Shown here in pieces: positions 1-64,000 of a DNA stretch of 64,000 nucleotides. Positions within the stretch are counted from its first letter, which is position 1, and the number at the start of each line of letters is the position of its first letter. This DNA comes from an uncultured Rubrobacteraceae bacterium. Lineage in GTDB: Bacteria; Actinomycetota; Rubrobacteria; Rubrobacterales; Rubrobacteraceae. The stretch is from assembly GCA_902806095.1 (NCBI GenBank), contig CADCVF010000030.1, positions 1 to 64,000 of the forward strand, written 5' to 3'. The position numbers were made by a program, and so were the translations under genes. The notes under the pieces are model-generated. The model was given only the letters and a program-made list of their open reading frames with translations. It was not told the origin of the DNA and searched no databases.

Positions 1-911
1 TTCGGGTGCGTCGCCGCCACGACAAGGTCGGCCTCCAGTTCCTCGCCGCCCTCGAGCACCACGCCCGTTACGCGCCCGTTTTTCTGCAGTATGCGCTCGA
101 CCGGCGCGTTGGTCCTTACCTCCGCGCCGAACTCCTCGGCGGAACTCCTCAACGCGTCAGAGATGGCCCCCATACCTCCTCTCGGATATCCCCAGGAGCT
201 TAGGCCGAGACCGGCGTCCCCGATCTCGTGGTGCATCAGGACGTACGCCGTCCCGGGGGTCGCTGGACCGGCCCACGTCCCGATAATGCCGTCGACCGCC
301 AGTGCGCCCTTGATCTGCGGCGACTCGAACCAGTCGTCAAGCAGATCCCAGGCGCTCATCGTCATGAGCCTGGTGAGCTCGCCGACACGGGGCACATCCA
401 ATCCCCGCATCCGCCACGCCAGCTTCAGCTGATCCAGTAGATCGAGGGGATGCCTCGACCCCACTTTGGGCGGCGTCGTCAGCAGCAAGGGCTCAAGGAT
501 CGCCGCCAGCTCTCCAAGCCACTTCCGCCACTCCCCGTACGCCTCCGCGTCCTTGCGCGAGAACCGCGCGAGCGCCTCATAATCCTCTTTTACATCAACC
601 CCGGTCATGGTAAGAGAACGCCCGTCAGGAAAGGCGTAGAACGAAGGACCCATCGGATATACCTTGTACCCGTGATGCTCCAGGCGCAACTCGTCAATAA
701 CGCGCCTGGGCATCAGGCTCATCACGTACGAGTAGGTGGTGACGTTGAACTCAGGGGCCTCCTGCCAGGGAGCGTCGGTCACCGCCGCCCCGCCGACCTT
801 GTGACGGGCCTCGAGCACCACCGTCCTCAACCCGTCGCGGGCGAGATAGGCCCCCGCAGCCAACCCATTGTGCCCCCCGCCGATGACTATGGCCTCGTAA
901 CCGCCCCTCAT
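1..911 (-). CDS. FAD-dependent amine oxidase/phytoene-desaturase-like oxidoreductase (C-terminus cut by window edge)
   Basis: The reverse strand encodes about 303 residues from an ATG at 911 and runs off the window. The N-terminus reads EAIVIGGGHNGLAAGAYLA, the Rossmann dinucleotide fingerprint of FAD enzymes. It is followed by VVLEARHKVGGAAVTD, the second glycine-rich segment typical of COG1233 (phytoene desaturase and amine-oxidase-like proteins). The ORF track shows only its shadows because the gene is open at the edge. It is divergent from the TetR gene, next to a polyamine/betaine-type importer. I infer that it oxidises an imported amine or related compound, but the substrate is not readable. 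The shared intergenic region holds two TAAA-N6-TTCA sites, so it is probably controlled by the TetR protein. Confidence 0.8.
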   Translation of the reverse strand, partial: MRGGYEAIVIGGGHNGLAAGAYLARDGLRTVVLEARHKVGGAAVTDAPWQEAPEFNVTTYSYVMSLMPRRVIDELRLEHHGYKVYPMGPSFYAFPDGRSLTMTGVDVKEDYEALARFSRKDAEAYGEWRKWLGELAAILEPLLLTTPPKVGSRHPLDLLDQLKLAWRMRGLDVPRVGELTRLMTMSAWDLLDDWFESPQIKGALAVDGIIGTWAGPATPGTAYVLMHHEIGDAGLGLSSWGYPRGGMGAISDALRSSAEEFGAEVRTNAPVERILQKNGRVTGVVLEGGEELEADLVVAATHP

Positions 912-943
912 CACCTCTCCTCTCACAAGCTTGCAATCAATAC

Positions 944-959
944 TAAACCACTGTTCAAT
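944..959. promoter_or_regulatory. Putative TetR operator, site 1
   Basis: TAAACCACTGTTCAAT lies between the divergent oxidoreductase and tetR genes, 33 bases upstream of the oxidoreductase ATG. It matches 13 of 16 positions of the site at 6403-6418 and shares TAAA-N6-TTCA with 1057-1070. Read on the other strand it is TTGAA-N6-TTTA, an imperfect inverted repeat. BetI-type TetR regulators are known to bind related TTGAA/TTCAA sites. Assignment to this TetR protein is inference from position. Confidence 0.5.
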
Positions 960-1056
960 GTAACATCCCGCGTTAACGAGGGCAAGACATTTCTTTTTGC
1001 TCGCGGATCGCGGGTTTATGTGGACTGGAGTGGGCGCTTATGCTATCGTTGTACAT

Positions 1057-1070
1057 TAAATAGCCGTTCA
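1057..1070. promoter_or_regulatory. Putative TetR operator, site 2 (autoregulation)
   Basis: TAAATAGCCGTTCA lies 29 bases upstream of the tetR ATG. It shares the TAAA-N6-TTCA framework with the sites at 944 and 6403. Its place, overlapping where the tetR promoter should be, suits autorepression. The match is shorter than for the other two sites. Confidence 0.35.
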
Positions 1071-1099
1071 CAAGTTCGGATGCATACTGTAGGAGGGAA

Positions 1100-1771
1100 A
1101 TGGGCGCGAGGCCCAAGTTGACGCAGAAGCGCCGCACGCAGATGCTGGAGGCTGCGATGGAGGTGATCGTGGAGCGGGGTCTTTGCGAGACGCGCATCGC
1201 CGACGTGGCGGACAGGGCTGGTTTGAGCCCGGCCCTGGTGGTGTACTACTTCGGGTCTAAGGAGACGCTTCTGACCGAGGCGCTCGCCTATGCGGAGGAT
1301 CTTTTCTACATAGAGGCCTTCCGGGAGCTCACGGGCATCGAGGGTGCATCGCGGCGGCTGGTGCGCTTGATCGAGTTGGCGTGTCCGCCTGTGGTGCGGC
1401 GCGAGAGTGACGAGTACTGGACGCTTTGGGTCGAATTATGGTCGCGGGCTCTGCGCAACGAAGAGGCGGCCCGCAAGCGGGAGGCGCTCGAGCGCCGCTG
1501 GCGCAACACCATCGCTGAGGTGGTAAGGGAGGGCCAGCGCTCGGGCGAGTTCGGAGTTTGCGACCCCGAGCGCTTCGCGACGTACCTCTCCGCGCTCATG
1601 GACGGCCTCGCGCTACAGGTGTTGTTCGGCGACCCTGCGGTGGGCGGAGAACTGGCCAATGAGATGTGTCTGGAAACGGCGGCCAGGGAGTTGGGTTTCG
1701 ACCCCGGCGCGTACGGCCGCAGGGGCGAGGAAGATGTCGCCGGGCAGGAGGAACTCGCGGCCGAGAGGTAG
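1100..1771 (+). CDS. TetR/AcrR family transcriptional regulator, BetI-like
   Basis: This 223-residue protein has an N-terminal helix-turn-helix (RIADVADRAGLSPALVVYYF, about residues 33-52) and a C-terminal ligand-binding domain of the TetR_C_6/BetI type. The ATG follows AGGAGG with normal spacing. It is the first gene of a plus-strand run with the binding protein and permeases and is divergent from the FAD oxidoreductase. Three candidate operators share TAAA-N6-TTCA: two in its own promoter region and one before the distant potA-like operon. It probably represses the importer and oxidoreductase until the imported amine or betaine-like ligand is present. The ligand is unknown. Confidence 0.85.
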   Translation: MGARPKLTQKRRTQMLEAAMEVIVERGLCETRIADVADRAGLSPALVVYYFGSKETLLTEALAYAEDLFYIEAFRELTGIEGASRRLVRLIELACPPVVRRESDEYWTLWVELWSRALRNEEAARKREALERRWRNTIAEVVREGQRSGEFGVCDPERFATYLSALMDGLALQVLFGDPAVGGELANEMCLETAARELGFDPGAYGRRGEEDVAGQEELAAER

Positions 1772-1811
1772 GGAAGGGGCGTACGAACGCCTCACGAGGA
1801 GGTTGGTAGAG

Positions 1812-3077
1812 ATGGCATTCCACCCGAGGGAGAGATCACCCTGGCGGCGCACCATGTCGCGTCGAGAGGCGCTGAGACTGATAGCGGGGACGGCTGCCGC
1901 GGGCGGGCTGCTCGCCGGCTGCGGTTCGACGCCCGGTTCCTCGTCGGCTCCCCGGCTTGTTATCGGGACCCGGGAGAACCCGGTGGAGCAGCCGCTGTTC
2001 GACGACCGTCAGAGCATAGATTCAGGTCTCGAGCCGGAGGAAGGCCCGCTGCGTGTGTACAACTGGGCGGACTACATAAACCCCGCTGTGCTGAAGGGTT
2101 TCACCCAGCGATTCGGGTCGGAGGTGGAAGTCACCACCTTCTATAACTCGCAGGAAGCCGCGCAGAAGCTGAGGACCGGTAAGATCAGCTTCGACGTCTT
2201 CTTCCCCACGCAGGACGATTTGCCCAAGTACGTGGCGGGGAAGCTGTTGCAGCCCCTAAACCACGACTACCTTCCGAACCTGCAGAAGAACGTCTGGCCG
2301 ACGCTCGTGGATCCCTTCTACGACAGGCACTCACGCTACACCGCACCTTACGTGACCTACAGCACGGGCATCGGGTGGCGGACGGACGTGGTTTCGGTTG
2401 ACGTGGCGGGCATGGAGAACCCCTGGGACGTTTTCTGGGATCCCGAGTACAGGGGCGTCACCGGCCTCTACGACGAGTACAGGGACGCTCTGAGCGTGGG
2501 GATGTACAGGAGCGGCATAACCAGCGTCAACGACGCCAAGCCCTCTGACCTCGAAAAAGCCAGGGACAACCTTCTGGAGTTGCCTGACCTGATGGATATC
2601 CGGTACACCATCGACGGGGCTTACTCCAGGCTACCCGAGGGCAACCTGGGCCTGGCTCAGGCCTGGTCGGGGGACACGCTGCTGGCCATACAGTACGTGC
2701 CCGAGGGCAGGGACCCTTCCGTGCTGCGCTACTTGTGGCCGCCGAAGGCGACGCAGGACAGGGTGGGGGGTATGATCTCCAACGACTGTATGGCGGTGCT
2801 CGCAAACGCGGAGCGTCCCGTTCTCGCCCACGCGTTTATCAACTACGTCCTCGACACGAAGGTGGCGCTCGAGAACATGAGCTGGCTGGGTTACCAGCCG
2901 CCCCAGAAGTCGCTCGACCCGACGAGCATGGTGGACAGGGGGCTCGTCCCCGAGACCCTCGCCACGGCCGTCGTCGCGCAGGAAGACTTCGAGATGGGTC
3001 AGATCACCACGCAGCTGACGCCGGAAGAAGACAGTAGTTGGCAGGAGACGTGGTCAAGAGTCCAGCAGGGAGGTTAG
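1812..3077 (+). CDS. Spermidine/putrescine-type ABC transporter substrate-binding lipoprotein
   Basis: The ORF track opens at 1659, but the ATG at 1812 is preceded by GAGGAGG and begins a clean export signal. A twin-arginine stretch (SRREALRLIAGTAAAGG) is followed by the lipobox LLAGC, so the mature protein should be an outer-face lipoprotein. It is about 421 residues. VYNWADYINPAVLKGF and later EVTTFYNSQEAAQKL match PotD/PotF-type solute-binding proteins, and FDVFFPTQDDLPKYV is the usual pocket region. Two permease genes follow directly and a matching ATPase lies convergent downstream. The substrate (polyamine, betaine or similar) cannot be settled from sequence alone. Confidence 0.85.
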   Translation: MAFHPRERSPWRRTMSRREALRLIAGTAAAGGLLAGCGSTPGSSSAPRLVIGTRENPVEQPLFDDRQSIDSGLEPEEGPLRVYNWADYINPAVLKGFTQRFGSEVEVTTFYNSQEAAQKLRTGKISFDVFFPTQDDLPKYVAGKLLQPLNHDYLPNLQKNVWPTLVDPFYDRHSRYTAPYVTYSTGIGWRTDVVSVDVAGMENPWDVFWDPEYRGVTGLYDEYRDALSVGMYRSGITSVNDAKPSDLEKARDNLLELPDLMDIRYTIDGAYSRLPEGNLGLAQAWSGDTLLAIQYVPEGRDPSVLRYLWPPKATQDRVGGMISNDCMAVLANAERPVLAHAFINYVLDTKVALENMSWLGYQPPQKSLDPTSMVDRGLVPETLATAVVAQEDFEMGQITTQLTPEEDSSWQETWSRVQQGG

Positions 3078-3081
3078 CGGC

Positions 3082-4002
3082 CTGAGCGGGCCCGCCGACG
3101 AAAGGCGCGCGGTAGGCGAGAGGCGCTGGTTGTGGCCATCGCTGGCGCTGCCGGGCGTGCTCTGGCTGGTGCTCCTCTTCCTTACGCCGCTCTACGCCGT
3201 CTTCGCTGTGGCCATGGGAGCGCCTGATCCTATCTTCGGCGGCGCCCTGCCAGCGTGGAACCCGCTGGCGTGGGATCCGGGCGAGTTCGGGACGATCCTC
3301 GGCGAGCTGTTCACTGGGCAGCTGGGGTTCGTGTTCCTGCGCACGCTCATCTACGTCGCTATCGCCACGTTTCTGAGCCTCCTAATCGGCTACCCCGTCG
3401 CCTACTACGTGGCCCGGCATGCCGGCCGTTTCCGGGTCCTGCTCCTGATGCTCATCATCGCCCCGTTCTGGATCAACTACCTCATGCGGATGTTGGCTTG
3501 GGTGAACCTGCTCTCCACCGACGGTTACGTCAACCAGATCCTCCTGTTCGTCGGACTCCTGGACGAGCCACGGGAGTGGCTGGTCGGCAAGCACGAGACA
3601 GTCATCCTGGGGCTCGTCTACGGGTACGTGCCGTTCCTGATCCTGCCGCTGTTCGCCGCGCTCGACCGGATAGACTCGCGGGTGATCGAGGCCGCCCGCG
3701 ACCTCGGGGCCAGCCCGGCGCGGGCATTCTTTGCCGTTACACTTCCTTTGTCTTCCCAGGGCATTCTAGCCGGCTGTGTCATCGTAATGCTGCCGATGTT
3801 CGGCGACTACTACACAGCCACGCTCCTCTCCGGCTCTCCGAGAACGAACATGGTCGGCAAGCTCATCGAGCAAGACATCCTCAGCGGCGCGGGCAGCGGA
3901 AGGGGTGCCGCCCTGACCGTCGTGCTGATGGTGTTCGTCGGCATCTTGATGACCTACTACCTCTACAGCGTGGCGCGGGCCTCCAGGGAGGCCAGGTCAT
4001 GA
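3082..4002 (+). CDS. PotB-type ABC transporter permease
   Basis: This integral membrane protein of about 300 residues has six predicted transmembrane segments and the inner-membrane permease loop EAARDLGASPARAFFAVTLP, which docks to the ATPase. The ORF track starts at a TTG at 3130, which cuts into the cytoplasmic N-terminus and lacks a Shine-Dalgarno. Upstream in frame, a CTG at 3082 sits eight bases after GGAGG and would give MSGPADERRAVGERRW ahead of the first membrane helix. I chose it, but the TTG remains possible. The gene overlaps the next permease by ATGA. Confidence 0.8.
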   Translation: MSGPADERRAVGERRWLWPSLALPGVLWLVLLFLTPLYAVFAVAMGAPDPIFGGALPAWNPLAWDPGEFGTILGELFTGQLGFVFLRTLIYVAIATFLSLLIGYPVAYYVARHAGRFRVLLLMLIIAPFWINYLMRMLAWVNLLSTDGYVNQILLFVGLLDEPREWLVGKHETVILGLVYGYVPFLILPLFAALDRIDSRVIEAARDLGASPARAFFAVTLPLSSQGILAGCVIVMLPMFGDYYTATLLSGSPRTNMVGKLIEQDILSGAGSGRGAALTVVLMVFVGILMTYYLYSVARASREARS

Positions 4003-4913
4003 CGTTCGGACGCGCAGAATCGCGGCCGAATGCAACGCGCTTCAAGTCGTGGTGGTCGAATCCCTGGGGCAAACCGCGTTTCCTGGTGCTCTTCACGTGG
4101 GCTTACATCCTCTGGTCGCTCGTTCCTGTGGCTATAGCCGTGCAGTTCGGCTTTAACGAGGGCCGCTCGCGCAGCGCCTGGCAGGGCTTCTCGCTTCGGT
4201 GGTACGTTGGGGACCCGAACCTCTCCGTCCTGCACGACCCGTCGCTGCGCGCTGCGCTCGTGCAGAGCCTCCAGCTGGCAGCGCTCACGATGCTGATCGC
4301 CACGCCACTTGGGGTCGCGCTGGCTATCGGCCTCGCGCGCTGGAGCGGGTGGGGTGCCAGGCCCGCCAACTTCCTGATGCTCTTTCCACTGGTCACGCCG
4401 GAGATAGTGATGGGCGTCGCGCTGTTCCTGGTATTCGTGCACCTCTTCGGCTTCGTGCGGCTCGGCACGATGGCCCAGGTGCTCGGGCACGTAACCTTTA
4501 CGGTCTCCTACGTCGTCATAGTCGTTCGCGGACGTCTGTTCTCTGTCGGCAGGGAGTACGAGGAAGCGGCTATGGACCTCGGCGCCTCACGGCTGCAAGC
4601 GCTCCGTACTGTGTTGCTGCCGATGCTGGCGCCAGCCATCTGGGCGAGCCTCATGGTAGCCTTCGCCATCTCTATAGACGACTTCGTGATCAGCGCCTTC
4701 CTGATGGGGGATGCGTCGTCGGCCACGATACCGGTCAAGCTCTACAGCGCCGCCCGCCTGGCGCCGAGTCCCGCGATAAACGCCCTGGCGAGCATTCTCC
4801 TCTTCGCCTCCATGCTGGCCATTACGATCGCTATCCTGGTAATGGGCCGGTCCCGCAGAAGGGAAGGCGCCGAAGGCTCCGCGGTGGAAGACTTTGCCAG
4901 GTTGGATCTGTAG
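3999..4913 (+). CDS. PotC-type ABC transporter permease
   Basis: The listed ORF opens at 3255 inside the previous gene. The real start is the ATG at 3999, which overlaps the upstream stop as ATGA and gives 304 residues. It has six membrane segments (LFTWAYILWSLVPVAIAV is the first) and the permease loop EEAAMDLGASRLQALRTVLLP. SIDDFVISAFLMGD is a signature of PotC/PotI permeases. It pairs with the preceding PotB-like protein to form the membrane channel. The stop codon TAG lies inside the GTAGGGGCGG inverted repeat at 4910-4952. Confidence 0.85.
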   Translation: MTFGRAESRPNATRFKSWWSNPWGKPRFLVLFTWAYILWSLVPVAIAVQFGFNEGRSRSAWQGFSLRWYVGDPNLSVLHDPSLRAALVQSLQLAALTMLIATPLGVALAIGLARWSGWGARPANFLMLFPLVTPEIVMGVALFLVFVHLFGFVRLGTMAQVLGHVTFTVSYVVIVVRGRLFSVGREYEEAAMDLGASRLQALRTVLLPMLAPAIWASLMVAFAISIDDFVISAFLMGDASSATIPVKLYSAARLAPSPAINALASILLFASMLAITIAILVMGRSRRREGAEGSAVEDFARLDL

Positions 4914-4952
4914 GGGCGGTTCGTATGAGGGCGGTTCGCGAACCGCCCCTAC
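4910..4952. terminator. GTAGGGG-type inverted repeat between convergent genes
   Basis: GTAGGGGCGGTTCG (4910-4923) is answered by CGAACCGCCCCTAC (4939-4952). A second GGGCGGTTCG copy at 4929 makes a perfect 20-bp palindrome with 4939-4948. It lies between the convergent permease (ends 4913) and ATPase (ends 4975), so it may serve as a bidirectional terminator, although no T-run follows. The permease stop codon is part of the repeat. A related element is at 7901-7937. Confidence 0.6.
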
Positions 4953-4974
4953 AACCAATCCGCGGCTTCGGGTT

Positions 4975-6141
4975 TCAGGATTTCGCTGTCGCACGGGCGG
5001 ATGCTACGGAACGCTCCCCGTTCTCCTCCTCGTTCGACCCGGCGGTTTCGGTGCACAGCACGCGCAGGGCTTCGCACGGCAGGCATACAGATACCCTGGT
5101 TCCCCGGTCGAAGGATGACCCCGCCCCATCGTTGGCCAGCATGCATCGGATCGGGGTTCCGCGGTCGAGGGTGACCACAAGTTGGGAGATGGCGCCGGCG
5201 TACACGATGCGTTCGATCTTCCCCGGCAACCTGTTCTCGCCGGTCTCCCCTGCAGCATCCACGCGCACCCGCTCGGGACGCACGACCACCTTGACGGGCC
5301 CCCTGGCCGAGGTGTGACCGTGGGAGGCGAACAGTTCGGAGTCCCCGACCCTGACCCGGCACCGGCCTTCGGAATCCGTGCCTGTGGCCTGCGCGTCCAG
5401 CAGGTTCGAGACGCCGAGGAAGTCAGCAACGTTGGCGGACGCCGGCTCCTCGTAGACCTCGCGGGGAGAGCCGACCTGTTCGATACGGCCCTCGTTCATC
5501 ACAGCGAGGCGGTCGGCCATGGTGAGGGCCTCCTCTTGATCGTGAGTAACGTAGACGAAGGTGATCCCGACCTCCTCCTGCAAAGCCTTCAGCTCGATCT
5601 GGAGCGTTTTCCTGAGCTTGGCGTCGAGCGCGCCGAGCGGCTCGTCCAGCAGGAGCACCGACGGGTTAAGGATCAAAGCTCGCGCGAGCGCGACCCGTTG
5701 CTGCTGTCCGCCTGAGAGCTGGTGCGGTTTGCGGTCGCCCAACTCCTGCATCTGCACGAGGGAGAGCGCCTCTCCGACCCTGCTACGGGCCTCCTCCCTG
5801 GTCACCTTAGCGAAGCGCAACCCGAAGGTGACGTTCTCGGCGACGGTCAGGTGGGAGAAGAGGGCGTAGCTCTGGAACACGGTGTTGACATTGCGCCGGT
5901 TCGGGGGGGTGTCTGATACGTCCTTGCCATCAAGCAAGACCTGTCCCCCGCTAGGACGCTCGAAACCGGCGATCATACGCAGCGTCGTCGTCTTGCCGCA
6001 CCCGCTCGGACCCAGCAGCGAGAAGAACTCTCCCGGCGGGATATCCAGGTCTATGCCGCACACGGCCTCGTGGTTGCCGTAGCGCTTGGCGAGATCTACG
6101 AGCTGTACGTGCCCCCCTGCGGGGCCTTCCTCCACGTTCAT
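4975..6141 (-). CDS. PotA-type ABC transporter ATP-binding protein
   Basis: This 388-residue ATPase has Walker [11 protein letters not shown], the signature [15 protein letters not shown], Walker [13 protein letters not shown] and the switch histidine in [10 protein letters not shown]. The C-terminal part (after about residue 245) is a TOBE/MOP-type regulatory domain, as in PotA and UgpC. It energises the PotB/PotC-like permeases on the opposite strand. It overlaps a small upstream ORF by ATGA, so the two are coupled and share a promoter containing a candidate TetR site. Splitting one importer over two convergent transcripts is slightly unusual but fits shared TetR control. Confidence 0.9.
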
Positions 6142-6389
6142 CCGCGCAAAGCCCTCGCGAAGGCCCCGAAGTTGTCAACGAAGCGCCCGGCGTCGTCCTC
6201 GGAGCCCTCTCTGTGGCTGACCCAGATCATCTGCGGACGCGCGATCTGCCCACCCGGGGTCGCCCCTCCCGCCTCACCGATCAACGCCCCCGCCCCGGAC
6301 GGGCACTCCTTGAATCGGCGTTCATCCTCGACGACGATCTCATCGAGCCTGCGGAGGTCCCGATCAGTCCAACTCCGCACAGTCTCCAT
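6138..6389 (-). CDS. Small uncharacterised protein (83 aa) coupled to the PotA-like ATPase
   Basis: An 83-residue ORF begins at an ATG preceded by AAGGAGGAG and its stop overlaps the ATPase start as ATGA. It is therefore very likely translated as first gene of that transcript. The N-terminal half is charged (TDRDLRRLDEIVVEDERRF) and helical. The middle is glycine and alanine rich (GAGALIGEAGGATPGG). No membrane segment, signal peptide or cysteine pair is visible. I do not recognise the family. Genetic linkage suggests a role tied to uptake or metabolism of the importer substrate. Confidence 0.6.
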   Translation of the reverse strand: METVRSWTDRDLRRLDEIVVEDERRFKECPSGAGALIGEAGGATPGGQIARPQMIWVSHREGSEDDAGRFVDNFGAFARALRG

Positions 6390-6402
6390 AAAACTCCTCC
6401 TT

Positions 6403-6418
6403 TAAACAACGATTCAAT
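6403..6418. promoter_or_regulatory. Putative TetR operator, site 3
   Basis: TAAACAACGATTCAAT lies 14 bases upstream of the 83-aa gene. It matches 13 of 16 bases of the site at 944-959 in the tetR/oxidoreductase intergenic region. The repeat of this motif in the second transcript of the same importer supports co-regulation by the linked TetR protein; this is inference from sequence and position. Confidence 0.5.
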
Positions 6419-6446
6419 AATAGGCGCATGACTTCATTGTGTCAAC

Positions 6447-6612
6447 GCTTCAGCATTTCAGCACGCTCCCGCTTCGCCTCCGCTCGTCAGCACTTCAGCC
6501 CGGCGGCTGTGCCGCCTTGTCAGCAAGTCAGCAAGGACTTGCACACGAATAAGCTGAAATGCTGACAAGTCGCCTGGCGAAGCCTGGCGGCGTGCTGAAA
6601 TGCTGAAGTGCT
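6447..6612. repeat. Hairpin-unit repeat cluster A (three units)
   Basis: This intergenic block is built from TGCTGAARTGCTGA and GCTGACAAG words in both orientations. Three units can be read. One is on the plus strand (GCTGACAAG, then CGCC-T-GGC-GAA-GCC-T-GGCG, then CGTGCTGA). Two are on the minus strand; one has a perfect GGCGGC-ACA-GCCGCC stem and the other a poorly paired GGC-GAA-GCG core. The inverted arrangement could fold into one large structure. It lies just beyond the 3' end of the AI-2E permease gene. No gene is seen here. Confidence 0.75.
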
Positions 6613-6650
6613 CGCCGTGCATAAGGCTTGAGAGCCTTATGCACGGCGAG
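6611..6650. terminator. Perfect 18-bp hairpin overlapping the 3' end of the AI-2E permease gene
   Basis: CTCGCCGTGCATAAGGCT and its exact reverse complement are separated by TGAG. The stop codon of the minus-strand permease gene (TTA at 6637-6639) lies in one arm, so the last codons are part of the hairpin. It abuts repeat cluster A. There is no T-run, so it may act as an RNA 3'-end stabiliser or Rho-assisted terminator. Confidence 0.55.
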
Positions 6651-7815
6651 AGGGACGTAGTGCTTTCAGGACTTTGTCGATCGGGCCTGGGAGGTTGTGT
6701 TTGGGGGGTTCCCTGGCGGGTGGGTTGGGGTCTGTTCCCATCTGGTCCATCTTTTGCACCCAGAGTTCGCGCACCAGGACCTGCAGAGCGGCGACGAGTG
6801 GGACGGCCAGGAAGACCCCTATCAGGCCGAAGAGTGTGCCCATTACCAGTATGGCGAATATCACGACTGCGGGATGCAGGTCCACGGCCCGGCTCATTAC
6901 GATCGGTTGGAGGAGGTTGCCTTCGATCTGCTGGATGATGATAAAGGCCAGTATCACATAGACGGCTGAGAAGGGGTCCGAGATCAGGGCCAGAAGCACG
7001 GGCAGGACGACCGAGATGAGCGCGCCCACGTAGGGGATGAACGAGATCAGACCACTCAAGAGACCGAGGAGCAGCCCGAAAGGCACCCCGATCAGGGAGA
7101 GCGAGACGGCCCAGAAGACAGCGATGAAGGTCATGGCAGCGAGCTGACCGAGGAACCACCGCTGTTCCGTTTGGTACAGTATCTGAAGCACCTCTCGCGT
7201 CCTCTGCCGCCATCCCGCTGGGAAGAGCGAGACGAACCCGTTGACCCAGGGCTCGGGCCGGATGACCAGGTAGATCGTGGAGATGAACACGACCGCCGCC
7301 AGCGAGACCACGGTCGCCGCGGTAAGCCCCACCCCAGCAGCCGTCGATACGGTGCTACCAGTGAGCACCTCTCGCCCGACCCCTGAGAGGCTTTCGGGAT
7401 CGAGGCCGATCTGGGTACCGAGCCCGAAGAAGCTCTGGAGACGGTTGGCAAGGGCGAAGGCTTCTTCCAGGAGCGTCGGGAAAGCCTCGGCCAATTGGCG
7501 GGATTGCGTCTCGACGGCGGGGACGAGCGCCAGGCCGAAGAGCCAGAGCACTAGCGCCAACGCCACTATCACCGCCAGAAGTCCCCACGTTCGCGGTAGG
7601 CCTCTCCTGGCCAGGTAGTTGACCGGAGCACTGAGTATGATGGACAGGAGGATCGTCAGCAGGAACGCCAGAATCACACCGCTGGTCCGGTAAGCGAAAT
7701 ACCCGCCCAAGAGCAGCGCGAAGACCAGCCCGATGACCGTGTACGTCGTCCTACCAGAGGCTACGGGTCTATCCACTCCCACTCCTTCGGCTGTCCCCGT
7801 AGCCCGAGAATACAC
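6637..7815 (-). CDS. AI-2E family (PerM/YdiK-type) membrane transporter
   Basis: This 392-residue protein has about eight membrane segments. An N-terminal pair surrounds VIGLVFALLLGGYFAY, followed by a long extracytoplasmic helical region (LAEAFPTLLEEAFALANRLQ) and C-terminal helices. IGVPFGLLLGLLSGLISFIPYVG and the late GTLFGLIGVFLAVPLVAAL are typical of the AI-2E/PerM family. Members transport varied small molecules and the substrate here is unknown. It is transcribed alone, between repeat clusters A and B. Its final codons lie in a perfect hairpin. Confidence 0.85.
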   Translation of the reverse strand: MYSRATGTAEGVGVDRPVASGRTTYTVIGLVFALLLGGYFAYRTSGVILAFLLTILLSIILSAPVNYLARRGLPRTWGLLAVIVALALVLWLFGLALVPAVETQSRQLAEAFPTLLEEAFALANRLQSFFGLGTQIGLDPESLSGVGREVLTGSTVSTAAGVGLTAATVVSLAAVVFISTIYLVIRPEPWVNGFVSLFPAGWRQRTREVLQILYQTEQRWFLGQLAAMTFIAVFWAVSLSLIGVPFGLLLGLLSGLISFIPYVGALISVVLPVLLALISDPFSAVYVILAFIIIQQIEGNLLQPIVMSRAVDLHPAVVIFAILVMGTLFGLIGVFLAVPLVAALQVLVRELWVQKMDQMGTDPNPPAREPPKHNLPGPIDKVLKALRPSRRA

Positions 7816-7844
7816 GACGAGCCATCAACCGTCAGCAAACAAAA

Positions 7845-7900
7845 AGCTGACAAGCTGAAATGCTGACAAGCGAAGGCGAAGCCTGAGCGTGCTGAAATGC
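7845..7900. repeat. Hairpin-unit repeat cluster B
   Basis: GCTGACAAGCTGAAAT leads into one full unit: GCTGACAAG, then the stem AGGC-GAA-GCCT, then CGTGCTGAAATGC. It lies between the start of the AI-2E permease and the end of the sugar ABC ATPase and abuts the inverted repeat at 7901. Confidence 0.75.
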
Positions 7901-7937
7901 GCGGGTAGGGGAGGGTCGCCGACCCTCCCCTACCCGC
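7901..7937. terminator. GTAGGGG-type perfect inverted repeat containing a stop codon
   Basis: GCGGGTAGGGGAGGGTCG (7901-7918) is matched exactly by its reverse complement at 7920-7937. The stop codon of the sugar ABC ATPase (CTA at 7930-7932) lies within the right arm. It shares the core GTAGGGG-(A/C)GG-(G/T)TCG with the element at 4910-4952. It is likely a transcript-end structure for the minus-strand operon. Confidence 0.6.
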
Positions 7938-8700
7938 CGTTACCCGTCTCTCGGGCCTTGCGGTACTCGGAGACGACGAGTTCGGTCAGTTCCTCGACGG
8001 AGCTCTCGGCGACGGGCTTGTCGTACTCTATGCGGCCGTTTCTGAGCAGGTTGACCCTGTCGCAGACGTCGAAGACCTGGGCGTAGTTGTGGACGATCAG
8101 GATCATGGGTATGCCGCGTTCCTCTTTGAGGCGCTGGATGAGGTCGAGGATCAAGGCCCCCTCCTTAGCCCCCATCGCAGCGAGCGGCTCGTCCAGAAGC
8201 AGCATCTTAGCGTCCGAGTAGACCGCGCGCGCCACGGCTATGGCCTGGCGCTGCCCACCAGAAAGTCTTGCCACCTCGGTGTCTATGGACGGGATGTTCA
8301 CGCCCATGTCTTCGAGGTACTGGGAGGTTTTCTCTTTCATCTTGCGGTTGTTGAGGAAAGGTCCGACGGTCATCTCGCCGTTCAGGAACATGTTGTGGAA
8401 GACCGAGAGCTCGTTGATGAGGGCGAGGTCCTGGTAGACGGTCTGGATGCCCAGAGAGCGCGCCTGGGAGACGGTGCGCAATGTCACCTCTTCTCCTTCG
8501 AGCAGAATCCTGCCCTCGTCAGGGCGGTGGAAGCCGGTAATAGTCTTGAGCAGGGTGCTCTTGCCCGCCCCGTTGTCCCCGATAAGGCCTAGTACTTCTC
8601 CTTCCCTGACGTGCAGGTCAACGCCCTTGAGGACGGAGACCGCACCGAAATTCTTGACGACGCCCTCTACACGCAAGAAGTCCGAGCCGTTCTCCATCAT
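7930..8700 (-). CDS. Sugar ABC transporter ATP-binding protein (single domain)
   Basis: The ORF track opens at 8919, but the ATG at 8700 overlaps the permease stop as ATGA and starts the ATPase proper, 256 residues. Walker A is GDNGAGKSTL, the signature RLSGGQRQAIAVARAV, and Walker B LLLDEPLAAMG. The usual histidine is present as LIVHNYAQVF. It is the short, one-domain form found with FrcA-like importers rather than the two-domain RbsA form. It is the last gene of the minus-strand operon and energises the permease upstream. The stop codon is in the 7901-7937 inverted repeat. Confidence 0.88.
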   Translation of the reverse strand: MMENGSDFLRVEGVVKNFGAVSVLKGVDLHVREGEVLGLIGDNGAGKSTLLKTITGFHRPDEGRILLEGEEVTLRTVSQARSLGIQTVYQDLALINELSVFHNMFLNGEMTVGPFLNNRKMKEKTSQYLEDMGVNIPSIDTEVARLSGGQRQAIAVARAVYSDAKMLLLDEPLAAMGAKEGALILDLIQRLKEERGIPMILIVHNYAQVFDVCDRVNLLRNGRIEYDKPVAESSVEELTELVVSEYRKARETGNGG

Positions 8701-9710
8701 GCCCTCCCCGCGCCGCGCAGCCTCGCGACGTAGACGTTGAGGATCATGGCTATAAGGATGGCGATGCCAAGGATGATGTTGAAGGTGTAGGCGCTTATGC
8801 CCTGCAGGGTGAAGCCGTTGCGGAGGATGGTGAGAACCAGTGCCCCGAGGAACGCGCCTGTAACGGTGCCGACCCCACCCAGTAGCGCTGTCCCCCCTAT
8901 GACCGCCGAGGCGATGCAAAGGAGCACGATGTCGGGCCCGCCGGCGAGCGGGTCTATGGACTGTATGCGGAAAGCCTCGATGATACCGACGAAACCGCCG
9001 AGCACGCCGCAGAGTATGAAGTTGCCGATCTTGATGCGGGCGATGCTAACGCCGGCCTCCCTGGATCCGAGCGGATTGCCGCCCGTGGCGTAGGTGTGCA
9101 GCCCCCACCGGGTGCGCGCGAGGACGAGCTGCAACACGGCGATGATGAGTAGGGTCCATATGGTCCCGGCCCAGGCGTACTCCCCGAGCACCTGGGTGAT
9201 GGTGCTCGTCTCCGGCGTAATCGCGGGGAAGCCACCGGTGAGCGTCACGTTCAGGCCAGCGAGAAGGAAGAACATCCCCAAGGTAGTGATCAGCGAGGAT
9301 ACGCCGAGGTAGACCGTGATCAGGCCGTTTATCAGGCCGACCACGGCCACGGCCAGGAGCCCGACGACCACCGCGAGCGGCAAGACGAGGAAGAGTTTGT
9401 CGTAGGCCAGGTACATCACGATCGGTGCGAACGCGAACGACTGGCCGACGGAGAGGTCGATCTCACCGCAGATGAGCAGCAAACACAACGCCGATGCGAT
9501 AACCACGTAAGGCACGGCGAACTGGGCGAGCGAGAGGAGGTTCTGCTGCGAGAGGAACGCTCCGTTCACCGCCTGAAAGTAGAGCGCCAACCCCACCAGA
9601 ACGATAAGTATGCTCACCTCCCGCACCCGGACGAGCCCGCTCAACAGGCGGCCTGCGAATCCGCGCTCTTGCGTCCCGGCCCCCGCCTCTCGCGCCGTGG
9701 TCTCGCTCAC
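8697..9710 (-). CDS. Sugar ABC transporter permease (RbsC/FrcC-like)
   Basis: This 337-residue membrane protein has eight to ten hydrophobic segments. CLLLICGEIDLSVGQSFAF and ASAVIGGTALLGGVGTVTGA are the two hallmark segments of BPD_transp_2 (ribose/xylose/fructose) permeases. It lies between the substrate-binding protein gene (28-base gap) and the ATPase (ATGA overlap), so the three form one import unit. The start ATG follows GAGGTAACG. The imported sugar is not determined by sequence. Confidence 0.9.
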   Translation of the reverse strand: MSETTAREAGAGTQERGFAGRLLSGLVRVREVSILIVLVGLALYFQAVNGAFLSQQNLLSLAQFAVPYVVIASALCLLLICGEIDLSVGQSFAFAPIVMYLAYDKLFLVLPLAVVVGLLAVAVVGLINGLITVYLGVSSLITTLGMFFLLAGLNVTLTGGFPAITPETSTITQVLGEYAWAGTIWTLLIIAVLQLVLARTRWGLHTYATGGNPLGSREAGVSIARIKIGNFILCGVLGGFVGIIEAFRIQSIDPLAGGPDIVLLCIASAVIGGTALLGGVGTVTGAFLGALVLTILRNGFTLQGISAYTFNIILGIAILIAMILNVYVARLRGAGRA

Positions 9711-9738
9711 GTTACCTCCTCTCGCCTTCGGCCAAGGC

Positions 9739-10845
9739 CTAAGCTTGCGACGGCGCCTTCAAGATCTTCTGCGTTTCGGAGTCACCCTCGAAGCGCGACG
9801 AGGTCTCGAGATAACGATCCACAGTGTCAGGCGTAATGAAGACGAGGCCCGTATTGGTCTCGGCAGGGCCCGTGACCCCGCCGGAGATGTTGTACAGATA
9901 GAGTTGTATGACAGGGAGGAAGCCTTGCAGGTAGGGCTGTTGGTCGATGGTGAAGTCTATGTGGCCCTTGCCCATGTTGTCCAGGATCTGTGGCGTCAGA
10001 TCGTACCCGCCGGCCTTGACGCCCCTGTCGTGCAGGCCGAATTGCTCCATCGTCTGGGCGACACCCTGGGTGCTCCCCGCGTCGACGGCGAACATCCCTG
10101 CCACGTCCTTGTGACCGTTGTACCAGGCCTCGATTCTGGACCTCTCTTCGGTAACTTCGGCGCCCGTGGTGACCTGTTGTATCTCTATGTTCTTCCCAGA
10201 ATCCTCTATAGCCTGCCTGGCGCCGTCGATTCTCGGCTGGATGTTGAGCTGGCCCGGCGTCGCTATAAAGAGCGCCACAAGTCCCTCGTCGACAAGGCTG
10301 ACGATCCGCTTGCCCATCTCCACACCGGAGAGGAAGAGGTCCTGGCCCACGTACGCTAGCGCGGGGTTGGTCCCTGGTCCCTTCCCGTTGGCGTTGTAGG
10401 CGATGACCGGGATGCCGTTGTCCAGGGCCTTCTGGATCGGCTTGTTGAAAGCCACAGGGTCTACGACACAGACGGCTATGCCATTCGCGTTGCCCGAGAT
10501 GGCGGTGTTCATCGCGTCGACCATCTCTGAGACGACAGATTCCTCCGAGCCCGTCCACTGTGATGTGGTCCCGAGCAGGGCCTGCGCATCCTCGATACCG
10601 TACTGGGTCGGTACGAAGAACGGGTTAGTGGTCACGTGGTTGACGAAGACGAAGTTCCACTCCGGCGTGTCCGGGAAGTTGCCGCCAGACCCGCCTCCAC
10701 CGCCCTGGCTCGCCTGCTGCGCAGCCTCGCGTCTGCACCCCGCGAGCAACAAGCCCGCGGACGCCAGCGCACTCCCAGCGAGAAACTGCCTGCGGCCCAG
10801 CCTGTAGTCCCCAAGTCCCCTTGCGCCGGACTCACGCTCACTCAT
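9739..10845 (-). CDS. Sugar ABC transporter substrate-binding lipoprotein
   Basis: This 368-residue secreted protein has a twin-arginine signal (RRQFLAGSALASAGLLL) ending in the lipobox LLLAGC. A glycine- and glutamine-rich linker precedes the Peripla_BP_4 domain. Motifs such as VNHVTTNPFFVPTQYGIEDA, AVDAGSTQGVAQTM and DFTIDQQPYLQGF are those of fructose/ribose-type (FrcB-like) binding proteins. It is the first gene of the importer half of the operon. An operator-like ATTGTTATACCAAT lies 47 bases upstream, matching one before the gntR gene. Confidence 0.9.
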   Translation of the reverse strand: MSERESGARGLGDYRLGRRQFLAGSALASAGLLLAGCRREAAQQASQGGGGGSGGNFPDTPEWNFVFVNHVTTNPFFVPTQYGIEDAQALLGTTSQWTGSEESVVSEMVDAMNTAISGNANGIAVCVVDPVAFNKPIQKALDNGIPVIAYNANGKGPGTNPALAYVGQDLFLSGVEMGKRIVSLVDEGLVALFIATPGQLNIQPRIDGARQAIEDSGKNIEIQQVTTGAEVTEERSRIEAWYNGHKDVAGMFAVDAGSTQGVAQTMEQFGLHDRGVKAGGYDLTPQILDNMGKGHIDFTIDQQPYLQGFLPVIQLYLYNISGGVTGPAETNTGLVFITPDTVDRYLETSSRFEGDSETQKILKAPSQA

Positions 10846-10891
10846 CTATCACCCCTGTCTGTAGCTTTCCAAAAACCCTTCCCCTGCCGAT

Positions 10892-10905
10892 ATTGTTATA
10901 CCAAT
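10892..10905. promoter_or_regulatory. Putative FCD-GntR operator upstream of the sugar-binding protein
   Basis: ATTGTTATACCAAT reads TGGTATAACAA on the other strand, which fits the FadR-subfamily consensus TNGTNTNACNA. The same sequence with one change occurs upstream of the gntR gene at 14566. This suggests one regulator controls both the catabolic and the import halves. Confidence 0.55.
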
Positions 10906-10936
10906 ATGTATTCGTGTCAAGCGCACGCGCCTGACG

Positions 10937-11716
10937 TTACTCTGGACCGTCCCCCTGGTCCCACCACAGGCCCATCCTGGCCGTGGTACCGCCGTCCACG
11001 TAGAGGACCTGCCCCGTGACGAAATCAGCTGCGTCGGAGACGAGGAAGGCTACTGCGGGGGCGACGTCATCAGGACGGCCCACGCGGCCCCAGGGGACCA
11101 GGGTATTGCCGAACTCGGTCGTGTAGTCCGGGATGTCGAAGTAGCGGGGGACCTCTATGATGCCTGGGCCGACGGCGTTGACGCGAACCTTGCGGTCCGT
11201 GAGCTCTATGGCGAGCTGGCGGGTGAAGGCCCCGATCGCGCCTTTGGTAGCCGCGTAGGCCGTGTGGTTGGGGAAACCAGCGAACCCGTGGACCGAGGTT
11301 ACGTTGACGATGCTCCCACCTCCCCTCTCCATCATGAGAGGCACGGCCCTCCTGGCGAGGAAGAAGTAGCCCTTCATATTGAGGTCGAAGACCGAGTCGT
11401 AGGTCTCCTCGTCAGTGTCGAGGAAATCTATGGTCTTGGTAACGCCGGCGTTGTTTACGAGCGTATCGAGCCCGCCGAGGGCCTCGGCCGCAGCGTCCAT
11501 GGTGCTCTCACAATCACCTACTTTGCTCAGGTCGCCCTGTACCGTGGCGGCCTTGCCGCCGAGCTCCTCGATCTGTGAGACGGTCTCATCCGGCTCGGTG
11601 TGGGCGTAGTGGACGGCGACCTCGGCTCCGCGGCGGGCGAGCTCGACGGCGATGCCCTGGCCTATCCCCATCCCGGCTCCGGTGACCAGCGCCTTCTTCC
11701 CCGAGAGGTCGCTCAC
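10937..11716 (-). CDS. SDR family NAD(P)-dependent oxidoreductase
   Basis: This 259-residue short-chain dehydrogenase has the cofactor motif [10 protein letters not shown], the NNAG motif (LVNNAGVTK), and the catalytic serine and YAATK (Tyr-x-x-x-Lys) at about residues 143-160. The C-terminus has the usual [12 protein letters not shown]. It overlaps the enolase-superfamily gene by ATGA. It probably oxidises or reduces a sugar or sugar lactone imported by the adjacent ABC system. The exact substrate is not readable. Confidence 0.88.
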
Positions 11717-12879
11717 TGGTCAGCCTTCGTGCCGGCGCCCTCGCGCCTCTCCCAGCCTTCGGCGAAGAGGTTGAAGTGGACGTCCTGCTTGGGGTGGGCT
11801 TCGATGACTTCCTCGTCCAGCTCGACACCGAGGCCTGGTCCCTTGGGGAGCTCGAAGTAGCCTTCCTTGACCTCCGAGAGGCCTGGGGCCGTCTCGCGGA
11901 CCCAGGGGTCGGCGAAGTCGTTGAAGTACTCCTGGATGCGGAAGTTCGTGGTGCAGGCTGCGAGGTGGAGGGCTGCTGCGGTGTTGATCTGGCCTCCGAC
12001 GTTGTGCGGGGCGACGGTCACGTAGTACGCGTCGGCCCACGACGCGAGCTTCTTCGTCTCGAGCAGCCCGCCGATGTGGCTTATGTCGGGTTGGATCACA
12101 TCAGCAGCCTGAAGTTCGAAGACCTCTCTGTACTCCAGCCGCTGGTGGATGCGTTCGCCTGTGGCAACGGTCGCCTCTATCCCATCCGAAGCTTTCTTGA
12201 GGGCCTTCAGGTTCACCGGAGGTACGGGCTCCTCGACCCAGCCGAGTCCGAAGGGCTGGAGCATCCTGGCCATCTCTATTGCGGTAGCCGGGGAGAAGCG
12301 GCCATGCATCTCCAGCAGGATCTCTACCTCGGGTCCTATCGCATCGCGGACGGCCTCGACGAGCGAGACGGCCTGTATCTTCTCCTCGTACTCGAGTTCG
12401 TAGTGTCCTGGGCCGAAGGGATCCAGCTTCAGCGCCCTGTACCCACGCTCCACGACCTTCTTCGCGGCCTCGTGGAACTCCTCTGGCGTGCGCTCGACCC
12501 TGTACCAGCCGTTGGCGTAGGCCTTGACTCTGTCCCTTACGGGCCCGCCCAGCAGGTTGTAGACAGGCTGTCCGAGTGCTTTGCCGACGATGTCCCAGCA
12601 GGCCGTCTCGAACATCGCTATACCGCTGCTCATAACCTCGCCGGCGCGCGAGAAATCGTCGCGGCCCATCTTCTTGACTAGCTCCTCTATCTCGAACGGA
12701 TCATGCCCGACGAGGTGCCTAGGGGCCGCCTCGGCCAGGTATCCGACGAGAGCGTCCGTGTGGTTGACCATCCGCGCCTCTCCTAGACCCGTCAATCCAT
12801 CGTCCGTGTGGGCGCGGATGATGGTCAGGTTGCGCCACTCGGTGCCGACTACGAACGTGTCTACGTGGGTTATCTTCAT
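11713..12879 (-). CDS. Mandelate racemase/muconate lactonizing family protein, galactonate-dehydratase-like
   Basis: This 388-residue enolase-superfamily enzyme keeps the barrel residues in order: KLDPFG (general base region), [10 protein letters not shown] (first metal ligand and histidine), WVEEPVPP (second ligand), ATGERI (third), [11 protein letters not shown] and APHNVGG (catalytic histidine). The His after the first metal ligand and the TGER motif resemble sugar-acid dehydratases such as D-galactonate dehydratase. It is ATGA-coupled on both sides. It most likely dehydrates a sugar acid to a 2-keto-3-deoxy acid, but no dedicated KDG kinase or aldolase is in this window. Confidence 0.82.
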
Positions 12880-13823
12880 GCCCTCTCCTTTGCCTCGGCG
12901 TCGACGGGCAAGCCGGGGAATGTTGAGCCTGGCGGGGTAGTCTCGGCCTCGGGGAAGTAGCGCATGAGCATCTCCTGTCCGATCCTGGCGCGCCTGACCC
13001 TCTCCCTTCCGAGCGCGACCGCCGTCGCCTCCAGGTGTGTGCCGCTGGGGTAGATATTCGGTGCGTTTCTCAGGCCGAACTTGACGAAGACTGGCGAAGC
13101 GACCCTTACGAGGTCGGGGATTTCGTAGTGCCTCACGAACCCCCCGAAGTCGTCGGGCACCTCGACGTATACGTCGAGCGGGAGGTCACAAGCGGCGCGT
13201 ATCGCGGCGAGTTGGGCCAGCGACAGGTCTGTTGGCACGTTGTACGTGTCCGCCCCGAGGTCCTCCATAGCCTTTACGGCCGCCGCGTTGGCCGCGGCGA
13301 GCTGTACGGAGACCTTCAGGACGAGGTCCTCGGGCAACTCTCCATTCGCCTTGAGGTCTCTCAGGACCCAGAGGAGTCCGGCGTCGGCGACGAGTACCCC
13401 GCGCAGTCCCAAAGAGACGCCGCGCAGCACGTCTTCCAGGGCGTAGGCGAGCTGGTCCTGGCCGCGGTGCTGGGCTCCCAGGACCTTGCCTGCGCCGGAG
13501 ACGGCGGTCGCGCCGGTCTCCCACGAGGCCCGCGGCCCGACGAAGAGCGAGAGCTCCAGGGCGGCCTCGCGCGCCATCTGGCACATCTCTAGAATCTCCG
13601 CGTCCGTGAGGAGCATGATCCCCGACCCCTGGGAGACGCGGTGGATCTGGACTTCTCGTCTGTGGGCCTCCTCGATCACCGCCTCGAGCACCCGCGGTCC
13701 TTCGACGCTGGGGATCTCGACCCTGTACTGCGCCCCGTCAGGGAAACGCTTCTGCGAGTCGGGCAAATCGTGGAGGTCGCGTCCAGGCAACCCCAGTCCG
13801 GACAACAGCTCGTTGGCCTTCAT
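12876..13823 (-). CDS. U32 peptidase-like TIM-barrel protein in a sugar catabolic operon
   Basis: This 315-residue protein resembles U32/collagenase-like proteins. Visible segments include LKVSVQLAAANAAAVKAMED, GADTYNVPTDLSLAQLAAI and LPLDVYVEVPDDFGGF, which alternate beta-alpha as in a barrel. No signal peptide or membrane helix is seen, so it should be cytoplasmic. It is ATGA-coupled to the gntR gene before it and the dehydratase after it. A role in sugar metabolism is more likely from this context than peptide cleavage; that is inference, and no catalytic residues can be assigned. Confidence 0.6.
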   Translation of the reverse strand: MKANELLSGLGLPGRDLHDLPDSQKRFPDGAQYRVEIPSVEGPRVLEAVIEEAHRREVQIHRVSQGSGIMLLTDAEILEMCQMAREAALELSLFVGPRASWETGATAVSGAGKVLGAQHRGQDQLAYALEDVLRGVSLGLRGVLVADAGLLWVLRDLKANGELPEDLVLKVSVQLAAANAAAVKAMEDLGADTYNVPTDLSLAQLAAIRAACDLPLDVYVEVPDDFGGFVRHYEIPDLVRVASPVFVKFGLRNAPNIYPSGTHLEATAVALGRERVRRARIGQEMLMRYFPEAETTPPGSTFPGLPVDAEAKERA

Positions 13824-14554
13824 ACCCCCTCCTTCTCCTGAAACTCATCGGCGTCGAGCATCCCTTCACCGATGGCAGCCTCGATATCCTCCGCCGTCTT
13901 CACGAGGTGGGCGCGCATCTCCTCCCGTGCTCCCCCGGCGTCTCCCGCCTCCACCCGGCGCAGTATCCGCTCGTGCTCCCCTAGAGCCCGCAGCGCGTTG
14001 CCAGGCCTGGCGGCGCTTACCCGGCGACTCGCCCGCAGCAGGTCGACCACGGGCTCGAGCATGGTCAGCAAGACCTCGTTGCGGGTCCCCCGCGCCAGCA
14101 GCGCGTGGAACTCGACGTCAGCGTCGACGTAGCCCTCCGGTGCCTCAATGGAGTCCCGCATCCTGTCTAGCTGGAGCCGCATAGCCACCACATCATCGGG
14201 ACTGACACGCTCCGCCGCGAGGCCTGCGACCTCGACCTCGAGGATCTTGCGTATCTCCAGGAGCTCCCACAATGTCTTCGGTTGTACGCGCAGGAGCAGA
14301 CGGAGGGTGTCACGCACGGCCCGTGGACTGCCGCCGCTGACCACCGCGCCGCGGCCGTGTTCGATGCTGATGAGGCCGCGCGCCTCGATCAGGTTCAGAG
14401 CCTCCCTCACGACCGTCCTGCTCACCCCGAGATGCGCACACAGCTCACGCTCGGGCGGAAGACGCTCTCCCGGCTCCAGCCCGTCCGAGATCACCATCTC
14501 CAGCAACTCGTCCGCCGCCTGGTCCCTGAGCCTGGTTCGTCGTGACTGCTCCAT
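13820..14554 (-). CDS. GntR family transcriptional regulator, FadR/FCD subfamily
   Basis: This 244-residue protein has an N-terminal winged helix-turn-helix (LPPERELCAHLGVSRTVVRE, about residues 32-51) and an all-helical FCD ligand domain. The FCD metal-site residues can be seen in DADVEFH, EHERI and HLVKT. It is first gene of the minus-strand operon and overlaps the U32-like gene by ATGA. Operator-like ATTGT(C/T)ATACCAAT sites stand before it and before the ABC genes, indicating autoregulation and control of import. Its ligand is probably a sugar acid from this pathway. Confidence 0.88.
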   Translation of the reverse strand: MEQSRRTRLRDQAADELLEMVISDGLEPGERLPPERELCAHLGVSRTVVREALNLIEARGLISIEHGRGAVVSGGSPRAVRDTLRLLLRVQPKTLWELLEIRKILEVEVAGLAAERVSPDDVVAMRLQLDRMRDSIEAPEGYVDADVEFHALLARGTRNEVLLTMLEPVVDLLRASRRVSAARPGNALRALGEHERILRRVEAGDAGGAREEMRAHLVKTAEDIEAAIGEGMLDADEFQEKEGV

Positions 14555-14565
14555 ATCCCCAATGC

Positions 14566-14579
14566 ATTGTCATACCAAT
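14566..14579. promoter_or_regulatory. Putative FCD-GntR operator upstream of gntR
   Basis: ATTGTCATACCAAT lies 11 bases upstream of the gntR ATG and differs by one base from 10892-10905. On the other strand it reads TGGTATGACAA, within the consensus TNGTNTNACNA of FadR-like regulators. Confidence 0.55.
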
Positions 14580-14622
14580 CAGGATGCCTGTCAAACGGTG
14601 TCGAACATCGGGCGCTCTACGG

Positions 14623-15411
14623 TCAGTCACCGTCGGCTCCCGTTTTGGTCTGGGTGTCCCTCCTCCTGCGGGAACCCATAACGCGGCCATTGATCGCTTG
14701 CACGGGAAAGAGCAGGAGGTAGGCGTACCCTGCCCAGGCTACGTGCTCTGCACCCCCGAGGAGGGCGATGGCCACCGACACCAGCCCGACCGAGATGTTC
14801 AGGAGGGAGCTTTGTATCTCCTCGCGCGTCACCGACAGCTCGCGCGCGTCGAGTTCCAGAACCGCGCGCAGCGAGTAGGCCCGCAGGTACATCAACACGA
14901 ACACGATCTGGACGGCGACGAAGCCGGCGCCGTAGATGACCAGCAACTGCGGGACCTGGGACGGTTCTATCGTCTCGTTCTGGGCGAAGCCGAATAACTC
15001 GTCTATCAGCAAGGTAAAGAGGAACTTCAAGGGGTAGACGTACATGAGAACGAGGAAAAGCAGCGCCGCGTTCAAGCACAGGATCAGGAAGTCACTCAGA
15101 CCGTAGCGCCTGAAGAACTTGTAGTGCTCGTACCACACGATGAAAAGCAGGTAGAAGCAGATCGCGAACGCGAAGAAGCCCTGCATGGTCGCGAGCAACT
15201 CGTCGAAGGTCTTGGGGACCTCCAGGGAAACCACCAGGAGCGTTACCGCGAAGGCGAAGACGGCGTCCGAGAACCCTTCGATGCGCGAGACGTCCTCCCC
15301 GCGCCAGCGGAAGTCCTCCTCGCCGCCCTGCCTCCGCGCCAATCCTCCGCGTACCACTACCCGTTCACCCCCGCTCGGCCTCCGCCGGTCTCCACCCGGC
15401 TCGGACACCAT
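14623..15411 (-). CDS. TMEM175/DUF1211 family membrane protein (potassium channel-like)
   Basis: The first membrane helix carries RIEGFSDAVFAFAVTLLV, which includes the FSD filter-helix motif of bacterial TMEM175 channels, and about five further hydrophobic segments follow. The ORF can open at 15507, but the extra residues are not channel-like, so I take the ATG at 15411 (about 262 residues). Neither start has a clear Shine-Dalgarno. The C-terminal tail is basic (MGSRRRRD). It stands alone between the gntR operon and a divergent alcohol dehydrogenase. A role in K+ flux follows from family knowledge only. Confidence 0.75.
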   Translation of the reverse strand: MVSEPGGDRRRPSGGERVVVRGGLARRQGGEEDFRWRGEDVSRIEGFSDAVFAFAVTLLVVSLEVPKTFDELLATMQGFFAFAICFYLLFIVWYEHYKFFRRYGLSDFLILCLNAALLFLVLMYVYPLKFLFTLLIDELFGFAQNETIEPSQVPQLLVIYGAGFVAVQIVFVLMYLRAYSLRAVLELDARELSVTREEIQSSLLNISVGLVSVAIALLGGAEHVAWAGYAYLLLFPVQAINGRVMGSRRRRDTQTKTGADGD

Positions 15412-15552
15412 GATAAAGGAGCGGTCGCGGGTCGCACAGCCGGACATCTTGACTGGAGATGATCTTATGACCCATGATGGAGCTTGAACGTGTCTCACCG
15501 CGGGCATGATAGAGGGACGAGTACATAGAGGCGCTGGAGAGGGGCGATCTTC

Positions 15553-16590
15553 TTGCGAGGTGTGATCCTACCAGGACAGGAACGAGTAGATTTGAGAGAG
15601 TTCGGCCGTCCCGAGCCTGGCCCCGGCCAAGTGCTCGTAAAGATGAAGGCCTCGGGGCTCTGCGGGAGCGACCTGCGCGCCATCTACCACGAGCACACGG
15701 GCTCTGGGGCGGAGCGCTACCAGAACGTCATCGCTGGCCACGAACCATCAGGACAGGTCGAGGCCGTGGGACCTGGGGTGGACGGTTTCGAGTCCGGCGA
15801 CAGGGTCGTCGTCTACCACATCCTGGGTTGCGGGCGCTGCGGGGAGTGCACAAAGGGATTCATGATCGGGTGTCGTTCTCAGGAGCGGGCGGCCTACGGC
15901 TGGCAGCGTGACGGGGGCCACGCCGACTATCTGCTCGCCGAAGCACGTACCCTGCTCCACCTGCCCGACGAACTCACCTACACCGACGGCGCCCTCGTGG
16001 CCTGCGGGTTCGGCACCGCCTACCAGGGGATATCGCGCGCGGGCGTTTCGGGCCGCGATACGGTCCTCGTCGTTGGGCTCGGACCCGTCGGGCTGGGGGC
16101 TGTCATGCTGGCCGCTTCCAGCGGGGCCAAGGTAATAGGGGTCGACCTGATCCCCGAGCGTCTCGAGCTGGCCAGGGACGCCGGCGCCGCGCACGTCCTG
16201 TTGGGCGGAGAGGATGCGGCAGAGGAGATACGAGATCTTACCGATGGCCGCGGTACGGAGGTCGGCATGGACTGTTCGGGCAGCGCGGCCGGAAGGAAGC
16301 TGTGCCTGGAGGCGGCACGCGAGTGGGGGCGGGTCGTCTACCTCGGAGAGGGTGGTTCCGTAACCTTCGAGCCGAGCCCGCTGCTGTTGCACAAGCAGCT
16401 CACGCTATACGGCTCGTGGGTCTGTGGCATCAACGAGATGGGAGAACTCCTCGAGCATCTGGAGCGCAAAGGGCTGCACCCAGGGTCGACCGTCACCCAC
16501 ACCTTCTCGCTCTCCGGCACCAGACAGGCCTACGAGACATTCGACGCCGGCAAGACGGGCAAGGTCGTGATCCTCCCCGAGGACGCATGA
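15553..16590 (+). CDS. Zinc-dependent medium-chain alcohol dehydrogenase
   Basis: This 345-residue MDR enzyme has the catalytic zinc cysteine in ASGLCGSDLRAIYHEH, the GHE motif (IAGHEPSG) and four structural-zinc cysteines in CGRCGECTKGFMIGC. The Rossmann motif is VVGLGPVGLGAVMLA. It resembles threonine/sorbitol-type dehydrogenases that oxidise secondary alcohols of sugars or polyols. The start is a TTG with GAGAGGGGCG upstream; a GTG at 15562 is an alternative. It is convergent with the rhamnosidase-like gene, only 34 bases apart. The substrate is unknown. Confidence 0.85.
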   Translation: MRGVILPGQERVDLREFGRPEPGPGQVLVKMKASGLCGSDLRAIYHEHTGSGAERYQNVIAGHEPSGQVEAVGPGVDGFESGDRVVVYHILGCGRCGECTKGFMIGCRSQERAAYGWQRDGGHADYLLAEARTLLHLPDELTYTDGALVACGFGTAYQGISRAGVSGRDTVLVVGLGPVGLGAVMLAASSGAKVIGVDLIPERLELARDAGAAHVLLGGEDAAEEIRDLTDGRGTEVGMDCSGSAAGRKLCLEAAREWGRVVYLGEGGSVTFEPSPLLLHKQLTLYGSWVCGINEMGELLEHLERKGLHPGSTVTHTFSLSGTRQAYETFDAGKTGKVVILPEDA

Positions 16591-16624
16591 GCACGGCCCC
16601 CGATATGCCCGTGAGCACCACCGC

Positions 16625-19600
16625 CTACACCGTCGGGGTCCATCTCGGGGCCCTGAGGAGGCCGAGGTCGAGCAGGTCGTAGCGCCCGCCGGGTTGGGGC
16701 GAGGTGGGGATATCAGGACCATGCCACATCGGTATCCATGCTCGCCCACGCGGGCGCTTCGGATCGTGCCAGGGGCCGAGGAGGTTCTTGGGGAGACCTA
16801 CGACCCGCAGGGTGAGGGGCCCATCTCCCTCTATGGGCACCTCGTAGGGAGGCTCCCACAGCCGTGCTACGACCCTACCGTTCTGCTCGACGATGAGGAA
16901 CGAGCCGTGCCAGTCGTCATCGTTCAGGGAGAGGACGCCTCGGCTACTCTCTTCGGGTAGCCGGAAGACGTAGGCTACCTCGCGGTCGTAGAACGGGTGG
17001 CCCTGTCGTCGCCAAGAGCCGAGGCTTAGGGGTTGCGGCGGCGTGAGGCGGAAGCCGGGGTCGCTCTCTTTGCAGGAGAAGTTCCCGAGGAGGTAGATGC
17101 CTTCGATCTCCCGCCGCACGTCGAAAGGACGGCCGTCGAGCTCCACAACGTTCTCGCCTGGCACGAGAAGAGCCCCGACCTCCGTGGTTCTCGTATGGTC
17201 GTCCAGCCACCGCTCGCCAAGGGTGAGATCTACACTCTGTCCGTTGACCTTCGCCGCCCACAGCTCGGGCGTCTCGATCGCCAGCCGGATCCCTGCCGGG
17301 TCGAGATCTTCTGAGATCGTGATGCGGTAGCGCACGGTCCCACCGCTCCCCTGTGGCATCGTCTCGTTGCGGGCCAGGATCTGGTCACGGTACTGGATGG
17401 TCGCCATCCACCCGTTGGTCTCCATACCGTGGGCGGCCCACAGCGCTTCGTTCGCGGCGTAGACGTGCTCAGGCTCCCTGACCTCGCCGCTAATCTGGAG
17501 CTCGCAGTGGTCGACGACCAGGACGTTGGGTCCTATCCGCTCCACGCTCTCTGACTCCAGCTCCGTTTGCCCTTGCCGGGCATGAAACTCGAGAGGACGG
17601 TCTTCTGCCGGCGCTTCCTCGTCGGTGGCCCACAATACCGTGGCCGCCCGCGCCCCGAGCCGCAACCTGCTCCTGAGATGACCTGTGCCCCTCGTCGTCT
17701 CCAGCGGGTAAAGAGCGCCGGTCGAGGGATCGAGCTCATAGAGACGGTCTCTTGTGGTCTCCATCTCGAATCCGCTGTCCAGCGGCTCAGAGGAGGAGTT
17801 GACGACTATGAAGAGCTCGGCGTCGCCTTCCACCCTGCGCATGTGCGCGAGGCCAGTTCCTGGCGGGTTGTCGAACTTCAACCGTGCGGGCACTTGTCCG
17901 AGCACGGCCTCGACAAGCGCCTCTCTGTCGGGGAACCAGCGGCAGTTGTCCTGGAATCGGCGTTCCCACTGCTCCAGGAGATCCGAGCTCCGGCCGTCGA
18001 CCGTGATCTCCTCCGGACGTAAGCCATAGAGGAGACCCCCGGCAGCCAGATATTCTCCGAGCATCTCCGCGGTAGCATTCCTCAGATTCGTCATACGCGG
18101 TGGCCAGACTACGACCCCGTACCGCTGCTCTCCGACGATGAGCCTATCGCCCTCCGTCCTGCCGAACTCTTCCATCACGTACTCGTCGCCGAGGTCGAAG
18201 TCAGCCTGGGCGTCACTCAGGTCCTGGGCGAGCTCACCGAAATCGCGCTGGAGATCCAGGACACTCGCTATCGCCCTGGTGAACTGCTCTTCCCCTGGCG
18301 GGGCGCCAGCGTTGTGCGAGGAGCCAACGTCCCTTTCAGGGATGCAGTCGGCTTTGCGAGAGAGGCAGTAGCCTGTGGTCAGGGGGTCGAGGACGAGTAT
18401 TCGCTGTTCGATCCAGCCGCGGTTCGAAACCCAGCAAAGCCTGCCAAGCTCGTCGTTGAGCGGGCGCAGGTGTTCGTAGGCGGGGCTGTGGTCGGAGAAG
18501 GTCTGTGGGTGGTCGGTCTTCCTCGTACCCCTGATGGTAAGAAACGAGAGGTGGGGGACGAGCAGGTTGACCCCGTGCACCACGAGCCAGCGCCCGATGC
18601 GGGACCAGTCCTCGGGTCTCGAGTCGTTCCCACCGGCGCCCCAGCTCTCGTCGATGACCCTCTCTTTGCCGAGCTGGTTGGCCACGGAGTGCACCTGGCG
18701 CAGATACATGAGGCCGTGAGGCTCCCTGCCGTCCTGACTCGGGTGGAAGTTCTGTATGTCGTGGAAGTCGTGCCCAGAGAGGAGGAATGTCTCCAGCATG
18801 TCCGTCCCTGGCCAGTGCATGTGGGCCAGCATGTGCACGTGCCCCGGCGTCGCGTAGGGGCACGGCCAGTCGTGCTCCAGGTAGTGTCCCGTGAGGGCCA
18901 CGCCGTGCTCCTCGCACCACCCTTCCATCGGCAGGGCCCAGTTCTCGACCCAGAGCTCGTGCATAAGGTCGTACAGGTCGAAGCGCACCCGCCCGTACTC
19001 GCCGACGTCGTAGAACACACTAGCCAGGCAGGGCCGCAGGTCGTAGCCCTTGCGCTGCCTGAACTGCCCGAGCAGGTAAGGGGTAACGTGCAGACCAGGG
19101 CTCCACGGGCCGTGTCCTTCCGCCGGGAGGTGCGGCTCGTCAGTGAACACGGCGGGGATCCCGTCCCACAACCCGCCGAGTTCCCGCCGGTAGGCTTCGT
19201 AAGTCGTCTGCAGAAAGGCCTCCGCGGTCCTGGGATCGAGCAGGCTCGGGTAGGCGGTGTCGCCGTGCCAGGCGAGCGGCTGCATGGAGTGCACGACGAA
19301 GGCGACCCAGCCAGAGGCGATCTCTCCCTTCTCCACCACCCGCCCAGGCCGCCCACCGTCCCACGAGTGCAGGGAAAGCCTGTCCTCGGGGACGCCGTCA
19401 GGACCTTCACCGAAGACGGCGCCGACATATCTGGTCCTGGCCTCGGGTACGCAGGCGGGGACGTGGCCGCCAGCGAATCCGCTCGGGTAGGAGTTCTCGT
19501 CGTATAGGTAGGGCACTAGCCCCAGGCGCAGGCACTCCTCGACAGCGTGACGCATCAGCCCGAACCACCGCGCCGAGAGGTACTCGGTTATCAGGCCGGG

Positions 19601-19774
19601 CCGCGGATGCAGGAAGACCCCACCGTATCCCGCCCGCTCGTGACCCTCAAGCACACGTGTAATGCGTGCCTCACCGGCCTCTCCTTCGTGCTCGTCGTTG
19701 AAGACCAGCAGCGGGGCAGGCCCGTAATCCGCAGGCGGCGAGCGGAAAGCTCCTGGCAAAGATCCCTCATCCAT
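16625..19774 (-). CDS. Large glycoside hydrolase, GH106-like (putative alpha-L-rhamnosidase)
   Basis: This protein of about 1049 residues starts with YGPAPLLVFNDEHE and YGGVFLHPRPGLITEYLS, then YLYDENSYPSGFAGGHV. That order (active-site entry, GGFFIHPR-like strand, YDE..PSGYAGG) is the pattern I know from GH106-type hydrolases. The middle has barrel segments, and the C-terminal third has beta-sandwich modules. No signal peptide is seen, so it would act inside the cell on imported rhamnosides. I chose the ATG at 19774; a GTG at 19810 would add 12 residues. It is divergent from the DeoR regulator at the edge of the rhamnose locus. Confidence 0.65.
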   Translation of the reverse strand: MDEGSLPGAFRSPPADYGPAPLLVFNDEHEGEAGEARITRVLEGHERAGYGGVFLHPRPGLITEYLSARWFGLMRHAVEECLRLGLVPYLYDENSYPSGFAGGHVPACVPEARTRYVGAVFGEGPDGVPEDRLSLHSWDGGRPGRVVEKGEIASGWVAFVVHSMQPLAWHGDTAYPSLLDPRTAEAFLQTTYEAYRRELGGLWDGIPAVFTDEPHLPAEGHGPWSPGLHVTPYLLGQFRQRKGYDLRPCLASVFYDVGEYGRVRFDLYDLMHELWVENWALPMEGWCEEHGVALTGHYLEHDWPCPYATPGHVHMLAHMHWPGTDMLETFLLSGHDFHDIQNFHPSQDGREPHGLMYLRQVHSVANQLGKERVIDESWGAGGNDSRPEDWSRIGRWLVVHGVNLLVPHLSFLTIRGTRKTDHPQTFSDHSPAYEHLRPLNDELGRLCWVSNRGWIEQRILVLDPLTTGYCLSRKADCIPERDVGSSHNAGAPPGEEQFTRAIASVLDLQRDFGELAQDLSDAQADFDLGDEYVMEEFGRTEGDRLIVGEQRYGVVVWPPRMTNLRNATAEMLGEYLAAGGLLYGLRPEEITVDGRSSDLLEQWERRFQDNCRWFPDREALVEAVLGQVPARLKFDNPPGTGLAHMRRVEGDAELFIVVNSSSEPLDSGFEMETTRDRLYELDPSTGALYPLETTRGTGHLRSRLRLGARAATVLWATDEEAPAEDRPLEFHARQGQTELESESVERIGPNVLVVDHCELQISGEVREPEHVYAANEALWAAHGMETNGWMATIQYRDQILARNETMPQGSGGTVRYRITISEDLDPAGIRLAIETPELWAAKVNGQSVDLTLGERWLDDHTRTTEVGALLVPGENVVELDGRPFDVRREIEGIYLLGNFSCKESDPGFRLTPPQPLSLGSWRRQGHPFYDREVAYVFRLPEESSRGVLSLNDDDWHGSFLIVEQNGRVVARLWEPPYEVPIEGDGPLTLRVVGLPKNLLGPWHDPKRPRGRAWIPMWHGPDIPTSPQPGGRYDLLDLGLLRAPRWTPTV

Positions 19775-19916
19775 CCCGTTCCCTCTCCATACGTCCTCTC
19801 CAATCCTCACCCTACCTTAACCGACCACCACCCCAGCGTGAAGTACCTGCTCCAGGCTTGCATCGAACTGAAGCCTCCGTTACAGTGTGAGCGGGCTAAG
19901 GAAGGATCTGAGCGGT

Positions 19917-19950
19917 TTGGAACGAAAGCTGTTCGATCGATCATATTATG
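19917..19950 (+). promoter_or_regulatory. Possible deoR promoter with inverted repeat, leaderless start
   Basis: TTGGAA (19917) and a weak ATCATA 17 bases later place transcription start near the ATG at 19948. No Shine-Dalgarno precedes that ATG, so a leaderless mRNA is possible. GAAC-N7-GTTC at 19920-19934 is an inverted repeat between the two promoter elements and could be the repressor site. Confidence 0.3.
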
Positions 19951-20733
19951 ACGGAAAAACGCGCAGATTTACCTGAGCAACGTCAGCAGCGGATAGCGAT
20001 GCTCGTGCGCGAGTCGGGTAGCGCCACGGTGTCTGGGCTGGAGAAGGAGCTTGGCATCTCGGCGGCGACTGCGAGGCGGGATCTCGCGGTGCTCGAACGT
20101 CAAGGGAAGGTCAAGAGGACCCACGGTGGAGCTGTTCCGCCCGGACTCACGCAGCACGAAGATTCCTTCCAGCAGCGGTTGGGCGAGGCGGTCGAGCAGA
20201 AGAAACGTCTGGCCCGCGTCGCCGCGGCGCTGCTAGAGGTGGATGAGACCGTGTTTATCGACTCGTCGACCACGGCATATTTCGCGGCGCAGCGCATCCT
20301 TGCCGGCACGTCGGGCGTCACCTGCCTGACCAACCTGGTGCCGGTAATGGACCTCTTCTCCACCGCGGATCCATCGGGGGCGAGCATGGTGGGGCTGGGA
20401 GGAATCTTCCGTGCGCTCACCCTCTCGTTCGTGGGACCGTGCACTATACACACGATCGAGTCTTACATGGCAGACAGGGCCTTCTTGAGCGTCAAGGGGA
20501 TCACATCCGAGGGATATCTCACTGACATCAATCCGCTCGAAGCCGAGGTCAAGAAGGCGATGATCCGGCACGCCGAGAGGCCCGTGTTGCTCGTGGACGG
20601 CAGGAAGTTCGAGCAGAGGGGGTTCAGCGTCATCGCCCACGTCTCGGAGGTCAGCCTGGTGGTGACGGCCGACGCCCACCGGTCGCACGTCGAGGCTCTC
20701 GAGGATCTCGGGGTGGAAGTGCAGAGCGTATGA
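19948..20733 (+). CDS. DeoR/GlpR family transcriptional regulator of the rhamnose locus
   Basis: This 261-residue protein has an N-terminal DeoR helix-turn-helix (ELGISAATARRDLAVLERQG, about residues 33-52, with the typical RTHGGAV wing). A C-terminal DeoRC sensor domain follows, with FIDSSTTAYFAAQ and DRAFLSVKGI as sugar-phosphate pocket elements. It is divergent from the GH106-like gene and upstream of the MFS, rhamnosidase and rha genes. By family and context it probably represses the locus and responds to a rhamnose-derived phosphate; the effector is inferred. Confidence 0.88.
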   Translation: MTEKRADLPEQRQQRIAMLVRESGSATVSGLEKELGISAATARRDLAVLERQGKVKRTHGGAVPPGLTQHEDSFQQRLGEAVEQKKRLARVAAALLEVDETVFIDSSTTAYFAAQRILAGTSGVTCLTNLVPVMDLFSTADPSGASMVGLGGIFRALTLSFVGPCTIHTIESYMADRAFLSVKGITSEGYLTDINPLEAEVKKAMIRHAERPVLLVDGRKFEQRGFSVIAHVSEVSLVVTADAHRSHVEALEDLGVEVQSV

Positions 20734-20821
20734 GAAGGGGAGGCCGAAGAGAGGAAGCGTTGCGACGGAGATAGGGGACGTTGGACGGGAGCGACGATCA
20801 GGAGGAGGCTCTATCTAGATC

Positions 20822-22198
20822 ATGGCTACTTCGGAAGAGGATGTAAACAGGCAACACGAGGACGACAGCCACGTCACGGGCCAGCAATGGAGGTGGACTA
20901 TTCTGGCTGGCATGGCGTCCTACCTGGACGCCGGGTCCATCGTCGCGCTCGCCGTCGGCCTCGCGCTGTGGCAGGAGTATCTCGGCATGAGCAGCACCAC
21001 TGTGGGACTGCTCGCGGCTCTGGGCCCTAATGCCTTCGGGGCTGCGATAGGAGCCCTGATCGGGGGTCGGCTCGGTGATCTATTCGGCCGCAAGCGCATC
21101 TACCAGTACGACCTGCTCGTCTATGCCTTCGGCATCCTGTTGGTGGTCTTCGCGGTCAACCTGCCGATGCTCATTACTGGAACCTTCATAGTGGGCCTCG
21201 CGGTAGGCGCCGACGTGCCGACCTCGCTCGCGTTGATCGGCGAGTTCTCGCCCAGCAAAGCCCGGGGCAGACTCATGGGCCTCAGCCAGGTAGCCTGGAG
21301 TCTCGGCCCGATAGTCGCATTCGTGCTGGCGTTCGCGCTCTCGTCGTATGGCGTGCTCGGGAATAGGATAATCTTCGCCCACCTGTTCGTGGTCGCGATA
21401 GTCACGTGGGCCCTCAGGCGGGGCATGGTTGAGTCAGCCCGCTGGACAGCCGCCTCGGGGGCTGGCGAAGCGGAGCGCTCCTCTGACCCCGAAGCGCAGC
21501 CCGAGGAGGCGTCGGTTCCGGCCGATCCGCTCGCCGCCAGCCGGCTGCGCGGCCTGTTCTCCGGGCCGACCCTCTCAGCGATATTGTTTACCACCACCGT
21601 GTATCTGTTCTGGAACCTGGCTGCGGGGACCTTCGGCGTCTTCCTGCCCTACATCTTGAGGACCCTGGGGGCGCAGAGCCAGGCGGCCAGCGTCGCCATG
21701 TCGTGTGCCAGCTTCGTCCTCACCGTGCTCGGCGTCGTCCTGGTCTTCATGCCGTTCAGCGACCGCAGCCATAGTGCCCGGCGCCTGATGTGGGGCGTTG
21801 GGGCCGTCATGCAGGTAGGCGCCTTCGCCCTCGCCGTTATCTTCCCGTTCACGACCCCGGTGGCCCTCGCCCTGATCCTCCTCTTCGGCTTCGGGGGGGC
21901 GCTGGCGGGAGAACCATTCTACAAGACGTGGTCACAGGAACTGTTCCCCACCATGCTCAGGACGACGGCACAGGGGCTCACGTTCGGGGTTGCCCGCTTT
22001 TTCCTCGGCATCTGGAGCTTCTTCGTGCCCGTGCTTGCGTCGCTGAGCATCAGACCCGTGGCCCTGATACTCATGATCTTCCTCACCATCAGCGGCGTGG
22101 TCGGCTACTTCTTCATGCCTAATACCGCGGGTAAGTCGCTGGAGGAGATCGAAGCCGAACGTAGCGGCAGTCCGGCGCGCGAGCGGGCTACGGCCTGA
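20822..22198 (+). CDS. MFS sugar transporter
   Basis: This 458-residue major facilitator protein has twelve membrane segments. The loop between helices 2 and 3 reads GGRLGDLFGRKRIY, the family signature, and the C-terminal half has a second set of six helices after a cytoplasmic linker (about residues 205-235). SYLDAGSIVALAVGLALW and VGADVPTSLALIGEF resemble sugar/inositol symporters. Its stop is three bases before the GH78 rhamnosidase start, so the pair is co-expressed. It may import rhamnosides or rhamnose in parallel with the ABC system. Confidence 0.82.
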   Translation: MATSEEDVNRQHEDDSHVTGQQWRWTILAGMASYLDAGSIVALAVGLALWQEYLGMSSTTVGLLAALGPNAFGAAIGALIGGRLGDLFGRKRIYQYDLLVYAFGILLVVFAVNLPMLITGTFIVGLAVGADVPTSLALIGEFSPSKARGRLMGLSQVAWSLGPIVAFVLAFALSSYGVLGNRIIFAHLFVVAIVTWALRRGMVESARWTAASGAGEAERSSDPEAQPEEASVPADPLAASRLRGLFSGPTLSAILFTTTVYLFWNLAAGTFGVFLPYILRTLGAQSQAASVAMSCASFVLTVLGVVLVFMPFSDRSHSARRLMWGVGAVMQVGAFALAVIFPFTTPVALALILLFGFGGALAGEPFYKTWSQELFPTMLRTTAQGLTFGVARFFLGIWSFFVPVLASLSIRPVALILMIFLTISGVVGYFFMPNTAGKSLEEIEAERSGSPARERATA

Positions 22199-22201
22199 CA
22201 G

Positions 22202-24919
22202 ATGGCCCAGTCAGAACTCAGGCCCGTAGGACTCAAGTGCGAGTATCGTGTTGCTCCCCTCGGCATCGACGAGAGATCGCCCAGGTTGAGCTGGACTCTA
22301 GAATCCGAGGGGCGGAACCAGAGGCAGTCTGCCTACAGCATACTGGTCGCGGGTAGCGAGGAGGACCTCGAAGCGGAGGGGAACCTCCTGTGGGACAGCG
22401 GCAGGGTGGAGTCGGGCCGCACCATCGGCGTCGAGTACGAGGGCGAGGCGCTCGGGTCCGGCGCGCAGTGCGTGTGGAAGGTTCGTGTCTGGGACGGGGC
22501 CGGCAACCCTTCGCCCTACGTGGGGCCTGCCGTCTTCGAGATAGGATTGCTAGAGAAGTCAGACTGGAAGGGAACCTGGATCTCCGCCGGCAAAGGTCCT
22601 GCTGGCGACATGGAACCCCCTTCAGGGGAAGAGTACGACGACCTGGCCAACGGACTCTCCCCCAGCCCTTACCTGCGCAAGGAATTCCTTCTGGACAAAC
22701 CGGTCCGCAGGGCGCGTCTCTACGCCACAGCCCGCGGCGTCTACGAACTGTACATAAACGGGAACAGGGTAGGAAACGACGTGCTAGCCCCAGGCTGGAC
22801 AGACTACGACAGGCGCCTCCAGTACCAGACCTACGACGTTACTCCACTGCTCGCGGAGGGCCAGAACGCCCTCGGCTCCGTCCTTGGCGACGGCTGGTTC
22901 GCCGGGTTCGTCGGGTTCGACCCCAAGCACAGGGGCGCCCTCTATGGTCCCAGTCCGCAGCTTCTCGCGCAGCTCAACGTCGAGTACGAGGACGGCACCA
23001 CAGAGAGTCTCGCGACCGACGGCTCGTGGGGGTGCTCGACGGGGCCGATCCACTTCTCCGACCTGCTCATGGGCGAGTCTTACGACGCCCGCAGGGAGAT
23101 GCCCGGCTGGGCCGAGCCAGGCTTCGACGACTCGGGGTGGTACGGGGTGGAGGCAGAGGAGATAGGGGACACCAACCTCGTCTCCCAGCCGGACGAGGGC
23201 ATCAGGGTCACAGAAGCGCTGCAAGCGACGTCCGTCACCGAGCCAGAGAGCGGCCGTTACGTGTTCGACCTGGGCAGGAACATGGTGGGGTGGGTGCGTC
23301 TGAAAGTCGAAGGTGAGGCAGGAACGGAGGTCACCCTGCGCTATGCCGAGGCCCTGAACCCCGACGGTACGATCTACACCACCAACCTGCGCTCAGCCAG
23401 GGCGACAGACCGCTACGTGCTTGGGGGCGATGGGGAGGAGATCTACGAGCCGCACTTCACGTTCCACGGCTTTCGGTACGTCGAGGTGACAGGCTACCCT
23501 GGTGAGCCACCGCTCGGGGTGATCACAGGCCGCGTCGTACATTCGGCAACGCCCCCTTCAGGGACTTTCGAGTGCTCGAGCTCTATGGTCAACAAGCTGC
23601 AGGAGAACATCGTCTGGGGCCAGCGCGGCAACTTCTTGAGCATTCCGACCGACTGCCCGCAGCGAGACGAGCGCCTCGGCTGGACGGGTGACGCGCAGGT
23701 CTTCGTGCGCACAGCCTCCTTCAACATGGACGTCGCCGCCTTCTTCGAGAAGTGGATGGTCGATGTCGAGGACGCACAGTCTCCCGAAGGCGCCTTCCCC
23801 GACGTGGCGCCATTGCTCCGGGGCTCGGGCTTGATCGACCTCAGGTGGGGCGCACCGGCCTGGGGTGACGCCGGGGTCATAGTGCCTTGGACGGTTTACC
23901 GTACCTACGCCGACGCGCGAATCGTCGAGCGCCACTACAGCGCCATGACCCGCTGGATGGAGTACCTCTACGAAGCCAATCCCGACCTGCTCCGCAAGAA
24001 CAGGATGGGCAACAACTACGGTGACTGGCTCTCCCCGAAAGGGGATCTCACGCCAAAGGACCTCCTCGCCACTGCCTACTGGGCCTACGACGCGAAGCTC
24101 ATGGCCGAGATGGCCGAGGCCATCGGCCGCCACGATGACGCAAAGAAGTACAGGGATCTGAACGAGAACATCAGAGCCGCCTTCAATGAGGCCTACGTTT
24201 CCTCCGACGGGCGAATACAGGGCGACACCCAGACGGGCTACCTCCTCGCCCTACACATGGACCTTCTGCCGGAAGGGCTCAGGTCCGCTGCAGCGGAACA
24301 CCTCGTGAGGACCATAGAGAGGGAGGACTGGCACCTCGCCACGGGCTTCGCCGGAGTAGGCTATCTGTGTCCCGTACTGACGGAGGCGGGCTACACGGAA
24401 GTCGCCTACCACCTGCTGGAGAACGAGACCTACCCTTCGTGGGGGTACACCGTAAAGAACGGGGCGACGACCATCTGGGAGCGCTGGGACGGCTGGACGG
24501 AGGCCGGCTTCCAGTCGCCGAACATGAACTCCTTCAACCACTACTCTCTAGGCTCCGTAGGCGAGTGGCTCTACCGTTACGTTGCTGGGATAGACCTCGA
24601 TCCCGACGGGGTCGGATACGAGCGCATACTCATCCGTCCGCGCCCCGGCGGCAGCCTGGCGCACGCGAAGGCCGAGTACGACTCGGTCCGCGGTAGGATC
24701 TCGAGCTCCTGGAAGATCGAAGGCGACAGGTTCCTCCTGGAGGTGCTCATCCCTCCCAATACCACGGCCACTGTCCACATGCCTTCCACGGACGATGTCT
24801 CGGAGGGTGGCAGGCCCCTGGATGAGGCTGGTGGTGTCGAGTTCCTAAGTACCGGCGAGGGGAAGACCGTTCTCTCCGTTGGATCCGGACGTTACGAGTT
24901 CGAGGGCAGGATGGCGTGA
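22202..24919 (+). CDS. Alpha-L-rhamnosidase, GH78
   Basis: This 905-residue enzyme has the full GH78 layout: N-terminal beta domains (LKCEYRVAPLGIDERSPRLS opens the family), the concanavalin-like domain with VGNDVLAPGWTDYDRRLQYQ, and an alpha/alpha barrel. The catalytic acid region is TDCPQRDERLGWTGDAQVF near residue 485. ATTIWERWDGW follows, and a C-terminal beta domain holds GVGYERILIRPRPGG. It hydrolyses terminal alpha-L-rhamnose from glycosides. No signal peptide is seen, so it acts on imported substrates. Its stop overlaps the rhamnulokinase GTG start. Confidence 0.93.
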   Translation: MAQSELRPVGLKCEYRVAPLGIDERSPRLSWTLESEGRNQRQSAYSILVAGSEEDLEAEGNLLWDSGRVESGRTIGVEYEGEALGSGAQCVWKVRVWDGAGNPSPYVGPAVFEIGLLEKSDWKGTWISAGKGPAGDMEPPSGEEYDDLANGLSPSPYLRKEFLLDKPVRRARLYATARGVYELYINGNRVGNDVLAPGWTDYDRRLQYQTYDVTPLLAEGQNALGSVLGDGWFAGFVGFDPKHRGALYGPSPQLLAQLNVEYEDGTTESLATDGSWGCSTGPIHFSDLLMGESYDARREMPGWAEPGFDDSGWYGVEAEEIGDTNLVSQPDEGIRVTEALQATSVTEPESGRYVFDLGRNMVGWVRLKVEGEAGTEVTLRYAEALNPDGTIYTTNLRSARATDRYVLGGDGEEIYEPHFTFHGFRYVEVTGYPGEPPLGVITGRVVHSATPPSGTFECSSSMVNKLQENIVWGQRGNFLSIPTDCPQRDERLGWTGDAQVFVRTASFNMDVAAFFEKWMVDVEDAQSPEGAFPDVAPLLRGSGLIDLRWGAPAWGDAGVIVPWTVYRTYADARIVERHYSAMTRWMEYLYEANPDLLRKNRMGNNYGDWLSPKGDLTPKDLLATAYWAYDAKLMAEMAEAIGRHDDAKKYRDLNENIRAAFNEAYVSSDGRIQGDTQTGYLLALHMDLLPEGLRSAAAEHLVRTIEREDWHLATGFAGVGYLCPVLTEAGYTEVAYHLLENETYPSWGYTVKNGATTIWERWDGWTEAGFQSPNMNSFNHYSLGSVGEWLYRYVAGIDLDPDGVGYERILIRPRPGGSLAHAKAEYDSVRGRISSSWKIEGDRFLLEVLIPPNTTATVHMPSTDDVSEGGRPLDEAGGVEFLSTGEGKTVLSVGSGRYEFEGRMA

Positions 24920-26418
24920 GGATGAGCGCCAGCTACCTCGCGGTCGACCTCGGCGCCGAGAGTGGACGCGTCGTGCTCGGGCGCTTCGACGGCGGACGGG
25001 TATCGCTGGAGGAGGTCCACCGCTTCCCGAACGCGGCGGTCAGGCTGCCCGACGGGTTGCACTGGGACGTTCTGCGGATACTCTCGGAGATCAAGGACGG
25101 GCTGGCGAGGGCCGTGCGGGAGGAGGAGATCGAGGGCGTCGGGGTAGACTCCTGGGGCGTTGACTTCGGGCTTCTGGACAGTGAAGGAGCGCTCGTCTCG
25201 AACCCTTACCACCACCGTGACGCGCGCACGGAAGGCATGATGGAGAAGGCCTTCGGGCTCGTGCCGAAGGAGGAGATCTACAACACCACAGGCATCCAGT
25301 TCCTCCCCATAAACACCCTCTACCAGCTCCTCGCTATGCGGGGATCTCCCCTGCTCGAGGCCGCCGAGACGATGCTCCTGATCCCCGACCTCATGAACTT
25401 CTGGCTTACCGGCGAGAAGGCCTGTGAGTACACCAACGCCACGACCACCCAGCTCTTCGATCTCGAAGAGGGCGGATGGTCCGAAGACCTCTTCGAGGCG
25501 ATGGATCTCCCTTCCCGCATCCTTGCGCCCATCGTCCAGCCAGCCACCGAACTGGGTCCCCTGCTCCCCGAGGTGGCGGAAGAAGTTGGTGCAGGGCCGC
25601 CCGTCTTCGCGGTCGCCTCCCACGACACAGCCTCGGCCGTAGTAGCGGTGCCCGCCGAAGGGGAGGACTTCGCCTACATCTCGAGCGGCACCTGGTCTCT
25701 CGTTGGGGTGGAGCTCTCCGGTCCCGTCGTAACCGAAGAAGGGCTGAGGGCCAATTTCACCAACGAGGGCGGATTCGGGGGAAAGACGCGCCTGTTGAAG
25801 AACGTCATGGGTCTGTGGTTGTTGCAGGAGTGCCGCAGGCAGTGGGCTAGGGAAGGTAAGGAGTACTCATACGAGGAGCTGGCACGCCTCGCCGAAGACG
25901 CGCCGCCCGCCGGCCCGCTCGTCGACCCCGACCATCCTGTGTTCCTGGCGCCCGGCGACATGGCCTCGCGCATCCGGAGCTTCTGTGAGGAGACCGGACA
26001 GAGGCCGCCAGAAGAGCCCGCTGCGGTGGCGCGGTGCGTCTTCGAGAGCCTGGTGCTCAAGTACAGGCACGCTATAGAACAAGCAGAGAGCCTGGCCGGC
26101 CGGGCCATCGGGACGGTCAACGTCGTTGGTGGAGGATCTCAGAACTCGCTCCTCTGCCAGCTTACCTCGGACGCGACGCGACGTCCTGTGCTGGCTGGGC
26201 CCGTCGAGGCTACGGCGTTAGGGAACCTCATGGTCCAGGTTCACGCCCGAGGACACCTGGCTTCGTTGGAGGAGATAAGAGAGACCGTACGCCGCTCGGT
26301 TGAGGTGCAAGAGTACGAGCCGCAGGGCAGAGAGGACGGATGGCAAGAGGCTTACGAGAACCTGCAAGGCCTTATCGGGGCCGCGCCGCGGCTGGATCGG
26401 GAAGGGGAGGACACTTGA
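24916..26418 (+). CDS. rhaB: Rhamnulokinase
   Basis: This 500-residue FGGY-family kinase begins SYLAVDLGAESGRVVLGRF, the rhamnulokinase form of the ATP-binding loop. GVDSWGVDFGLLD, NPYHHRDART and YISSGTWSLVGVEL are characteristic of RhaB. VVGGGSQNSLLCQLTSDATR is the second nucleotide motif. It phosphorylates L-rhamnulose to rhamnulose 1-phosphate in the cytoplasm. A GTG at 24916 overlaps the preceding stop; the ATG at 24922 is an equally good start. The stop overlaps the ABC ATPase start as TTGA. Confidence 0.93.
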   Translation: MRMSASYLAVDLGAESGRVVLGRFDGGRVSLEEVHRFPNAAVRLPDGLHWDVLRILSEIKDGLARAVREEEIEGVGVDSWGVDFGLLDSEGALVSNPYHHRDARTEGMMEKAFGLVPKEEIYNTTGIQFLPINTLYQLLAMRGSPLLEAAETMLLIPDLMNFWLTGEKACEYTNATTTQLFDLEEGGWSEDLFEAMDLPSRILAPIVQPATELGPLLPEVAEEVGAGPPVFAVASHDTASAVVAVPAEGEDFAYISSGTWSLVGVELSGPVVTEEGLRANFTNEGGFGGKTRLLKNVMGLWLLQECRRQWAREGKEYSYEELARLAEDAPPAGPLVDPDHPVFLAPGDMASRIRSFCEETGQRPPEEPAAVARCVFESLVLKYRHAIEQAESLAGRAIGTVNVVGGGSQNSLLCQLTSDATRRPVLAGPVEATALGNLMVQVHARGHLASLEEIRETVRRSVEVQEYEPQGREDGWQEAYENLQGLIGAAPRLDREGEDT

Positions 26419-27983
26419 GAGAGCCTGGGGAGACTCACGCCGGAGGAGCTGCGGCGGTCCCCTTCTTCAGGCTCGACGGCGTTACCAAGCGGTTCGGGGG
26501 GGTGGTCGCGGTAGAGGATGTCGTCTTCGACCTGTGGCCTGGTGAGGTACACGCTCTGGTCGGGGAGAACGGCGCCGGCAAGAGCACGCTCATGAAGATC
26601 GTGGACGGTCTCTACGGTCCTGATGAGGGGATGCTCGAGGTCGGTGGCGAGGCCGTTTCCTTCTCCTCGCCCCGGGAAGCCGAGGCTGCGGGCATCGCCA
26701 TGATCCCCCAGGAGCTCGACCTGTTCCCCGAGCTTTCGGTCGCCGAAAACCTGTTCGTCGGCCGCAAGAGGCCCCGCACCAGGTGGGGTGGCCTGGACTG
26801 GGAAGCCATGCAAGGCGAGGCGCGAACGAGGCTCGACGCACTGGGTGTAGATCTGGACGCCACGTCCACCGTAAAGCGGCTCTCGGCGGCAAACCAGCAG
26901 ATCGTTGCCATCGCCAGGGCGCTGGTGGGGGAGGCGCGGGCGGTGATCATGGACGAGCCGACCTCGTCCCTGACCGAGCGGGAGGCCAGCCAGCTCTTCG
27001 GCATCATCGAGGACCTCACTGCCGAGGGCGTTGGCGTAGTCTACATTTCCCACAGGCTCGAGGAGGTCTTCGAGATATCCGACCGCATCACCGTCCTGCG
27101 GGACGGCCACCACATAGAGACCGCGTCCGCCTCCGACCTCGACGTCGAGAACCTGGTGCGCCTGATGGTGGGCAGGCCCCTGCACGAGCTCTTTACCCGC
27201 AGCGCAAGCAGCCCCGGCGAGGTCGCCCTGGAAGTCCGTGGTCTCACCCGCGACGGGGAGTTCGAGGACGTTAGCTTCACGTTGCGGCGGGGGGAGATCC
27301 TTGGCCTCGCGGGCCTCGTCGGGGCGGGGCGCACCGAGCTTGCCCAGTCCGTCTTCGGGATACGTCCGGCTGAGTCCGGTGAGATCCTCGTAGGGGGCCA
27401 GGAGGTCCGCGTCCGCTCCCCGCAGGGGGCGATGGAGAAGGGCATATTCTACGTGCCTGAGGAGCGTCGCTCCCAGGGGCTCGTCCTGCCCTTCTCCATT
27501 AAGAACAACATCACATTGAGCATCCTCGAGCGCATCTCCAGGTTCGGCTTCCTGCCGCGCTCGGAGCGGCAGACCGCCGAGGGTTTCGCCAAAGAGCTCT
27601 CGATCCGGGGGGCGAAGCTCTCAGACCCCGTTGGCAGGCTCTCTGGCGGAAATCAGCAGAAGGTCGTCGTGGCAAAGGCGCTGGCCCGCGAACCAGGGGT
27701 CCTGCTGCTCGATGAGCCCACGCGGGGCGTTGATGTCGGGGCGAAGTCCGAGATCTACCGTCTCATGGATGACCTGGCGAAGGAAGGCAAGGCCATCCTG
27801 CTCATCTCCTCGGAGCTCGAAGAAGTCCTCTCGATGGCCGACCGCGTCCTGGTGATGCGCGAGGGCTGCATCAGCGGCGAGTTCGGGGGCGGGGAGGCCA
27901 CCCAGGAGAATGTCATGACCGCGGCCACCGGAGGCCGGTCGGGCGCGGACGGTCCAGGTGAGAAGGTGTCGGGCAATGAGTGA
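26415..27983 (+). CDS. rhaT: Rhamnose ABC transporter ATP-binding protein (two-domain)
   Basis: The track opens at 26340 inside rhaB. The likely start is the TTG at 26415, which overlaps the rhaB stop (TTGA) and follows GGGGAGG, giving 522 residues. It is a tandem ATPase like RbsA. The first half has GENGAGKSTLMKIVDGL, a degenerate signature (LSAANQQIVAIARAL) and VIMDEPTSSL. The second half has GLVGAGRTEL in place of a full Walker A, plus LSGGNQQKVVVAKAL and LLLDEPTRGVDVG. It powers the two downstream permeases. RhaT naming follows the rhizobial ABC system, not the E. coli symporter. Confidence 0.9.
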   Translation: MREPGETHAGGAAAVPFFRLDGVTKRFGGVVAVEDVVFDLWPGEVHALVGENGAGKSTLMKIVDGLYGPDEGMLEVGGEAVSFSSPREAEAAGIAMIPQELDLFPELSVAENLFVGRKRPRTRWGGLDWEAMQGEARTRLDALGVDLDATSTVKRLSAANQQIVAIARALVGEARAVIMDEPTSSLTEREASQLFGIIEDLTAEGVGVVYISHRLEEVFEISDRITVLRDGHHIETASASDLDVENLVRLMVGRPLHELFTRSASSPGEVALEVRGLTRDGEFEDVSFTLRRGEILGLAGLVGAGRTELAQSVFGIRPAESGEILVGGQEVRVRSPQGAMEKGIFYVPEERRSQGLVLPFSIKNNITLSILERISRFGFLPRSERQTAEGFAKELSIRGAKLSDPVGRLSGGNQQKVVVAKALAREPGVLLLDEPTRGVDVGAKSEIYRLMDDLAKEGKAILLISSELEEVLSMADRVLVMREGCISGEFGGGEATQENVMTAATGGRSGADGPGEKVSGNE

Positions 27984-28965
27984 GGCCGGGGCTGACAGGC
28001 GCGGCGCGGGTGGGACGGTGTTCCTCAGATTTCTGGCGCGTCCCGAGGCGCCGGCCCTGATCTTTCTGGTCGTACTGGTCGCGGCGTTCACGCTTGCGAA
28101 CGAGCGGTTCTTGCAAGTCGGTAACCTCGAGTCCATCCTGACCTCGGTAGCCGTGCTCGGGGTCATCGCGCTGGCCGTCAACCAGGTGATCCTTTGCGGC
28201 GAGATAGACATCTCGACGGGCTCGATGCTTGGACTGTGCGCGGTCACCTCGGGTGCTGTAGCTACGAGCGCGGGCGGGCTCTTTTTGCCGCTCCTGGCCG
28301 GTGTGGCGGTCGGTGCCCTGGCCGGCGCGGTCAACGGGCTTCTGGTAACTCTCGGGCGCATACCTTCCATTATCGTGACGCTCGGAATGCTCTACGCGCT
28401 GCGGGGTGTGATCCTGCTGGTCACGGGGGGGACCTGGATCACCGGCATCCCGAACGACACCAGGGTGCTCGGCACAGGGAGGGTGCTTGGCCTTGGTTAT
28501 CCTGTGATCGTGCTACTCCTGTTGTTTGTTGTCATGGAGATCGTCAGCCGTCATTCTACCTGGGGCCGCAACGTATTCGCCGTGGGCGGCAACCGTAGGG
28601 CGGCCCGCTTCGCCGGGCTTCCCATAGACCGTGTCCGCTTTCTGGCCTTCGTGCTGGTCGGCGTCTTCGTTGGCATAGCCTCGGTCGTCTACCTCGGTCG
28701 CGCCGGCTCCGTGCAGACCAACACGGGCGCCGGCCTAGAGCTGCAGGTCGTGGCTGCCGTCGTGATAGGGGGGACCAGCATCTCAGGCGGGCGTGGCTCG
28801 TCGCTGGCGGCCCTCACGGGGGCTGTGCTTATCGGTGTGATACTGAACGGGCTCGTCCTGCTAGGGGTGCCCGGCATCTGGCAGGACGCCGTGCTCGGGG
28901 GGCTTATCCTGCTCGCCGTCACCACGGACGTCGTACGCCGCAGGCTGGTTGGAGATAGGGCATGA
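27976..28965 (+). CDS. rhaP: Rhamnose ABC transporter permease 1
   Basis: The ATG at 27976 overlaps the ATPase end by eight bases and gives 329 residues; the track start at 27958 is upstream of it. This BPD_transp_2 permease has the hallmark segments AVNQVILCGEIDISTGSMLG and VVAAVVIGGTSISGGRGSSL. It has about nine membrane segments. It overlaps the second permease by ATGA. With its partner it forms the heteromeric rhamnose channel known from RhaP/RhaQ systems. Confidence 0.88.
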   Translation: MSEAGADRRGAGGTVFLRFLARPEAPALIFLVVLVAAFTLANERFLQVGNLESILTSVAVLGVIALAVNQVILCGEIDISTGSMLGLCAVTSGAVATSAGGLFLPLLAGVAVGALAGAVNGLLVTLGRIPSIIVTLGMLYALRGVILLVTGGTWITGIPNDTRVLGTGRVLGLGYPVIVLLLLFVVMEIVSRHSTWGRNVFAVGGNRRAARFAGLPIDRVRFLAFVLVGVFVGIASVVYLGRAGSVQTNTGAGLELQVVAAVVIGGTSISGGRGSSLAALTGAVLIGVILNGLVLLGVPGIWQDAVLGGLILLAVTTDVVRRRLVGDRA

Positions 28966-29918
28966 GCGCAGCAACGGCGGCCCTCAAGCGTCTCAAGTTC
29001 TCCCGCGAGGCGGTGTTGCTCGGGGTGCTGATCTCGCTGGTCGTCGTGATGACCCTGCTCGACCCGCTGTTCCTGTCCCCGACCACCCTGCTCAACACCT
29101 CCCGCTTCTTCGTCGAGGTTGGGCTAATGGCGCTTGGGATGACCCTGATCATCATAACCGGCGGCATAGACCTCTCGGTTGGCTCGAACCTCGGCCTGGT
29201 CTCCGTCGCCGTCGGGTTCTCCTACGCGGCAGGGCTACCCCTGCCCCTCGCCATCCTGTTCGGCCTCGTTGTAGGCGTGGCCGCAGGCTTCTTCAACAGC
29301 GTATTTATCACGTTCCTCGACCTGCACCCCCTGGTCGTCACGTTGGGCACCTTCGCCCTCTTCCAGGGCCTCGCCTACGGCCTCTCGAACGCCGACGCCG
29401 TCTCGGACTTCCCGCCCTGGTTCGCGTACTTCGGGCAGGCGTACCTCGGGCCCGTGCCCGGGCAGCTCATCATCTTCGTCGTGGCTGTCGCTGTGGTCTG
29501 GATCATCCTGTCGCGAACCAGCTTCGGTCGCTACGTCTATGCCATCGGCAACAACGAGGAGGCGGCCCGGTTCTCGGGCGTACCGATTCGGCGGGTCAAG
29601 ATCGCGCTGTACTCAGGCATCGGGCTGCTGGTGGCTGTTGCGGCGGTGATCTACACCTCGAGGGTGTACACGGCAAGGGGCGACACCGGCCTTGGGCTCG
29701 AGCTTGACGTGATCTCCGCCGTAGTCCTAGGGGGGGCTAGCATCTACGGCGGCTCAGGAACCATAGGGGGCACGGTGCTTGGCGTCCTGATCATCGCGAC
29801 GCTCCGCAACGGCCTGATCCTGGCCGGCGTGCCGAGCACCTGGCAGCTCTTCATCCTGGGCGTCCTGCTCCTCGTGGCGGTGTTCCTGAACGAGTTCTTC
29901 CGTAAAGGCGAGGAGTAG
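28962..29918 (+). CDS. rhaQ: Rhamnose ABC transporter permease 2
   Basis: This 318-residue RbsC-like permease has GMTLIIITGGIDLSVGSNLG and DVISAVVLGGASIYGGSGTI as family hallmarks, and about nine membrane segments. It starts in an ATGA overlap with the first permease and is followed 63 bases later by the binding protein gene. Two different permease genes in one operon fits RhaP/RhaQ rather than a ribose homodimer. The substrate assignment comes from the surrounding rhamnose genes. Confidence 0.88.
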   Translation: MSAATAALKRLKFSREAVLLGVLISLVVVMTLLDPLFLSPTTLLNTSRFFVEVGLMALGMTLIIITGGIDLSVGSNLGLVSVAVGFSYAAGLPLPLAILFGLVVGVAAGFFNSVFITFLDLHPLVVTLGTFALFQGLAYGLSNADAVSDFPPWFAYFGQAYLGPVPGQLIIFVVAVAVVWIILSRTSFGRYVYAIGNNEEAARFSGVPIRRVKIALYSGIGLLVAVAAVIYTSRVYTARGDTGLGLELDVISAVVLGGASIYGGSGTIGGTVLGVLIIATLRNGLILAGVPSTWQLFILGVLLLVAVFLNEFFRKGEE

Positions 29919-29981
29919 AACATGTCTGGGTAGAGTGGGTCTTGGTTCTCTGGAGGTAAAGTTTTGGGAAGGAGGAGTAGC

Positions 29982-31010
29982 GTGTTCGTTTCGAGGAGGA
30001 ATCTGAAGGTACTCTCTGCGGCTCTGTTCGCGGCACTGGTGGCCACAGCCGTCTCGTGCGGGGTGGGCCAGCAGCCGTCTCAGGGCGGCGGTGGGGGCGG
30101 TGGACCGGCCAAGATCTGCATGATGCCCAAGCTGGTCGGCATACCGTACTTCAACGCCTCGGAGGAGGGGGCCGAGGAGGCGGCCAAGGAGCTGGATGTG
30201 GAGCTCGTTTACGACGGGCCGACGGAGGCGAAGGCCGCGCTCCAGTCGCAGATGATCGAGCAGTTCATCCAGCAGCAGTGCGGCGCCATCACGGTGGCTG
30301 CGAACGACCCCAACGCCCTCGCCCCCGCGATGAAGAAGGCCGGTGATGCAGGGATCGCCACCGGAGCCTGGGACGCCGACGTGGCGCCTGAGGCCCGGGA
30401 TGTCTTCGTCAACCAGGCCACTTTCCAGGCCATAGGCTACGAACTCGTCGACGTCATGGCCGCGCAGACGGATGGCAAGGGCAAGTTCCTGGTCGTCACG
30501 GGCTCGCTCACCGCCCCCAACCAGGTCGCCTGGCTCAAGGAGATGCGGGAGCGCATGAAAGAGAAGTACCCTGAGATGGAGATCTCCTCCGTCGAGCCGG
30601 GCGAGGAGGATCTCCAGCTCGGCATCGACATAACCAAGAACTACCTGCGGGCCAACCCTGACACCGCCGGCGTCTTCGGCATAACCTCGGTGGCCCTGCC
30701 AGGCGCGGCCGAGGCCGTGGAGCAGGCGGGCCTCGAAGGCGAGGTCGCCGTAACGGGCCTCTCCACGCCGAACGAGATGAAACCTTACCTCGAGTCTGGG
30801 GCAGTCGAGGAGTTCGTGCTCTGGAACCCTGTGGACCTTGGTTACCTCGCCGTCCATGTGGCGAACGCCCAGATAGAGGACAAAATGCCCAAGTCGGGCA
30901 CCTTCGAGGCAGGCCGCCTCGGCAAGGTCGAGGTGATCGCCGAAGACGAAGTCCTTCTAGGACCGCCGCTGGTGTTCTCGAAGGAGAACATCAATGATTA
31001 CGACTTCTAG
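29982..31010 (+). CDS. rhaS: Rhamnose ABC transporter substrate-binding lipoprotein
   Basis: The GTG at 29982 follows GGAAGGAGGAG and is a better start than the track TTG at 29964, giving about 342 residues. A signal peptide (LKVLSAALFAALVATAVSC) ends in a lipobox cysteine, followed by a glycine-rich linker. The Peripla_BP_4 domain includes IPYFNASEEGAEEAAKELDV and LWNPVDLGYLAVHVANA, matching RhaS proteins. It captures rhamnose at the cell surface and hands it to the two permeases. A strong hairpin follows the stop. Confidence 0.88.
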   Translation: MFVSRRNLKVLSAALFAALVATAVSCGVGQQPSQGGGGGGGPAKICMMPKLVGIPYFNASEEGAEEAAKELDVELVYDGPTEAKAALQSQMIEQFIQQQCGAITVAANDPNALAPAMKKAGDAGIATGAWDADVAPEARDVFVNQATFQAIGYELVDVMAAQTDGKGKFLVVTGSLTAPNQVAWLKEMRERMKEKYPEMEISSVEPGEEDLQLGIDITKNYLRANPDTAGVFGITSVALPGAAEAVEQAGLEGEVAVTGLSTPNEMKPYLESGAVEEFVLWNPVDLGYLAVHVANAQIEDKMPKSGTFEAGRLGKVEVIAEDEVLLGPPLVFSKENINDYDF

Positions 31011-31018
31011 TAGGTTCT

Positions 31019-31048
31019 GGCGCTGGCGCTCCACGGAGCGCCAGCGCC
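31019..31048 (+). terminator. 14-bp perfect hairpin between rhaS and rhaI
   Basis: GGCGCTGGCGCTCC and its exact reverse complement are separated by AC, in the 58-base gap after the rhaS stop. No T-run follows, so it is not a classic intrinsic terminator. Hairpins after binding-protein genes often protect the upstream mRNA so that the binding protein is made in excess; that role is inferred here. Confidence 0.55.
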
Positions 31049-31068
31049 CCTGATCGAGGAGAGAAACC

Positions 31069-32286
31069 ATGAGGTCAACAGCCCAACGAGCTTACGAAGT
31101 TCTCACAGAATCCCTTGCTGCCCGCGGGGTGGAGATAGACGCGGTGGAAGAACGGCTGCGCGCCCAGAGGGTGGAGACCCCCTCGTGGGGCTACGGCGAC
31201 ACGGGCACGCGCTTCGCTGTCTTCCCGCAGACGGGAGTGCCCCGCGACCCGTTCGAGAAGCTGGCCGACGCGGCGCAGGTGCATGGCCTCACAGGCGTAT
31301 GCCCATCGGTGGCGATCCACATCCCCTGGGACAAGGTGGACGACTACGGCGAACTCAAAGGTCACGCCGAATCTCTGGGCCTACGCATAGGTGCCGTCAA
31401 CCCCAACCTCTTCCAGGAACCCGAGTACAAGCTCGGCAGCGTCTGCCACCCAGATCCAGCGGTGAGACGCAAGGCTACAGACCACCTCCTCGAGTGTGTC
31501 CAAGTCGCCAAAGAGACCGGCTCCGACGTCCTCTCACTATGGTTCGCCGACGGCACGAACTACGCCGGGCAGGACTCCTTCGTGGAACGTCGCAACAGGA
31601 TGGTCGAGTCTCTAGGCGAGGTCTACGCCGCGATGCCCTCCTCTATGAGGATGTTTATCGAGTACAAGCCCTACGAGCCGTCCTTCTACCACACCGACCT
31701 CGCCGACTGGGGAGCCGCCCTGACTATGGGCCAGAGGCTGGGCGAGAGGGCGCAGGTTCTCGTAGACCTCGGCCATCATGCCAAAGAGGTCAACATCGAG
31801 TACGTCGTGGCGCTCCTTCTGGACGAGGGGCGTCTCGGGGGTTTCCACTTCAACAACAGGAAGTATGGTGATGACGACCTGATCGTGGGTAGCGTCAACC
31901 CTTTCGAGCTGTTCTTGATCTTCGTCGAGCTCGTCGAGGCCGAAGAGATCTCCGATACACGCATCGACTACATGATCGACCAGACGCACAACATCGAGCC
32001 CAAGATAGAAGCCATGATCCTCTCCATAATGAACCTGCAGGAAGCCTACGCAAAGGCCCTCCTAATCGACCGCGCAGCCCTCACGGAAGCACGCCACTCG
32101 GGTGACGTGCTCGGCGCCCACTGTATCCTCCTCGACGCCTATGCCACAGACGTACGTCCACTGTGCGCCAGGATCCGCGAGGACCTCGGCGGCGCGTCAG
32201 ATCCCATAACCACCTTCGAAGAGAGCGGATACGCCGAGAAAGTGTCGGAAGAGCGCGGAGAAGGCGCGGGAGCGGGATGGAATTAA
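31069..32286 (+). CDS. rhaI: L-rhamnose isomerase (RhaI type)
   Basis: This 405-residue TIM-barrel enzyme converts L-rhamnose to L-rhamnulose. RVETPSWGYGDTGTRFAVF and HIPWDKVDDYGELK near the N-terminus, the metal and substrate segments FIEYKPYEPSFYHTD and LVDLGHHAKEVNIE, and GGFHFNNRKYGDDDL match the RhaI family of Gram-positive and Pseudomonas-type bacteria, not E. coli RhaA. The start ATG follows GAGGAGAGAAACC. The gene lies between the importer and the aldolase gene, and repeat cluster C begins two bases after its stop. Confidence 0.93.
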   Translation: MRSTAQRAYEVLTESLAARGVEIDAVEERLRAQRVETPSWGYGDTGTRFAVFPQTGVPRDPFEKLADAAQVHGLTGVCPSVAIHIPWDKVDDYGELKGHAESLGLRIGAVNPNLFQEPEYKLGSVCHPDPAVRRKATDHLLECVQVAKETGSDVLSLWFADGTNYAGQDSFVERRNRMVESLGEVYAAMPSSMRMFIEYKPYEPSFYHTDLADWGAALTMGQRLGERAQVLVDLGHHAKEVNIEYVVALLLDEGRLGGFHFNNRKYGDDDLIVGSVNPFELFLIFVELVEAEEISDTRIDYMIDQTHNIEPKIEAMILSIMNLQEAYAKALLIDRAALTEARHSGDVLGAHCILLDAYATDVRPLCARIREDLGGASDPITTFEESGYAEKVSEERGEGAGAGWN

Positions 32287-32288
32287 AG

Positions 32289-32448
32289 CATGTCAGCACG
32301 CCGCTTCGCGGCTTGTCAGCACTTCAGCTAGTCAGCATTTCAGCTTTCTGTATGCGAGACCTGGTTGACAAGGCGGCGGAGCCGCCGTGCTGAAGTGCTG
32401 ACAAGCGGAAGCCGGAGGCTGGAGCGTGCTGACTAGCTGAAATGCTGA
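32289..32448. repeat. Hairpin-unit repeat cluster C (three units)
   Basis: One minus-strand unit has stem GCCGC-GAA-GCGGC. Two plus-strand units have stems GGCGGC-GGA-GCCGCC and AGCC-GGA-GGCT. All are flanked by TGACAAG and CGTGCTGA and joined by TGCTGAAGTGCTGA or GCTGACTAGCTGAAAT words. It fills most of the rhaI-rhaEW gap and ends 22 bases before the rhaEW start. If the operon is read through, the hairpins are in its mRNA. Confidence 0.75.
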
Positions 32449-32470
32449 GACGACCGAAGGGAGGCTCCAC

Positions 32471-34555
32471 ATGGAGACGGAGACACCAGGAGCGACGGAA
32501 AACCTGTGGGATTCGCAAAACGCTGAGGGTCTCTCCGATCTCGAAGCCCTGGCTTACCGCTCCAACTTGTTGGGGAGAGACAGGGCCGTTGCGAACTACG
32601 GGGGCGGCAATACGTCGACCAAGGCCAGAGATAGGGACCATACAGGGCGTGAGATCGATGTCCTGTGGGTGAAAGGTTCTGGGTCCGACCTGGCGACTAT
32701 CGAGGCTGGGCAGTTCACGGGGCTCAAGCTGGGTGAAGTCCTTGCACTCGAAGAGCGGGAGGAGATGGAAGATGGGGAGATGGTCGCCTACCTGGCCAGT
32801 TGTCAGCTCAGGCCCGACATGCCGAGGGGCTCTATAGAGACGCTCCTGCACGCTTTCGTCCCTTACGCGCAGGTCGACCACACGCACCCAGATGCGATCA
32901 ATATGATCTGCTGCGCGGAAGGCGGCGAAGAGCTCGCGCGCGAATGCTTCGGGGAAGAGGTGGTCTGGATCCCCTACATCAGACCAGGCTTTGCCCTCTC
33001 GAAACAGGTGGGCGAAGCCGTAAAGAACAACCCTGAGGCGAAGTTCGTCCTGCTCGCCAAGCACGGCCTCGTTACCTGGGGAGAGACTCACGAGGAGAGC
33101 TACGGCCGCACCGTCGAGGCCATAAACCGGGCCGCGGAGTTCGCCGCCAGCAGGGCCGGCGAACCGTTCGGCGGCAGGAAGGTGGAACCGCCAGCTCCCG
33201 AGAAACGAGAAGCCTTGCTCGCCGAAGTCCTGCCGGCGTTGCGCGGGGCGCTCTCGTTGGGGCTCGAGGAGCCGTCACACAAGATCCTCCGTCCCGACTA
33301 CACCTCAGAAAATGTCCTTACTTTCGTCTGCGGGCGTGACTCCAGGGATCTCTCCCAGATCGGCGCAGCTTGCCCGGACCACCTGGTAAGGACAAAAATC
33401 AGGCCCCTGTGGGTGGACTTCGACCCCGAGAACGAAGGCGCGGACGAGCTCAAAGAAAGGCTCCGCGAGGGCGTCGCGCGGTACAGGAAGGGCTACGAGG
33501 CGTACTTCTCACGCCACGAGGAGGCTGACGAGGAGATGTTCGATCCTAACCCGAGGGTCGTCCTTATTGAGGGCATCGGCCTCGTCGCAGCCGCGAACAA
33601 CGCCAAAGAAGCGAACCTCTCCAGAGACTTCGCTTACAGGGCCATCAACGTCATGCGCGGCGCCAACGCACTCGGCGGCTATGTCTCCCTCACAGAGGAG
33701 GAGTCCTACGCCGTCGAGTACTGGCCGCTCGAGCTCTACAAGCTCACCCTCGCCCCGCCTCCCGACGAGCTCGCCGGCAGGGTCGCGTTCGTTACTGGTG
33801 GGGCCGGCGGCATCGGCGGCGCCGTAGCCAGGTCGCTGGCTTCGCGCGGGGCCTGCATCGTGGTCTGCGATCTCGACGAAGAAGGAGCGGGTGAAGTCGC
33901 GGATAGTCTCGCCGAGCCTAGCATCCCGGCGAGAGCCGACGTGACCGATGAGTACGAGGTCATCCGCGCCTACCGGCGTGCCATCCTCGAGTACGGCGGC
34001 GTTGACGTCGTCGTCTCCAACGCTGGCCTCGCCTCTAGCGCCCCCATCGAAGAGACGAGCGTCGAGATGTGGGACAAGAACCACGCGGTCCTGGTGAAGG
34101 GTTATTTCCTCGTCGCGCGCGAGGCCTTCCGCATCATGAGAGATCAGGGCTTGGGAGGAAGCCTCGTCTTCGTCGCCTCCAAAAACGCTCTGGCTGCCGG
34201 CAAGAACGCTGGTGCTTACTCCTCGGCGAAGGCGGCCGAGTTGCATCTGGCGCGGTGCCTTGCCGAGGAAGGGGGGCCCGGACGCATCAGGGTAAACACC
34301 GTCAACCCCGATGCGGTGTTGCAGGGGTCCAGGATCTGGGACTCGGGCTGGCGCGAGGAGCGCGCCGCCGCCTACGGCATAGAGCCGGACGAGCTCGAAG
34401 ACTACTACCGAGAGCGCAATGTCCTGAAGCTGAGCGTACTGCCAGAGGACGTCGCCGAGGCCGTGCTCCATTTCGCCTCGGAGACGCGCTCCTCGAGGAG
34501 CACGGGTAACGTCCTCAACGTCGACGGCGGCGTCAAAGACGCGTACCCGCGATAG
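32471..34555 (+). CDS. rhaEW: Bifunctional rhamnulose-1-phosphate aldolase / L-lactaldehyde dehydrogenase
   Basis: This 694-residue fusion has a class II aldolase domain (about residues 20-400, zinc ligands in QVDHTHPDAINM and later HGLVTWG). An SDR domain starts near residue 433 (VAFVTGGAGGIGGAVARSLA; catalytic YSSAK; VLNVDGG at the end). It splits rhamnulose 1-phosphate to glycerone phosphate and L-lactaldehyde and oxidises the latter to lactate. This matches the known YuxG/RhaEW architecture. GGGAGG precedes the ATG. An earlier ATG would fall in repeat cluster C. Confidence 0.92.
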   Translation: METETPGATENLWDSQNAEGLSDLEALAYRSNLLGRDRAVANYGGGNTSTKARDRDHTGREIDVLWVKGSGSDLATIEAGQFTGLKLGEVLALEEREEMEDGEMVAYLASCQLRPDMPRGSIETLLHAFVPYAQVDHTHPDAINMICCAEGGEELARECFGEEVVWIPYIRPGFALSKQVGEAVKNNPEAKFVLLAKHGLVTWGETHEESYGRTVEAINRAAEFAASRAGEPFGGRKVEPPAPEKREALLAEVLPALRGALSLGLEEPSHKILRPDYTSENVLTFVCGRDSRDLSQIGAACPDHLVRTKIRPLWVDFDPENEGADELKERLREGVARYRKGYEAYFSRHEEADEEMFDPNPRVVLIEGIGLVAAANNAKEANLSRDFAYRAINVMRGANALGGYVSLTEEESYAVEYWPLELYKLTLAPPPDELAGRVAFVTGGAGGIGGAVARSLASRGACIVVCDLDEEGAGEVADSLAEPSIPARADVTDEYEVIRAYRRAILEYGGVDVVVSNAGLASSAPIEETSVEMWDKNHAVLVKGYFLVAREAFRIMRDQGLGGSLVFVASKNALAAGKNAGAYSSAKAAELHLARCLAEEGGPGRIRVNTVNPDAVLQGSRIWDSGWREERAAAYGIEPDELEDYYRERNVLKLSVLPEDVAEAVLHFASETRSSRSTGNVLNVDGGVKDAYPR

Positions 34556-34577
34556 ATCCGAACGGAGGGTGATACAG

Positions 34578-35990
34578 GTGACCGGGGAACAGCGGGCCAA
34601 AGTCGGGGTCTTCGGAATCGGGCTAGAAGCCTACTGGGAACAGTTCGACGGACTCGAAGAGAGGCTGAAAGGCTACCAGCGGAACGTCGAGGAGCGGATC
34701 GGCCAGTGGGCAATGGTCGTCTCTGCCGGCCTCGTCGACACAGCCCAGAAAGCGTACGCCGCGGGCGAACTCTTCGCGGAAGAGAGGGTGGATCTCATTT
34801 TCTGCCACGCGGCCACCTACGCGACGAGCTCGCAGGTTCTCCCTGCGGTCCAGCGAGCGGGGGTCCCCATCGTCGTGCTCAACCTCCAGCCGACCTCTTC
34901 ACTGGATTACGAGAACACGGACACGGCCGAGTGGCTCGCGAACTGCTCGGCCTGCTGCGTGCCCGAGATCTCCAACGCCTTCGAGCGCGCATCAATTCCC
35001 TTCAACGTCGTCTCGGGCACGCTACACGAAGACGAAAACGCCTGGACCGAGATACAAGAATGGTGCCTCGCGGCCACAGCGGTCGGAACACTGCGCGGTA
35101 GCCGCTTCGGCTTCCTCGGCCACACCTACCCCGGTATGCTCGATATGTACTCGGATTTCACCATGCACCAGGCTCAACTCGGCCTCCACGTCGAGGTCCT
35201 GGAGATGGACGACCTGCAAGACCGCGTGGAGGATGTTCCAGAAGAGGCGGTCGCAGCCAGGCTCGAAGAGACGCGCGAGACATTCGAGGTAGACGAGAGC
35301 GTAGACCAGGAAGATCTCCGATGGTCAGCCCGCGTCTCAGCCGGCCTCGACCGCCTCGCCGGGGACTTCGACCTCGACGCCCTCGCCTACTACTACAGGG
35401 GGACCAACGGCAGCGTCTACGAGCGGCTCGGCGCTGGTCTCATCCTCGGCAACTCCATGCTCACGGCGCGCGGCATTCCGGCCTCAGGAGAGGGAGACCT
35501 CAAGAACGCCGTCGCCATGAAGGTTATGGACTCCTTAGGGGCAGGCGGGTCGTTCACCGAGTTCTACGCCATGGACTTCGACGATGGCTTCATCCTCATG
35601 GGCCACGATGGCCCAGGGCACGTCGTCATCAGCGACAGCAAGCCGGTATTGAGGGGCCTCGGTGTCTACCACGGCAAGGCCGGCTACGGCGTCTCCGTCG
35701 AGTTCGGCGTCAAGACCGGACCCGTCACCATCTTCGGCGTAACCCAGACCCGCGAAGGCAACCTCAAGATGCTCACGGCCGAAGGCGAGTCGCTGCCAGG
35801 GCCGACGATGAGGATCGGCAACACCAACAGCAGGCTCAGGTTCACGCTACCGCCAGCCGCGTTCATGAACGCCTGGTGCGAGCAGGGACCGACGCACCAC
35901 TGCGCCCTCGGCGTAGGCCACCACGCCGGCACGCTGCGCAAGGTCGCACGCCTGCTCGGCCTCGAGTTCGTCGAGGTCGGACGGAGCTAG
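34578..35990 (+). CDS. L-fucose/L-arabinose isomerase family protein
   Basis: I take the GTG at 34578 (eight bases after GGAGGG) over the track GTG at 34569; the product is about 470 residues. The C-terminal half keeps the likely metal residues of arabinose isomerase: Glu in ASGEGDLKNAVAMK, Glu in GGSFTEFYAMDF, His in ILMGHDGPGH and His in GPTHHCALGVGHH. The N-terminal half has VDLIFCHAATYATSSQVLP, as in AraA/FucI Rossmann-like domains. Its place between rhaEW and rhaM suggests isomerisation of a sugar freed with rhamnose, or of another deoxy-sugar. The substrate is not known. Confidence 0.75.
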   Translation: MTGEQRAKVGVFGIGLEAYWEQFDGLEERLKGYQRNVEERIGQWAMVVSAGLVDTAQKAYAAGELFAEERVDLIFCHAATYATSSQVLPAVQRAGVPIVVLNLQPTSSLDYENTDTAEWLANCSACCVPEISNAFERASIPFNVVSGTLHEDENAWTEIQEWCLAATAVGTLRGSRFGFLGHTYPGMLDMYSDFTMHQAQLGLHVEVLEMDDLQDRVEDVPEEAVAARLEETRETFEVDESVDQEDLRWSARVSAGLDRLAGDFDLDALAYYYRGTNGSVYERLGAGLILGNSMLTARGIPASGEGDLKNAVAMKVMDSLGAGGSFTEFYAMDFDDGFILMGHDGPGHVVISDSKPVLRGLGVYHGKAGYGVSVEFGVKTGPVTIFGVTQTREGNLKMLTAEGESLPGPTMRIGNTNSRLRFTLPPAAFMNAWCEQGPTHHCALGVGHHAGTLRKVARLLGLEFVEVGRS

Positions 35991-36003
35991 GAGAGGAGGA
36001 CGG

Positions 36004-36318
36004 ATGACCCAGTATGCGTGGGTTCTGGAGGTCAGGCCGGGGTACGAAGAAGAGTACGTGCGCCGCCACCAGGAGATCTGGCCCGAGATGGTCGAGGCGT
36101 TGATCTCCGCTGGCATCCGCAACTACTCGATCTTCCGTCACGGCCTCACCCTCTTCGGCTACTTCGAGACCGACGACATCGAAAAGACCCAGAAGTATCT
36201 GGCGAACGATGAGACCAACCGGCGGTGGAGCGAGTGGATGGACCCGATCATGAAAGTAGACATCGACCCAGGCACCGACTTCCCCTACCTCCTCCCCCTG
36301 CAGTGGCACATGGAGTGA
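36004..36318 (+). CDS. rhaM: L-rhamnose mutarotase
   Basis: This 104-residue RhaM protein interconverts the alpha and beta anomers of L-rhamnose. YAWVLEVRPGYEEEYVRRHQ, IWPEMVEALISAGIRNYSIF with the catalytic histidine in FRHGLTLFGYFE, and the C-terminal ETNRRWSEWMDPIM are diagnostic. It lies 13 bases after the isomerase-like gene with GGAGAGGAGG upstream of the ATG, and is the last gene of the rhamnose run. Confidence 0.93.
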   Translation: MTQYAWVLEVRPGYEEEYVRRHQEIWPEMVEALISAGIRNYSIFRHGLTLFGYFETDDIEKTQKYLANDETNRRWSEWMDPIMKVDIDPGTDFPYLLPLQWHME

Positions 36319-36362
36319 TCCGGCGTGGAAGGTGCCCGGACCAGGGTCGTTTCTCCGTCGCG

Positions 36363-36390
36363 TTGATTACGGACGCGCGTCCGGTATACT
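36363..36390 (+). promoter_or_regulatory. Promoter with palindromic operator upstream of the DEAD-box helicase
   Basis: TTGATT (36363-36368) and TATACT (36385-36390) are 16 bases apart. The spacer contains the perfect 14-bp palindrome CGGACGCGCGTCCG (36370-36383). This is the position where a repressor would block polymerase. The regulator is not identified. Transcription would start near 36397. Confidence 0.6.
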
Positions 36391-36430
36391 CGTGACGCTA
36401 CGCGATAAAGAACATACGTCCACGATCATC

Positions 36431-36464
36431 GAGATGCCGGATGTCGAAGAGCATCTCCTTTTTT
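36431..36464 (+). terminator. Intrinsic-terminator-like hairpin in the helicase leader
   Basis: GAGATGC (36431-36437) pairs with GCATCTC (36451-36457) and is followed by C and six T. It lies about 35-68 bases downstream of the predicted promoter start and about 100 bases before the helicase gene. It could end the rhamnose operon, attenuate the helicase transcript, or both. CATC/GATG pairing around it offers a competing fold. Confidence 0.5.
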
Positions 36465-36562
36465 GTGTCTTGTGCCTGTCCTCTCCCGTTGAGTGGTAGC
36501 CCGCGACGTACGCTCCTTATGGTGGCGACCACTGCACAGCTACAGAGAGGAAACAGCACATC

Positions 36563-37711
36563 TTGGCAAGCACAATACCGGAGGTCCGATGGACCTCTTT
36601 CGCAGATCTGCCCTTATCCGAACAGGTCCACAGGGCTGTCGCTGACCAGGGCTGGAAGATCCCGACGCCCATCCAGGCTCTGGCTTTGCCCGAGCTTCTG
36701 GACGGAGAGGATGTCGTCGGTCTCGCGCAGACCGGCAGCGGCAAGACGGCCGCTTTCGCCATACCCTTGATCGAGGGCCTGGGTCGCAAGGCGCGGGGAG
36801 TACAGGCGCTCGTGCTCTTGCCGACGCGGGAACTGGCCGCGCAGGCCGCGAAGGAGATCTCGAACCTCTCTCGCTACAACCCGGTCCGTCCGGTCGTCCT
36901 CTGCGGTGGCGTGCCTATAGGACCCCAGATCAAAGCCCTCAAGAACCGCTCCGCCGCTATCGTCGTGGGCACGCCCGGACGCATCCTGGACCACCTGCAG
37001 CGGGGCACGCTGCACCTCGGTGCCGTGCGCTACCTCGTGCTCGACGAGGCTGACAGGATGCTCGACATGGGCTTCGCGCCCGACGTCGTGCGCATCCTCT
37101 CCCATACTCCCGATAGCAGGCAGACCGCCCTGTTCTCGGCCACGATGCCTGGCGCCATACGTGGGATGGTCAAGCGCCACATGCGTTCCCCTCGATACCT
37201 GACGGTGGAGTCCGAGGCGCCCACGGTGGACACCGTCGAGCAGGTCTACTATCGGGTGGACGGCAGGGACAAGACGCGTGCCCTGCGGGCCCTGATCGAC
37301 GCGGAGCAGAACCCCCTGGCGATCGTGTTCCGTAGGACCAAGCACGGGGCGACCAAACTACACCGCCAGCTGGAGAGGGACGGCTATAAATCTGCCCTCC
37401 TGCACGGCGGGAAGACCCAGGCGCAGCGCACCAAGACGCTCGCCGGGTTCGCCCACGGACGGAGTAGGATCCTGGTAGCCACCAACGTCGCCTCGCGCGG
37501 ACTCGACATCCCGAACGTCTCGCACGTCGTCAACTACGACCTACCCGAGGACGCCCAGACCTACGTGCACCGCATAGGCCGCACGGCGCGGGCAGGCAAA
37601 GAAGGGGTGGCGGCGACGCTCGTGGGCGAGGCCGAAGTCAGGGAGTTCGACAAGATACAACGCTCCCTCCCCGTTCAGGTGCGCCGGAGCGAGCTGCCAC
37701 TCTCCGCTTGA
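36563..37711 (+). CDS. DEAD/DEAH-box RNA helicase
   Basis: This 382-residue helicase core has the motifs in order: Q motif (PTPIQALALPEL), I (AQTGSGKT), Ia (PTRELA), GG, Ib (TPGR), II (VLDEAD), III (SAT), IV (LAIVFRRTKHGA), V (NVASRGLDIP) and VI (HRIGRTARAG). It has no long basic C-terminal tail, unlike cold-shock CsdA, and is closer to RhlE-type cores. It unwinds RNA using ATP. The start is a TTG with GAGAGG 12 bases upstream. A 160-170-base structured leader with a terminator-like hairpin suggests regulated read-through, possibly by cold. Confidence 0.88.
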   Translation: MASTIPEVRWTSFADLPLSEQVHRAVADQGWKIPTPIQALALPELLDGEDVVGLAQTGSGKTAAFAIPLIEGLGRKARGVQALVLLPTRELAAQAAKEISNLSRYNPVRPVVLCGGVPIGPQIKALKNRSAAIVVGTPGRILDHLQRGTLHLGAVRYLVLDEADRMLDMGFAPDVVRILSHTPDSRQTALFSATMPGAIRGMVKRHMRSPRYLTVESEAPTVDTVEQVYYRVDGRDKTRALRALIDAEQNPLAIVFRRTKHGATKLHRQLERDGYKSALLHGGKTQAQRTKTLAGFAHGRSRILVATNVASRGLDIPNVSHVVNYDLPEDAQTYVHRIGRTARAGKEGVAATLVGEAEVREFDKIQRSLPVQVRRSELPLSA

Positions 37712-37780
37712 TCCCAAGTCTGTTAGAAGGGACCTTATTCGGACTGCTGGCGAGCACGCCGAGGTCCTCCCATACACGTC

Positions 37781-37800
37781 ATTCCCGCGAAAGCGGGAGG
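37781..37800. repeat. dRS3-like palindrome, copy 1
   Basis: ATTCCCGCGAAAGCGGGAGG matches ATTCCC-N8-GGGAAT at 18 of 20 positions. It ends nine bases before the GTG of the orphan antitoxin, so its right end supplies the GGGAGGAG Shine-Dalgarno. An exact copy of the consensus is at 46996 near the paralogous intact module. Confidence 0.65.
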
Positions 37801-37809
37801 AGAGAGACC

Positions 37810-38070
37810 GTGTCCTGGCAGTTGCAGGAAGCCAAGCAGAGGTTCAGCGAGTTGGTGCGGCGCACTTTGGAGGAGGGCCCTCAGGTGGTGACGAGGCACG
37901 GCGAGGAGGTCGTCGTGGTGGTCCCTGCTGAGGAGTTTCGGCGGACGAGTGGGGAGAAGCCAGACTTCAAGGAGTATCTGATGAGTGCACCGGAGGGGTT
38001 GGAGCTCATAATCCCTGAACGTCCGCCGAACGACTTTCCGCGAGAGGTAGACCTGACGGACGGAGATTGA
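37810..38070 (+). CDS. Phd/YefM-family antitoxin, orphaned
   Basis: The GTG at 37810 starts an 86-residue antitoxin: SWQLQEAKQRFSELVRRTLE, then QVVTRHGEEVVVVVPAEEF, the classic Phd/YefM N-terminal DNA-binding fold with a variable toxin-binding tail. It is about 88 percent identical at DNA level over its first 130 bases, by eye, to the antitoxin at 47161. The toxin gene after it is cut to about 15 codons, so the module is broken. A dRS3-like element sits at the ribosome-binding site and the operator seen at the intact locus is missing. Confidence 0.85.
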   Translation: MSWQLQEAKQRFSELVRRTLEEGPQVVTRHGEEVVVVVPAEEFRRTSGEKPDFKEYLMSAPEGLELIIPERPPNDFPREVDLTDGD

Positions 38071-38080
38071 GGAGATCGCC

Positions 38081-38128
38081 TTGAGCTTCGTCCTCGACAC
38101 CAACGTCGTCTCCGAGGCGCGCAAGACC
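38081..38128 (+). pseudogene. Truncated PIN-domain (VapC) toxin remnant
   Basis: From a TTG at 38081 with GAGGAG upstream, the reading frame gives FVLDTNVVSEARK, the start of a PIN toxin with its first catalytic Asp. It aligns with LLDTNVLSEVRR of the intact toxin at 47414. After about 15 codons the similarity ends in unrelated sequence. The same frame stays open into the next gene, so the ORF track shows an artificial 173-residue fusion. All later PIN acidic residues are lost, so no activity is expected. Confidence 0.7.
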
Positions 38129-38227
38129 TGTACGAAGGTTCAGGCCAAAAACCGTCCCCCCGCCCGATGTGCGAGCCTCCATCCCGGCGCAAGATGTAAG
38201 CGCATAAGACAGGCCAAGAGGAGGAAT

Positions 38228-38602
38228 ATGATGAACAATGAACCGTTGGCGCAGATAGAGCGCGAGGTCTTGGGATGGGATGGGGTCTTCAAGAAGAGGG
38301 ACGAAGACGGTCCTGGTAGGATCGGCGTCACCGGCTACAGATACGGAGACCCCGAGATAGGAGGACCCCAGATCGGGCACGTCCACGACGACGGCCACGC
38401 CGACTTCCGGTTCCCCAGAGAGGTCAGGGACGAGTTGATCCGCTCCGGACGGGCGATCCCTCATCCCGCGTTCCCGAACAGCCGGACGACGGCGAGTTAC
38501 CGGATAGGAAGTGCCGAAGACGTGCCAGGTGCCCTGGAACTCTTCCGCATGAACTACGAGCGAAGGAAGGAACGAAACGGGCCGACGGCGAAGGTCGGCT
38601 AA
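38228..38602 (+). CDS. Luciferase-domain (DUF5519) protein
   Basis: The true start is one of two adjacent ATGs at 38228/38231, preceded by GAGGAGGAAT; the product is 124 residues. EREVLGWDGVFKKR, EIGGPQIGHVHDDGHADFRF and PREVRDELIRSGRAIPHPAF match the small luciferase-domain/DUF5519 family. AEDVPGALELFRMNYER at the end is also typical. Members are widespread small proteins of unproven function; no light emission should be assumed. It lies directly after the broken toxin gene. Confidence 0.7.
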   Translation: MMNNEPLAQIEREVLGWDGVFKKRDEDGPGRIGVTGYRYGDPEIGGPQIGHVHDDGHADFRFPREVRDELIRSGRAIPHPAFPNSRTTASYRIGSAEDVPGALELFRMNYERRKERNGPTAKVG

Positions 38603-38694
38603 CGATCAATAACCATCGAAGAGCCCGCCCCGGTGAAGGGATTGTCCGCGTCAACGCAGAACGAACCGAAGGGTGGTGGACGGCGAGGAAAGCG

Positions 38695-38741
38695 GTATGG
38701 TTGGCGGAATTCGGTGGGCCCGAGGTGCTCGTCGCCTGACC
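38695..38741 (+). pseudogene. Possible remnant of a quinone-oxidoreductase N-terminus
   Basis: One frame reads VWLAEFGGPEVLVA followed by a stop. This resembles the N-terminal signature of zinc-type quinone oxidoreductases (VxLxEFGGPEVL). Only about 14 codons are seen and nothing downstream continues it, so it is at most a relic. The identification is weak. Confidence 0.25.
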
Positions 38742-38798
38742 AGAGGAGATACTGCGCCCCGACTGGCGAGACTCACTACTAGAGAACTCAGGAGAACT

Positions 38799-39218
38799 AT
38801 GAAGATAACCGCTGCTGACCACACCAACTGGCGGGTAAGGGATGTCGAGAGGTCTCTTGGCTTCTACCGCGACGTCCTTGGTCTCGAGCCGTTCGGCCTG
38901 GAGGAGTATGAGCGCGGAGAGCATCCCCTCGTCTCGTTGCGGGTAACGCCCGGGTTCATCTTGCATCTGAGGCCGGACCCCACCTTCGAGGCCGTCTCGA
39001 CCGGGGGCTATGATCACCTCGCCCTGGTGGTCGAGGGTACGAACCTGGATGCGCTGGCCGAACGCCTCAAGGAGGCTGGCGTGGAGATCGAAAGCAGGTC
39101 TGAGAACGTCATAGGCGCAAGAGGATCGGGGGAAGCCCTATACGTGCGGGACCCTGACGGCTACCTGATAGAGCTCAAGCTCTACGATGTAGAGTCCGAG
39201 GTTACTCGAGCCGAATGA
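38799..39218 (+). CDS. VOC family (glyoxalase/dioxygenase-fold) protein
   Basis: The ATG at 38799, after AGGAGA, gives 139 residues. NWRVRDVERSLGFYRDVLGL opens the first beta-alpha-beta-beta-beta unit, and GYDHLALVVEG...LAERLKEAG and LYVRDPDGYLIELKLYD form the second. Metal positions typical of VOC enzymes are the first-strand His (DHTNW), the second-unit His (YDHLAL) and the terminal Glu (LIELK). The reaction (isomerisation, dioxygenation or resistance) cannot be assigned. A second VOC gene follows 47 bases later. Confidence 0.8.
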   Translation: MKITAADHTNWRVRDVERSLGFYRDVLGLEPFGLEEYERGEHPLVSLRVTPGFILHLRPDPTFEAVSTGGYDHLALVVEGTNLDALAERLKEAGVEIESRSENVIGARGSGEALYVRDPDGYLIELKLYDVESEVTRAE

Positions 39219-39265
39219 GCACCGTCGGCACACAAACGACCTAAGACACCGCAAGGAGGTATGCG

Positions 39266-39670
39266 ATGTTCAGCAGCGGAGTATCAGAACTCGTGCTGGT
39301 AGTGAGGGACGTGAGGTCCTCGGCTCGCTTCTACGAGGAGGTGGTTGGTCTGACGCCGGAGAAGGAGGCCGACGACGAGTGGGCCTGGTTCTGGGCCGGG
39401 ACGCCGGGAGAGGCGCAGCGCATAGCCTTGCGCAAGGGGCCTCTGCTCTTCGAGCAACACTCCCCGCGACCCGAAGGTGAGCGCTGGGGAGCCGTGCATT
39501 ACGCCTTCGAGGTTCCCCGGGATAGGCTCGATGATGCCATAGGACACGTGCGAAGCAAGGGTGTTGAGGTGTACGGGCCTGTAAACCTCGATTGGATGGA
39601 CGCCGTCTCGTACTACTTCTACGATCCCGACGCGAACCTCATCGAGTGGTGGTCCAGGAGAGACCGATGA
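39266..39670 (+). CDS. VOC family protein
   Basis: This 134-residue VOC protein begins SELVLVVRDVRSSARFYEEV and ends YYFYDPDANLIEWWSR. HYAFEVPRDRLDDAIGHV starts the second unit and carries the histidine. Glu in LIEWW is the last metal-ligand position, while the first-strand metal residue is not obvious. AAGGAGG precedes the ATG. It overlaps the following PPOX-type gene by ATGA, so the two are translated together. Confidence 0.8.
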   Translation: MFSSGVSELVLVVRDVRSSARFYEEVVGLTPEKEADDEWAWFWAGTPGEAQRIALRKGPLLFEQHSPRPEGERWGAVHYAFEVPRDRLDDAIGHVRSKGVEVYGPVNLDWMDAVSYYFYDPDANLIEWWSRRDR

Positions 39671-40050
39671 ATATCTTCACCACGAACGAGATCGAGTACC
39701 TCGGGAGCGGCCTCCTCGGACGCCTCGCAACCGTGGGCCAGGACGGAATCCCGCACATCGCGCCGGTCGGAATGATCTCCTACAACTCACAGCTCGACAC
39801 CATGGACATCCGCGGGCACGACCTGACGAACAGCAAGAAATACCGCGACATTGCGCGCTCCGGGCGTGCCGCCCTAGTCGTGGACGATCTCGCTTCCACA
39901 AAGCCGTGGCGGCCAAGGGGGGTCGAGGTCCGCGGGAGTGCTGAGGCCATCGAGAAGCCTGAGCCTGTGATCCGCATTCACCCGCAGCGCATCGTGTCCT
40001 GGGGTATCGACACCGGCGGTTTCGATCGCAACAGCCGATCCGTCGGATGA
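39667..40050 (+). CDS. PPOX-class F420-dependent oxidoreductase-like protein
   Basis: The ATG at 39667 overlaps the VOC stop and gives 127 residues. It has the split-barrel flavin/F420-binding fold: GRLATVGQDGIPHIAPVGM, then SKKYRDIARSGRAALVVDDL and RGVEVRGSAEAI. The C-terminal RIHPQRIVSWGID is typical of the PPOX F420 family. Such proteins reduce or bind deazaflavin cofactors, mainly in actinobacteria. Coupling to a VOC gene suggests a small redox or detoxification unit. The substrate is unknown. Confidence 0.82.
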   Translation: MNIFTTNEIEYLGSGLLGRLATVGQDGIPHIAPVGMISYNSQLDTMDIRGHDLTNSKKYRDIARSGRAALVVDDLASTKPWRPRGVEVRGSAEAIEKPEPVIRIHPQRIVSWGIDTGGFDRNSRSVG

Positions 40051-40112
40051 AGAGCCAGCCGAAGAAGAGGAATGATACAGAGTCAGTTCGAAGGGGATTC
40101 TGCGTTGCTGTC

Positions 40113-40132
40113 ATTCCCGCGCAAGCGGGATC
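40113..40132. repeat. dRS3-like palindrome, copy 2
   Basis: ATTCCCGCGCAAGCGGGATC has the ATTCCC-N8-GGGA core and the same GCG(C/A)AAGC centre as copies at 37781 and 46996. Two end bases deviate from the consensus. It is preceded by GTC and followed by CCACA, as in copy 3 after its GGGAAT. Confidence 0.65.
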
Positions 40133-40361
40133 CACAAGCAGGAGAGTGGTGGGTAATTGGCGTACTTCGTCGTGAGGTTGGTATTCACGCGGACTTGGTA
40201 CGAGAGGATCCTACGCCAGAGATTTCCTTCACACATCAAACGCCTCCTTGCGATCCTCGACAATTGAGTTATCGAGCATGACTCTTTAGTATTCTCCTTC
40301 TACGATGACCGTCTTCGGGATCATGGCGAGCACCTCGAGGTCTTTCGGGCCATAAGCGAAG

Positions 40362-40423
40362 AAGCTGAAGTGCTGACAAGCGACAGCCGAAGGCTGGAGC
40401 GTGCTGACTTTCTGAAATGCTAA
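40362..40423 (+). repeat. Hairpin-unit repeat cluster D
   Basis: GCTGAAGTGCTGACAAG leads to the stem CAGCC-GAA-GGCTG, then GAGCGTGCTGACTTTC and a decayed TGAAATGCT. It ends 12 bases before the GH38 start codon, in the same orientation as the units before rhaEW and the second MFS gene. Confidence 0.75.
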
Positions 40424-40435
40424 AAGAGGAGCACG

Positions 40436-43400
40436 ATGCCCCGCAAACGCCCCGCCGGCGAAGATCTACGGACGCGAAAAGCAAGGGAGGAGATGATTCA
40501 GGGCCCCTCCGCCATCGACCTTGCCGTCCACGACTTCTCCGTGAAGGCCGTTGGCCTGCCCCTCTTCCGCAGGGAGGAGGACGGGAATCTCTCGCAGGTC
40601 TTGCGGCTGGTGGTGCTGGCCGAATCCGCGGCCGGAGACGTAACGTTCACAGTTTCCGACTGGGATACCACCCTCGATACGGCAAGGGCCAGGATCAACG
40701 AGGGCAGAACCCTCGTGCATCTCTTCGTCCCCGAGGTTTACGAGCCCCGCACGTTTACTCTCAGGGTCGAAGCAGCGGGTGGGGAACCGTTCACGGCAGA
40801 AGTGGAGATCCTTCCCCAGCGCAAATGGTCGGTGTTCCTCGTCCACCATTCGCACCTCGACATTGGCTACACCGACACCCAGAGTTCGGTACTACAGCAT
40901 CACCTGCAGTATCTGGACTCGGTCCTGGATCTCACCTCGGCCACCGACGACTGGCCTGAGGACGCTAAGTTCCGTTGGAACGTGGAAGCCACCTGGCCAC
41001 TGATCCACTGGATAAAGAACCGGCCAGAACGTGACAGGACCAGGTTCTTCGACCGCGTTCGCGAGGGACGCATAGAGATCTGCGCGCTCCCCTTTAGCAT
41101 GCACACGGAAGCGTATTCGATCGACGAACTGGCGCGCCAGCTGCGCTTCGCCGAGGAACTACGCGAGCGCTATGACGTGCCCATACAGACCGCGATGCAG
41201 ACCGACGTGCCAGGGGCGACGATCGGCCTTCTTACTTCCCTGGTGGACGCGGATATCCGCTACCTTTCCGTGGCCCACAACTACGCAGGCCGTTCCGCCC
41301 CGCATCTGGTCGGCGGCCAGGAGCTTACGCGCCCCTTCTACTGGCGCGCCCCCAACGGCAAACGCCTGTTGGTGTGGTATACGGATACGCCGCACGGTAG
41401 CGCGTACATGGAGGGCAACCTGGTCGGCCTGGCGGAGAGTTATCAGGCCACGCTCGAGGCATTGCCTGGCTATCTGTCCGCCCTCGCGGAGCGTCCCTAC
41501 CCGTACCTGGGACGCGGGGAGAGCATCCTCGGATGGACGGGCCTGGACCCCTCCTCCGAGGTGACGAAAGTGCCTTATCCTCACGATGTGCTCCACCTGA
41601 GGGTCCAGGGCGTTTTCTCTGACAACGCCTCTCCGAACATAACACCTGCCGCGGTCGTGCGCGAATGGAACGAGAAGTGGGCCTACCCGCAACTACGCCT
41701 GGCGACCAACAGCGAGTTTTTCACCGCGGCCGAAGAGAAGCTTGCAGGGGATATCGAGACCTACTCAGGAGACTGGACCGACTGGTGGGTCGACGGCATA
41801 GGTTCGGGGGCGCGCCACCTCGGCTTCAACCGTCGTGCCCAGGCTAATGTAAGGACGGCCCAGACCCTGCACACCCTGGCTAATGCGCTCACCGAAGACG
41901 GCGCTGATCCGCGGGATGAGATAGACGAGGCATACGAGAGCATGGCGCTCTTCGATGAGCATACCTGGGGGGCCGCGAATCCCTGGATGGACGGCCTGGA
42001 GAAGAGGGAATCGGGGGCGCTCCAATGGGAGAGGAAGGCGGGTTTCGCGAGGGACGCCTATGAGAGATCCAACGCCCTCGTAAGATCTGGCGTCCACCGC
42101 CTCTCGCACGCCTTCGGGCGGTCCGGCGACTCACTCGCCTCCGTTACCGTCTTCAACCCCAGCCGCTGGGAGCGCACCGACCCGGTCAGCGTGTTCGTGC
42201 CCGAGAGCCGCACCGAACTCCAGTGCCCCCTCACCGTGGTCGATAGTGCCACGCGAGAGCGCGTGCCTTGCGTGGTCGAAGACCAGGAAAACGCCCAGTT
42301 CAGGGTGCGCGGAAGTCGCCTCAGCTTCGTTGCCAGTGATGTTCCGGCCTGCGGCTACAGACGCTACGACCTCGTCGAAGGTGACGAGGAGTACGAGGAG
42401 CCAGTAGCAGGTCACGAGCCTTGCGTAGAGAACGAGTACTATCTGGTGCGCTTCGACCTCGCGAGGGGTCGGGTCACGGAGCTACTCGACAAGACTTCAG
42501 GCCTGAACCTGGTCGACGCAGACGCCCCGTTCGGTTTCAACCAGTACGTGTACGACCGTTACGCCAGCGCCCCGCACTTCAACCACCTCTCCAGCCGCAT
42601 CCAGGCGACCGACCTGTCCTTGCTCGGCGGGCGCTCGGCCGGGGGTCTCGCCGTGGTCACGGAGCGGTCGTCCAACCAGATCTGGGATCGCATAAGCGTC
42701 CGCCTTGTCGACGAGAGGTCCGACATCGTCGAGTCTACGTTGACCCTGTTCCGCGGCGTGCGCAGGCTGGATATCACCAACCGCATCCACAAGGCCGGTA
42801 CTCCCGAGAAGGAGAGCGTATACTTCGCCTTCCCCTTCGACGTCGGGGAACCTTCGATCCACTATGAGATAACAGGGGGGATAGATTCACCCGACGCGCC
42901 GCGCGTTCCTGGCTCGGCCGACCACATGCGGGCGATCCGGCACTGGGTCGGCCTGGAGAACGAGAAGGTCAGGCTGGCGTGGGCCACGATGGAGGCCCCG
43001 CTCGTCCAGTTCGGAAACATCCACCTCCCTTACCTCCCTTTCCCCAAGACCATCGACCCCGAGATCACCAACCCGGCGACCGTATACTCCTGGGCCCTCA
43101 ACAACATCTGGGACACCAACTTCCCTTCGCAACAGCAGGGCGAGATGGAGTTCGGCTACGCGGTCGCCACGGGAGACGATGTGGAAACGACCGAGCTGGG
43201 TATGAGGACCGCGGCGGCCCTGACGACGCCACTACTGGGGGTCCTCTCCGCGCCATCTGCCGGGAACGACCTTCCTGAGCGGGGCAGCTTCTGCTCCGTT
43301 GAACATCCCGCGGTAGATCTCATCGCCCTCATGCCTTCGAGGCGGGGGCACGCCCTCACGGTGATGCTCCAGTCTCTGTCCTCAGAGAGCGAGGAAGTCT

Positions 43401-43558
43401 GCGTCTCGTTCGGGCTGCTCAGTGTCGCCCGGGCCTGGGTGGGGACGCATCTCGAAAAGGACCTGGAAGAGGCGGAGGTCGATGGTGAGAACGTCCGGTT
43501 CTCCGTTCCGGCGGGGAGCCTCGTCTCCCTGGCCGTGGATCTGGAACCTGGGAGGTAG
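40436..43558 (+). CDS. Glycoside hydrolase family 38 alpha-mannosidase-like protein
   Basis: This 1040-residue cytoplasmic protein has an N-terminal extension, then the GH38 catalytic domain opening with FLVHHSHLDIGYTDTQ (metal-binding His-x-Asp type, about residue 137). FRWNVEATWPLIHW follows, and AMQTDVPGATIG contains the putative nucleophile Asp near residue 258. EHTWGAANPW resembles the DEHTWGA motif of GH38. The C-terminal half is beta-rich. It probably trims alpha-mannosides or related glycans. The ATG follows AGAGGAGCACG. An SDR gene starts three bases after its stop, so they share a transcript. Confidence 0.82.
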   Translation: MPRKRPAGEDLRTRKAREEMIQGPSAIDLAVHDFSVKAVGLPLFRREEDGNLSQVLRLVVLAESAAGDVTFTVSDWDTTLDTARARINEGRTLVHLFVPEVYEPRTFTLRVEAAGGEPFTAEVEILPQRKWSVFLVHHSHLDIGYTDTQSSVLQHHLQYLDSVLDLTSATDDWPEDAKFRWNVEATWPLIHWIKNRPERDRTRFFDRVREGRIEICALPFSMHTEAYSIDELARQLRFAEELRERYDVPIQTAMQTDVPGATIGLLTSLVDADIRYLSVAHNYAGRSAPHLVGGQELTRPFYWRAPNGKRLLVWYTDTPHGSAYMEGNLVGLAESYQATLEALPGYLSALAERPYPYLGRGESILGWTGLDPSSEVTKVPYPHDVLHLRVQGVFSDNASPNITPAAVVREWNEKWAYPQLRLATNSEFFTAAEEKLAGDIETYSGDWTDWWVDGIGSGARHLGFNRRAQANVRTAQTLHTLANALTEDGADPRDEIDEAYESMALFDEHTWGAANPWMDGLEKRESGALQWERKAGFARDAYERSNALVRSGVHRLSHAFGRSGDSLASVTVFNPSRWERTDPVSVFVPESRTELQCPLTVVDSATRERVPCVVEDQENAQFRVRGSRLSFVASDVPACGYRRYDLVEGDEEYEEPVAGHEPCVENEYYLVRFDLARGRVTELLDKTSGLNLVDADAPFGFNQYVYDRYASAPHFNHLSSRIQATDLSLLGGRSAGGLAVVTERSSNQIWDRISVRLVDERSDIVESTLTLFRGVRRLDITNRIHKAGTPEKESVYFAFPFDVGEPSIHYEITGGIDSPDAPRVPGSADHMRAIRHWVGLENEKVRLAWATMEAPLVQFGNIHLPYLPFPKTIDPEITNPATVYSWALNNIWDTNFPSQQQGEMEFGYAVATGDDVETTELGMRTAAALTTPLLGVLSAPSAGNDLPERGSFCSVEHPAVDLIALMPSRRGHALTVMLQSLSSESEEVCVSFGLLSVARAWVGTHLEKDLEEAEVDGENVRFSVPAGSLVSLAVDLEPGR

Positions 43559-43561
43559 CGT

Positions 43562-44359
43562 ATGACGGACGAGGTGCGCGGTAGGGTGGCCATAGTAACC
43601 GGTGGCGGGGCCGGCATCGGGCTCGCGGCCGCAGAGAAGCTGGCGAGGGAGGGGGCCTCCGTCGTGATCTGCAGCGACCGTGAAGATCAAGCCCAGCGGG
43701 CTGCGGACGGGCTGCGCGAAGAGGGCCTCGAAGTCAGGGGGATAAAGGGGGACGTAACCTCCTCTGCTGACATGAAGAGCCTCATCGATTTCGCTGTCGA
43801 GGCCTATGGAGGGGTAGACGTGCTCGTCAATAGCGCAGGGGTCCAGCGCTACGGGAGGGTCACAGAGACCGAGGAAGACGTCTGGGATGAAGTCCTCGAT
43901 GTCAACCTCAAGGGTATATACCTGGCGGCCAGGCACGCCATTCCCGAGATGAGAGAGCGTGGGGGAGGTGCGATCGTCAACGTGTCGAGCGTTCAGGCCA
44001 TAGCCTCGCAGGCAGGAGTGGCGGCCTACACGGCGAGCAAGGGCGGCATCAACGCCCTGACGCGGGCGATGGCCGTCGATCACGCCGAAGAGAACATAAG
44101 GGTCAATGCCGTTTGTCCTGGTTCGGTTGACACGCCGATGCTCAGATGGGCGGCGGATCTCTTCAAGGGGGAGAACACCGTCGAGGCGACGGTCGAAGAC
44201 TGGGGCAGGATGCATCCCCTGGGAAGGGTCGCAAAACCGGAAGAGGTAGCCGAGGTGATCTGCTTCCTCGCCGGCCCGAAGGCGAGCTTTGTAACAGGAG
44301 CGGAGTACATGGTCGACGGAGGTCTGCTCGCGGCCCTCGGAGTACGATTGCCGGAATAG
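43562..44359 (+). CDS. SDR family NAD(P)-dependent oxidoreductase
   Basis: This 265-residue short-chain dehydrogenase has VTGGGAGIGLAAAEKLA (cofactor loop), LVNSAGVQRYG, the catalytic Ser in IVNVSSVQA and YTASKGGINALTRA, and ends FVTGAEYMVDGG. It follows the GH38 gene by three bases with GGGAGG upstream of the ATG. It is probably a sugar or polyol dehydrogenase acting with the lactonase-like gene downstream, which is frameshifted. Substrate unassigned. Confidence 0.88.
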   Translation: MTDEVRGRVAIVTGGGAGIGLAAAEKLAREGASVVICSDREDQAQRAADGLREEGLEVRGIKGDVTSSADMKSLIDFAVEAYGGVDVLVNSAGVQRYGRVTETEEDVWDEVLDVNLKGIYLAARHAIPEMRERGGGAIVNVSSVQAIASQAGVAAYTASKGGINALTRAMAVDHAEENIRVNAVCPGSVDTPMLRWAADLFKGENTVEATVEDWGRMHPLGRVAKPEEVAEVICFLAGPKASFVTGAEYMVDGGLLAALGVRLPE

Positions 44360-44392
44360 TCCCGCGGTCGCATAGAGCAAGGGAGAGGAACT

Positions 44393-45252
44393 TTGGAACC
44401 CATACTGCCCCTAGACAGCGCCGAGGTCTTCTTCGACGGCATATTCAGCGAGCCGCGACTCCGCCACCCCGAGGGGATCGCGATCGACGCTGGCGGCGAC
44501 ATCTGGTGCGGGGGAGAGACGGGGGAGATCTACAGGATCTCCGCCGATGGGTCGGGAATCGAGGCCGTTGCCTCTACAGACGGCTTTATTCTCGGCCTGG
44601 CCTTCGATGATGACCAGAACCTCTACGCCTGCGACCAGCGCCACTCCGCGGTGTTCCGCCTCGACACGCGAACAGGAGATCTCGTCCACTTCGCGAACGG
44701 TGGGGGAGGGGATGAGATGCGCATCCCCAACTTTCCCGTGATAGAGGGCTCCAGGAACTGCCTGTACGTCTCTGATAGCTATGAGATCCCGAAGAGAAGG
44801 GACCGGGGATCTGGAGGTTCGACCTGAAGAGCGGCGAAGGAGGGCTCTGGTACGACAGGGCCATGACCTTCGCCAACGGGATGGCCCTCTCTCCCGGCAG
44901 GGATCACCTGTACGTCGCGGAATCTTTCGCCGGCAGAGTGATCCGTATCCCCATAGACGAGAACGGAAACCCGCAAGAAGGCGAACCGTTCGTAGAAGAG
45001 CTCGAGCGTGTGCCCGACGGCCTGGCCTTCGACGTGGCGGACAACCTGTACATCTCTTGCTACGAACCCTCGCGCATCTACGGGGTGAGTCCGGAAGGAG
45101 AGGTACATCTCTTCATCGACGACCCCATAGCACACACCCTGTGCCATCCGACGAACTGTGCGTTTCGGGGCGAAGAGCTCTTCACATCCAACCTGGGCCG
45201 GTGGCACATAACACGCATCGAAGCCCGCTCCGAAGGCCTCCCACTGCCGTGA
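44393..45252 (+). pseudogene. SMP-30/gluconolactonase family gene with a frameshift
   Basis: Two ORFs make one six-bladed-propeller protein. 44393-44827 reads RHPEGIAIDAGGDIWCGGET through IPNFPVIEGSRNCLYVSDSY. 44863-45252 continues MTFANGMALSPGRDHLYVAE to VPDGLAFDVADNLYISCYEP. Between them the second frame already reads GPGIWRFDLKSGEGGLWYDR before its ATG, so the break is a one-base loss near 44795-44806 (GAAGAGAAGGGACC). Metal-ligand motifs (HPEG, ANG, PDG) are all present. If intact it would hydrolyse a sugar lactone made by the SDR upstream. Sequencing error, true pseudogene and -1 frameshifting are all possible. The TTG start follows GGGAGAGGAA. Confidence 0.75.
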
Positions 45253-45271
45253 AAGCAAAAGGAGACGCCCC

Positions 45272-45994
45272 ATGAGGTTCGTAGTCACCCCGGAAATCTT
45301 CGAGCTGTTCCCTGGCCTCAAACTTCCGGTCGCCGTGGCGGAGGACGTCTCTCCTTCCGCCGACGCGGCGGGGATCGAAGAGCTATGGAGGCAGTCCTGG
45401 GAAGATGCTGCTCGCTCCGCCTCGGATCACGACAATCCCCAGTCTCACCCCCGAGTAGCCGCCTGGCGTACGGCCATGAGTGGGATAGGGATCTCGGGCA
45501 GGAAGTTCCCCAGCTCTATAGAATCCCTGCTGCGACGTGCCTCCAAGGGCGGAGATCCCCCGCGCATCAACCCGCTGGTGGACTTCTACAACGCCGTCTC
45601 CCTGCGGCACGTGGTCCCCACCGGCGGCTTCGATCTGGAGGAGATAGACGAGACATTGGAGCTAAGACTCACCCGCGCGGGAGACGCCTTCTATCCACTG
45701 GACGGCTCTGCTGCGGAGAGCGTCGACCCTGGCGAGGTCGCCTACGCCAGCGGTGCCGAGATCCTGACGCGTCACTTCGTCTACAAACAGTCCCGCAAGG
45801 CGCTCCTCGGCGACTCCACCACCTCGCTCTTCCTGGTCTCCGAGGTACTCGGGGAGGTCGAGGCCGGAGAGGGAGTGGCGAACGCCGTCCTCGAGGACTT
45901 CGCCTGCGGCCTTCAGCGTCACTTCGGCGCGGAGCCGGCGACCTTTATAGTGGAGGAGGGCAGTTCGGAGATCCCTCTCTCCGCTAGACGCTAG
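45272..45994 (+). CDS. B3/B4 tRNA-binding-domain protein (COG3382)
   Basis: This 240-residue protein resembles the B3/4 editing domain of phenylalanyl-tRNA synthetase beta. The core is LLRRASKGGDPPRINPLVDFYNAVSLRHVVPTGG, the family signature, followed by RAGDAFYPLDG and TRHFVYKQSRKALL. Stand-alone B3/4 proteins occur in many bacteria and may edit mischarged tRNA, but function is unproven. It lies 19 bases after the SMP-30 gene with AAAAGGAG upstream of the ATG. No link with the sugar genes is evident. Confidence 0.8.
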   Translation: MRFVVTPEIFELFPGLKLPVAVAEDVSPSADAAGIEELWRQSWEDAARSASDHDNPQSHPRVAAWRTAMSGIGISGRKFPSSIESLLRRASKGGDPPRINPLVDFYNAVSLRHVVPTGGFDLEEIDETLELRLTRAGDAFYPLDGSAAESVDPGEVAYASGAEILTRHFVYKQSRKALLGDSTTSLFLVSEVLGEVEAGEGVANAVLEDFACGLQRHFGAEPATFIVEEGSSEIPLSARR

Positions 45995-46036
45995 ATCCCC
46001 TCCGCAGAAAGGAAAAGCCTCAGCTACAAGGGGACG

Positions 46037-46816
46037 ATGGAACAGGCAACGCGAGTCGCAGCTATCTACGACGTTCACGGCAACCTGCCGGCCCTGGAAG
46101 CGATCCTCTCGGATCTGGGGCGCGTCGAGTCCGACTTGGTTGTGGTCGGGGGAGACGTGGCCTCGGGGCCTATGCCTGTGGAGGTCCTTGATCGCCTCCA
46201 GGAGGTGGGCAATCGCGTGCGCTGGGTGCGTGGCAACGCCGACAGGGAAGTCGTCGCAGCCTATGACGGCGGCCCGCAGGCCATCGAAGCCCTCATGTCC
46301 GACCCGGCCCTGGCTATGGACGGATGGGCGGCCTCCCGAATCGAGAAGCGCCACCGCGACCTTTTGGCCTCCTTCTCCGAGCGCGTTGAGGTTGACATCG
46401 AGGGGATCGGCGCGGTTCTGTTCTGCCACGCCACCCCCAACAGCGACGAGGAGATCGTCACCACGGTGACGCCGGACGGGAGGTTACGCGGGATCCTGGC
46501 CGGGACCGAGCAGGACGTCGTGGTCTGCGGACACGTCCACACGCAGTACGATCGCCGCCTGGACCACAAGCGGGTCGTCAACGCCGGAAGCGTCGGGCTG
46601 CCCTACCAGGGCGAGCCCGTGGGCGCCTTCTGGGCGCTGCTCGGCCCCGAAGGGGTAGAGTTGCGCCGCAGCAACTACGAGCTGCGAGGAGCCGTAGAGG
46701 GGTTCCGCGCCGTCGGCTACCCTGCGGTCGGGGACGTCGCGGAGAGCCTCCTGGAACCGCCCGACCCCGCCTGGGTGGCCGAGCTCTTCGAGCGGCAGGC
46801 CGACGACCGCCCGTGA
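46037..46816 (+). CDS. Metallophosphoesterase family protein (YfcE-like)
   Basis: This 259-residue calcineurin-like phosphoesterase has the metal motifs IYDVHGNLPALEA (D-x-H), VVVGGDVASG (GD), VRGNADREV (GN), LFCHATP and GHVHTQYDR (GH-x-H), then NAGSVGLPYQGEP. It is likely to hydrolyse phosphodiesters or phosphomonoesters in the cytoplasm with two metal ions. It stands alone; the natural substrate is unknown. The ATG at 46037 has AAGGGGACG upstream. Confidence 0.87.
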   Translation: MEQATRVAAIYDVHGNLPALEAILSDLGRVESDLVVVGGDVASGPMPVEVLDRLQEVGNRVRWVRGNADREVVAAYDGGPQAIEALMSDPALAMDGWAASRIEKRHRDLLASFSERVEVDIEGIGAVLFCHATPNSDEEIVTTVTPDGRLRGILAGTEQDVVVCGHVHTQYDRRLDHKRVVNAGSVGLPYQGEPVGAFWALLGPEGVELRRSNYELRGAVEGFRAVGYPAVGDVAESLLEPPDPAWVAELFERQADDRP

Positions 46817-46995
46817 GAGGGGACGACCCGAAGCCTCTCCCGACGCCCGAACCCGATACCCGTCGGCTTACTCAGGAGTTCGCGAATTCACCTGGAGGTC
46901 GGGAGATCCTATGGTTTATGTCCTGGTTCAGGAGGCTCCACCTTCGTCCGTCAGTTTCCAACATGATGAGCGTCATCCACGCTTCTTCTCTCGTC

Positions 46996-47015
46996 ATTCC
47001 CGCGAAAGCGGGAAT
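46996..47015. repeat. dRS3 palindrome, copy 3 (exact consensus)
   Basis: ATTCCCGCGAAAGCGGGAAT fits the consensus ATTCCC-N8-GGGAAT exactly. In Neisseria this sequence is a dispersed repeat used as an insertion target by filamentous phages. Here it lies 145 bases upstream of the intact antitoxin gene; a near copy is next to the decayed paralogue. Confidence 0.8.
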
Positions 47016-47092
47016 CCACAGCAGCAGGCACTCAGCACCTCCAGATGCGATCTACCGGACTACGTATCACGTGGGGGTCGAGTCTTACGGTC

Positions 47093-47136
47093 CTTGATCT
47101 CTCCGTAGCTCCACCTATAATCTAGACTGACTAGAT
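47093..47136 (+). promoter_or_regulatory. Toxin-antitoxin promoter and operator
   Basis: TTGATC (47093-47098) and a perfect TATAAT (47116-47121) are 17 bases apart. Overlapping and following the -10 is ATCTAG-ACTGA-CTAGAT (47120-47136), an inverted repeat suited to autorepression by the antitoxin dimer. The orphan antitoxin locus at 37810 lacks this element. Confidence 0.7.
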
Positions 47137-47160
47137 ATCTATTCGGTGGAGAAGATAGCT

Positions 47161-47409
47161 GTGTCCTGGCAATTACAGGAAGCCAAGCAGAAGTTCAGCG
47201 AGTTGGTGAGGCGCACATTGGAAGAGGGACCGCAGGTAGTTACGAAGCACGGCGAGGAGGTCGTCGTGGTGGTCCCGGTCGAGGAGTTCCGGAGGATGAA
47301 CAATGACGGCGAGAAGATGGACTTCAAGGAGTTCCTGATGAGCGCGCCGGATTTGAGTGTGTTGGATCTGGAACGTCCGAAAGAGTTGCCGCGGGACGTC
47401 GAACTGTAG
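47161..47409 (+). CDS. Phd/YefM-family antitoxin
   Basis: The GTG at 47161 is chosen by alignment with the paralogue at 37810 and by GGAG upstream; the product is 82 residues. SWQLQEAKQKFSELVRRTLE and GPQVVTKHGEEVVVVVPVEE form the DNA-binding N-terminal fold; the tail (FKEFLMSAPDLSVLDLERPK) should wrap the PIN toxin. It lies four bases before the toxin start. A strong promoter with an ATCTAG/CTAGAT operator precedes it, consistent with autoregulation. Confidence 0.88.
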   Translation: MSWQLQEAKQKFSELVRRTLEEGPQVVTKHGEEVVVVVPVEEFRRMNNDGEKMDFKEFLMSAPDLSVLDLERPKELPRDVEL

Positions 47410-47413
47410 CGTC

Positions 47414-47830
47414 GTGAGGTACCTGCTTGATACCAATGTGCTCTCGGAGGTGCGCAGGCCAAGAGGAGATGCTAGCGTGAAGCGTTGGATCTCTTCGGTA
47501 CCCACCGAAGACCTCTACCTTAGCGTGCTCACGCTAGGAGAGATCCGACGTGGGATAGTTCTACTCTCTCGAAGAGACCAGACGCAGGCCGATGTCTACG
47601 AGGCCTGGCTCGTCACCGTTCTCCGCGACTACGCGGACCGGGTTCTGCCCGTTGACGCCGAGGCAGCCGAAGAGTGGGGACGCATGAACGTGCCGGACCC
47701 CATCTCGATCGTTGATGGCCTTATGGCTGCAACTGCGAAGGTCAGGAACATGACCTTCGTGACCCGCAACATATCCGACGTCGCGCGAACCGGCGTGCGG
47801 CTGCTCAACCCTTTCGACGCTTCTGAGTAA
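47414..47830 (+). CDS. PIN-domain ribonuclease toxin (VapC/FitB-like)
   Basis: The GTG at 47414 gives 138 residues. PIN acidic residues are present: Asp in YLLDTNVLSE, Glu in LTLGEIRRG, Asp in SIVDGLMAATA and Asp in TRNISDV. VapC/FitB toxins cleave RNA, often tRNA or rRNA, and are held inactive by the antitoxin encoded just upstream. The module looks complete, in contrast to the truncated copy at 38081. Confidence 0.9.
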   Translation: MRYLLDTNVLSEVRRPRGDASVKRWISSVPTEDLYLSVLTLGEIRRGIVLLSRRDQTQADVYEAWLVTVLRDYADRVLPVDAEAAEEWGRMNVPDPISIVDGLMAATAKVRNMTFVTRNISDVARTGVRLLNPFDASE

Positions 47831-47849
47831 GAGTGCCGAGAGATCCACG

Positions 47850-48365
47850 CTACCTCGACCAGCGCTGAGTCAGCGGACCTTCCTTACCGAACAGAGGGTC
47901 CGACTCCGGTAAGGATACATTGCGGATGTTCTCCATAACCTCCGGGCGTTCGCCTTCTTCGCCGGTGCGCAGGTCATAAGATTCTTGTCCGCGCGGGTAG
48001 GCCCCGACGACCGAGAAACCACCGTTCGACCCTTTGTTGCAATGTCCGACCCCGGCCGGTATCACCACCACGTCGCCCGCCTCGACCTCCACCGCCTCGC
48101 CCTCAGGCCCGCCTAACGCGATGCTCGCGGAACCGTCTACCACACAAAGCACCTCATGGGCGTTCGAGTGATAGTGATGATAGGAGAAGACTCCGTCCAC
48201 CCACGCGCCGCCCCAGCCGTTCTCCGCGAGCAGTTCCTTGCAGCGCGAGGAGTCCTGCTCGGAATTGTCGAGCGCTTGCCGGTATACGAGCAGCGGTAGC
48301 CTCGGGTTGTTCGGTATGCGGCCATCGTCTTCGAAGATATATTCTCGTACGTCGGTCTCCTGCAT
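47850..48365 (-). CDS. Cupin-domain protein (YjlB-like)
   Basis: This 171-residue single-cupin protein has the two cupin motifs: GVFSYHHYHSNAHEVLCVVDG (metal-binding His, His, Glu) and AGDVVVIPAGVGHCNKG (last His). VVGAYPRGQESYDLRTG at the C-terminus is typical of the YjlB-type group. Function is unknown; such proteins may be small-molecule-binding or dioxygenase-like. It is convergent with the toxin gene, 19 bases away. Confidence 0.83.
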   Translation of the reverse strand: MQETDVREYIFEDDGRIPNNPRLPLLVYRQALDNSEQDSSRCKELLAENGWGGAWVDGVFSYHHYHSNAHEVLCVVDGSASIALGGPEGEAVEVEAGDVVVIPAGVGHCNKGSNGGFSVVGAYPRGQESYDLRTGEEGERPEVMENIRNVSLPESDPLFGKEGPLTQRWSR

Positions 48366-48745
48366 CTGGTCCTCCCAACAGTTTGGTTTGAGGTTCTCGG
48401 CGTCTACCCTATGGTAACGGCACGATAAGGCAGACGTCCGATAGGATGACTTTAGGACCGCTCGACGTTGACATGGTCATTGGGACCTCGGTGGGCTGCA
48501 GGTGGAACTCGAATCCTTTCTCGACCGCTGGGGGAAGTAGTGACCGTGCGCGGACTCAGGGCGCGTACCAGCGAGCGCGCGTGCTGCGGGAAGCGGTACC
48601 GCTCTTCGTACGATCGAAGTCGATGCTTCTCCTGACTTTGAAGGACTGACCCATTATCTAGATGAGGAGTTGCAGTGACTTGATCGCCAACTCGAAGAGC
48701 AGTGCTACATTGATAAGATGCAAGGGCAGTCGCTAATATAAACGT
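48366..48745. other. 380-base intergenic region with possible gene relic
   Basis: No intact gene is supported. Around 48615-48735, one plus-strand frame reads DFEGLTHYLDEELQ, a TGA, then LDRQLEEQCYIDKM and a stop, which is coding-like and may be a decayed ORF. Base composition becomes less GC-rich from about 48640, and the HNH gene promoter is at its end. Confidence 0.4.
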
Positions 48746-48746
48746 A
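48710..48746 (+). promoter_or_regulatory. Promoter of the HNH endonuclease gene, leaderless
   Basis: TTGATA (48710-48715) and TAATAT (48734-48739) are 18 bases apart. The -10 ends six bases before the ATG at 48746, so transcription should start at or next to the start codon. No Shine-Dalgarno is present, consistent with leaderless translation. Confidence 0.55.
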
Positions 48747-49732
48747 TGCCTGTCAGGGATTCCTTAGAGTATTACATTCGGCTCTTTGCTAACTTGAGGA
48801 CCGACAAGAGCGCCAATAGGTGGCCTGACCGTGTAAGAAATCGTGCTCCTCAGAAGCCCATACTGTTACTTGCCGTACTGGACCTCTTGGAGCTTAACGA
48901 GATCGATTCCAACCTCATCGAGATCACCGAAGACCTCCTCGATCTTTTTGACAAGTATTGGCTGGAAGTCTTACCATTTACAAGACCTAGTACCCTAGCC
49001 ATGCCGTTTGTTCGCATGGAGAGCGAAGGTTTCTGGCATCTAGCCAGGCGTAAGGAGGGTGAACCACTCTTTGGCAGACCTGAGAGATCCGTCGCACAGC
49101 TGCAGGAGCGAGTGTTCGGCGCCTATCTCGATGAGGCTCTCTACGAGCATCTTCGGGTAGAGACAAACCGTAGTATTTTGCGCTCTGTCCTCGCAGGTGA
49201 GAGGTATTTCTCGAACGAAGCCAGTAAGGTCCTCCTGCAGCAAGGTTTCGTCAATCGGGAAGCCTTCATCTATAGTGAGAAGCTACTTAAGAACCCGGGA
49301 GATTTAACGATAAGAGACACGTTGCCGCTCGAAGAAGAGTACTTACCTGTTCGTGGTCAAGGCTTTCGTCGGGCTGTCGTCACCGCTTATTCACATCGTT
49401 GCGCCCTGTGCGGCATCCGTGTCCGTACCCTCGATGGGCATACGGCTGTCACGGCGGCGCATATCGTCCCGTGGAGTGAGACGCAGGACGACCGGCCCGC
49501 CAACGGCATGGCACTGTGCAGGATGTGCCACTGGACCTTCGATGAGGGGCTGCTCGGGGTTTCTCAGGTGTACGAAGTCATCGCCTCTCGGCAACTCAAC
49601 ACCCTCGATAACCTTCCCGGCTACCTGACCAACCTCGAAGGACGAGGTATCGTGGGTCCTGATCGGAAACCACTCTGGCCCGATACCGAGTCGTTGCAGT
49701 GGCACCGCGAGAACGTACTTCGAACACAGTAG
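48746..49732 (+). CDS. HNH endonuclease, possible restriction-type defence nuclease
   Basis: This 328-residue protein has an N-terminal domain starting YYIRLFANLRTD and APQKPILLLAVLDLLE, seen in a group of stand-alone HNH restriction-like nucleases. A C-terminal HNH_2 domain reads FRRAVVTAYSHRCALCGIRV, then AAHIVPWSE and NGMALCRMCHWTFDEGLLG. The histidine, asparagine and zinc cysteines are present. No methylase is adjacent, so it could be a modification-dependent (type IV-like) nuclease; that is inference. Its codon use is less GC-rich than neighbours, suggesting recent transfer. Confidence 0.78.
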   Translation: MPVRDSLEYYIRLFANLRTDKSANRWPDRVRNRAPQKPILLLAVLDLLELNEIDSNLIEITEDLLDLFDKYWLEVLPFTRPSTLAMPFVRMESEGFWHLARRKEGEPLFGRPERSVAQLQERVFGAYLDEALYEHLRVETNRSILRSVLAGERYFSNEASKVLLQQGFVNREAFIYSEKLLKNPGDLTIRDTLPLEEEYLPVRGQGFRRAVVTAYSHRCALCGIRVRTLDGHTAVTAAHIVPWSETQDDRPANGMALCRMCHWTFDEGLLGVSQVYEVIASRQLNTLDNLPGYLTNLEGRGIVGPDRKPLWPDTESLQWHRENVLRTQ

Positions 49733-49850
49733 CTGTACCTGACCTTCCTACTTCTTCTCCCGGCACTCAAGAACGCTCCTGGAGAAGACGCCACCCGCGG
49801 CACAGGCACCCTCCTGGGCTCGAACAGGACGTCTCGCAAGATCTCACGTC

Positions 49851-49905
49851 ATGTAGGCTCTCGCGTAGGAGAGCTCCGCGAAGCTGGCGGCGTGTCGAAT
49901 GAACC
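49851..49905 (-). pseudogene. Fragment of a DnaE-type DNA polymerase gene
   Basis: The minus strand reads RHAASFAELSYARAYM, nearly the same as AHAASFAHLSYASAYM in the DnaE2 gene at 55180-55230. At DNA level about 38 of the first 44 bases agree with that gene. Only about 18 codons remain and the frame continues into unrelated sequence. It is a relic of a duplicated or displaced dnaE gene. Confidence 0.65.
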
Positions 49906-50015
49906 AGGGCGCACTCAACGACCCGGCGGGCACGAGGCTACTGCCGATCTGGCTTGTGATCGCCGACGGCTCTCGCGCCTCAGGCTTCGGCGCGGGGGAT
50001 AGAATCAATCGAACG

Positions 50016-51200
50016 ATGAGCCCGATGTCCGTAGAGAGATCACCGGAAAACGTTGCTGCCCTTCCAGGTCGTCTGGATGGCGTCGACGCCGCCCGCGCGG
50101 TCGCGGTTCTCGGTATGGTCATCATTCACTTCGGACCGAACCCAATCCCCGATACGGTCTTCGGCAACCTCTACGAGGTTCCCCACGGGCGTGCCTCTGT
50201 CCTATTCGTGCTGCTCGCCGGGGTGGGGGTGGCACTCCTCGCCGGCAGATCAGGTGACGGGCGACGCTGGCAGGCCCGCGGGCGGCTGCTTTTCCGGGCG
50301 GCTCTGCTTCTACCCCTCGGGCTGTGGCTGCAAGGGCTCGACCACGGGGTCCTCGTCATCCTCCAGTACTATGCGGTCTACTTCCTCCTCGCGGCGCTCG
50401 TCCTCACCCTACCGGACCGCTGGTTGCTGGTGGCTGGCGCCTTCGCGCTCCTGTGCGGCCCTGTGTCCTACTTCGTGGGCGAGACGGCGAAGCCGGGCTG
50501 GTTCGACGGGCACCCGGCCACGCTCGGAGATCCGCTCGCCAGGATTTCCCATGACCTGTTGCTCTCCGGGGCTTATCCGCTGGCGGTGTGGTCGGCACCG
50601 CTGTTCGTCGGGCTATGGGTCGGCCGGAGAAGTCTATCTTCGCCGGCGGTCCGGTGGTGGCTGCTCGGCGTCGGACTCGCGGTCGCCGTCGCCGCGCCGT
50701 TCGTCTCCGATGGACTCACCGCCGCCCTTGGCGGGCCGACCGGCGGAACAGGCCCAGGCTTCGCCAAACTTGTAACCGACGAGCCTCACAGCCAGATGCC
50801 CCTCTGGATGGCCGGGTCGATCGGTTCAGCCTGCGCGGCGCTCGGCGGGGCGCTCTTGCTCGTGGAGATGCTCCCGCGCGTGAGTTGGCCTCTGGTCGCC
50901 ACCGGCCAACTCGCGCTCTCCGTCTACGTGGGCCACCTGCTGTTGCTCGACTCCTACGAGGAGCTGCTGCGCTACGAAGCGCTCCCGGCGGCGGCCACCA
51001 CCGTAGGTGTGTTCATGCTGCTCGCCGCGATCACGTGCATGCTCTGGCGCGCGGCGCTTCCGCGAGGGCCCCTTGAGGCCGCCCTCGCCACGCCGTGGTG
51101 GATCATCGAACGGGTCGCCGCCTGGCTACGCACGACGCAAGGACGAGACAGGCGAACCCCCGTGGCCGTCGCGCGGGTAAGCCGCGAAAGGCAGAAATGA
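50016..51200 (+). CDS. DUF418/DUF1624-like multi-pass membrane protein (acyltransferase-type)
   Basis: The track starts at 49899, but the ATG at 50016 begins the recognisable protein (394 residues): LDGVDAARAVAVLGMVIIHF is the first helix of the DUF1624/DUF418 membrane family, with FVLLAGVGVALLAGRSG and later YVGHLLLLDSYEELL. About ten membrane segments are seen. Members are thought to move acyl groups or act in envelope glycan modification; the activity here is unknown. TAGAAT at 50000 close to the ATG and the lack of a Shine-Dalgarno suggest a leaderless mRNA. It overlaps the GGT gene by ATGA. Confidence 0.72.
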   Translation: MSPMSVERSPENVAALPGRLDGVDAARAVAVLGMVIIHFGPNPIPDTVFGNLYEVPHGRASVLFVLLAGVGVALLAGRSGDGRRWQARGRLLFRAALLLPLGLWLQGLDHGVLVILQYYAVYFLLAALVLTLPDRWLLVAGAFALLCGPVSYFVGETAKPGWFDGHPATLGDPLARISHDLLLSGAYPLAVWSAPLFVGLWVGRRSLSSPAVRWWLLGVGLAVAVAAPFVSDGLTAALGGPTGGTGPGFAKLVTDEPHSQMPLWMAGSIGSACAALGGALLLVEMLPRVSWPLVATGQLALSVYVGHLLLLDSYEELLRYEALPAAATTVGVFMLLAAITCMLWRAALPRGPLEAALATPWWIIERVAAWLRTTQGRDRRTPVAVARVSRERQK

Positions 51201-53059
51201 AGCACGCTTCGAAAAGGGTAATCTCGGTATTGATGCTCGCGTGCATCCTGGCGTCCTGCGGTGGTGAGCCCGCGGAGCCCGAGGTGGCTCCCCCGGAAGC
51301 GGGCGCCGGGAGAACGACCACGGATGGGCAGACGACCCCCGTTGCGGGAGTCACGAAGGAAGCTACAGTGAAGGAGACAACCGGACGAGAAGCGAAGGCG
51401 CAGTCCGGCGCGGCGGAGCCGGAGCTTCGTAGAGGACCAGCGAGCAGCAGCACGCCGACCCGACCGGCGCTAGGCACGAACGGCATGGTCAGCTCTGCCC
51501 ACCCCCTCGCCACACGAGCGGGGTTGGAGGTCCTCGAAGACGGGGGCAACGCTTACGATGCGGCGGTCGCCGTCGCGGCTTCCCTTGGCGTAGTAGAGCC
51601 GTACATGAGCGGCGTTGGCGGCTACGGGGCGATGGTCATCTACGACGCGCAGACCGGAGAGACGAGATCTCTCAGCGCCGCCACCAGGGTGCCAGAGACG
51701 CTCGACCCTGCCGTGTTCCGCCCGCCAGCGCCGGGTTACCTGGAGAACAGGCAGGGCGCCCCGGCCATCTCGACGCCTGGCGCAGTGAACGACTGGGAGG
51801 CCCTCTGGGAGGAGTACGGCGAGCTCCGGTGGGAACGCCTCCTGGAGCCAGCCATACGACAGGCCGAGGAAGGGTTCATCCTGGACGAGGAGAACGCCGG
51901 CTGGATCGGCTCGGAGTTCTACACGTTTCCCCCGCACGCCCAGGAGATTTACGGCGAGAATGGAACGCCCCTCGTCGCTGGACAGCGCCTCGTGCAGGAG
52001 GACCTGGGGCGTTCTCTGCGCCGGATCTCCGAACAAGGCGCGGACGTGGTCTACGGCGGCGAGCTGGGCGAAGCGATGGCTTCAGCGGCGCAGCGAAACG
52101 GCGGATTCCTGACCACCGACGACTTGGACGCCAACCGCCCCGAGTGGCAAGAACCCATAAGCGTGGACTACAGGGGCAACGAGGTCGTCACTTCTCCTAC
52201 GCCGACGACAGCGTGGAACGCCCTAACCCGCCTCGGGGTCATGAGTCGGCTCGACGCTGAGGCACTCGGCCACAACACCGTGGCGTACCTCGACACGTAC
52301 GCGACCGTGACGCGGCGGGCCCACTACGAGCGGTCCGAGTACGCCGCCGACCCTGAGGTCGCGCGGACGCCCCTGGACCTGCTGCTCTCCGAGGATTACT
52401 GGGAGCGAGAGGCCGCCGCGGTAGAAGATTCGTCGGCGAGTTCGTCCGCGAGATCCTCGTCCGTAGGGCTGAATTCCACCGAGCAGCGCGGGCATACTAC
52501 GCACTTCGTGGTGGCCGATGGGGAGGGGAACGTGGTCAGCATGACACAGACCCTGGGCAACATCTTCGGGAGCAAGGTTATGCCTAAAGGTACTGGTATC
52601 TGGCTAAACAACTCGATCAGCTACTCACAATTCGAGCCCGAGGGCAACACTCTGGACGTCTTCCCCGGGCGCCACAGGCTCGTCGGGATCGCTCCGACCA
52701 TCATCATGCGCGATGGCAGGCCCCGGATCGCCCTTGGCTCCCACGGCGGCTACTACATCTTGCAGACCACACCGCAGATGATCATGAACCTCATCGACTT
52801 CGACATGAACGTCCAGCAGGCTATAGCCGTCCCCCGCATCAGCTTCACCGAACCGAGCTCGTTCGCGGTGGACGCCGGCATGTCTGCCTCTGTCCAGGGT
52901 GGGCTGGAGGCCACGGGCCACGATGTGTATGTTGACGAGTACGGACTTGGCAACGCCCACGGTCTGACCGTCGAGTACGGCCAGGGCGAAGCCGGCGGGC
53001 CTACCCGGTTCACCGGTGGCGCAGATCCGCGGGCCGAAGGGATCGCCATCGGCTATTGA
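51197..53059 (+). CDS. ggt: Gamma-glutamyltransferase, lipoprotein
   Basis: The ATG at 51197 overlaps the previous stop and gives 620 residues with a lipoprotein signal (VISVLMLACILASC). A disordered Thr/Glu-rich linker follows, then the Ntn-hydrolase. Motifs include GLEVLEDGGNAYDAAVA, MSGVGGYGAMVIYD and TEQRGHTTHFVVAD, where the first Thr after GH would become the N-terminal nucleophile on self-cleavage. The small subunit follows with LGNIFGSKVMPKGTG. It hydrolyses or transfers gamma-glutamyl groups, for example from glutathione-like thiols, at the outer cell surface. It is coupled to the membrane protein gene. Confidence 0.9.
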   Translation: MKHASKRVISVLMLACILASCGGEPAEPEVAPPEAGAGRTTTDGQTTPVAGVTKEATVKETTGREAKAQSGAAEPELRRGPASSSTPTRPALGTNGMVSSAHPLATRAGLEVLEDGGNAYDAAVAVAASLGVVEPYMSGVGGYGAMVIYDAQTGETRSLSAATRVPETLDPAVFRPPAPGYLENRQGAPAISTPGAVNDWEALWEEYGELRWERLLEPAIRQAEEGFILDEENAGWIGSEFYTFPPHAQEIYGENGTPLVAGQRLVQEDLGRSLRRISEQGADVVYGGELGEAMASAAQRNGGFLTTDDLDANRPEWQEPISVDYRGNEVVTSPTPTTAWNALTRLGVMSRLDAEALGHNTVAYLDTYATVTRRAHYERSEYAADPEVARTPLDLLLSEDYWEREAAAVEDSSASSSARSSSVGLNSTEQRGHTTHFVVADGEGNVVSMTQTLGNIFGSKVMPKGTGIWLNNSISYSQFEPEGNTLDVFPGRHRLVGIAPTIIMRDGRPRIALGSHGGYYILQTTPQMIMNLIDFDMNVQQAIAVPRISFTEPSSFAVDAGMSASVQGGLEATGHDVYVDEYGLGNAHGLTVEYGQGEAGGPTRFTGGADPRAEGIAIGY

Positions 53060-53146
53060 GCCAGGTATGCTCTCGATCGAGGGATCGGGACTCAATGCTT
53101 TCTTTCACCCGGCCTTCGATCAGGAACGCTCCTTCACGGTACGGGA

Positions 53147-53686
53147 TTATTGCCGTTCCGGTTCATAGATGAGCGCCACAACGCCCGAGCTGAACGACTG
53201 TGATTCGAGAAGCTTCAACGTCGCAGGGGTATCCTCTTCGAACAGGCGCTTGCCTTTGCCCACGACCAACGGGTAGACAAGAAGTCGATAGCGATCCACA
53301 AGATCATGCTGCATGAGCGTTTGCACCAGCGTGGCGCTGCCGTGGACCGTGATGTCCTTGCCGTCCTGCTGCTTGAGGTCGGTGATTTGTTCCACGATAT
53401 TGTCTTTGATCAGCCTCGAGTTGTTCCACTCCAGGGACTCTTCGAGGGTCCCAGAGACTACGTATTTGCGCACGCTGTTGAAGTAATCTGCCCCTTCATC
53501 GTTGCTCTCTGGCCAGGCTGCCGCAAACCCTTGATAGGTCACGCGTCCCAGGAGCAAGGCATCGCTTGCGGTCGACTCTTCGCTTTTGAACTTCGCGATC
53601 TCGTCGTTCCAGTACTCGAACGTCCACCCCGGCTCTTCCATAACGCCATCCAGTGACACGAATTCGGTGACGACTATATTCCGCAC
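53147..53686 (-). CDS. RibD C-terminal/dihydrofolate reductase-like protein
   Basis: This 179-residue protein begins VVTEFVSLDGVMEEPGW and has ALLLGRVTYQGFAAAWP and ITVHGSATLVQTLMQHDLVD, the three signatures of the COG0262/RibD_C family. These bind NADPH, but most stand-alone members have unknown substrates and are not true folate reductases. It ends VVGKGKRLFEE. The start ATG has AAAGGAGACC upstream. It is a single gene, convergent with ggt. Confidence 0.87.
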   Translation of the reverse strand: MRNIVVTEFVSLDGVMEEPGWTFEYWNDEIAKFKSEESTASDALLLGRVTYQGFAAAWPESNDEGADYFNSVRKYVVSGTLEESLEWNNSRLIKDNIVEQITDLKQQDGKDITVHGSATLVQTLMQHDLVDRYRLLVYPLVVGKGKRLFEEDTPATLKLLESQSFSSGVVALIYEPERQ

Positions 53687-53774
53687 GATGGTCTCCTTTT
53701 ACCGTTCGCCTTCTATACCGCAATCATAGGGCAACAAGAAGACAGAGCCTCGTTGGAATGGCGGAACTACCGGA

Positions 53775-54044
53775 TCAACTGGCAAATCTCCTCGCGGCCT
53801 GCGTCCGCGCCTTTTCCGCCTCTACTTCGCGGTTTCTGGGCGGCGCCTTGGTCTCCAGTGAGGCAAGCAGTCTGTTCGAGGCTGCCGCTATCTCATGGAC
53901 GGCGGCATAAAAGGCGACTTCGTTGGCTTTGGATGGCTTGTTGAAGCCACTGATCTTGCGCACATATTGTAACGCTGCCGCGCGGACTTCTTCGTCGTTG
54001 ACGGGTGGATCGAAATTGTACAGGGTCTTGATGTTTCGACACAT
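53775..54044 (-). CDS. DUF2277 family protein
   Basis: The track ORF opens at 54128, but MCRNIKTLYNFDPPVNDEEV at 54044 is the invariant start of the DUF2277 family, with GGGAG upstream. The 89-residue product contains AALQYVRKISGFNKPSKANE and ends with PPRNREVEAEKARTQAARRF, all typical. It is a small cytoplasmic protein common in actinobacteria and proteobacteria, with no known function. Confidence 0.85.
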   Translation of the reverse strand: MCRNIKTLYNFDPPVNDEEVRAAALQYVRKISGFNKPSKANEVAFYAAVHEIAAASNRLLASLETKAPPRNREVEAEKARTQAARRFAS

Positions 54045-54179
54045 TTGCTCCACTCCCTCGCCGTGGATCTCATAGTACATGTTGGGGTCATTTACCTGAG
54101 CGTAGTTATTCCTCCTGCGGTTGGGCATCGTCTGCGCGCAGCATACGGCACGAATCCGGAAATCCTATAGCGATTTTCG

Positions 54180-57100
54180 TCACCCCGCTCGTCTGCCGGG
54201 CTTCCTGGCTCGGATGAAGCTGCCCGAGGCGGAGACTGCACGCTCTGTGTCGATCGAGGTCCCTGGGTGTCGCCTGGCGAGTGCTTTACCCAGATCCCCT
54301 ATCTGCTCGACGAGGAAGGAGAAACCGCGCCGGTCGTCCTGTTCGACGCGCCCCTCGAGCAGGAAGGCGCCGGACCGATGGAGGAGGTGCCCGTACTTCT
54401 CGTAGACGCGCTCGAAGATCGTGGCTTGCAAGAGGCCCCTTTCGTCCTCCAGGAGCAAGAAATAGACGGGTCTTCCGCTCTTGGTGGGCGGTCGTTGCAG
54501 GCACTCGATGAGGCCTGCGGCAAGGACTCTCGTGCCGTGCGGAAGGTCGAGGATCTCCTGGCTGGGGACGACGCCGAGTTCTTTCAGGGTCCGGCGGTAC
54601 GAGAGCAAGGGGTGACTGACGACGTCCAGGGAGAGGACCGCTTTCTGCTCCCGCTCCGCTTTGCCGGGCGGCATCGGCAGGTTGTGGAGAGACGCGCCGC
54701 TCAGATCGTACCCGGCGGATGCCCGCGCCTCCCACCAGCTCGCCGGGTGCGGCAAGGGTATCTCCGGATGCCCCGTACGGCCCCGCTTCTTCGGCAGGCG
54801 ATCGGCCTCGGCCAACAAGGGCGCGCGGTCAGCCCCGGCCAGGGGGTCCAGGAATCCCCCTTTTATGAGGTTCTTCAGGGCGTCCTTCTGGACGGGAGTC
54901 CTCCTGTAGAGGTCAGCGACCGAGGCGAAAGGACGCGCCTCCCTCTCGTGGATAATCCCCTCGATCGCCAGCCGGGAGAGTCCCTTGGAGTACGAGAGGC
55001 CCACCCTGAGCGCGGTGCCGTCCTTCTCCACGGAAAAGCCCTCATCCGACGCGAAGACGTCGGGCGGGAGGACTCCGAGGCCGATCCTCCTGGCCTCGTT
55101 GAGCAGGACCCTGGGGCTGTAGAAGCCCATCGGCTGGGAGTTGAGCAGGCCGCAAAAGAACTCGGCCGGGTAGTGGACCCTCATGTAGGCGCTCGCGTAG
55201 GAGAGGTGCGCGAAGGAGGCCGCGTGGGCTTTCAGGAAACCGTAAGAGGCGAAGCCCTCCATCCAGTCGAAGACCGTGTCCGCCGTCTTCTTTGGCACGC
55301 CGCGGTCGACGGCACGCTGGAGGAACCTCCGCCTCATTCCGGCCATCGCCCCAGACCCGCGGTCCTTGGTCATCGCGCGCCTGAAGCCGTCGCCCTCGGC
55401 CAGCGCGAAACCGGCGACGGCGCGCGCCACCTCCAGTACCTGCTCCTGGTACATCAGCACCCCGTAGGTGGGCCTCAGGATGTCGTCGAGCTCCGGCAGG
55501 GGCACCGAGTAGGGCTCGCGGCCATTCCTCCTGAGCACGTACGGGGTGACTAGGTCGCCGCGCACGGGACCTGGCCTGAAGAGCGAGATCTGGGCAACCA
55601 GGTCCGAGAAGCGTCTGGGTTTCAGCCGGCGGCTCAGCTGCATCTGGCCAGGGCTCTCCAGCTGGAACATACCCGCGTTGCGACCGGTGCGCACGAGGCG
55701 GAACGCTTCCCTGTCCTCGGGGGGCGGGGAGAGCGGGTCCACCTTCTTGCCAGTCCTCCTCGTCGCCAACTCGCCGGCCTTCTGCAGTGCCGTATGCATC
55801 TTGAGGCCAAGGATGTCGAGCTTGGGGATGCCACAATACTCGAGGCCGTCTTTGTCGTACTGGCAACGCAACAATCCCTCCTTACCAGAAGGCTCCAGGG
55901 GCACGAGATCCGACAGGTGGTGTTCGGCCGTCCCGAAGACGAGGCCGCCGTTGTGGGTGCCAGCCCCCTGCAGCCTGCCGGCGAGCCCCGCGGAGAGCTC
56001 TAGCAGGAGCCGGTATCTCTCCGTGTCTTGCAAGGGGTGCCCCCGCATGGCCGGCTCTCTGAGCACCTCTTTCCAACCGTCGAGACCGGCGTAGACCTTG
56101 TCGCGGTCCGAAAAGCGGGTCGGGACGTGGCGGGAGAGGACGTCGATCTCCTGCGGCGGGTGGCCCAGTGCACGGGCCGCGACCCTGACGGCGCCCCTCA
56201 AGGAATAGGAGGCCGCAGTTCCGGCGACGGCTACCCCCCTACGCGCGTGGCGCCGCTCCAACTCGTCCCGCACCTCGTCGCGGCGCTCGGAGCAGAAGTC
56301 CAGGTCGATGTCCGGCGGGTCCCTTCGCTCCTCGTGCATGAACCTCTCGAAGAGCAGGCGGTTGGAGAAGGGCTCGGGCTGCGTCAGGCCCAGACAGTAA
56401 GAGACCAGGCTGTTCGCCGCGCTCCCTCGGCCCGTGACCGGCACGCCCTTTTCGCGGGCTATCTCCACGGCCTCCAGGGCCAGCAAGAAGTACGGCGCGA
56501 AGCCCAGGTCCTCGATGCACGAGAGCTCACGCCGCAGGCGCGAAACGACCTGTCGGTTCAGTCCCCCGTACCTCTCCCTCGCGCCGCGCAGCGCGAGCTC
56601 GACGAGGACCTTCCCAGGGTCTTCGTGTTGTGAGGCTGGGACGTGGACCTTGCCTGACAACCTCACGGCGCCCGCGCACCGCCAGGCGACCTCCGCCGCG
56701 GTATGCAAAGACCAGGGACGGTACGCGAACAGGCGAACCATCCTCCTCGCGTCCTTGAGCCACAGCTGGTCGGTCGGCCGGTAGCCGGGGCCTGGTAACC
56801 GGGAGAGGTTGGACGCAGCCACGAGCGTCTCGTGCAGACGGTGGTCAGCGGGCTCGAGGTGCGCCACCTCGTTGGTCGCCAGGGTGGGCACGCCGCAGCC
56901 TTCGGCGAAGGAGGCTACCCGACCCATCCTCCTGCGGCTCCCTGCAGTCCCGTCGTCGGTCAGCTCGACGAAGAGGTTGCCCTCCCCGAACGACTCGCGT
57001 AGAAGACTCAACACCTCCCACGCTCGTTCGCTGTGGCCAGAGAGGATCAGGCCTGGCAAGAGCCCGAAGGGCACAGCCCCAGTGAGGCAGACGAGCCCTG

Positions 57101-57464
57101 CGGCGTGCTCGAGCAGGACTTCGAGGGAACACGCCGGGCAGCGCCGGTCTTCCGCAGCGCACCGGTAGGCCGTGATGAGCCGGCACAGGGAGCGGTACCC
57201 TTGCATGGACTCGGCCAGCAGCACTACGTGCCCCCATGCAGTCGAGACCTCGGCTCCGACGATGGGAAGGATACCGGCTTTATCCGCGGCTTCGAGAAAC
57301 CTCGGAATACCGTAGAGTCCGTCGCGGTCCGTGAGCGCCAGAGAGGACATCCCCATCCTCGCCGCTGCCTCCACGAGCTCTTCTGGCCTCGCGACCCCGA
57401 AACCGAAGGAGAACCCGCTCCTGGCGTGCAGATGGACGAAGTTGTCTGGGGACTCTTCGTTCAA
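54180..57464 (-). CDS. dnaE2: Error-prone DNA polymerase III alpha subunit (DnaE2)
   Basis: The track starts at 57662 inside the preceding gene. The TTG at 57464 overlaps that gene's stop (TTGA) and starts NEESPDNFVHLHARSGFSFGFG, giving 1094 residues. The PHP domain covers the first 210 or so residues. The polymerase aspartates are in PPDIDLDFCSERRDEV near residue 385. HAASFAHLSYASAYMRVHYPA and the C-terminal OB-type domain (DERGLLQATIF) match DnaE2. Length and domain set fit the mutagenic SOS polymerase. LexA and an SOS box lie just upstream, but no ImuB gene is nearby. Confidence 0.9.
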   Translation of the reverse strand: MNEESPDNFVHLHARSGFSFGFGVARPEELVEAAARMGMSSLALTDRDGLYGIPRFLEAADKAGILPIVGAEVSTAWGHVVLLAESMQGYRSLCRLITAYRCAAEDRRCPACSLEVLLEHAAGLVCLTGAVPFGLLPGLILSGHSERAWEVLSLLRESFGEGNLFVELTDDGTAGSRRRMGRVASFAEGCGVPTLATNEVAHLEPADHRLHETLVAASNLSRLPGPGYRPTDQLWLKDARRMVRLFAYRPWSLHTAAEVAWRCAGAVRLSGKVHVPASQHEDPGKVLVELALRGARERYGGLNRQVVSRLRRELSCIEDLGFAPYFLLALEAVEIAREKGVPVTGRGSAANSLVSYCLGLTQPEPFSNRLLFERFMHEERRDPPDIDLDFCSERRDEVRDELERRHARRGVAVAGTAASYSLRGAVRVAARALGHPPQEIDVLSRHVPTRFSDRDKVYAGLDGWKEVLREPAMRGHPLQDTERYRLLLELSAGLAGRLQGAGTHNGGLVFGTAEHHLSDLVPLEPSGKEGLLRCQYDKDGLEYCGIPKLDILGLKMHTALQKAGELATRRTGKKVDPLSPPPEDREAFRLVRTGRNAGMFQLESPGQMQLSRRLKPRRFSDLVAQISLFRPGPVRGDLVTPYVLRRNGREPYSVPLPELDDILRPTYGVLMYQEQVLEVARAVAGFALAEGDGFRRAMTKDRGSGAMAGMRRRFLQRAVDRGVPKKTADTVFDWMEGFASYGFLKAHAASFAHLSYASAYMRVHYPAEFFCGLLNSQPMGFYSPRVLLNEARRIGLGVLPPDVFASDEGFSVEKDGTALRVGLSYSKGLSRLAIEGIIHEREARPFASVADLYRRTPVQKDALKNLIKGGFLDPLAGADRAPLLAEADRLPKKRGRTGHPEIPLPHPASWWEARASAGYDLSGASLHNLPMPPGKAEREQKAVLSLDVVSHPLLSYRRTLKELGVVPSQEILDLPHGTRVLAAGLIECLQRPPTKSGRPVYFLLLEDERGLLQATIFERVYEKYGHLLHRSGAFLLEGRVEQDDRRGFSFLVEQIGDLGKALARRHPGTSIDTERAVSASGSFIRARKPGRRAG

Positions 57465-57883
57465 TCCGTCACCCCTACGAGGAACCACTCCCTGTCGTTC
57501 TCCCGCGCCAGGTCGACGACCGAACCGTCGGAGAGGAGGACCCTCACGAGGCTCCTGTCCTTCGCCCGCTCCTCGTCCCACCACGCCCGAACCTCCCGCC
57601 AGCGTCCAAGAACCTCGACGACGTAGTGCCTCTTGCGGCACCGTCTCCGGCCCGAAGACCACACGATCCGCACGCGCCCGTGGCGGTTCTCCAACTCGAC
57701 CGGCTCCCGCAGGATACGGGCGACCTGCCCGACCCCCTCTATCTCCGAGGCCAGCGAGAGCCAGGGTGCCAGGAGTAGGTGATCCAGGACCCTCCTCCTC
57801 GACTCGCGGGTAGGGAAAAGCGGCTCCTCGAACCCCTCGGGCCGCAAGGGGTAGCAGTGTATCTCCGAGACGCTCGCCTCCAT
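57461..57883 (-). CDS. DUF6504 family protein, partner of DnaE2
   Basis: The ATG at 57883 has a strong GGGAGGAGAG upstream and gives 140 residues; the track start at 57937 is less likely. RCRKRHYVVEVLGRWREVRA, WWDEERAKDRSLVRVLLSDG and ENDREWFLVGV match the DUF6504 domain, which in many actinobacteria sits beside or within ImuB/DnaE2 gene sets. The stop overlaps the dnaE2 start. It probably helps assemble the translesion polymerase; this is from gene association only. Confidence 0.72.
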   Translation of the reverse strand: MEASVSEIHCYPLRPEGFEEPLFPTRESRRRVLDHLLLAPWLSLASEIEGVGQVARILREPVELENRHGRVRIVWSSGRRRCRKRHYVVEVLGRWREVRAWWDEERAKDRSLVRVLLSDGSVVDLARENDREWFLVGVTD

Positions 57884-58072
57884 CTCTCTCCTCCCTCCAG
57901 GGAGCGCCAGAGCCGGGGGATGAGAAACCCGCGCCACCGGATATAATCCAGGGAGCAGGCGTCCTCGCCTCCTTCTAACCTTCGCAGGCCGGTGCTGGTT
58001 GGACGCCGGCCGGCCCGCGAGGCCCGGGGTGGGGGCGCTCCTGCTTTGCCGTTCTTCTCTCTACGCTACCAC

Positions 58073-58086
58073 AAACTAATGTTTGC
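58073..58086. promoter_or_regulatory. SOS box (LexA operator)
   Basis: CAAACTAATGTTTG has perfect CAAAC/GTTTG arms around TAAT, the Gram-positive/actinobacterial LexA pattern (CGAAC-N4-GTTCG type with one change per arm). Its right end forms part of a TTTGCA -35, with TATAGA 16 bases on, upstream of lexA. It lies between the divergent lexA and DUF6504-dnaE2 transcripts, so it may control both. Confidence 0.75.
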
Positions 58087-58141
58087 AGTCTACGGCAAAA
58101 TCGTATAGAGTGTCATCGCGAGGCGTTCAGAGGAGACGATA

Positions 58142-58807
58142 ATGGTCCCTGAGAACTGGAAGGTAAGGATGGAGATGCTCCGGCGCCTGGCCCGTGCTGG
58201 TGCGAGGGGAAAGGGGCCTCCGAGCGTGCGCGAGGTGGGGGAGGCTGTGGGCCTGAAGAGCTCCCAGACCGCGTACAAGCACCTCAAAAAGCTTGAGGAG
58301 GCTGGGTACATCGAGCGGGAGGCTGGACGGGCGCGCGGCATCAGGCTGACGGAGAAGGGTTGGGAGGTCGCGGGCGAGATGCCCCTGATGGGTAGGATCG
58401 CCGCCGGGCGAGGGCTCGAGGCTGTGACGGTCGGGGATGAGGCCTACTCGCTGGCGGCAGAGCTAGTGGGGTCCCGCTCGGGCAGACGGCGATACCTTTT
58501 GAGGGTCGTTGGGCAGTCCATGATCGGGGCCCACATAGCAGACGGGGACCTCCTGGTCGTAGAGGAGGACGAAGCTCCGCCAGACGGCGCAGTCGTAGCA
58601 GCCCTAATCGGGGACGGAGAGGAGGTCACCGTCAAGCGGCTCTACCGCGAGAGGGGCGAAGGCGGAGACCTCCTGCGGCTAAGGCCCGAGAACGGGGACC
58701 ACGAGGACCTAATCATGCCAGCCGAGGACGTAACCATACAAGGACGCGTAGTCTACGTCGTACACCCGCCCAGAGGAAAGTCCAGCAATTCAGCACGCTC
58801 CGGCTGA
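58142..58807 (+). CDS. lexA: SOS repressor LexA
   Basis: This 221-residue repressor-protease has a winged helix (PPSVREVGEAVGLKSSQTAYKH, residues 26-47), an Ala-Gly cleavage site in GRIAAGRG (residues 88-89), the catalytic Ser126 in VGQSMIG and Lys165 in VTVKRLY. RecA-stimulated self-cleavage would relieve repression. It is divergent from the DUF6504-dnaE2 operon with an SOS box between. GAGGAGACGATA precedes the ATG. The last residues (SSNSARSG) and the stop codon are encoded inside repeat cluster E, so the C-terminus was reshaped by the repeat. Confidence 0.92.
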   Translation: MVPENWKVRMEMLRRLARAGARGKGPPSVREVGEAVGLKSSQTAYKHLKKLEEAGYIEREAGRARGIRLTEKGWEVAGEMPLMGRIAAGRGLEAVTVGDEAYSLAAELVGSRSGRRRYLLRVVGQSMIGAHIADGDLLVVEEDEAPPDGAVVAALIGDGEEVTVKRLYRERGEGGDLLRLRPENGDHEDLIMPAEDVTIQGRVVYVVHPPRGKSSNSARSG

Positions 58808-59000
58808 CGCCTCCACTTATCAGCACGCCGCCTGCGGCGGCTTGTCAGCACTTCAGCAAGTCAGCAAGAACCTGCAAGCGAGGCTCCAACACGCAGCCCC
58901 AGCCTCCGTGGCAATCGATGCGGAGCCTTTATCCACCGCCGAGCAAAGCTGACTAGCTGACAAGCGCCCGACAGGGCGCGTGCTGAAGTGCTGAAATGCT
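58781..59000. repeat. Hairpin-unit repeat cluster E (three units)
   Basis: Minus-strand units carry stems GCCGCC-GCA-GGCGGC and AGGC-GTCA-GCC. A plus-strand unit carries GCGCCC-GACA-GGGCGC. All are flanked by TGACAAG (or TGATAAG) and CGTGCTGA and joined by CTGAAGTGCTGA words. The cluster overlaps the lexA stop codon at one end and the start codon of the following MFS gene at the other. About 75 bases between the two arms contain nothing I recognise. Confidence 0.75.
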
Positions 59001-60203
59001 GTGACGGGTAAAGTAAGAGGTGTGAACGGGCCTGCACAAACGACCGGAGACCCGGAACGGGAAACCTTGCTGACCCGGCCGGTGATTTATCTTACCCTCG
59101 TCGCTTTCGCCGCCCTCTTCGGTTTCCAGTTGCTGCTCTCTGTCGTGCCGCTCTACGCCGACGAGGCCGGCGGTGGCAGCTCTGGTGCCGGTCTTGCGAC
59201 CGCGGCCTTCATGCTCTCGACGGTGCTTACACAGATCCAGATGCCCAGCATCCTGGCCCGTTACGGCTACCGGCGGGTGCTCGCGGCCGGACTCCTTTTC
59301 CTCGGGATTCCGGCGCTGTTCTATGCGTACGCCCAGACGTTGGTGCCTATACTGGCCGTCACCCTGGTTCGTGGCGTGGGGTTTGGGATCGTGACCGTGA
59401 TGTTCGCGGCCCTGATCGTCGAACTCGCCCCTCCCCATCGCAGAGGAGAAGCCCTCGGCCTCCTCGGCGTCGCTATCACGTTGCCGACCATCTTCTGCAA
59501 CGCGCTGGGGCTCTGGCTGGCGGGAGGATTCGGCTTCGGAGTCGTCTTCTTGCTCGGGGGCTTAGCCCCATTGCTCGGGCTAGGCATGATCCCCTACATC
59601 CGTTCCGCCCCACCGGCGACGAAAGAAGGGGAAGAGAGCGGGGCCGGTTTCTTCACGGGGCTAGGACGAGCCCCCCTACGGCGCATCTTCCTCCTCTTTG
59701 CGATAACTACGATGGCCGCCGGGGTGGTCTTGACCTTCCTGCCTCTGGCGGTGCCCGGCTCGGGGGTTTTCTCCGCCGCGAGCGCGCTCCTCGTCGTCGG
59801 TATAACCACGACCGCAAGCCGCTGGTGGGCAGGAAGGTTCGGCGACCGCAAGGACCCTCGTCTCCTGCTCGCCCCCGGTCTCATCGCCTGCGCGATAGGG
59901 ATGGTCTGCCTTCCGCTAGGGGGTGTGATCCTGCTGTTCGGAGCCTTGCTCTTCGGGGGCGGGTTCGGGCTGCTCCAGAATGCCACCCTCATCCTGATGA
60001 TGGGGCGTGTCTCGAAATCCGAGTACGGGCTCGGCAGCACGCTCTGGAACGCTGCTTTCGATACGGGGACCGGCATAGGAGCCTTCTCGTTCGGGTTCGT
60101 GATCTCAGCCGTCGGGTTCTCCTGGTCCTTCTTCATCTGCTCCGCCCTGCTGGCGTCAGCCCTAATACTCGTGCTCCTCGAGCACTCCTCTACACAGGAC
60201 TGA
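59001..60203 (+). CDS. MFS transporter
   Basis: This 400-residue protein has twelve hydrophobic segments, starting VIYLTLVAFAALFGFQLLLS. YGYRRVLAAGLLFLGIPALF is the conserved loop region, and AALIVELAPPHRRGEALGLL resembles drug-efflux-type carriers. The C-terminal half has FGDRKDPRLLLAPGLIACAI. The GTG at 59001 lies at the end of repeat cluster E and lacks a Shine-Dalgarno; a GTG at 59022 is an alternative. The stop TGA is inside a decayed repeat unit. It is probably an exporter; substrate unknown. Confidence 0.8.
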   Translation: MTGKVRGVNGPAQTTGDPERETLLTRPVIYLTLVAFAALFGFQLLLSVVPLYADEAGGGSSGAGLATAAFMLSTVLTQIQMPSILARYGYRRVLAAGLLFLGIPALFYAYAQTLVPILAVTLVRGVGFGIVTVMFAALIVELAPPHRRGEALGLLGVAITLPTIFCNALGLWLAGGFGFGVVFLLGGLAPLLGLGMIPYIRSAPPATKEGEESGAGFFTGLGRAPLRRIFLLFAITTMAAGVVLTFLPLAVPGSGVFSAASALLVVGITTTASRWWAGRFGDRKDPRLLLAPGLIACAIGMVCLPLGGVILLFGALLFGGGFGLLQNATLILMMGRVSKSEYGLGSTLWNAAFDTGTGIGAFSFGFVISAVGFSWSFFICSALLASALILVLLEHSSTQD

Positions 60204-60204
60204 C

Positions 60205-60251
60205 AGCGAAATGCTGAAATGCTTGCAAAGGGGTGCGAACCTCTTTGCAAG
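60205..60251. repeat. Hairpin-unit relic F with adjoining hairpin
   Basis: CTGACAGCGAAATGCTGAAATG resembles a shortened repeat unit and starts at the MFS stop. It runs into CTTGCAAAG (60222-60230), which pairs with CTTTGCAAG (60243-60251) plus GGT/ACC. The arrangement, TGCTGAAATG words then a hairpin, matches the junction at 6600-6650. It lies between the convergent MFS and ABC permease genes and may serve as a transcript end. Confidence 0.5.
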
Positions 60252-60256
60252 TTGCT

Positions 60257-61057
60257 CTAAGAAAGCACGTCGCGGCGGGTAAAGATGGCCCATGCGGCGG
60301 TTAGGAAGCAGGTTCCCCACAGGAGGCTGACCCAGATTGAGCGTGCTATCGGTTCCCAGGCTATGGGGTCGCGGGCGAGGTTTAGCCAGGCCTCGAACTG
60401 GTTCGTGAGCAGGTAGGGGTCCAGGGGGCCGGCGAGGCCGAGGCCTGAGGCGAGACGGAGGAGCAGGACGAGGACCACGGCGCCAACGCCCGAGCCCACC
60501 GAGTTGTGGGTGGTGACGGATAGGAAGACCGCGAACGCGGCGAGCGCCATAAGGGGCACGGAGACGAGGCCGGCGCCGGCCCACACGAGCGCGATGCCGC
60601 GTCCGACGCTTATCGGCGTCCCGCCGGGCCCGGCGAGCGGGGCGAAGCCGCTAGCCAGGTAGCCCGCGGCGAGGCCGACGCCGGCGAGGACCGCAGAGGC
60701 GGCGAGGCAGTAGACGCCGACCGCAGCCGCCTTGGAGAGGAACAGTTCAGTCCGGCCCACGGAGCGGCTGAGGACCGTCTTCAGGGTGCCAGCCGAGATT
60801 TCACCGGCCACAGCGTCCCCGGCGACGAACGCCACGACGAGCGGCAACAGGACGAAGGTGGCGAAGGCGAGCGTGACGAGCGGGACAACGAGCCCGTTCT
60901 CCAGTAGTTGCGTGGCGAAGGGAGCCTCGCCCTCAGGCGGGCCCTCGCCCGTGATCTCCAGCGCCGCCACGAACAGAACGGGTACGAGCGCCGCCGCCCC
61001 CAGCCCGAATAGCGTCCGCCGCTGGCGCACGAGCTTGTAGAGCTCCCAGCGGATCAC
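60257..61057 (-). CDS. ABC-2 type transporter permease
   Basis: This 266-residue membrane protein has about six segments. It begins IRWELYKLVRQRRTLFGLGA, the usual N-terminus of ABC-2 permeases with a cytoplasmic basic stretch, and has LVAFVAGDAVAGEISAGTLK followed by TVLSRSVGRTELFLSK, a conserved loop of the family. A GTG start is used. It follows the ATPase gene by 46 bases and would form an exporter of unknown substrate with it. Confidence 0.85.
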   Translation of the reverse strand: MIRWELYKLVRQRRTLFGLGAAALVPVLFVAALEITGEGPPEGEAPFATQLLENGLVVPLVTLAFATFVLLPLVVAFVAGDAVAGEISAGTLKTVLSRSVGRTELFLSKAAAVGVYCLAASAVLAGVGLAAGYLASGFAPLAGPGGTPISVGRGIALVWAGAGLVSVPLMALAAFAVFLSVTTHNSVGSGVGAVVLVLLLRLASGLGLAGPLDPYLLTNQFEAWLNLARDPIAWEPIARSIWVSLLWGTCFLTAAWAIFTRRDVLS

Positions 61058-61103
61058 GCGGAATCCCGGTGGAGGGTTCGCTGTTCGTGAGGGGCGTGAC
61101 GTG

Positions 61104-62048
61104 TCAAGAACGCTCCTCCGTTAGCTCCAGGAAGAGATCTTCGAGGCTCGGCCGCGCAGGGACTAGCGCCAGGACTGCCACGCCCCCGGCCACCAGGTCC
61201 CGCACGACCGGTCCAGGGCCCTCAGGGCCGACTGCGAACCTTATCTCCTCATCCCCGAGTCCGTCTGGTGGCTCGGCGACCGATGCGCCGGTGACGTTGG
61301 TGGTGCTTTCGAGGATTCGCAGCGCGCTTTTCGCGTCGTCCACCACGAGCCGGTATCCCGGGCGTCCGTTGTCTCCTCCTACGACCTCGGCGATGGTGCC
61401 TTCGGCAAGGAGGCGGCCGTGGCCGATCACGGCCACCCTGTTGCACAGTTGCTCGACCTCGGCGAGGAGGTGGCTGGAGAGGAAGATCGTCAGGCCGTCC
61501 TCGTTGAGGCGGCGGATGAGATCACGCACGTCGCGCATCCCGCCAGGGTCCAGCCCGTTCGTCGGCTCGTCCAGGATCAAGACCTCCGGCTCCCTGAGTA
61601 GCGCGGAGGCTATCGCCAGCCGCTGCTTCATCCCCGTCGAATAGGTCTTGACCTTGTCCCGCTCACGCCCGAGTAGCCCGACCGTCTCGAGGACCCTGGT
61701 CATGGGTGCTTCCCCCTTGCGCCGGTCGGCGGCGGCGAGGACCTTGAGGTTGTCGCGCGCCGAGAGGTAGTCGTAGAAGCCGGGCATGTCCACAAAGCCG
61801 GCGACGCCCTCGCGGCCCCCTGGTCTGCCGGCCTGATGCCCGAGGAGGCGTATCTCGCCCTCGGTCGGTTCGACGAGGCCGAAGATTGCCCGGATCGTGG
61901 TGCTCTTGCCGCTCCCGTTGGGACCGAGGAACCCGTACACGTCCCCCCGGCGCACCTCGAAGCTTAGGGAATCCACAGCGACGAAGTCCCCGAACTTCTT
62001 GGTGAAGCCCCGGACCTCGAGTACCGAAGCTTCCCGGCGGACTCCCAC
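61104..62048 (-). CDS. ABC transporter ATP-binding protein (exporter type)
   Basis: This 314-residue ATPase has FLGPNGSGKSTTIRAIFGL, a weaker signature (YSTGMKQRLAIASAL), LILDEPTNGLDPGG and the histidine in SSHLLAEV. This is the DRA/CcmA-like class that pairs with ABC-2 permeases. The C-terminal 80 residues form the extra domain of these exporters. A GTG start lies three bases after the LolA-like stop, so translation is coupled. It probably drives export with the permease downstream. Confidence 0.9.
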   Translation of the reverse strand: MGVRREASVLEVRGFTKKFGDFVAVDSLSFEVRRGDVYGFLGPNGSGKSTTIRAIFGLVEPTEGEIRLLGHQAGRPGGREGVAGFVDMPGFYDYLSARDNLKVLAAADRRKGEAPMTRVLETVGLLGRERDKVKTYSTGMKQRLAIASALLREPEVLILDEPTNGLDPGGMRDVRDLIRRLNEDGLTIFLSSHLLAEVEQLCNRVAVIGHGRLLAEGTIAEVVGGDNGRPGYRLVVDDAKSALRILESTTNVTGASVAEPPDGLGDEEIRFAVGPEGPGPVVRDLVAGGVAVLALVPARPSLEDLFLELTEERS

Positions 62049-62051
62049 CGT

Positions 62052-63275
62052 CTAACGGGCCAGCAGCCCGCGCGCCGCCTCCCTGAGTTCGGCTGCCTGC
62101 ACGCTCCCCGCGAGTGTGTACGACACGCCGCCCTCGCTCCAGGAGAGGACCGTGCCCACGGGCGTGGAGAGCTCGTGTGCCCTGACCCCGTCCCCGAGAT
62201 CCACGACCGGAACCTGCAACTCGCCTCCCCGGTCCCCGGCGCTCTGGAAAGGTCCAGCCCCTACCTCACCACCGGTCTTCTCGGCGAGGACCACGGCCCC
62301 CCAGCCCGACCCGTAAGTGAGGATCGCGCCATCTCCAGCGACCATTATCTCCTCCAGCTCCCGGCCCCCGGGCGCCTCGGGCAGCTCTTCGACGGTGAAC
62401 CCAGCGAGCTCGCTGGCCTCCTCCACCGAAGCGGCCTTCCGAGGCTCGTCGCCTCCGCTGTATCCATCCGCCCGGTGGTCTCGGGGTTGCAGCCGCTCGA
62501 CCGTGGCGCCCGGCGGCGTCTCGAACTCGAAGCGCGCCTCCGGGACGGGGCCGACCTGGAAGTCTTTGGCCTCGTAGCGGACCACAGGCTCGGGCCTCCC
62601 TTCGGCGTAGAGCTCATAGAGGAGCGGCACGAAGGTCTCCGCGTCGACGAGCGCCTCGGCGCGCTCGACGAGAGTCGTGCTCTCGTCCCTGGGCTCCAGG
62701 GTCAGCGGGTAAGCCCAGCGCCCGGCTACCTCGATCGGCGTCCCGGTCGTAAGATTACTGGACGGCGCTATCTCAGCGAGAAGTTCGTCTATCTCCTCTG
62801 GCGATGCCCCTGGCAGCCCGTCCGCCTCGTCCGCGCCGGACAGCGCGGCCTCAGGCTTCTCGCCGGTCTTGAGAGTGTTGGATGCGCCGTCGTAGATGCT
62901 TACCCGCGCGCCGTTCCGGACGAGGACCCTATCCCCGTTCCCGCCCTGAAGCTCGGCGCGCAGTCTGTCGGGGCCGCCGCGCCACACGCGGGCGGTACGC
63001 GGGCCCGCGTCTCCGGTGTCGCCTTCGGAGGCGCCGAGGAGGCCTTCGGGGACGAGCGTCTGCTCGGCGGTCAAGGTCGCGCGGAAGTCGGGTGCGTTCT
63101 CGGGGGCGGCGGTTACGCGCAAGAGAAGCTCTTTCTCGGTGAGCCTCTCGGGCGGTTCGCCCTGGGCGCCTGCCCCAACGGTGAGTGCGCCGACGCCTAG
63201 CGCCGCTACGAGGATGAGGCCCAAGGCCACGGTCAAGACTCGCATCGGGATCCGTCCGGTCCTCGCTCCATCCAT
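62052..63275 (-). CDS. LolA-like secreted protein partnered with an ABC exporter
   Basis: This 407-residue protein has an N-terminal signal or anchor (VLTVALGLILVAALGVGALT) and then a LolA/LppX-like fold: ELLLRVTAAPENAPDFRATL, VWRGGPDRLRAELQGGNGDR, VRNGARVSIYDGASNTL and later VDAETFVPLLYELYAEGRPE. These alternate as in lipoprotein-sorting and sigma-E-regulatory-like proteins. The C-terminal 150 residues are an additional domain found in this actinobacterial subfamily. It is first of three coupled genes with an ABC exporter, so it may receive or shield a lipid-like substrate outside the membrane. Confidence 0.72.
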   Translation of the reverse strand: MDGARTGRIPMRVLTVALGLILVAALGVGALTVGAGAQGEPPERLTEKELLLRVTAAPENAPDFRATLTAEQTLVPEGLLGASEGDTGDAGPRTARVWRGGPDRLRAELQGGNGDRVLVRNGARVSIYDGASNTLKTGEKPEAALSGADEADGLPGASPEEIDELLAEIAPSSNLTTGTPIEVAGRWAYPLTLEPRDESTTLVERAEALVDAETFVPLLYELYAEGRPEPVVRYEAKDFQVGPVPEARFEFETPPGATVERLQPRDHRADGYSGGDEPRKAASVEEASELAGFTVEELPEAPGGRELEEIMVAGDGAILTYGSGWGAVVLAEKTGGEVGAGPFQSAGDRGGELQVPVVDLGDGVRAHELSTPVGTVLSWSEGGVSYTLAGSVQAAELREAARGLLAR

Positions 63276-63367
63276 GACAACGTCTCCTCGCGCCGACCCT
63301 GTTACAGCCTTTCGGACCTTTCTAGTCTACCCTACGAACGGGGAACAGGAATGCGTTCGCGCACACT

Positions 63368-64000
63368 CTAGTCGGGCCAGCGACGCACGAGGCGCCTGAC
63401 CGCGACGACGTTGTCGGTGACGGTGGCAGACTCCCCGTTCGGGCCGGTGCCCAGACGTTCGGGCGTGCCCAGTCGTTCGGTGCGCCACTGCCAGGGACTC
63501 AGGTCGAGCGCGGCCAGGACTTCCTCCGGAGTGGGGAAGCGGGTATGCGGTTTGTGGTTCCACGACCAGGGTGCGGCCGAGGCGTGGCCGACGATCAGCA
63601 GGAGGCCGCTGGACGCTACGGCGCGCGCCGCCATCCGCAAGACGCGGTCGCGGGGGAACTCCACCGGCGAGTGCAGGTACTGGGCCGAGACCAGGTCGAA
63701 GGCGCCTTCGGGGAATGTGCGGGCCAGGTCGTGCTGCTGAAAATCGATGCGGACGCCGGCCTCGGCTGCGAGGGTCGCCGCCCGGTCGAGGGCGGTGGCG
63801 GAAACGTCGACGGCGGTCACGCGCCAGCCCTGCTGGGCGAGCCAGACGGCATCGCCCCCTTCGCCGCAACCGAGGTCCAGCGCCGTGCGCGGCCGCAGCG
63901 ACCCTGCGACGTCGACCAGGACGGGGTTCGCCCTCCCGCTCCATACCCTTCCTTGTCCTCGGTAGTGCCCCTCCCAGAACTGCTCGGTCTCGCCGTGAAG
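63368..64000 (-). CDS. Class I SAM-dependent methyltransferase (N-terminus cut by window edge)
   Basis: The frame is open from the window edge to the stop at 63368, about 210 residues. EQFWEGHYRGQGRVWSGRAN is close to the usual N-terminus, so few residues are missing. The SAM-binding motif is ALDLGCGEGGDAVWLAQQG, followed by VTAVDVSATALDRA, an acidic motif II-like end of strand 2, and FDLVSAQYLHSP. HASAAPWSWNHKPHTRFPTP is typical of a thiopurine or tellurite-type methyltransferase subgroup. The track ORF at 63820 is an internal start. Substrate unknown. Confidence 0.85.
   Translation of the reverse strand, partial: LHGETEQFWEGHYRGQGRVWSGRANPVLVDVAGSLRPRTALDLGCGEGGDAVWLAQQGWRVTAVDVSATALDRAATLAAEAGVRIDFQQHDLARTFPEGAFDLVSAQYLHSPVEFPRDRVLRMAARAVASSGLLLIVGHASAAPWSWNHKPHTRFPTPEEVLAALDLSPWQWRTERLGTPERLGTGPNGESATVTDNVVAVRRLVRRWPD

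Follow-up and report, generated by a model that had tools for sequence, protein, structure and literature searches.

A probable new family of REP/REPIN-like hairpin repeats placed at gene ends in Rubrobacteraceae

The window, i.e., the whole stretch of 64,000 nucleotides analyzed from the genome of an uncultured Rubrobacteraceae bacterium, carries five elements composed of short arrays and hairpin units (Table 1). Element 3 begins immediately 3' of the TAA stop codon of the upstream sugar-isomerase-like gene, and the lexA reading frame terminates at a TGA (58807) within Element 5. At least eleven hairpin units had been claimed for this DNA in an earlier note, and the 11 were all found in place; two covariance models (R1 and R2), built in part from the window's own eleven copies, jointly recovered precisely these units. 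Beyond them, no R1 or R2 match in the window passed E=0.4. The units are real, but the layout described in the note had split a larger structure, namely an inverted pair of octamer arrays with the hairpins located in the arms. In total, 18 occurrences of GCTGANNNGCTGA were counted in the window versus 0.21 expected from dinucleotide shuffles, and none of 100 shuffles reached this number. The note knew no named family with these words, and indeed none was found in the literature searched or in Rfam (Rfam 15, no matches at the gathering score in the window).

Table 1. Hairpin elements of the window and the units that they contain (bit scores from covariance models R1 and R2).
Feature	Position	Strand	Description	Score
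Element 1	6450-6612	.	left arm, spacer, right arm	
Element 1 neighbours			ABC-transporter ATPase gene and AI-2E-type transporter gene, both on -	
Unit, Element 1	6458-6491	-	GCTGACGAGCGGAGGCGAAGCGGGAGCGTGCTGA, long type, stem partly decayed	R1 43.3 bits
Unit, Element 1	6495-6524	-	stem GGCGGC-ACA-GCCGCC	R2 37.8 bits
Element 1 spacer	6533-6552		20 nt, aaggacttgcacacgaataa	
Unit, Element 1	6561-6598	+	long stem, tip GGC-GAA-GCC	R2 34.3 bits
Element 2	7846-7900	+	lone right arm: octamers and one unit	
Unit, Element 2	7862-7895	+	GC-GA-AGGC-GAA-GCCT-GA-GC, tandem G.A internal loop, GAA loop	R1 57 bits
Element 3	32287-32448	.	arm pair	
Unit, Element 3	32293-32320	-	stem GCCGC-GAA-GCGGC	R2 45.9 bits
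Unit, Element 3	32364-32393	+	stem GGCGGC-GGA-GCCGCC	R2 41.8 bits
Unit, Element 3	32397-32432	+	GC-GGA-AGCC-GGA-GGCT-GGA-GC	R1 58.4 bits
Element 4	40364-40421	+	lone arm, upstream of GH38-type gene	
Unit, Element 4	40372-40407	+	GC-GA-CAGCC-GAA-GGCTG-GA-GC	R1 58.7 bits
Element 5	58784-59000	.	arm pair, 82-nt spacer 58866-58947	
Unit, Element 5	58790-58824	-	tip GGC-GTCA-GCC	R1 45.1 bits
Unit, Element 5	58820-58849	-	stem GCCGCC-GCA-GGCGGC	R2 52.7 bits
Unit, Element 5	58956-58986	+	stem GCGCCC-GACA-GGGCGC	R2 48.2 bits

The units of the window are the visible portion of a dispersed family. Within 820 kb of source-genome stretches, some of which were selected for containing matches, 176 flank-defined units were counted, 129 of them being distinct, and a hairpin is present in 122 of these 129. 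GTGCTGAARTGCTGA occurs 109 times genome-wide, while its reversed control pattern does not occur at all; the short intergenic palindromes reach the high copy number typical of REPs. An element consists of two inverted arms of GCTGANNN octamers, with hairpins within the arms, around a spacer that is often 20 nt long and belongs to conserved families common to several elements of the type '-arm, spacer, +arm'. Arms in the order '-+' were found as 67 pairs within 218 nt, and '+-' pairs within 400 nt were absent. When folded as DNA, Element 1 forms a single branched hairpin (z -7.6), and Element 3 reached z -6.8, in line with the REPIN-type inverted doublet that folds with its spacer as one hairpin. 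The terminus reads ...GCTGANNNGCT, ending precisely at GCT and followed by a random base, and the consensus at the hairpin foot is GCTGACAAG / CGTGCTGA. Paralogous elements are dispersed, with similarity confined to the element bounds; the alternative of a few big duplications explaining the copies therefore fails, since paralogous homology breaks off at the element ends.

None of 119 elements was found within a gene. Convergent gene gaps harbor 46 of the elements, tandem gaps 62, and divergent gaps six (Fisher p 2e-16, convergent vs. divergent), a placement near 3' ends that is also characteristic of REPs. Stop-side element ends lie within 10 nt of the stop codon in 53 of 89 cases, versus 2 of 43 start-side ends with respect to the start, and the ends often provide the stop codon of the gene, including TAG, as in REPs. 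Such a position flush with stop codons, the occupation of 46 of the 77 convergent gaps, where an element with inverted arms could serve both genes, and the strong folding of whole elements also speak for RNA-level 3' elements, i.e., mRNA hairpins acting as terminators or barriers to 3' exonucleases and selected at each gene end. However, a T-run was not found 3' of the element ends, so that canonical terminators were rejected. The placement may reflect tolerance at gene 3' ends, perhaps together with a secondary effect on transcript ends. It is expected equally for an RNA-level element.

Stem covariation, as proposed in the earlier note, was confirmed: 88% of the simple and 87% of the long units are perfectly paired, versus 25±7% and 28±5%, respectively, after shuffling of the arms between units. 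Among 30 distinct simple units, 99.4% of the cells pair, and 32 two-sided changes were counted compared to 8.1 in shuffled sets; slid out of register, simple units pair in at most 57% of the cells. The stems are GC-rich from the first pair onward. The further claim that compensatory change implies selection on structure does not follow strictly: almost no G-U pairs are present, and templated palindrome correction, or swaps of whole hairpins between copies, could equally bring pairing back. Comparisons of same-gap regions suggest that whole-hairpin swapping between copies takes place.

The loops follow the GNA/GNNA rule of hyperstable single-stranded DNA mini-hairpins. GNA was present in 65 of 93 triloops (5.8% of background hairpins) and GNNA in 19 of 21 tetraloops (5.5% of background hairpins), both types being known as hyperstable in DNA form (PMC4686876; PMC8373063). 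The third loop base, pooled over four genomes, was Y in 22 and R in 13 cases, without the GNRA preference of RNA. For 120 of 129 units, DNA folding energies were more favorable on the strand reading GCTGA. Counting against this picture, only one arm of a pair has GNA loops on a given strand, the other arm having the complement. On the basis of these loop and pair statistics, on which the judgement between DNA and RNA rests, we infer that the units act as single-stranded DNA hairpins. The RNA-level explanation appears unlikely, as only one G-U pair was found in about 418 paired cells, the third position of the GNNA tetraloops lacks a purine preference, hairpins and arms at the same gap often differ greatly between sister genomes, and the taxonomic spread is narrow. 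Arrays of protein-binding sites, at which GCTGA octamers would be bound for nucleoid or topology functions and the hairpins would be incidental, fit the regular 8-bp period, the high copy number, and the intergenic position; nevertheless, this explanation is very improbable, because covarying stems and a strict loop rule require paired strands and one relative has many copies with a period of 7.

Among the genomes searched, the family was restricted to Rubrobacteraceae. At least 88 units were detected in G006, and the covariance-model counts for G000 are lower bounds (113-150 candidates scored per genome). In the same gene gaps, heptamers (GCTGANN) often replace the octamers in a relative. Element positions are mostly common to sister genomes, and present movement is therefore slow. 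When same-gap regions were aligned globally, a clean empty site was not encountered; most sites were occupied in both relatives with swapped contents, and intergenic replacement was messy. The shared positions and the lack of empty sites count against the REP-like explanation, while the differing versions or hairpins in the same gaps of relatives speak for it; we infer that the elements spread by copying.

An origin as MITEs, i.e., internally deleted DDE transposons with the GCTGA arrays as terminal transposase binding sites, would account for the inverted terminal arrays, the conserved spacer families, and the dispersed paralogues. However, no target duplication of 1-12 bp was detected over 23 elements, no longer copy bearing a transposase occurred among the 119 sampled elements, and repeated nested hairpins, as present here, are unusual in MITEs, which makes this origin quite improbable. 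An apparent 3-nt duplication, due mostly to element ends that had yet to be corrected, was no longer significant with the corrected ends. As candidates for an autonomous parent, four '-+' arm pairs separated by over 600 nt were considered; they contained just ordinary genes.

The RNA element, protein-bound DNA, and mobile REP-like unit had been put forward as options; the last fits best, because the copy number is high, arms form inverted pairs, the elements sit at 3' gene ends and supply stop codons, and paralogues are dispersed, all as in REPs, but the REP-associated transposase was not found. A cognate RAYT flanked by repeats, as in REPIN/REPtron systems, was absent, and only ordinary IS605 tnpA-tnpB pairs were detected in two of five unit-rich genomes, while no Y1 transposase was detected in the unit-bearing G002, G006, and G014. 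All PF01797 (Y1_Tnp) matches represent IS605 tnpA. Their confinement, within Rubrobacteraceae, to the two genomes with the most exact octamer words would favor RAYT-type REPs served by this tnpA. This idea is hardly credible, considering the tnpA-tnpB pairing, the YxxxQ motif, the lack of units nearby, and the missing Y1 gene in G006 despite its many units; furthermore, the two tnpA-bearing genomes are closely related and thus represent one event. The PF01797 genes were rejected as RAYT on the same grounds.

Taken together, the elements rather likely represent a new REP/REPIN-like family of non-autonomous Rubrobacteraceae repeats that has neither RAYT nor a GTAG or CGTC tag, a lack that counts against this explanation. 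While single-stranded, in replication or in a transposition-like step, the two arms of an element would join in one branched hairpin, and the units, probably on the GCTGA-reading strand, would adopt the form of very stable DNA mini-hairpins with GNA/GNNA loops and sheared G.A pairs. Copies may spread and overwrite one another via single-stranded DNA or a gene-conversion-like process; CTGA at each hairpin foot could act as a guide, like GTAG in REPs, and the responsible enzyme may be unrecognized or lost. More speculatively, and rather doubtful as a whole, a RAYT-less REP-like system can be envisaged in which the hyperstable mini-hairpin is the building block, the CTGA foot arrays are guide or cleavage sites for an unrecognized enzyme, and concerted evolution switches the elements of a genome from octamer to heptamer at the same gene ends.

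The REP-like family would extend such repeats to Rubrobacteraceae; with CGTC REPs as the first, it would be the second large population of REP-like repeats for which no transposase can be recognized. Hairpins in short tandem arrays and the loop rule were not described for REPs in the literature searched, and the loop statistics provide a simple test, based on sequence, for distinguishing repeats that act as DNA from those that act as RNA. A natural comparison series is given by genomes with hundreds, dozens, few, and no copies and by relatives with differing versions in the same gaps; therefore, the spread and homogeneity of RAYT-less REPs become directly testable.

GTAG and CGTC REPs form inverted dimers with spacers of mostly 20-100 bp, adjoin stop codons, and give TAG stops by their ends (Di Nocera 2013, PMC3733652). 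The Rubrobacteraceae elements are likewise high-copy short intergenic hairpins in inverted dimers with a spacer, adjacent to stop codons and supplying TAG, with sub-families of alternative complementary stems. In contrast to those REPs, the hairpins are set in tandem GCTGANNN octamers, with several per element; the loops are GNA/GNNA instead of the TY or CMA reported for GTAG families; and Rubrobacteraceae are outside the phyla listed (PMC3733652). A GTAG-like tetranucleotide at the hairpin foot is absent, as are the CGTC hallmarks (CGTC-like tag, 8-9 bp stem starting with A/T pairs, CCA-like tail). REPINs (Bertels and Rainey 2011, PMC3116915) likewise have a pair of inverted ends that form one hairpin with the spacer, frequent compensatory changes, and dispersed copies; unlike REPINs, the elements lack a RAYT and have composite arms. 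Structures associated with TnpA_Y1 class 3 have the 5' foot CnGA and about 600 copies in Solibacter (PMC6006769), to which the foot CTGA and the high copy number correspond, a likeness at the level of description. Unlike in that system, no class 3 gene was detected with the Y1 profile (PF01797), which gave no match in three unit-rich genomes. The dRS3 / CGTC-1 repeats, short hairpins with a GNNA loop as well (GAAA and GCAA in the window), are a distinct family that also occurs in the source genome. BIMEs of E. coli are mosaics of inverted palindromic units; although differing from them in sequence, tag, and arms, the Rubrobacteraceae elements share this mosaic, inverted palindromic construction.

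All eleven hairpin units that an earlier note had claimed at five places of the window were recovered as described, and two covariance models, R1 for the long and R2 for the simple units, retrieved exactly these eleven (some of the copies being included in the training set), with no further match in the window at E < 0.4. The word GCTGANNNGCTGA occurred in 18 copies in the window vs. 0.21 expected from shuffles, and GTGCTGAARTGCTGA in 109 copies throughout G000, the genome that includes the window as contig C30 (3.83 Mb in 85 contigs), the reversed control word being found in none. Reading of 820 kb of G000 revealed that the unit is only a part of a larger element, in which a minus-strand left arm and a plus-strand right arm enclose a spacer. 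Arms are runs of GCTGANNN octamers (334 octamer vs. 8 heptamer spacings in G000) with inset hairpins in the setting GCTGA-CAAG-stem-CGT-GCTGA. Left–spacer–right pairs represented 67 of the 119 elements in these stretches; neighboring arms in '-+' order were ≤218 nt apart in 67 out of 71 cases, and the order '+-' was not detected within 400 nt. Spacers are either 20 nt of cagggcttgcgcacgcgaaa type, in either orientation, or belong to several longer kinds (about 80–130 nt). The outer end reads ...GCTGANNNGCT, followed by a random base, and target duplications of 1–12 nt were not found. Paralogous elements at unrelated sites have arms and spacer in common, the similarity breaking off at the element ends.

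Features of the window and related sites in sampled stretches (L-numbers)
Feature	Position	Observation
Element 1	6450-6612	6452-6612 computed as single-stranded DNA: one branched hairpin, z -7.6
Element 2	7846-7900	
Element 3	32287-32448	Computed as single-stranded DNA: one branched hairpin, z -6.8; upstream gene stops directly at element
Element 4	40364-40421	
Element 5	58784-59000	Provides last codons and TGA stop of lexA
lexA frame	58142-58807	Runs into element 5
Outside hairpins, 18-bp arms	6611-6650; 7901-7937; also in L174, L180, L168	Directly beyond element ends
GTCATTCCCGCGAAAGCGGGAATCCA-type repeats	37778-37812; 40110-40144; 46993-47027	Carry words known from CGTC-1/dRS3 REPs
CGTC-1/dRS3-type copies	L180, about 9403-9696; L181, about 8898-9152	Within spacers of the new elements
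Direct repeat, 139 nt	37810-37948 / 47161-47299	Copies share 88% identity at a distance of 9.35 kb and lie in small adjoining reading frames

Elements of heptamer GCTGANN arrays were observed in G006 (L233 and L236), and, because some of them hold no hairpin, arrays and hairpins are separable. The long, perfect hairpins outside the elements differ strongly in sequence, have a similar layout (GC-hairpin-GCT) without a T-run, and may serve as terminators or form a third hairpin module. G000 harbors CGTC-1/dRS3-type words, too.

Perfect stems were present in 88% of the simple and 87% of the long units, vs. 25% and 28%, respectively, with arms shuffled between units. Since this set was partly selected by complementarity, a flank-only set was also taken, in which 122 out of 129 distinct sequences featured a hairpin. 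In the unit alignment A2, 99.4% of cells were paired (at most 57% when slid), with 32 two-sided changes vs. 8.1 in shuffles; alignment A1 behaved likewise, but more weakly. Only one G-U pair appeared in about 418 paired cells. Such covariation without intermediates may result from selection, from correction of the palindromes, or from swapping of entire hairpins.

Of 93 triloops, 65 were G-N-A, and of 21 tetraloops, 19 were G-N-N-A, compared to 5.8% and 5.5%, respectively, of background hairpins of G000. At the third base of GNNA loops, pooled from four genomes, pyrimidines (22 cases) outnumbered purines (13 cases), so that the loops do not follow the RNA GNRA rule. The loop rule is that given for extraordinarily stable DNA mini-hairpins, namely GNA or GNNA loops with G-C closing pairs (PMC4686876), d(cGNNAg) being cited in PMC8373063. 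Sheared G.A pairing probably occurs in internal loops of the GA/GA and GGA/GGA kind. The GCTGA strand was the more stable one in 120/129 units by DNA energies and in 88/129 by RNA energies. The elements would, on this basis, act as single-stranded DNA hairpins.

Covariance-model counts, representing lower bounds for the richest genomes, were at least 119 and 143 (G000), at least 88 and 95 (G006), at least 76 and 85 (G008), 52 and 48 (G002), and 21 and 13 (G014). The remaining genomes of the genus contained 0–18 matches and other genera 0–3, and no match turned up in 24 genomes from the phylum's other families. When the same gene gaps were compared, most element positions were common to G000 and G008, often also to G006, with hairpins and spacers mostly differing. 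One same-gap pair (L189:14347/L156:893) was near-identical save one octamer; another (L197/L141) featured a two-sided change (GCACCC-GTCA-GGGTGC vs. GCGCCC-GACA-GGGCGC), and G000 octamers faced G006 heptamers at four of six gaps compared. Either elements overwrite each other within a genome, or the same permissive gaps are reused; spreading would proceed by copying or overwriting.

The search for a REP-associated transposase, as proposed in the earlier note, yielded no REP transposase. Among the Rubrobacteraceae genomes searched, PF01797 (Y1_Tnp) was detected only in G000 (two) and G008 (one), in each case as IS605 tnpA adjoining tnpB (L038 and L041; L039) without flanking GCTGA arrays; G002, G006, and G014 gave no match even at E 1. 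Class 3 Y1 proteins have been linked to high-copy hairpins with a CnGA foot (PMC6006769), which the CTGA foot of the present units fits, and CTGA may have a guide role; no class 3 Y1 gene was found in the searches with PF01797.

With genes called by a custom simple codon-usage gene finder, the flanking genes were convergent for 46 elements, tandem for 62, and divergent for 6, and no element lay inside a gene. Convergent gaps (≥60 nt) were occupied in 46 of 77 cases vs. 6 of 107 divergent ones (p 2e-16). Stop-facing ends overlapped the stop codon or lay within 10 nt of it in 53/89 cases, vs. only 2/43 for start-facing ends and starts; 27 stop codons were overlapped, 21 being TAG. The mobile REP-like unit considered previously is retained in part: working and placement resemble a REP/REPIN population, but the tag and transposase tests failed, and the hairpin family is therefore filed as a new variety of REP-like repeats outside the GTAG and CGTC superfamilies. 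The elements differ from REP/REPIN in that they lack a GTAG or CGTC tag and that no REP transposase was found in the genomes searched, and match REPs in their placement, including TAG stops provided by the repeat (PMC3733652).
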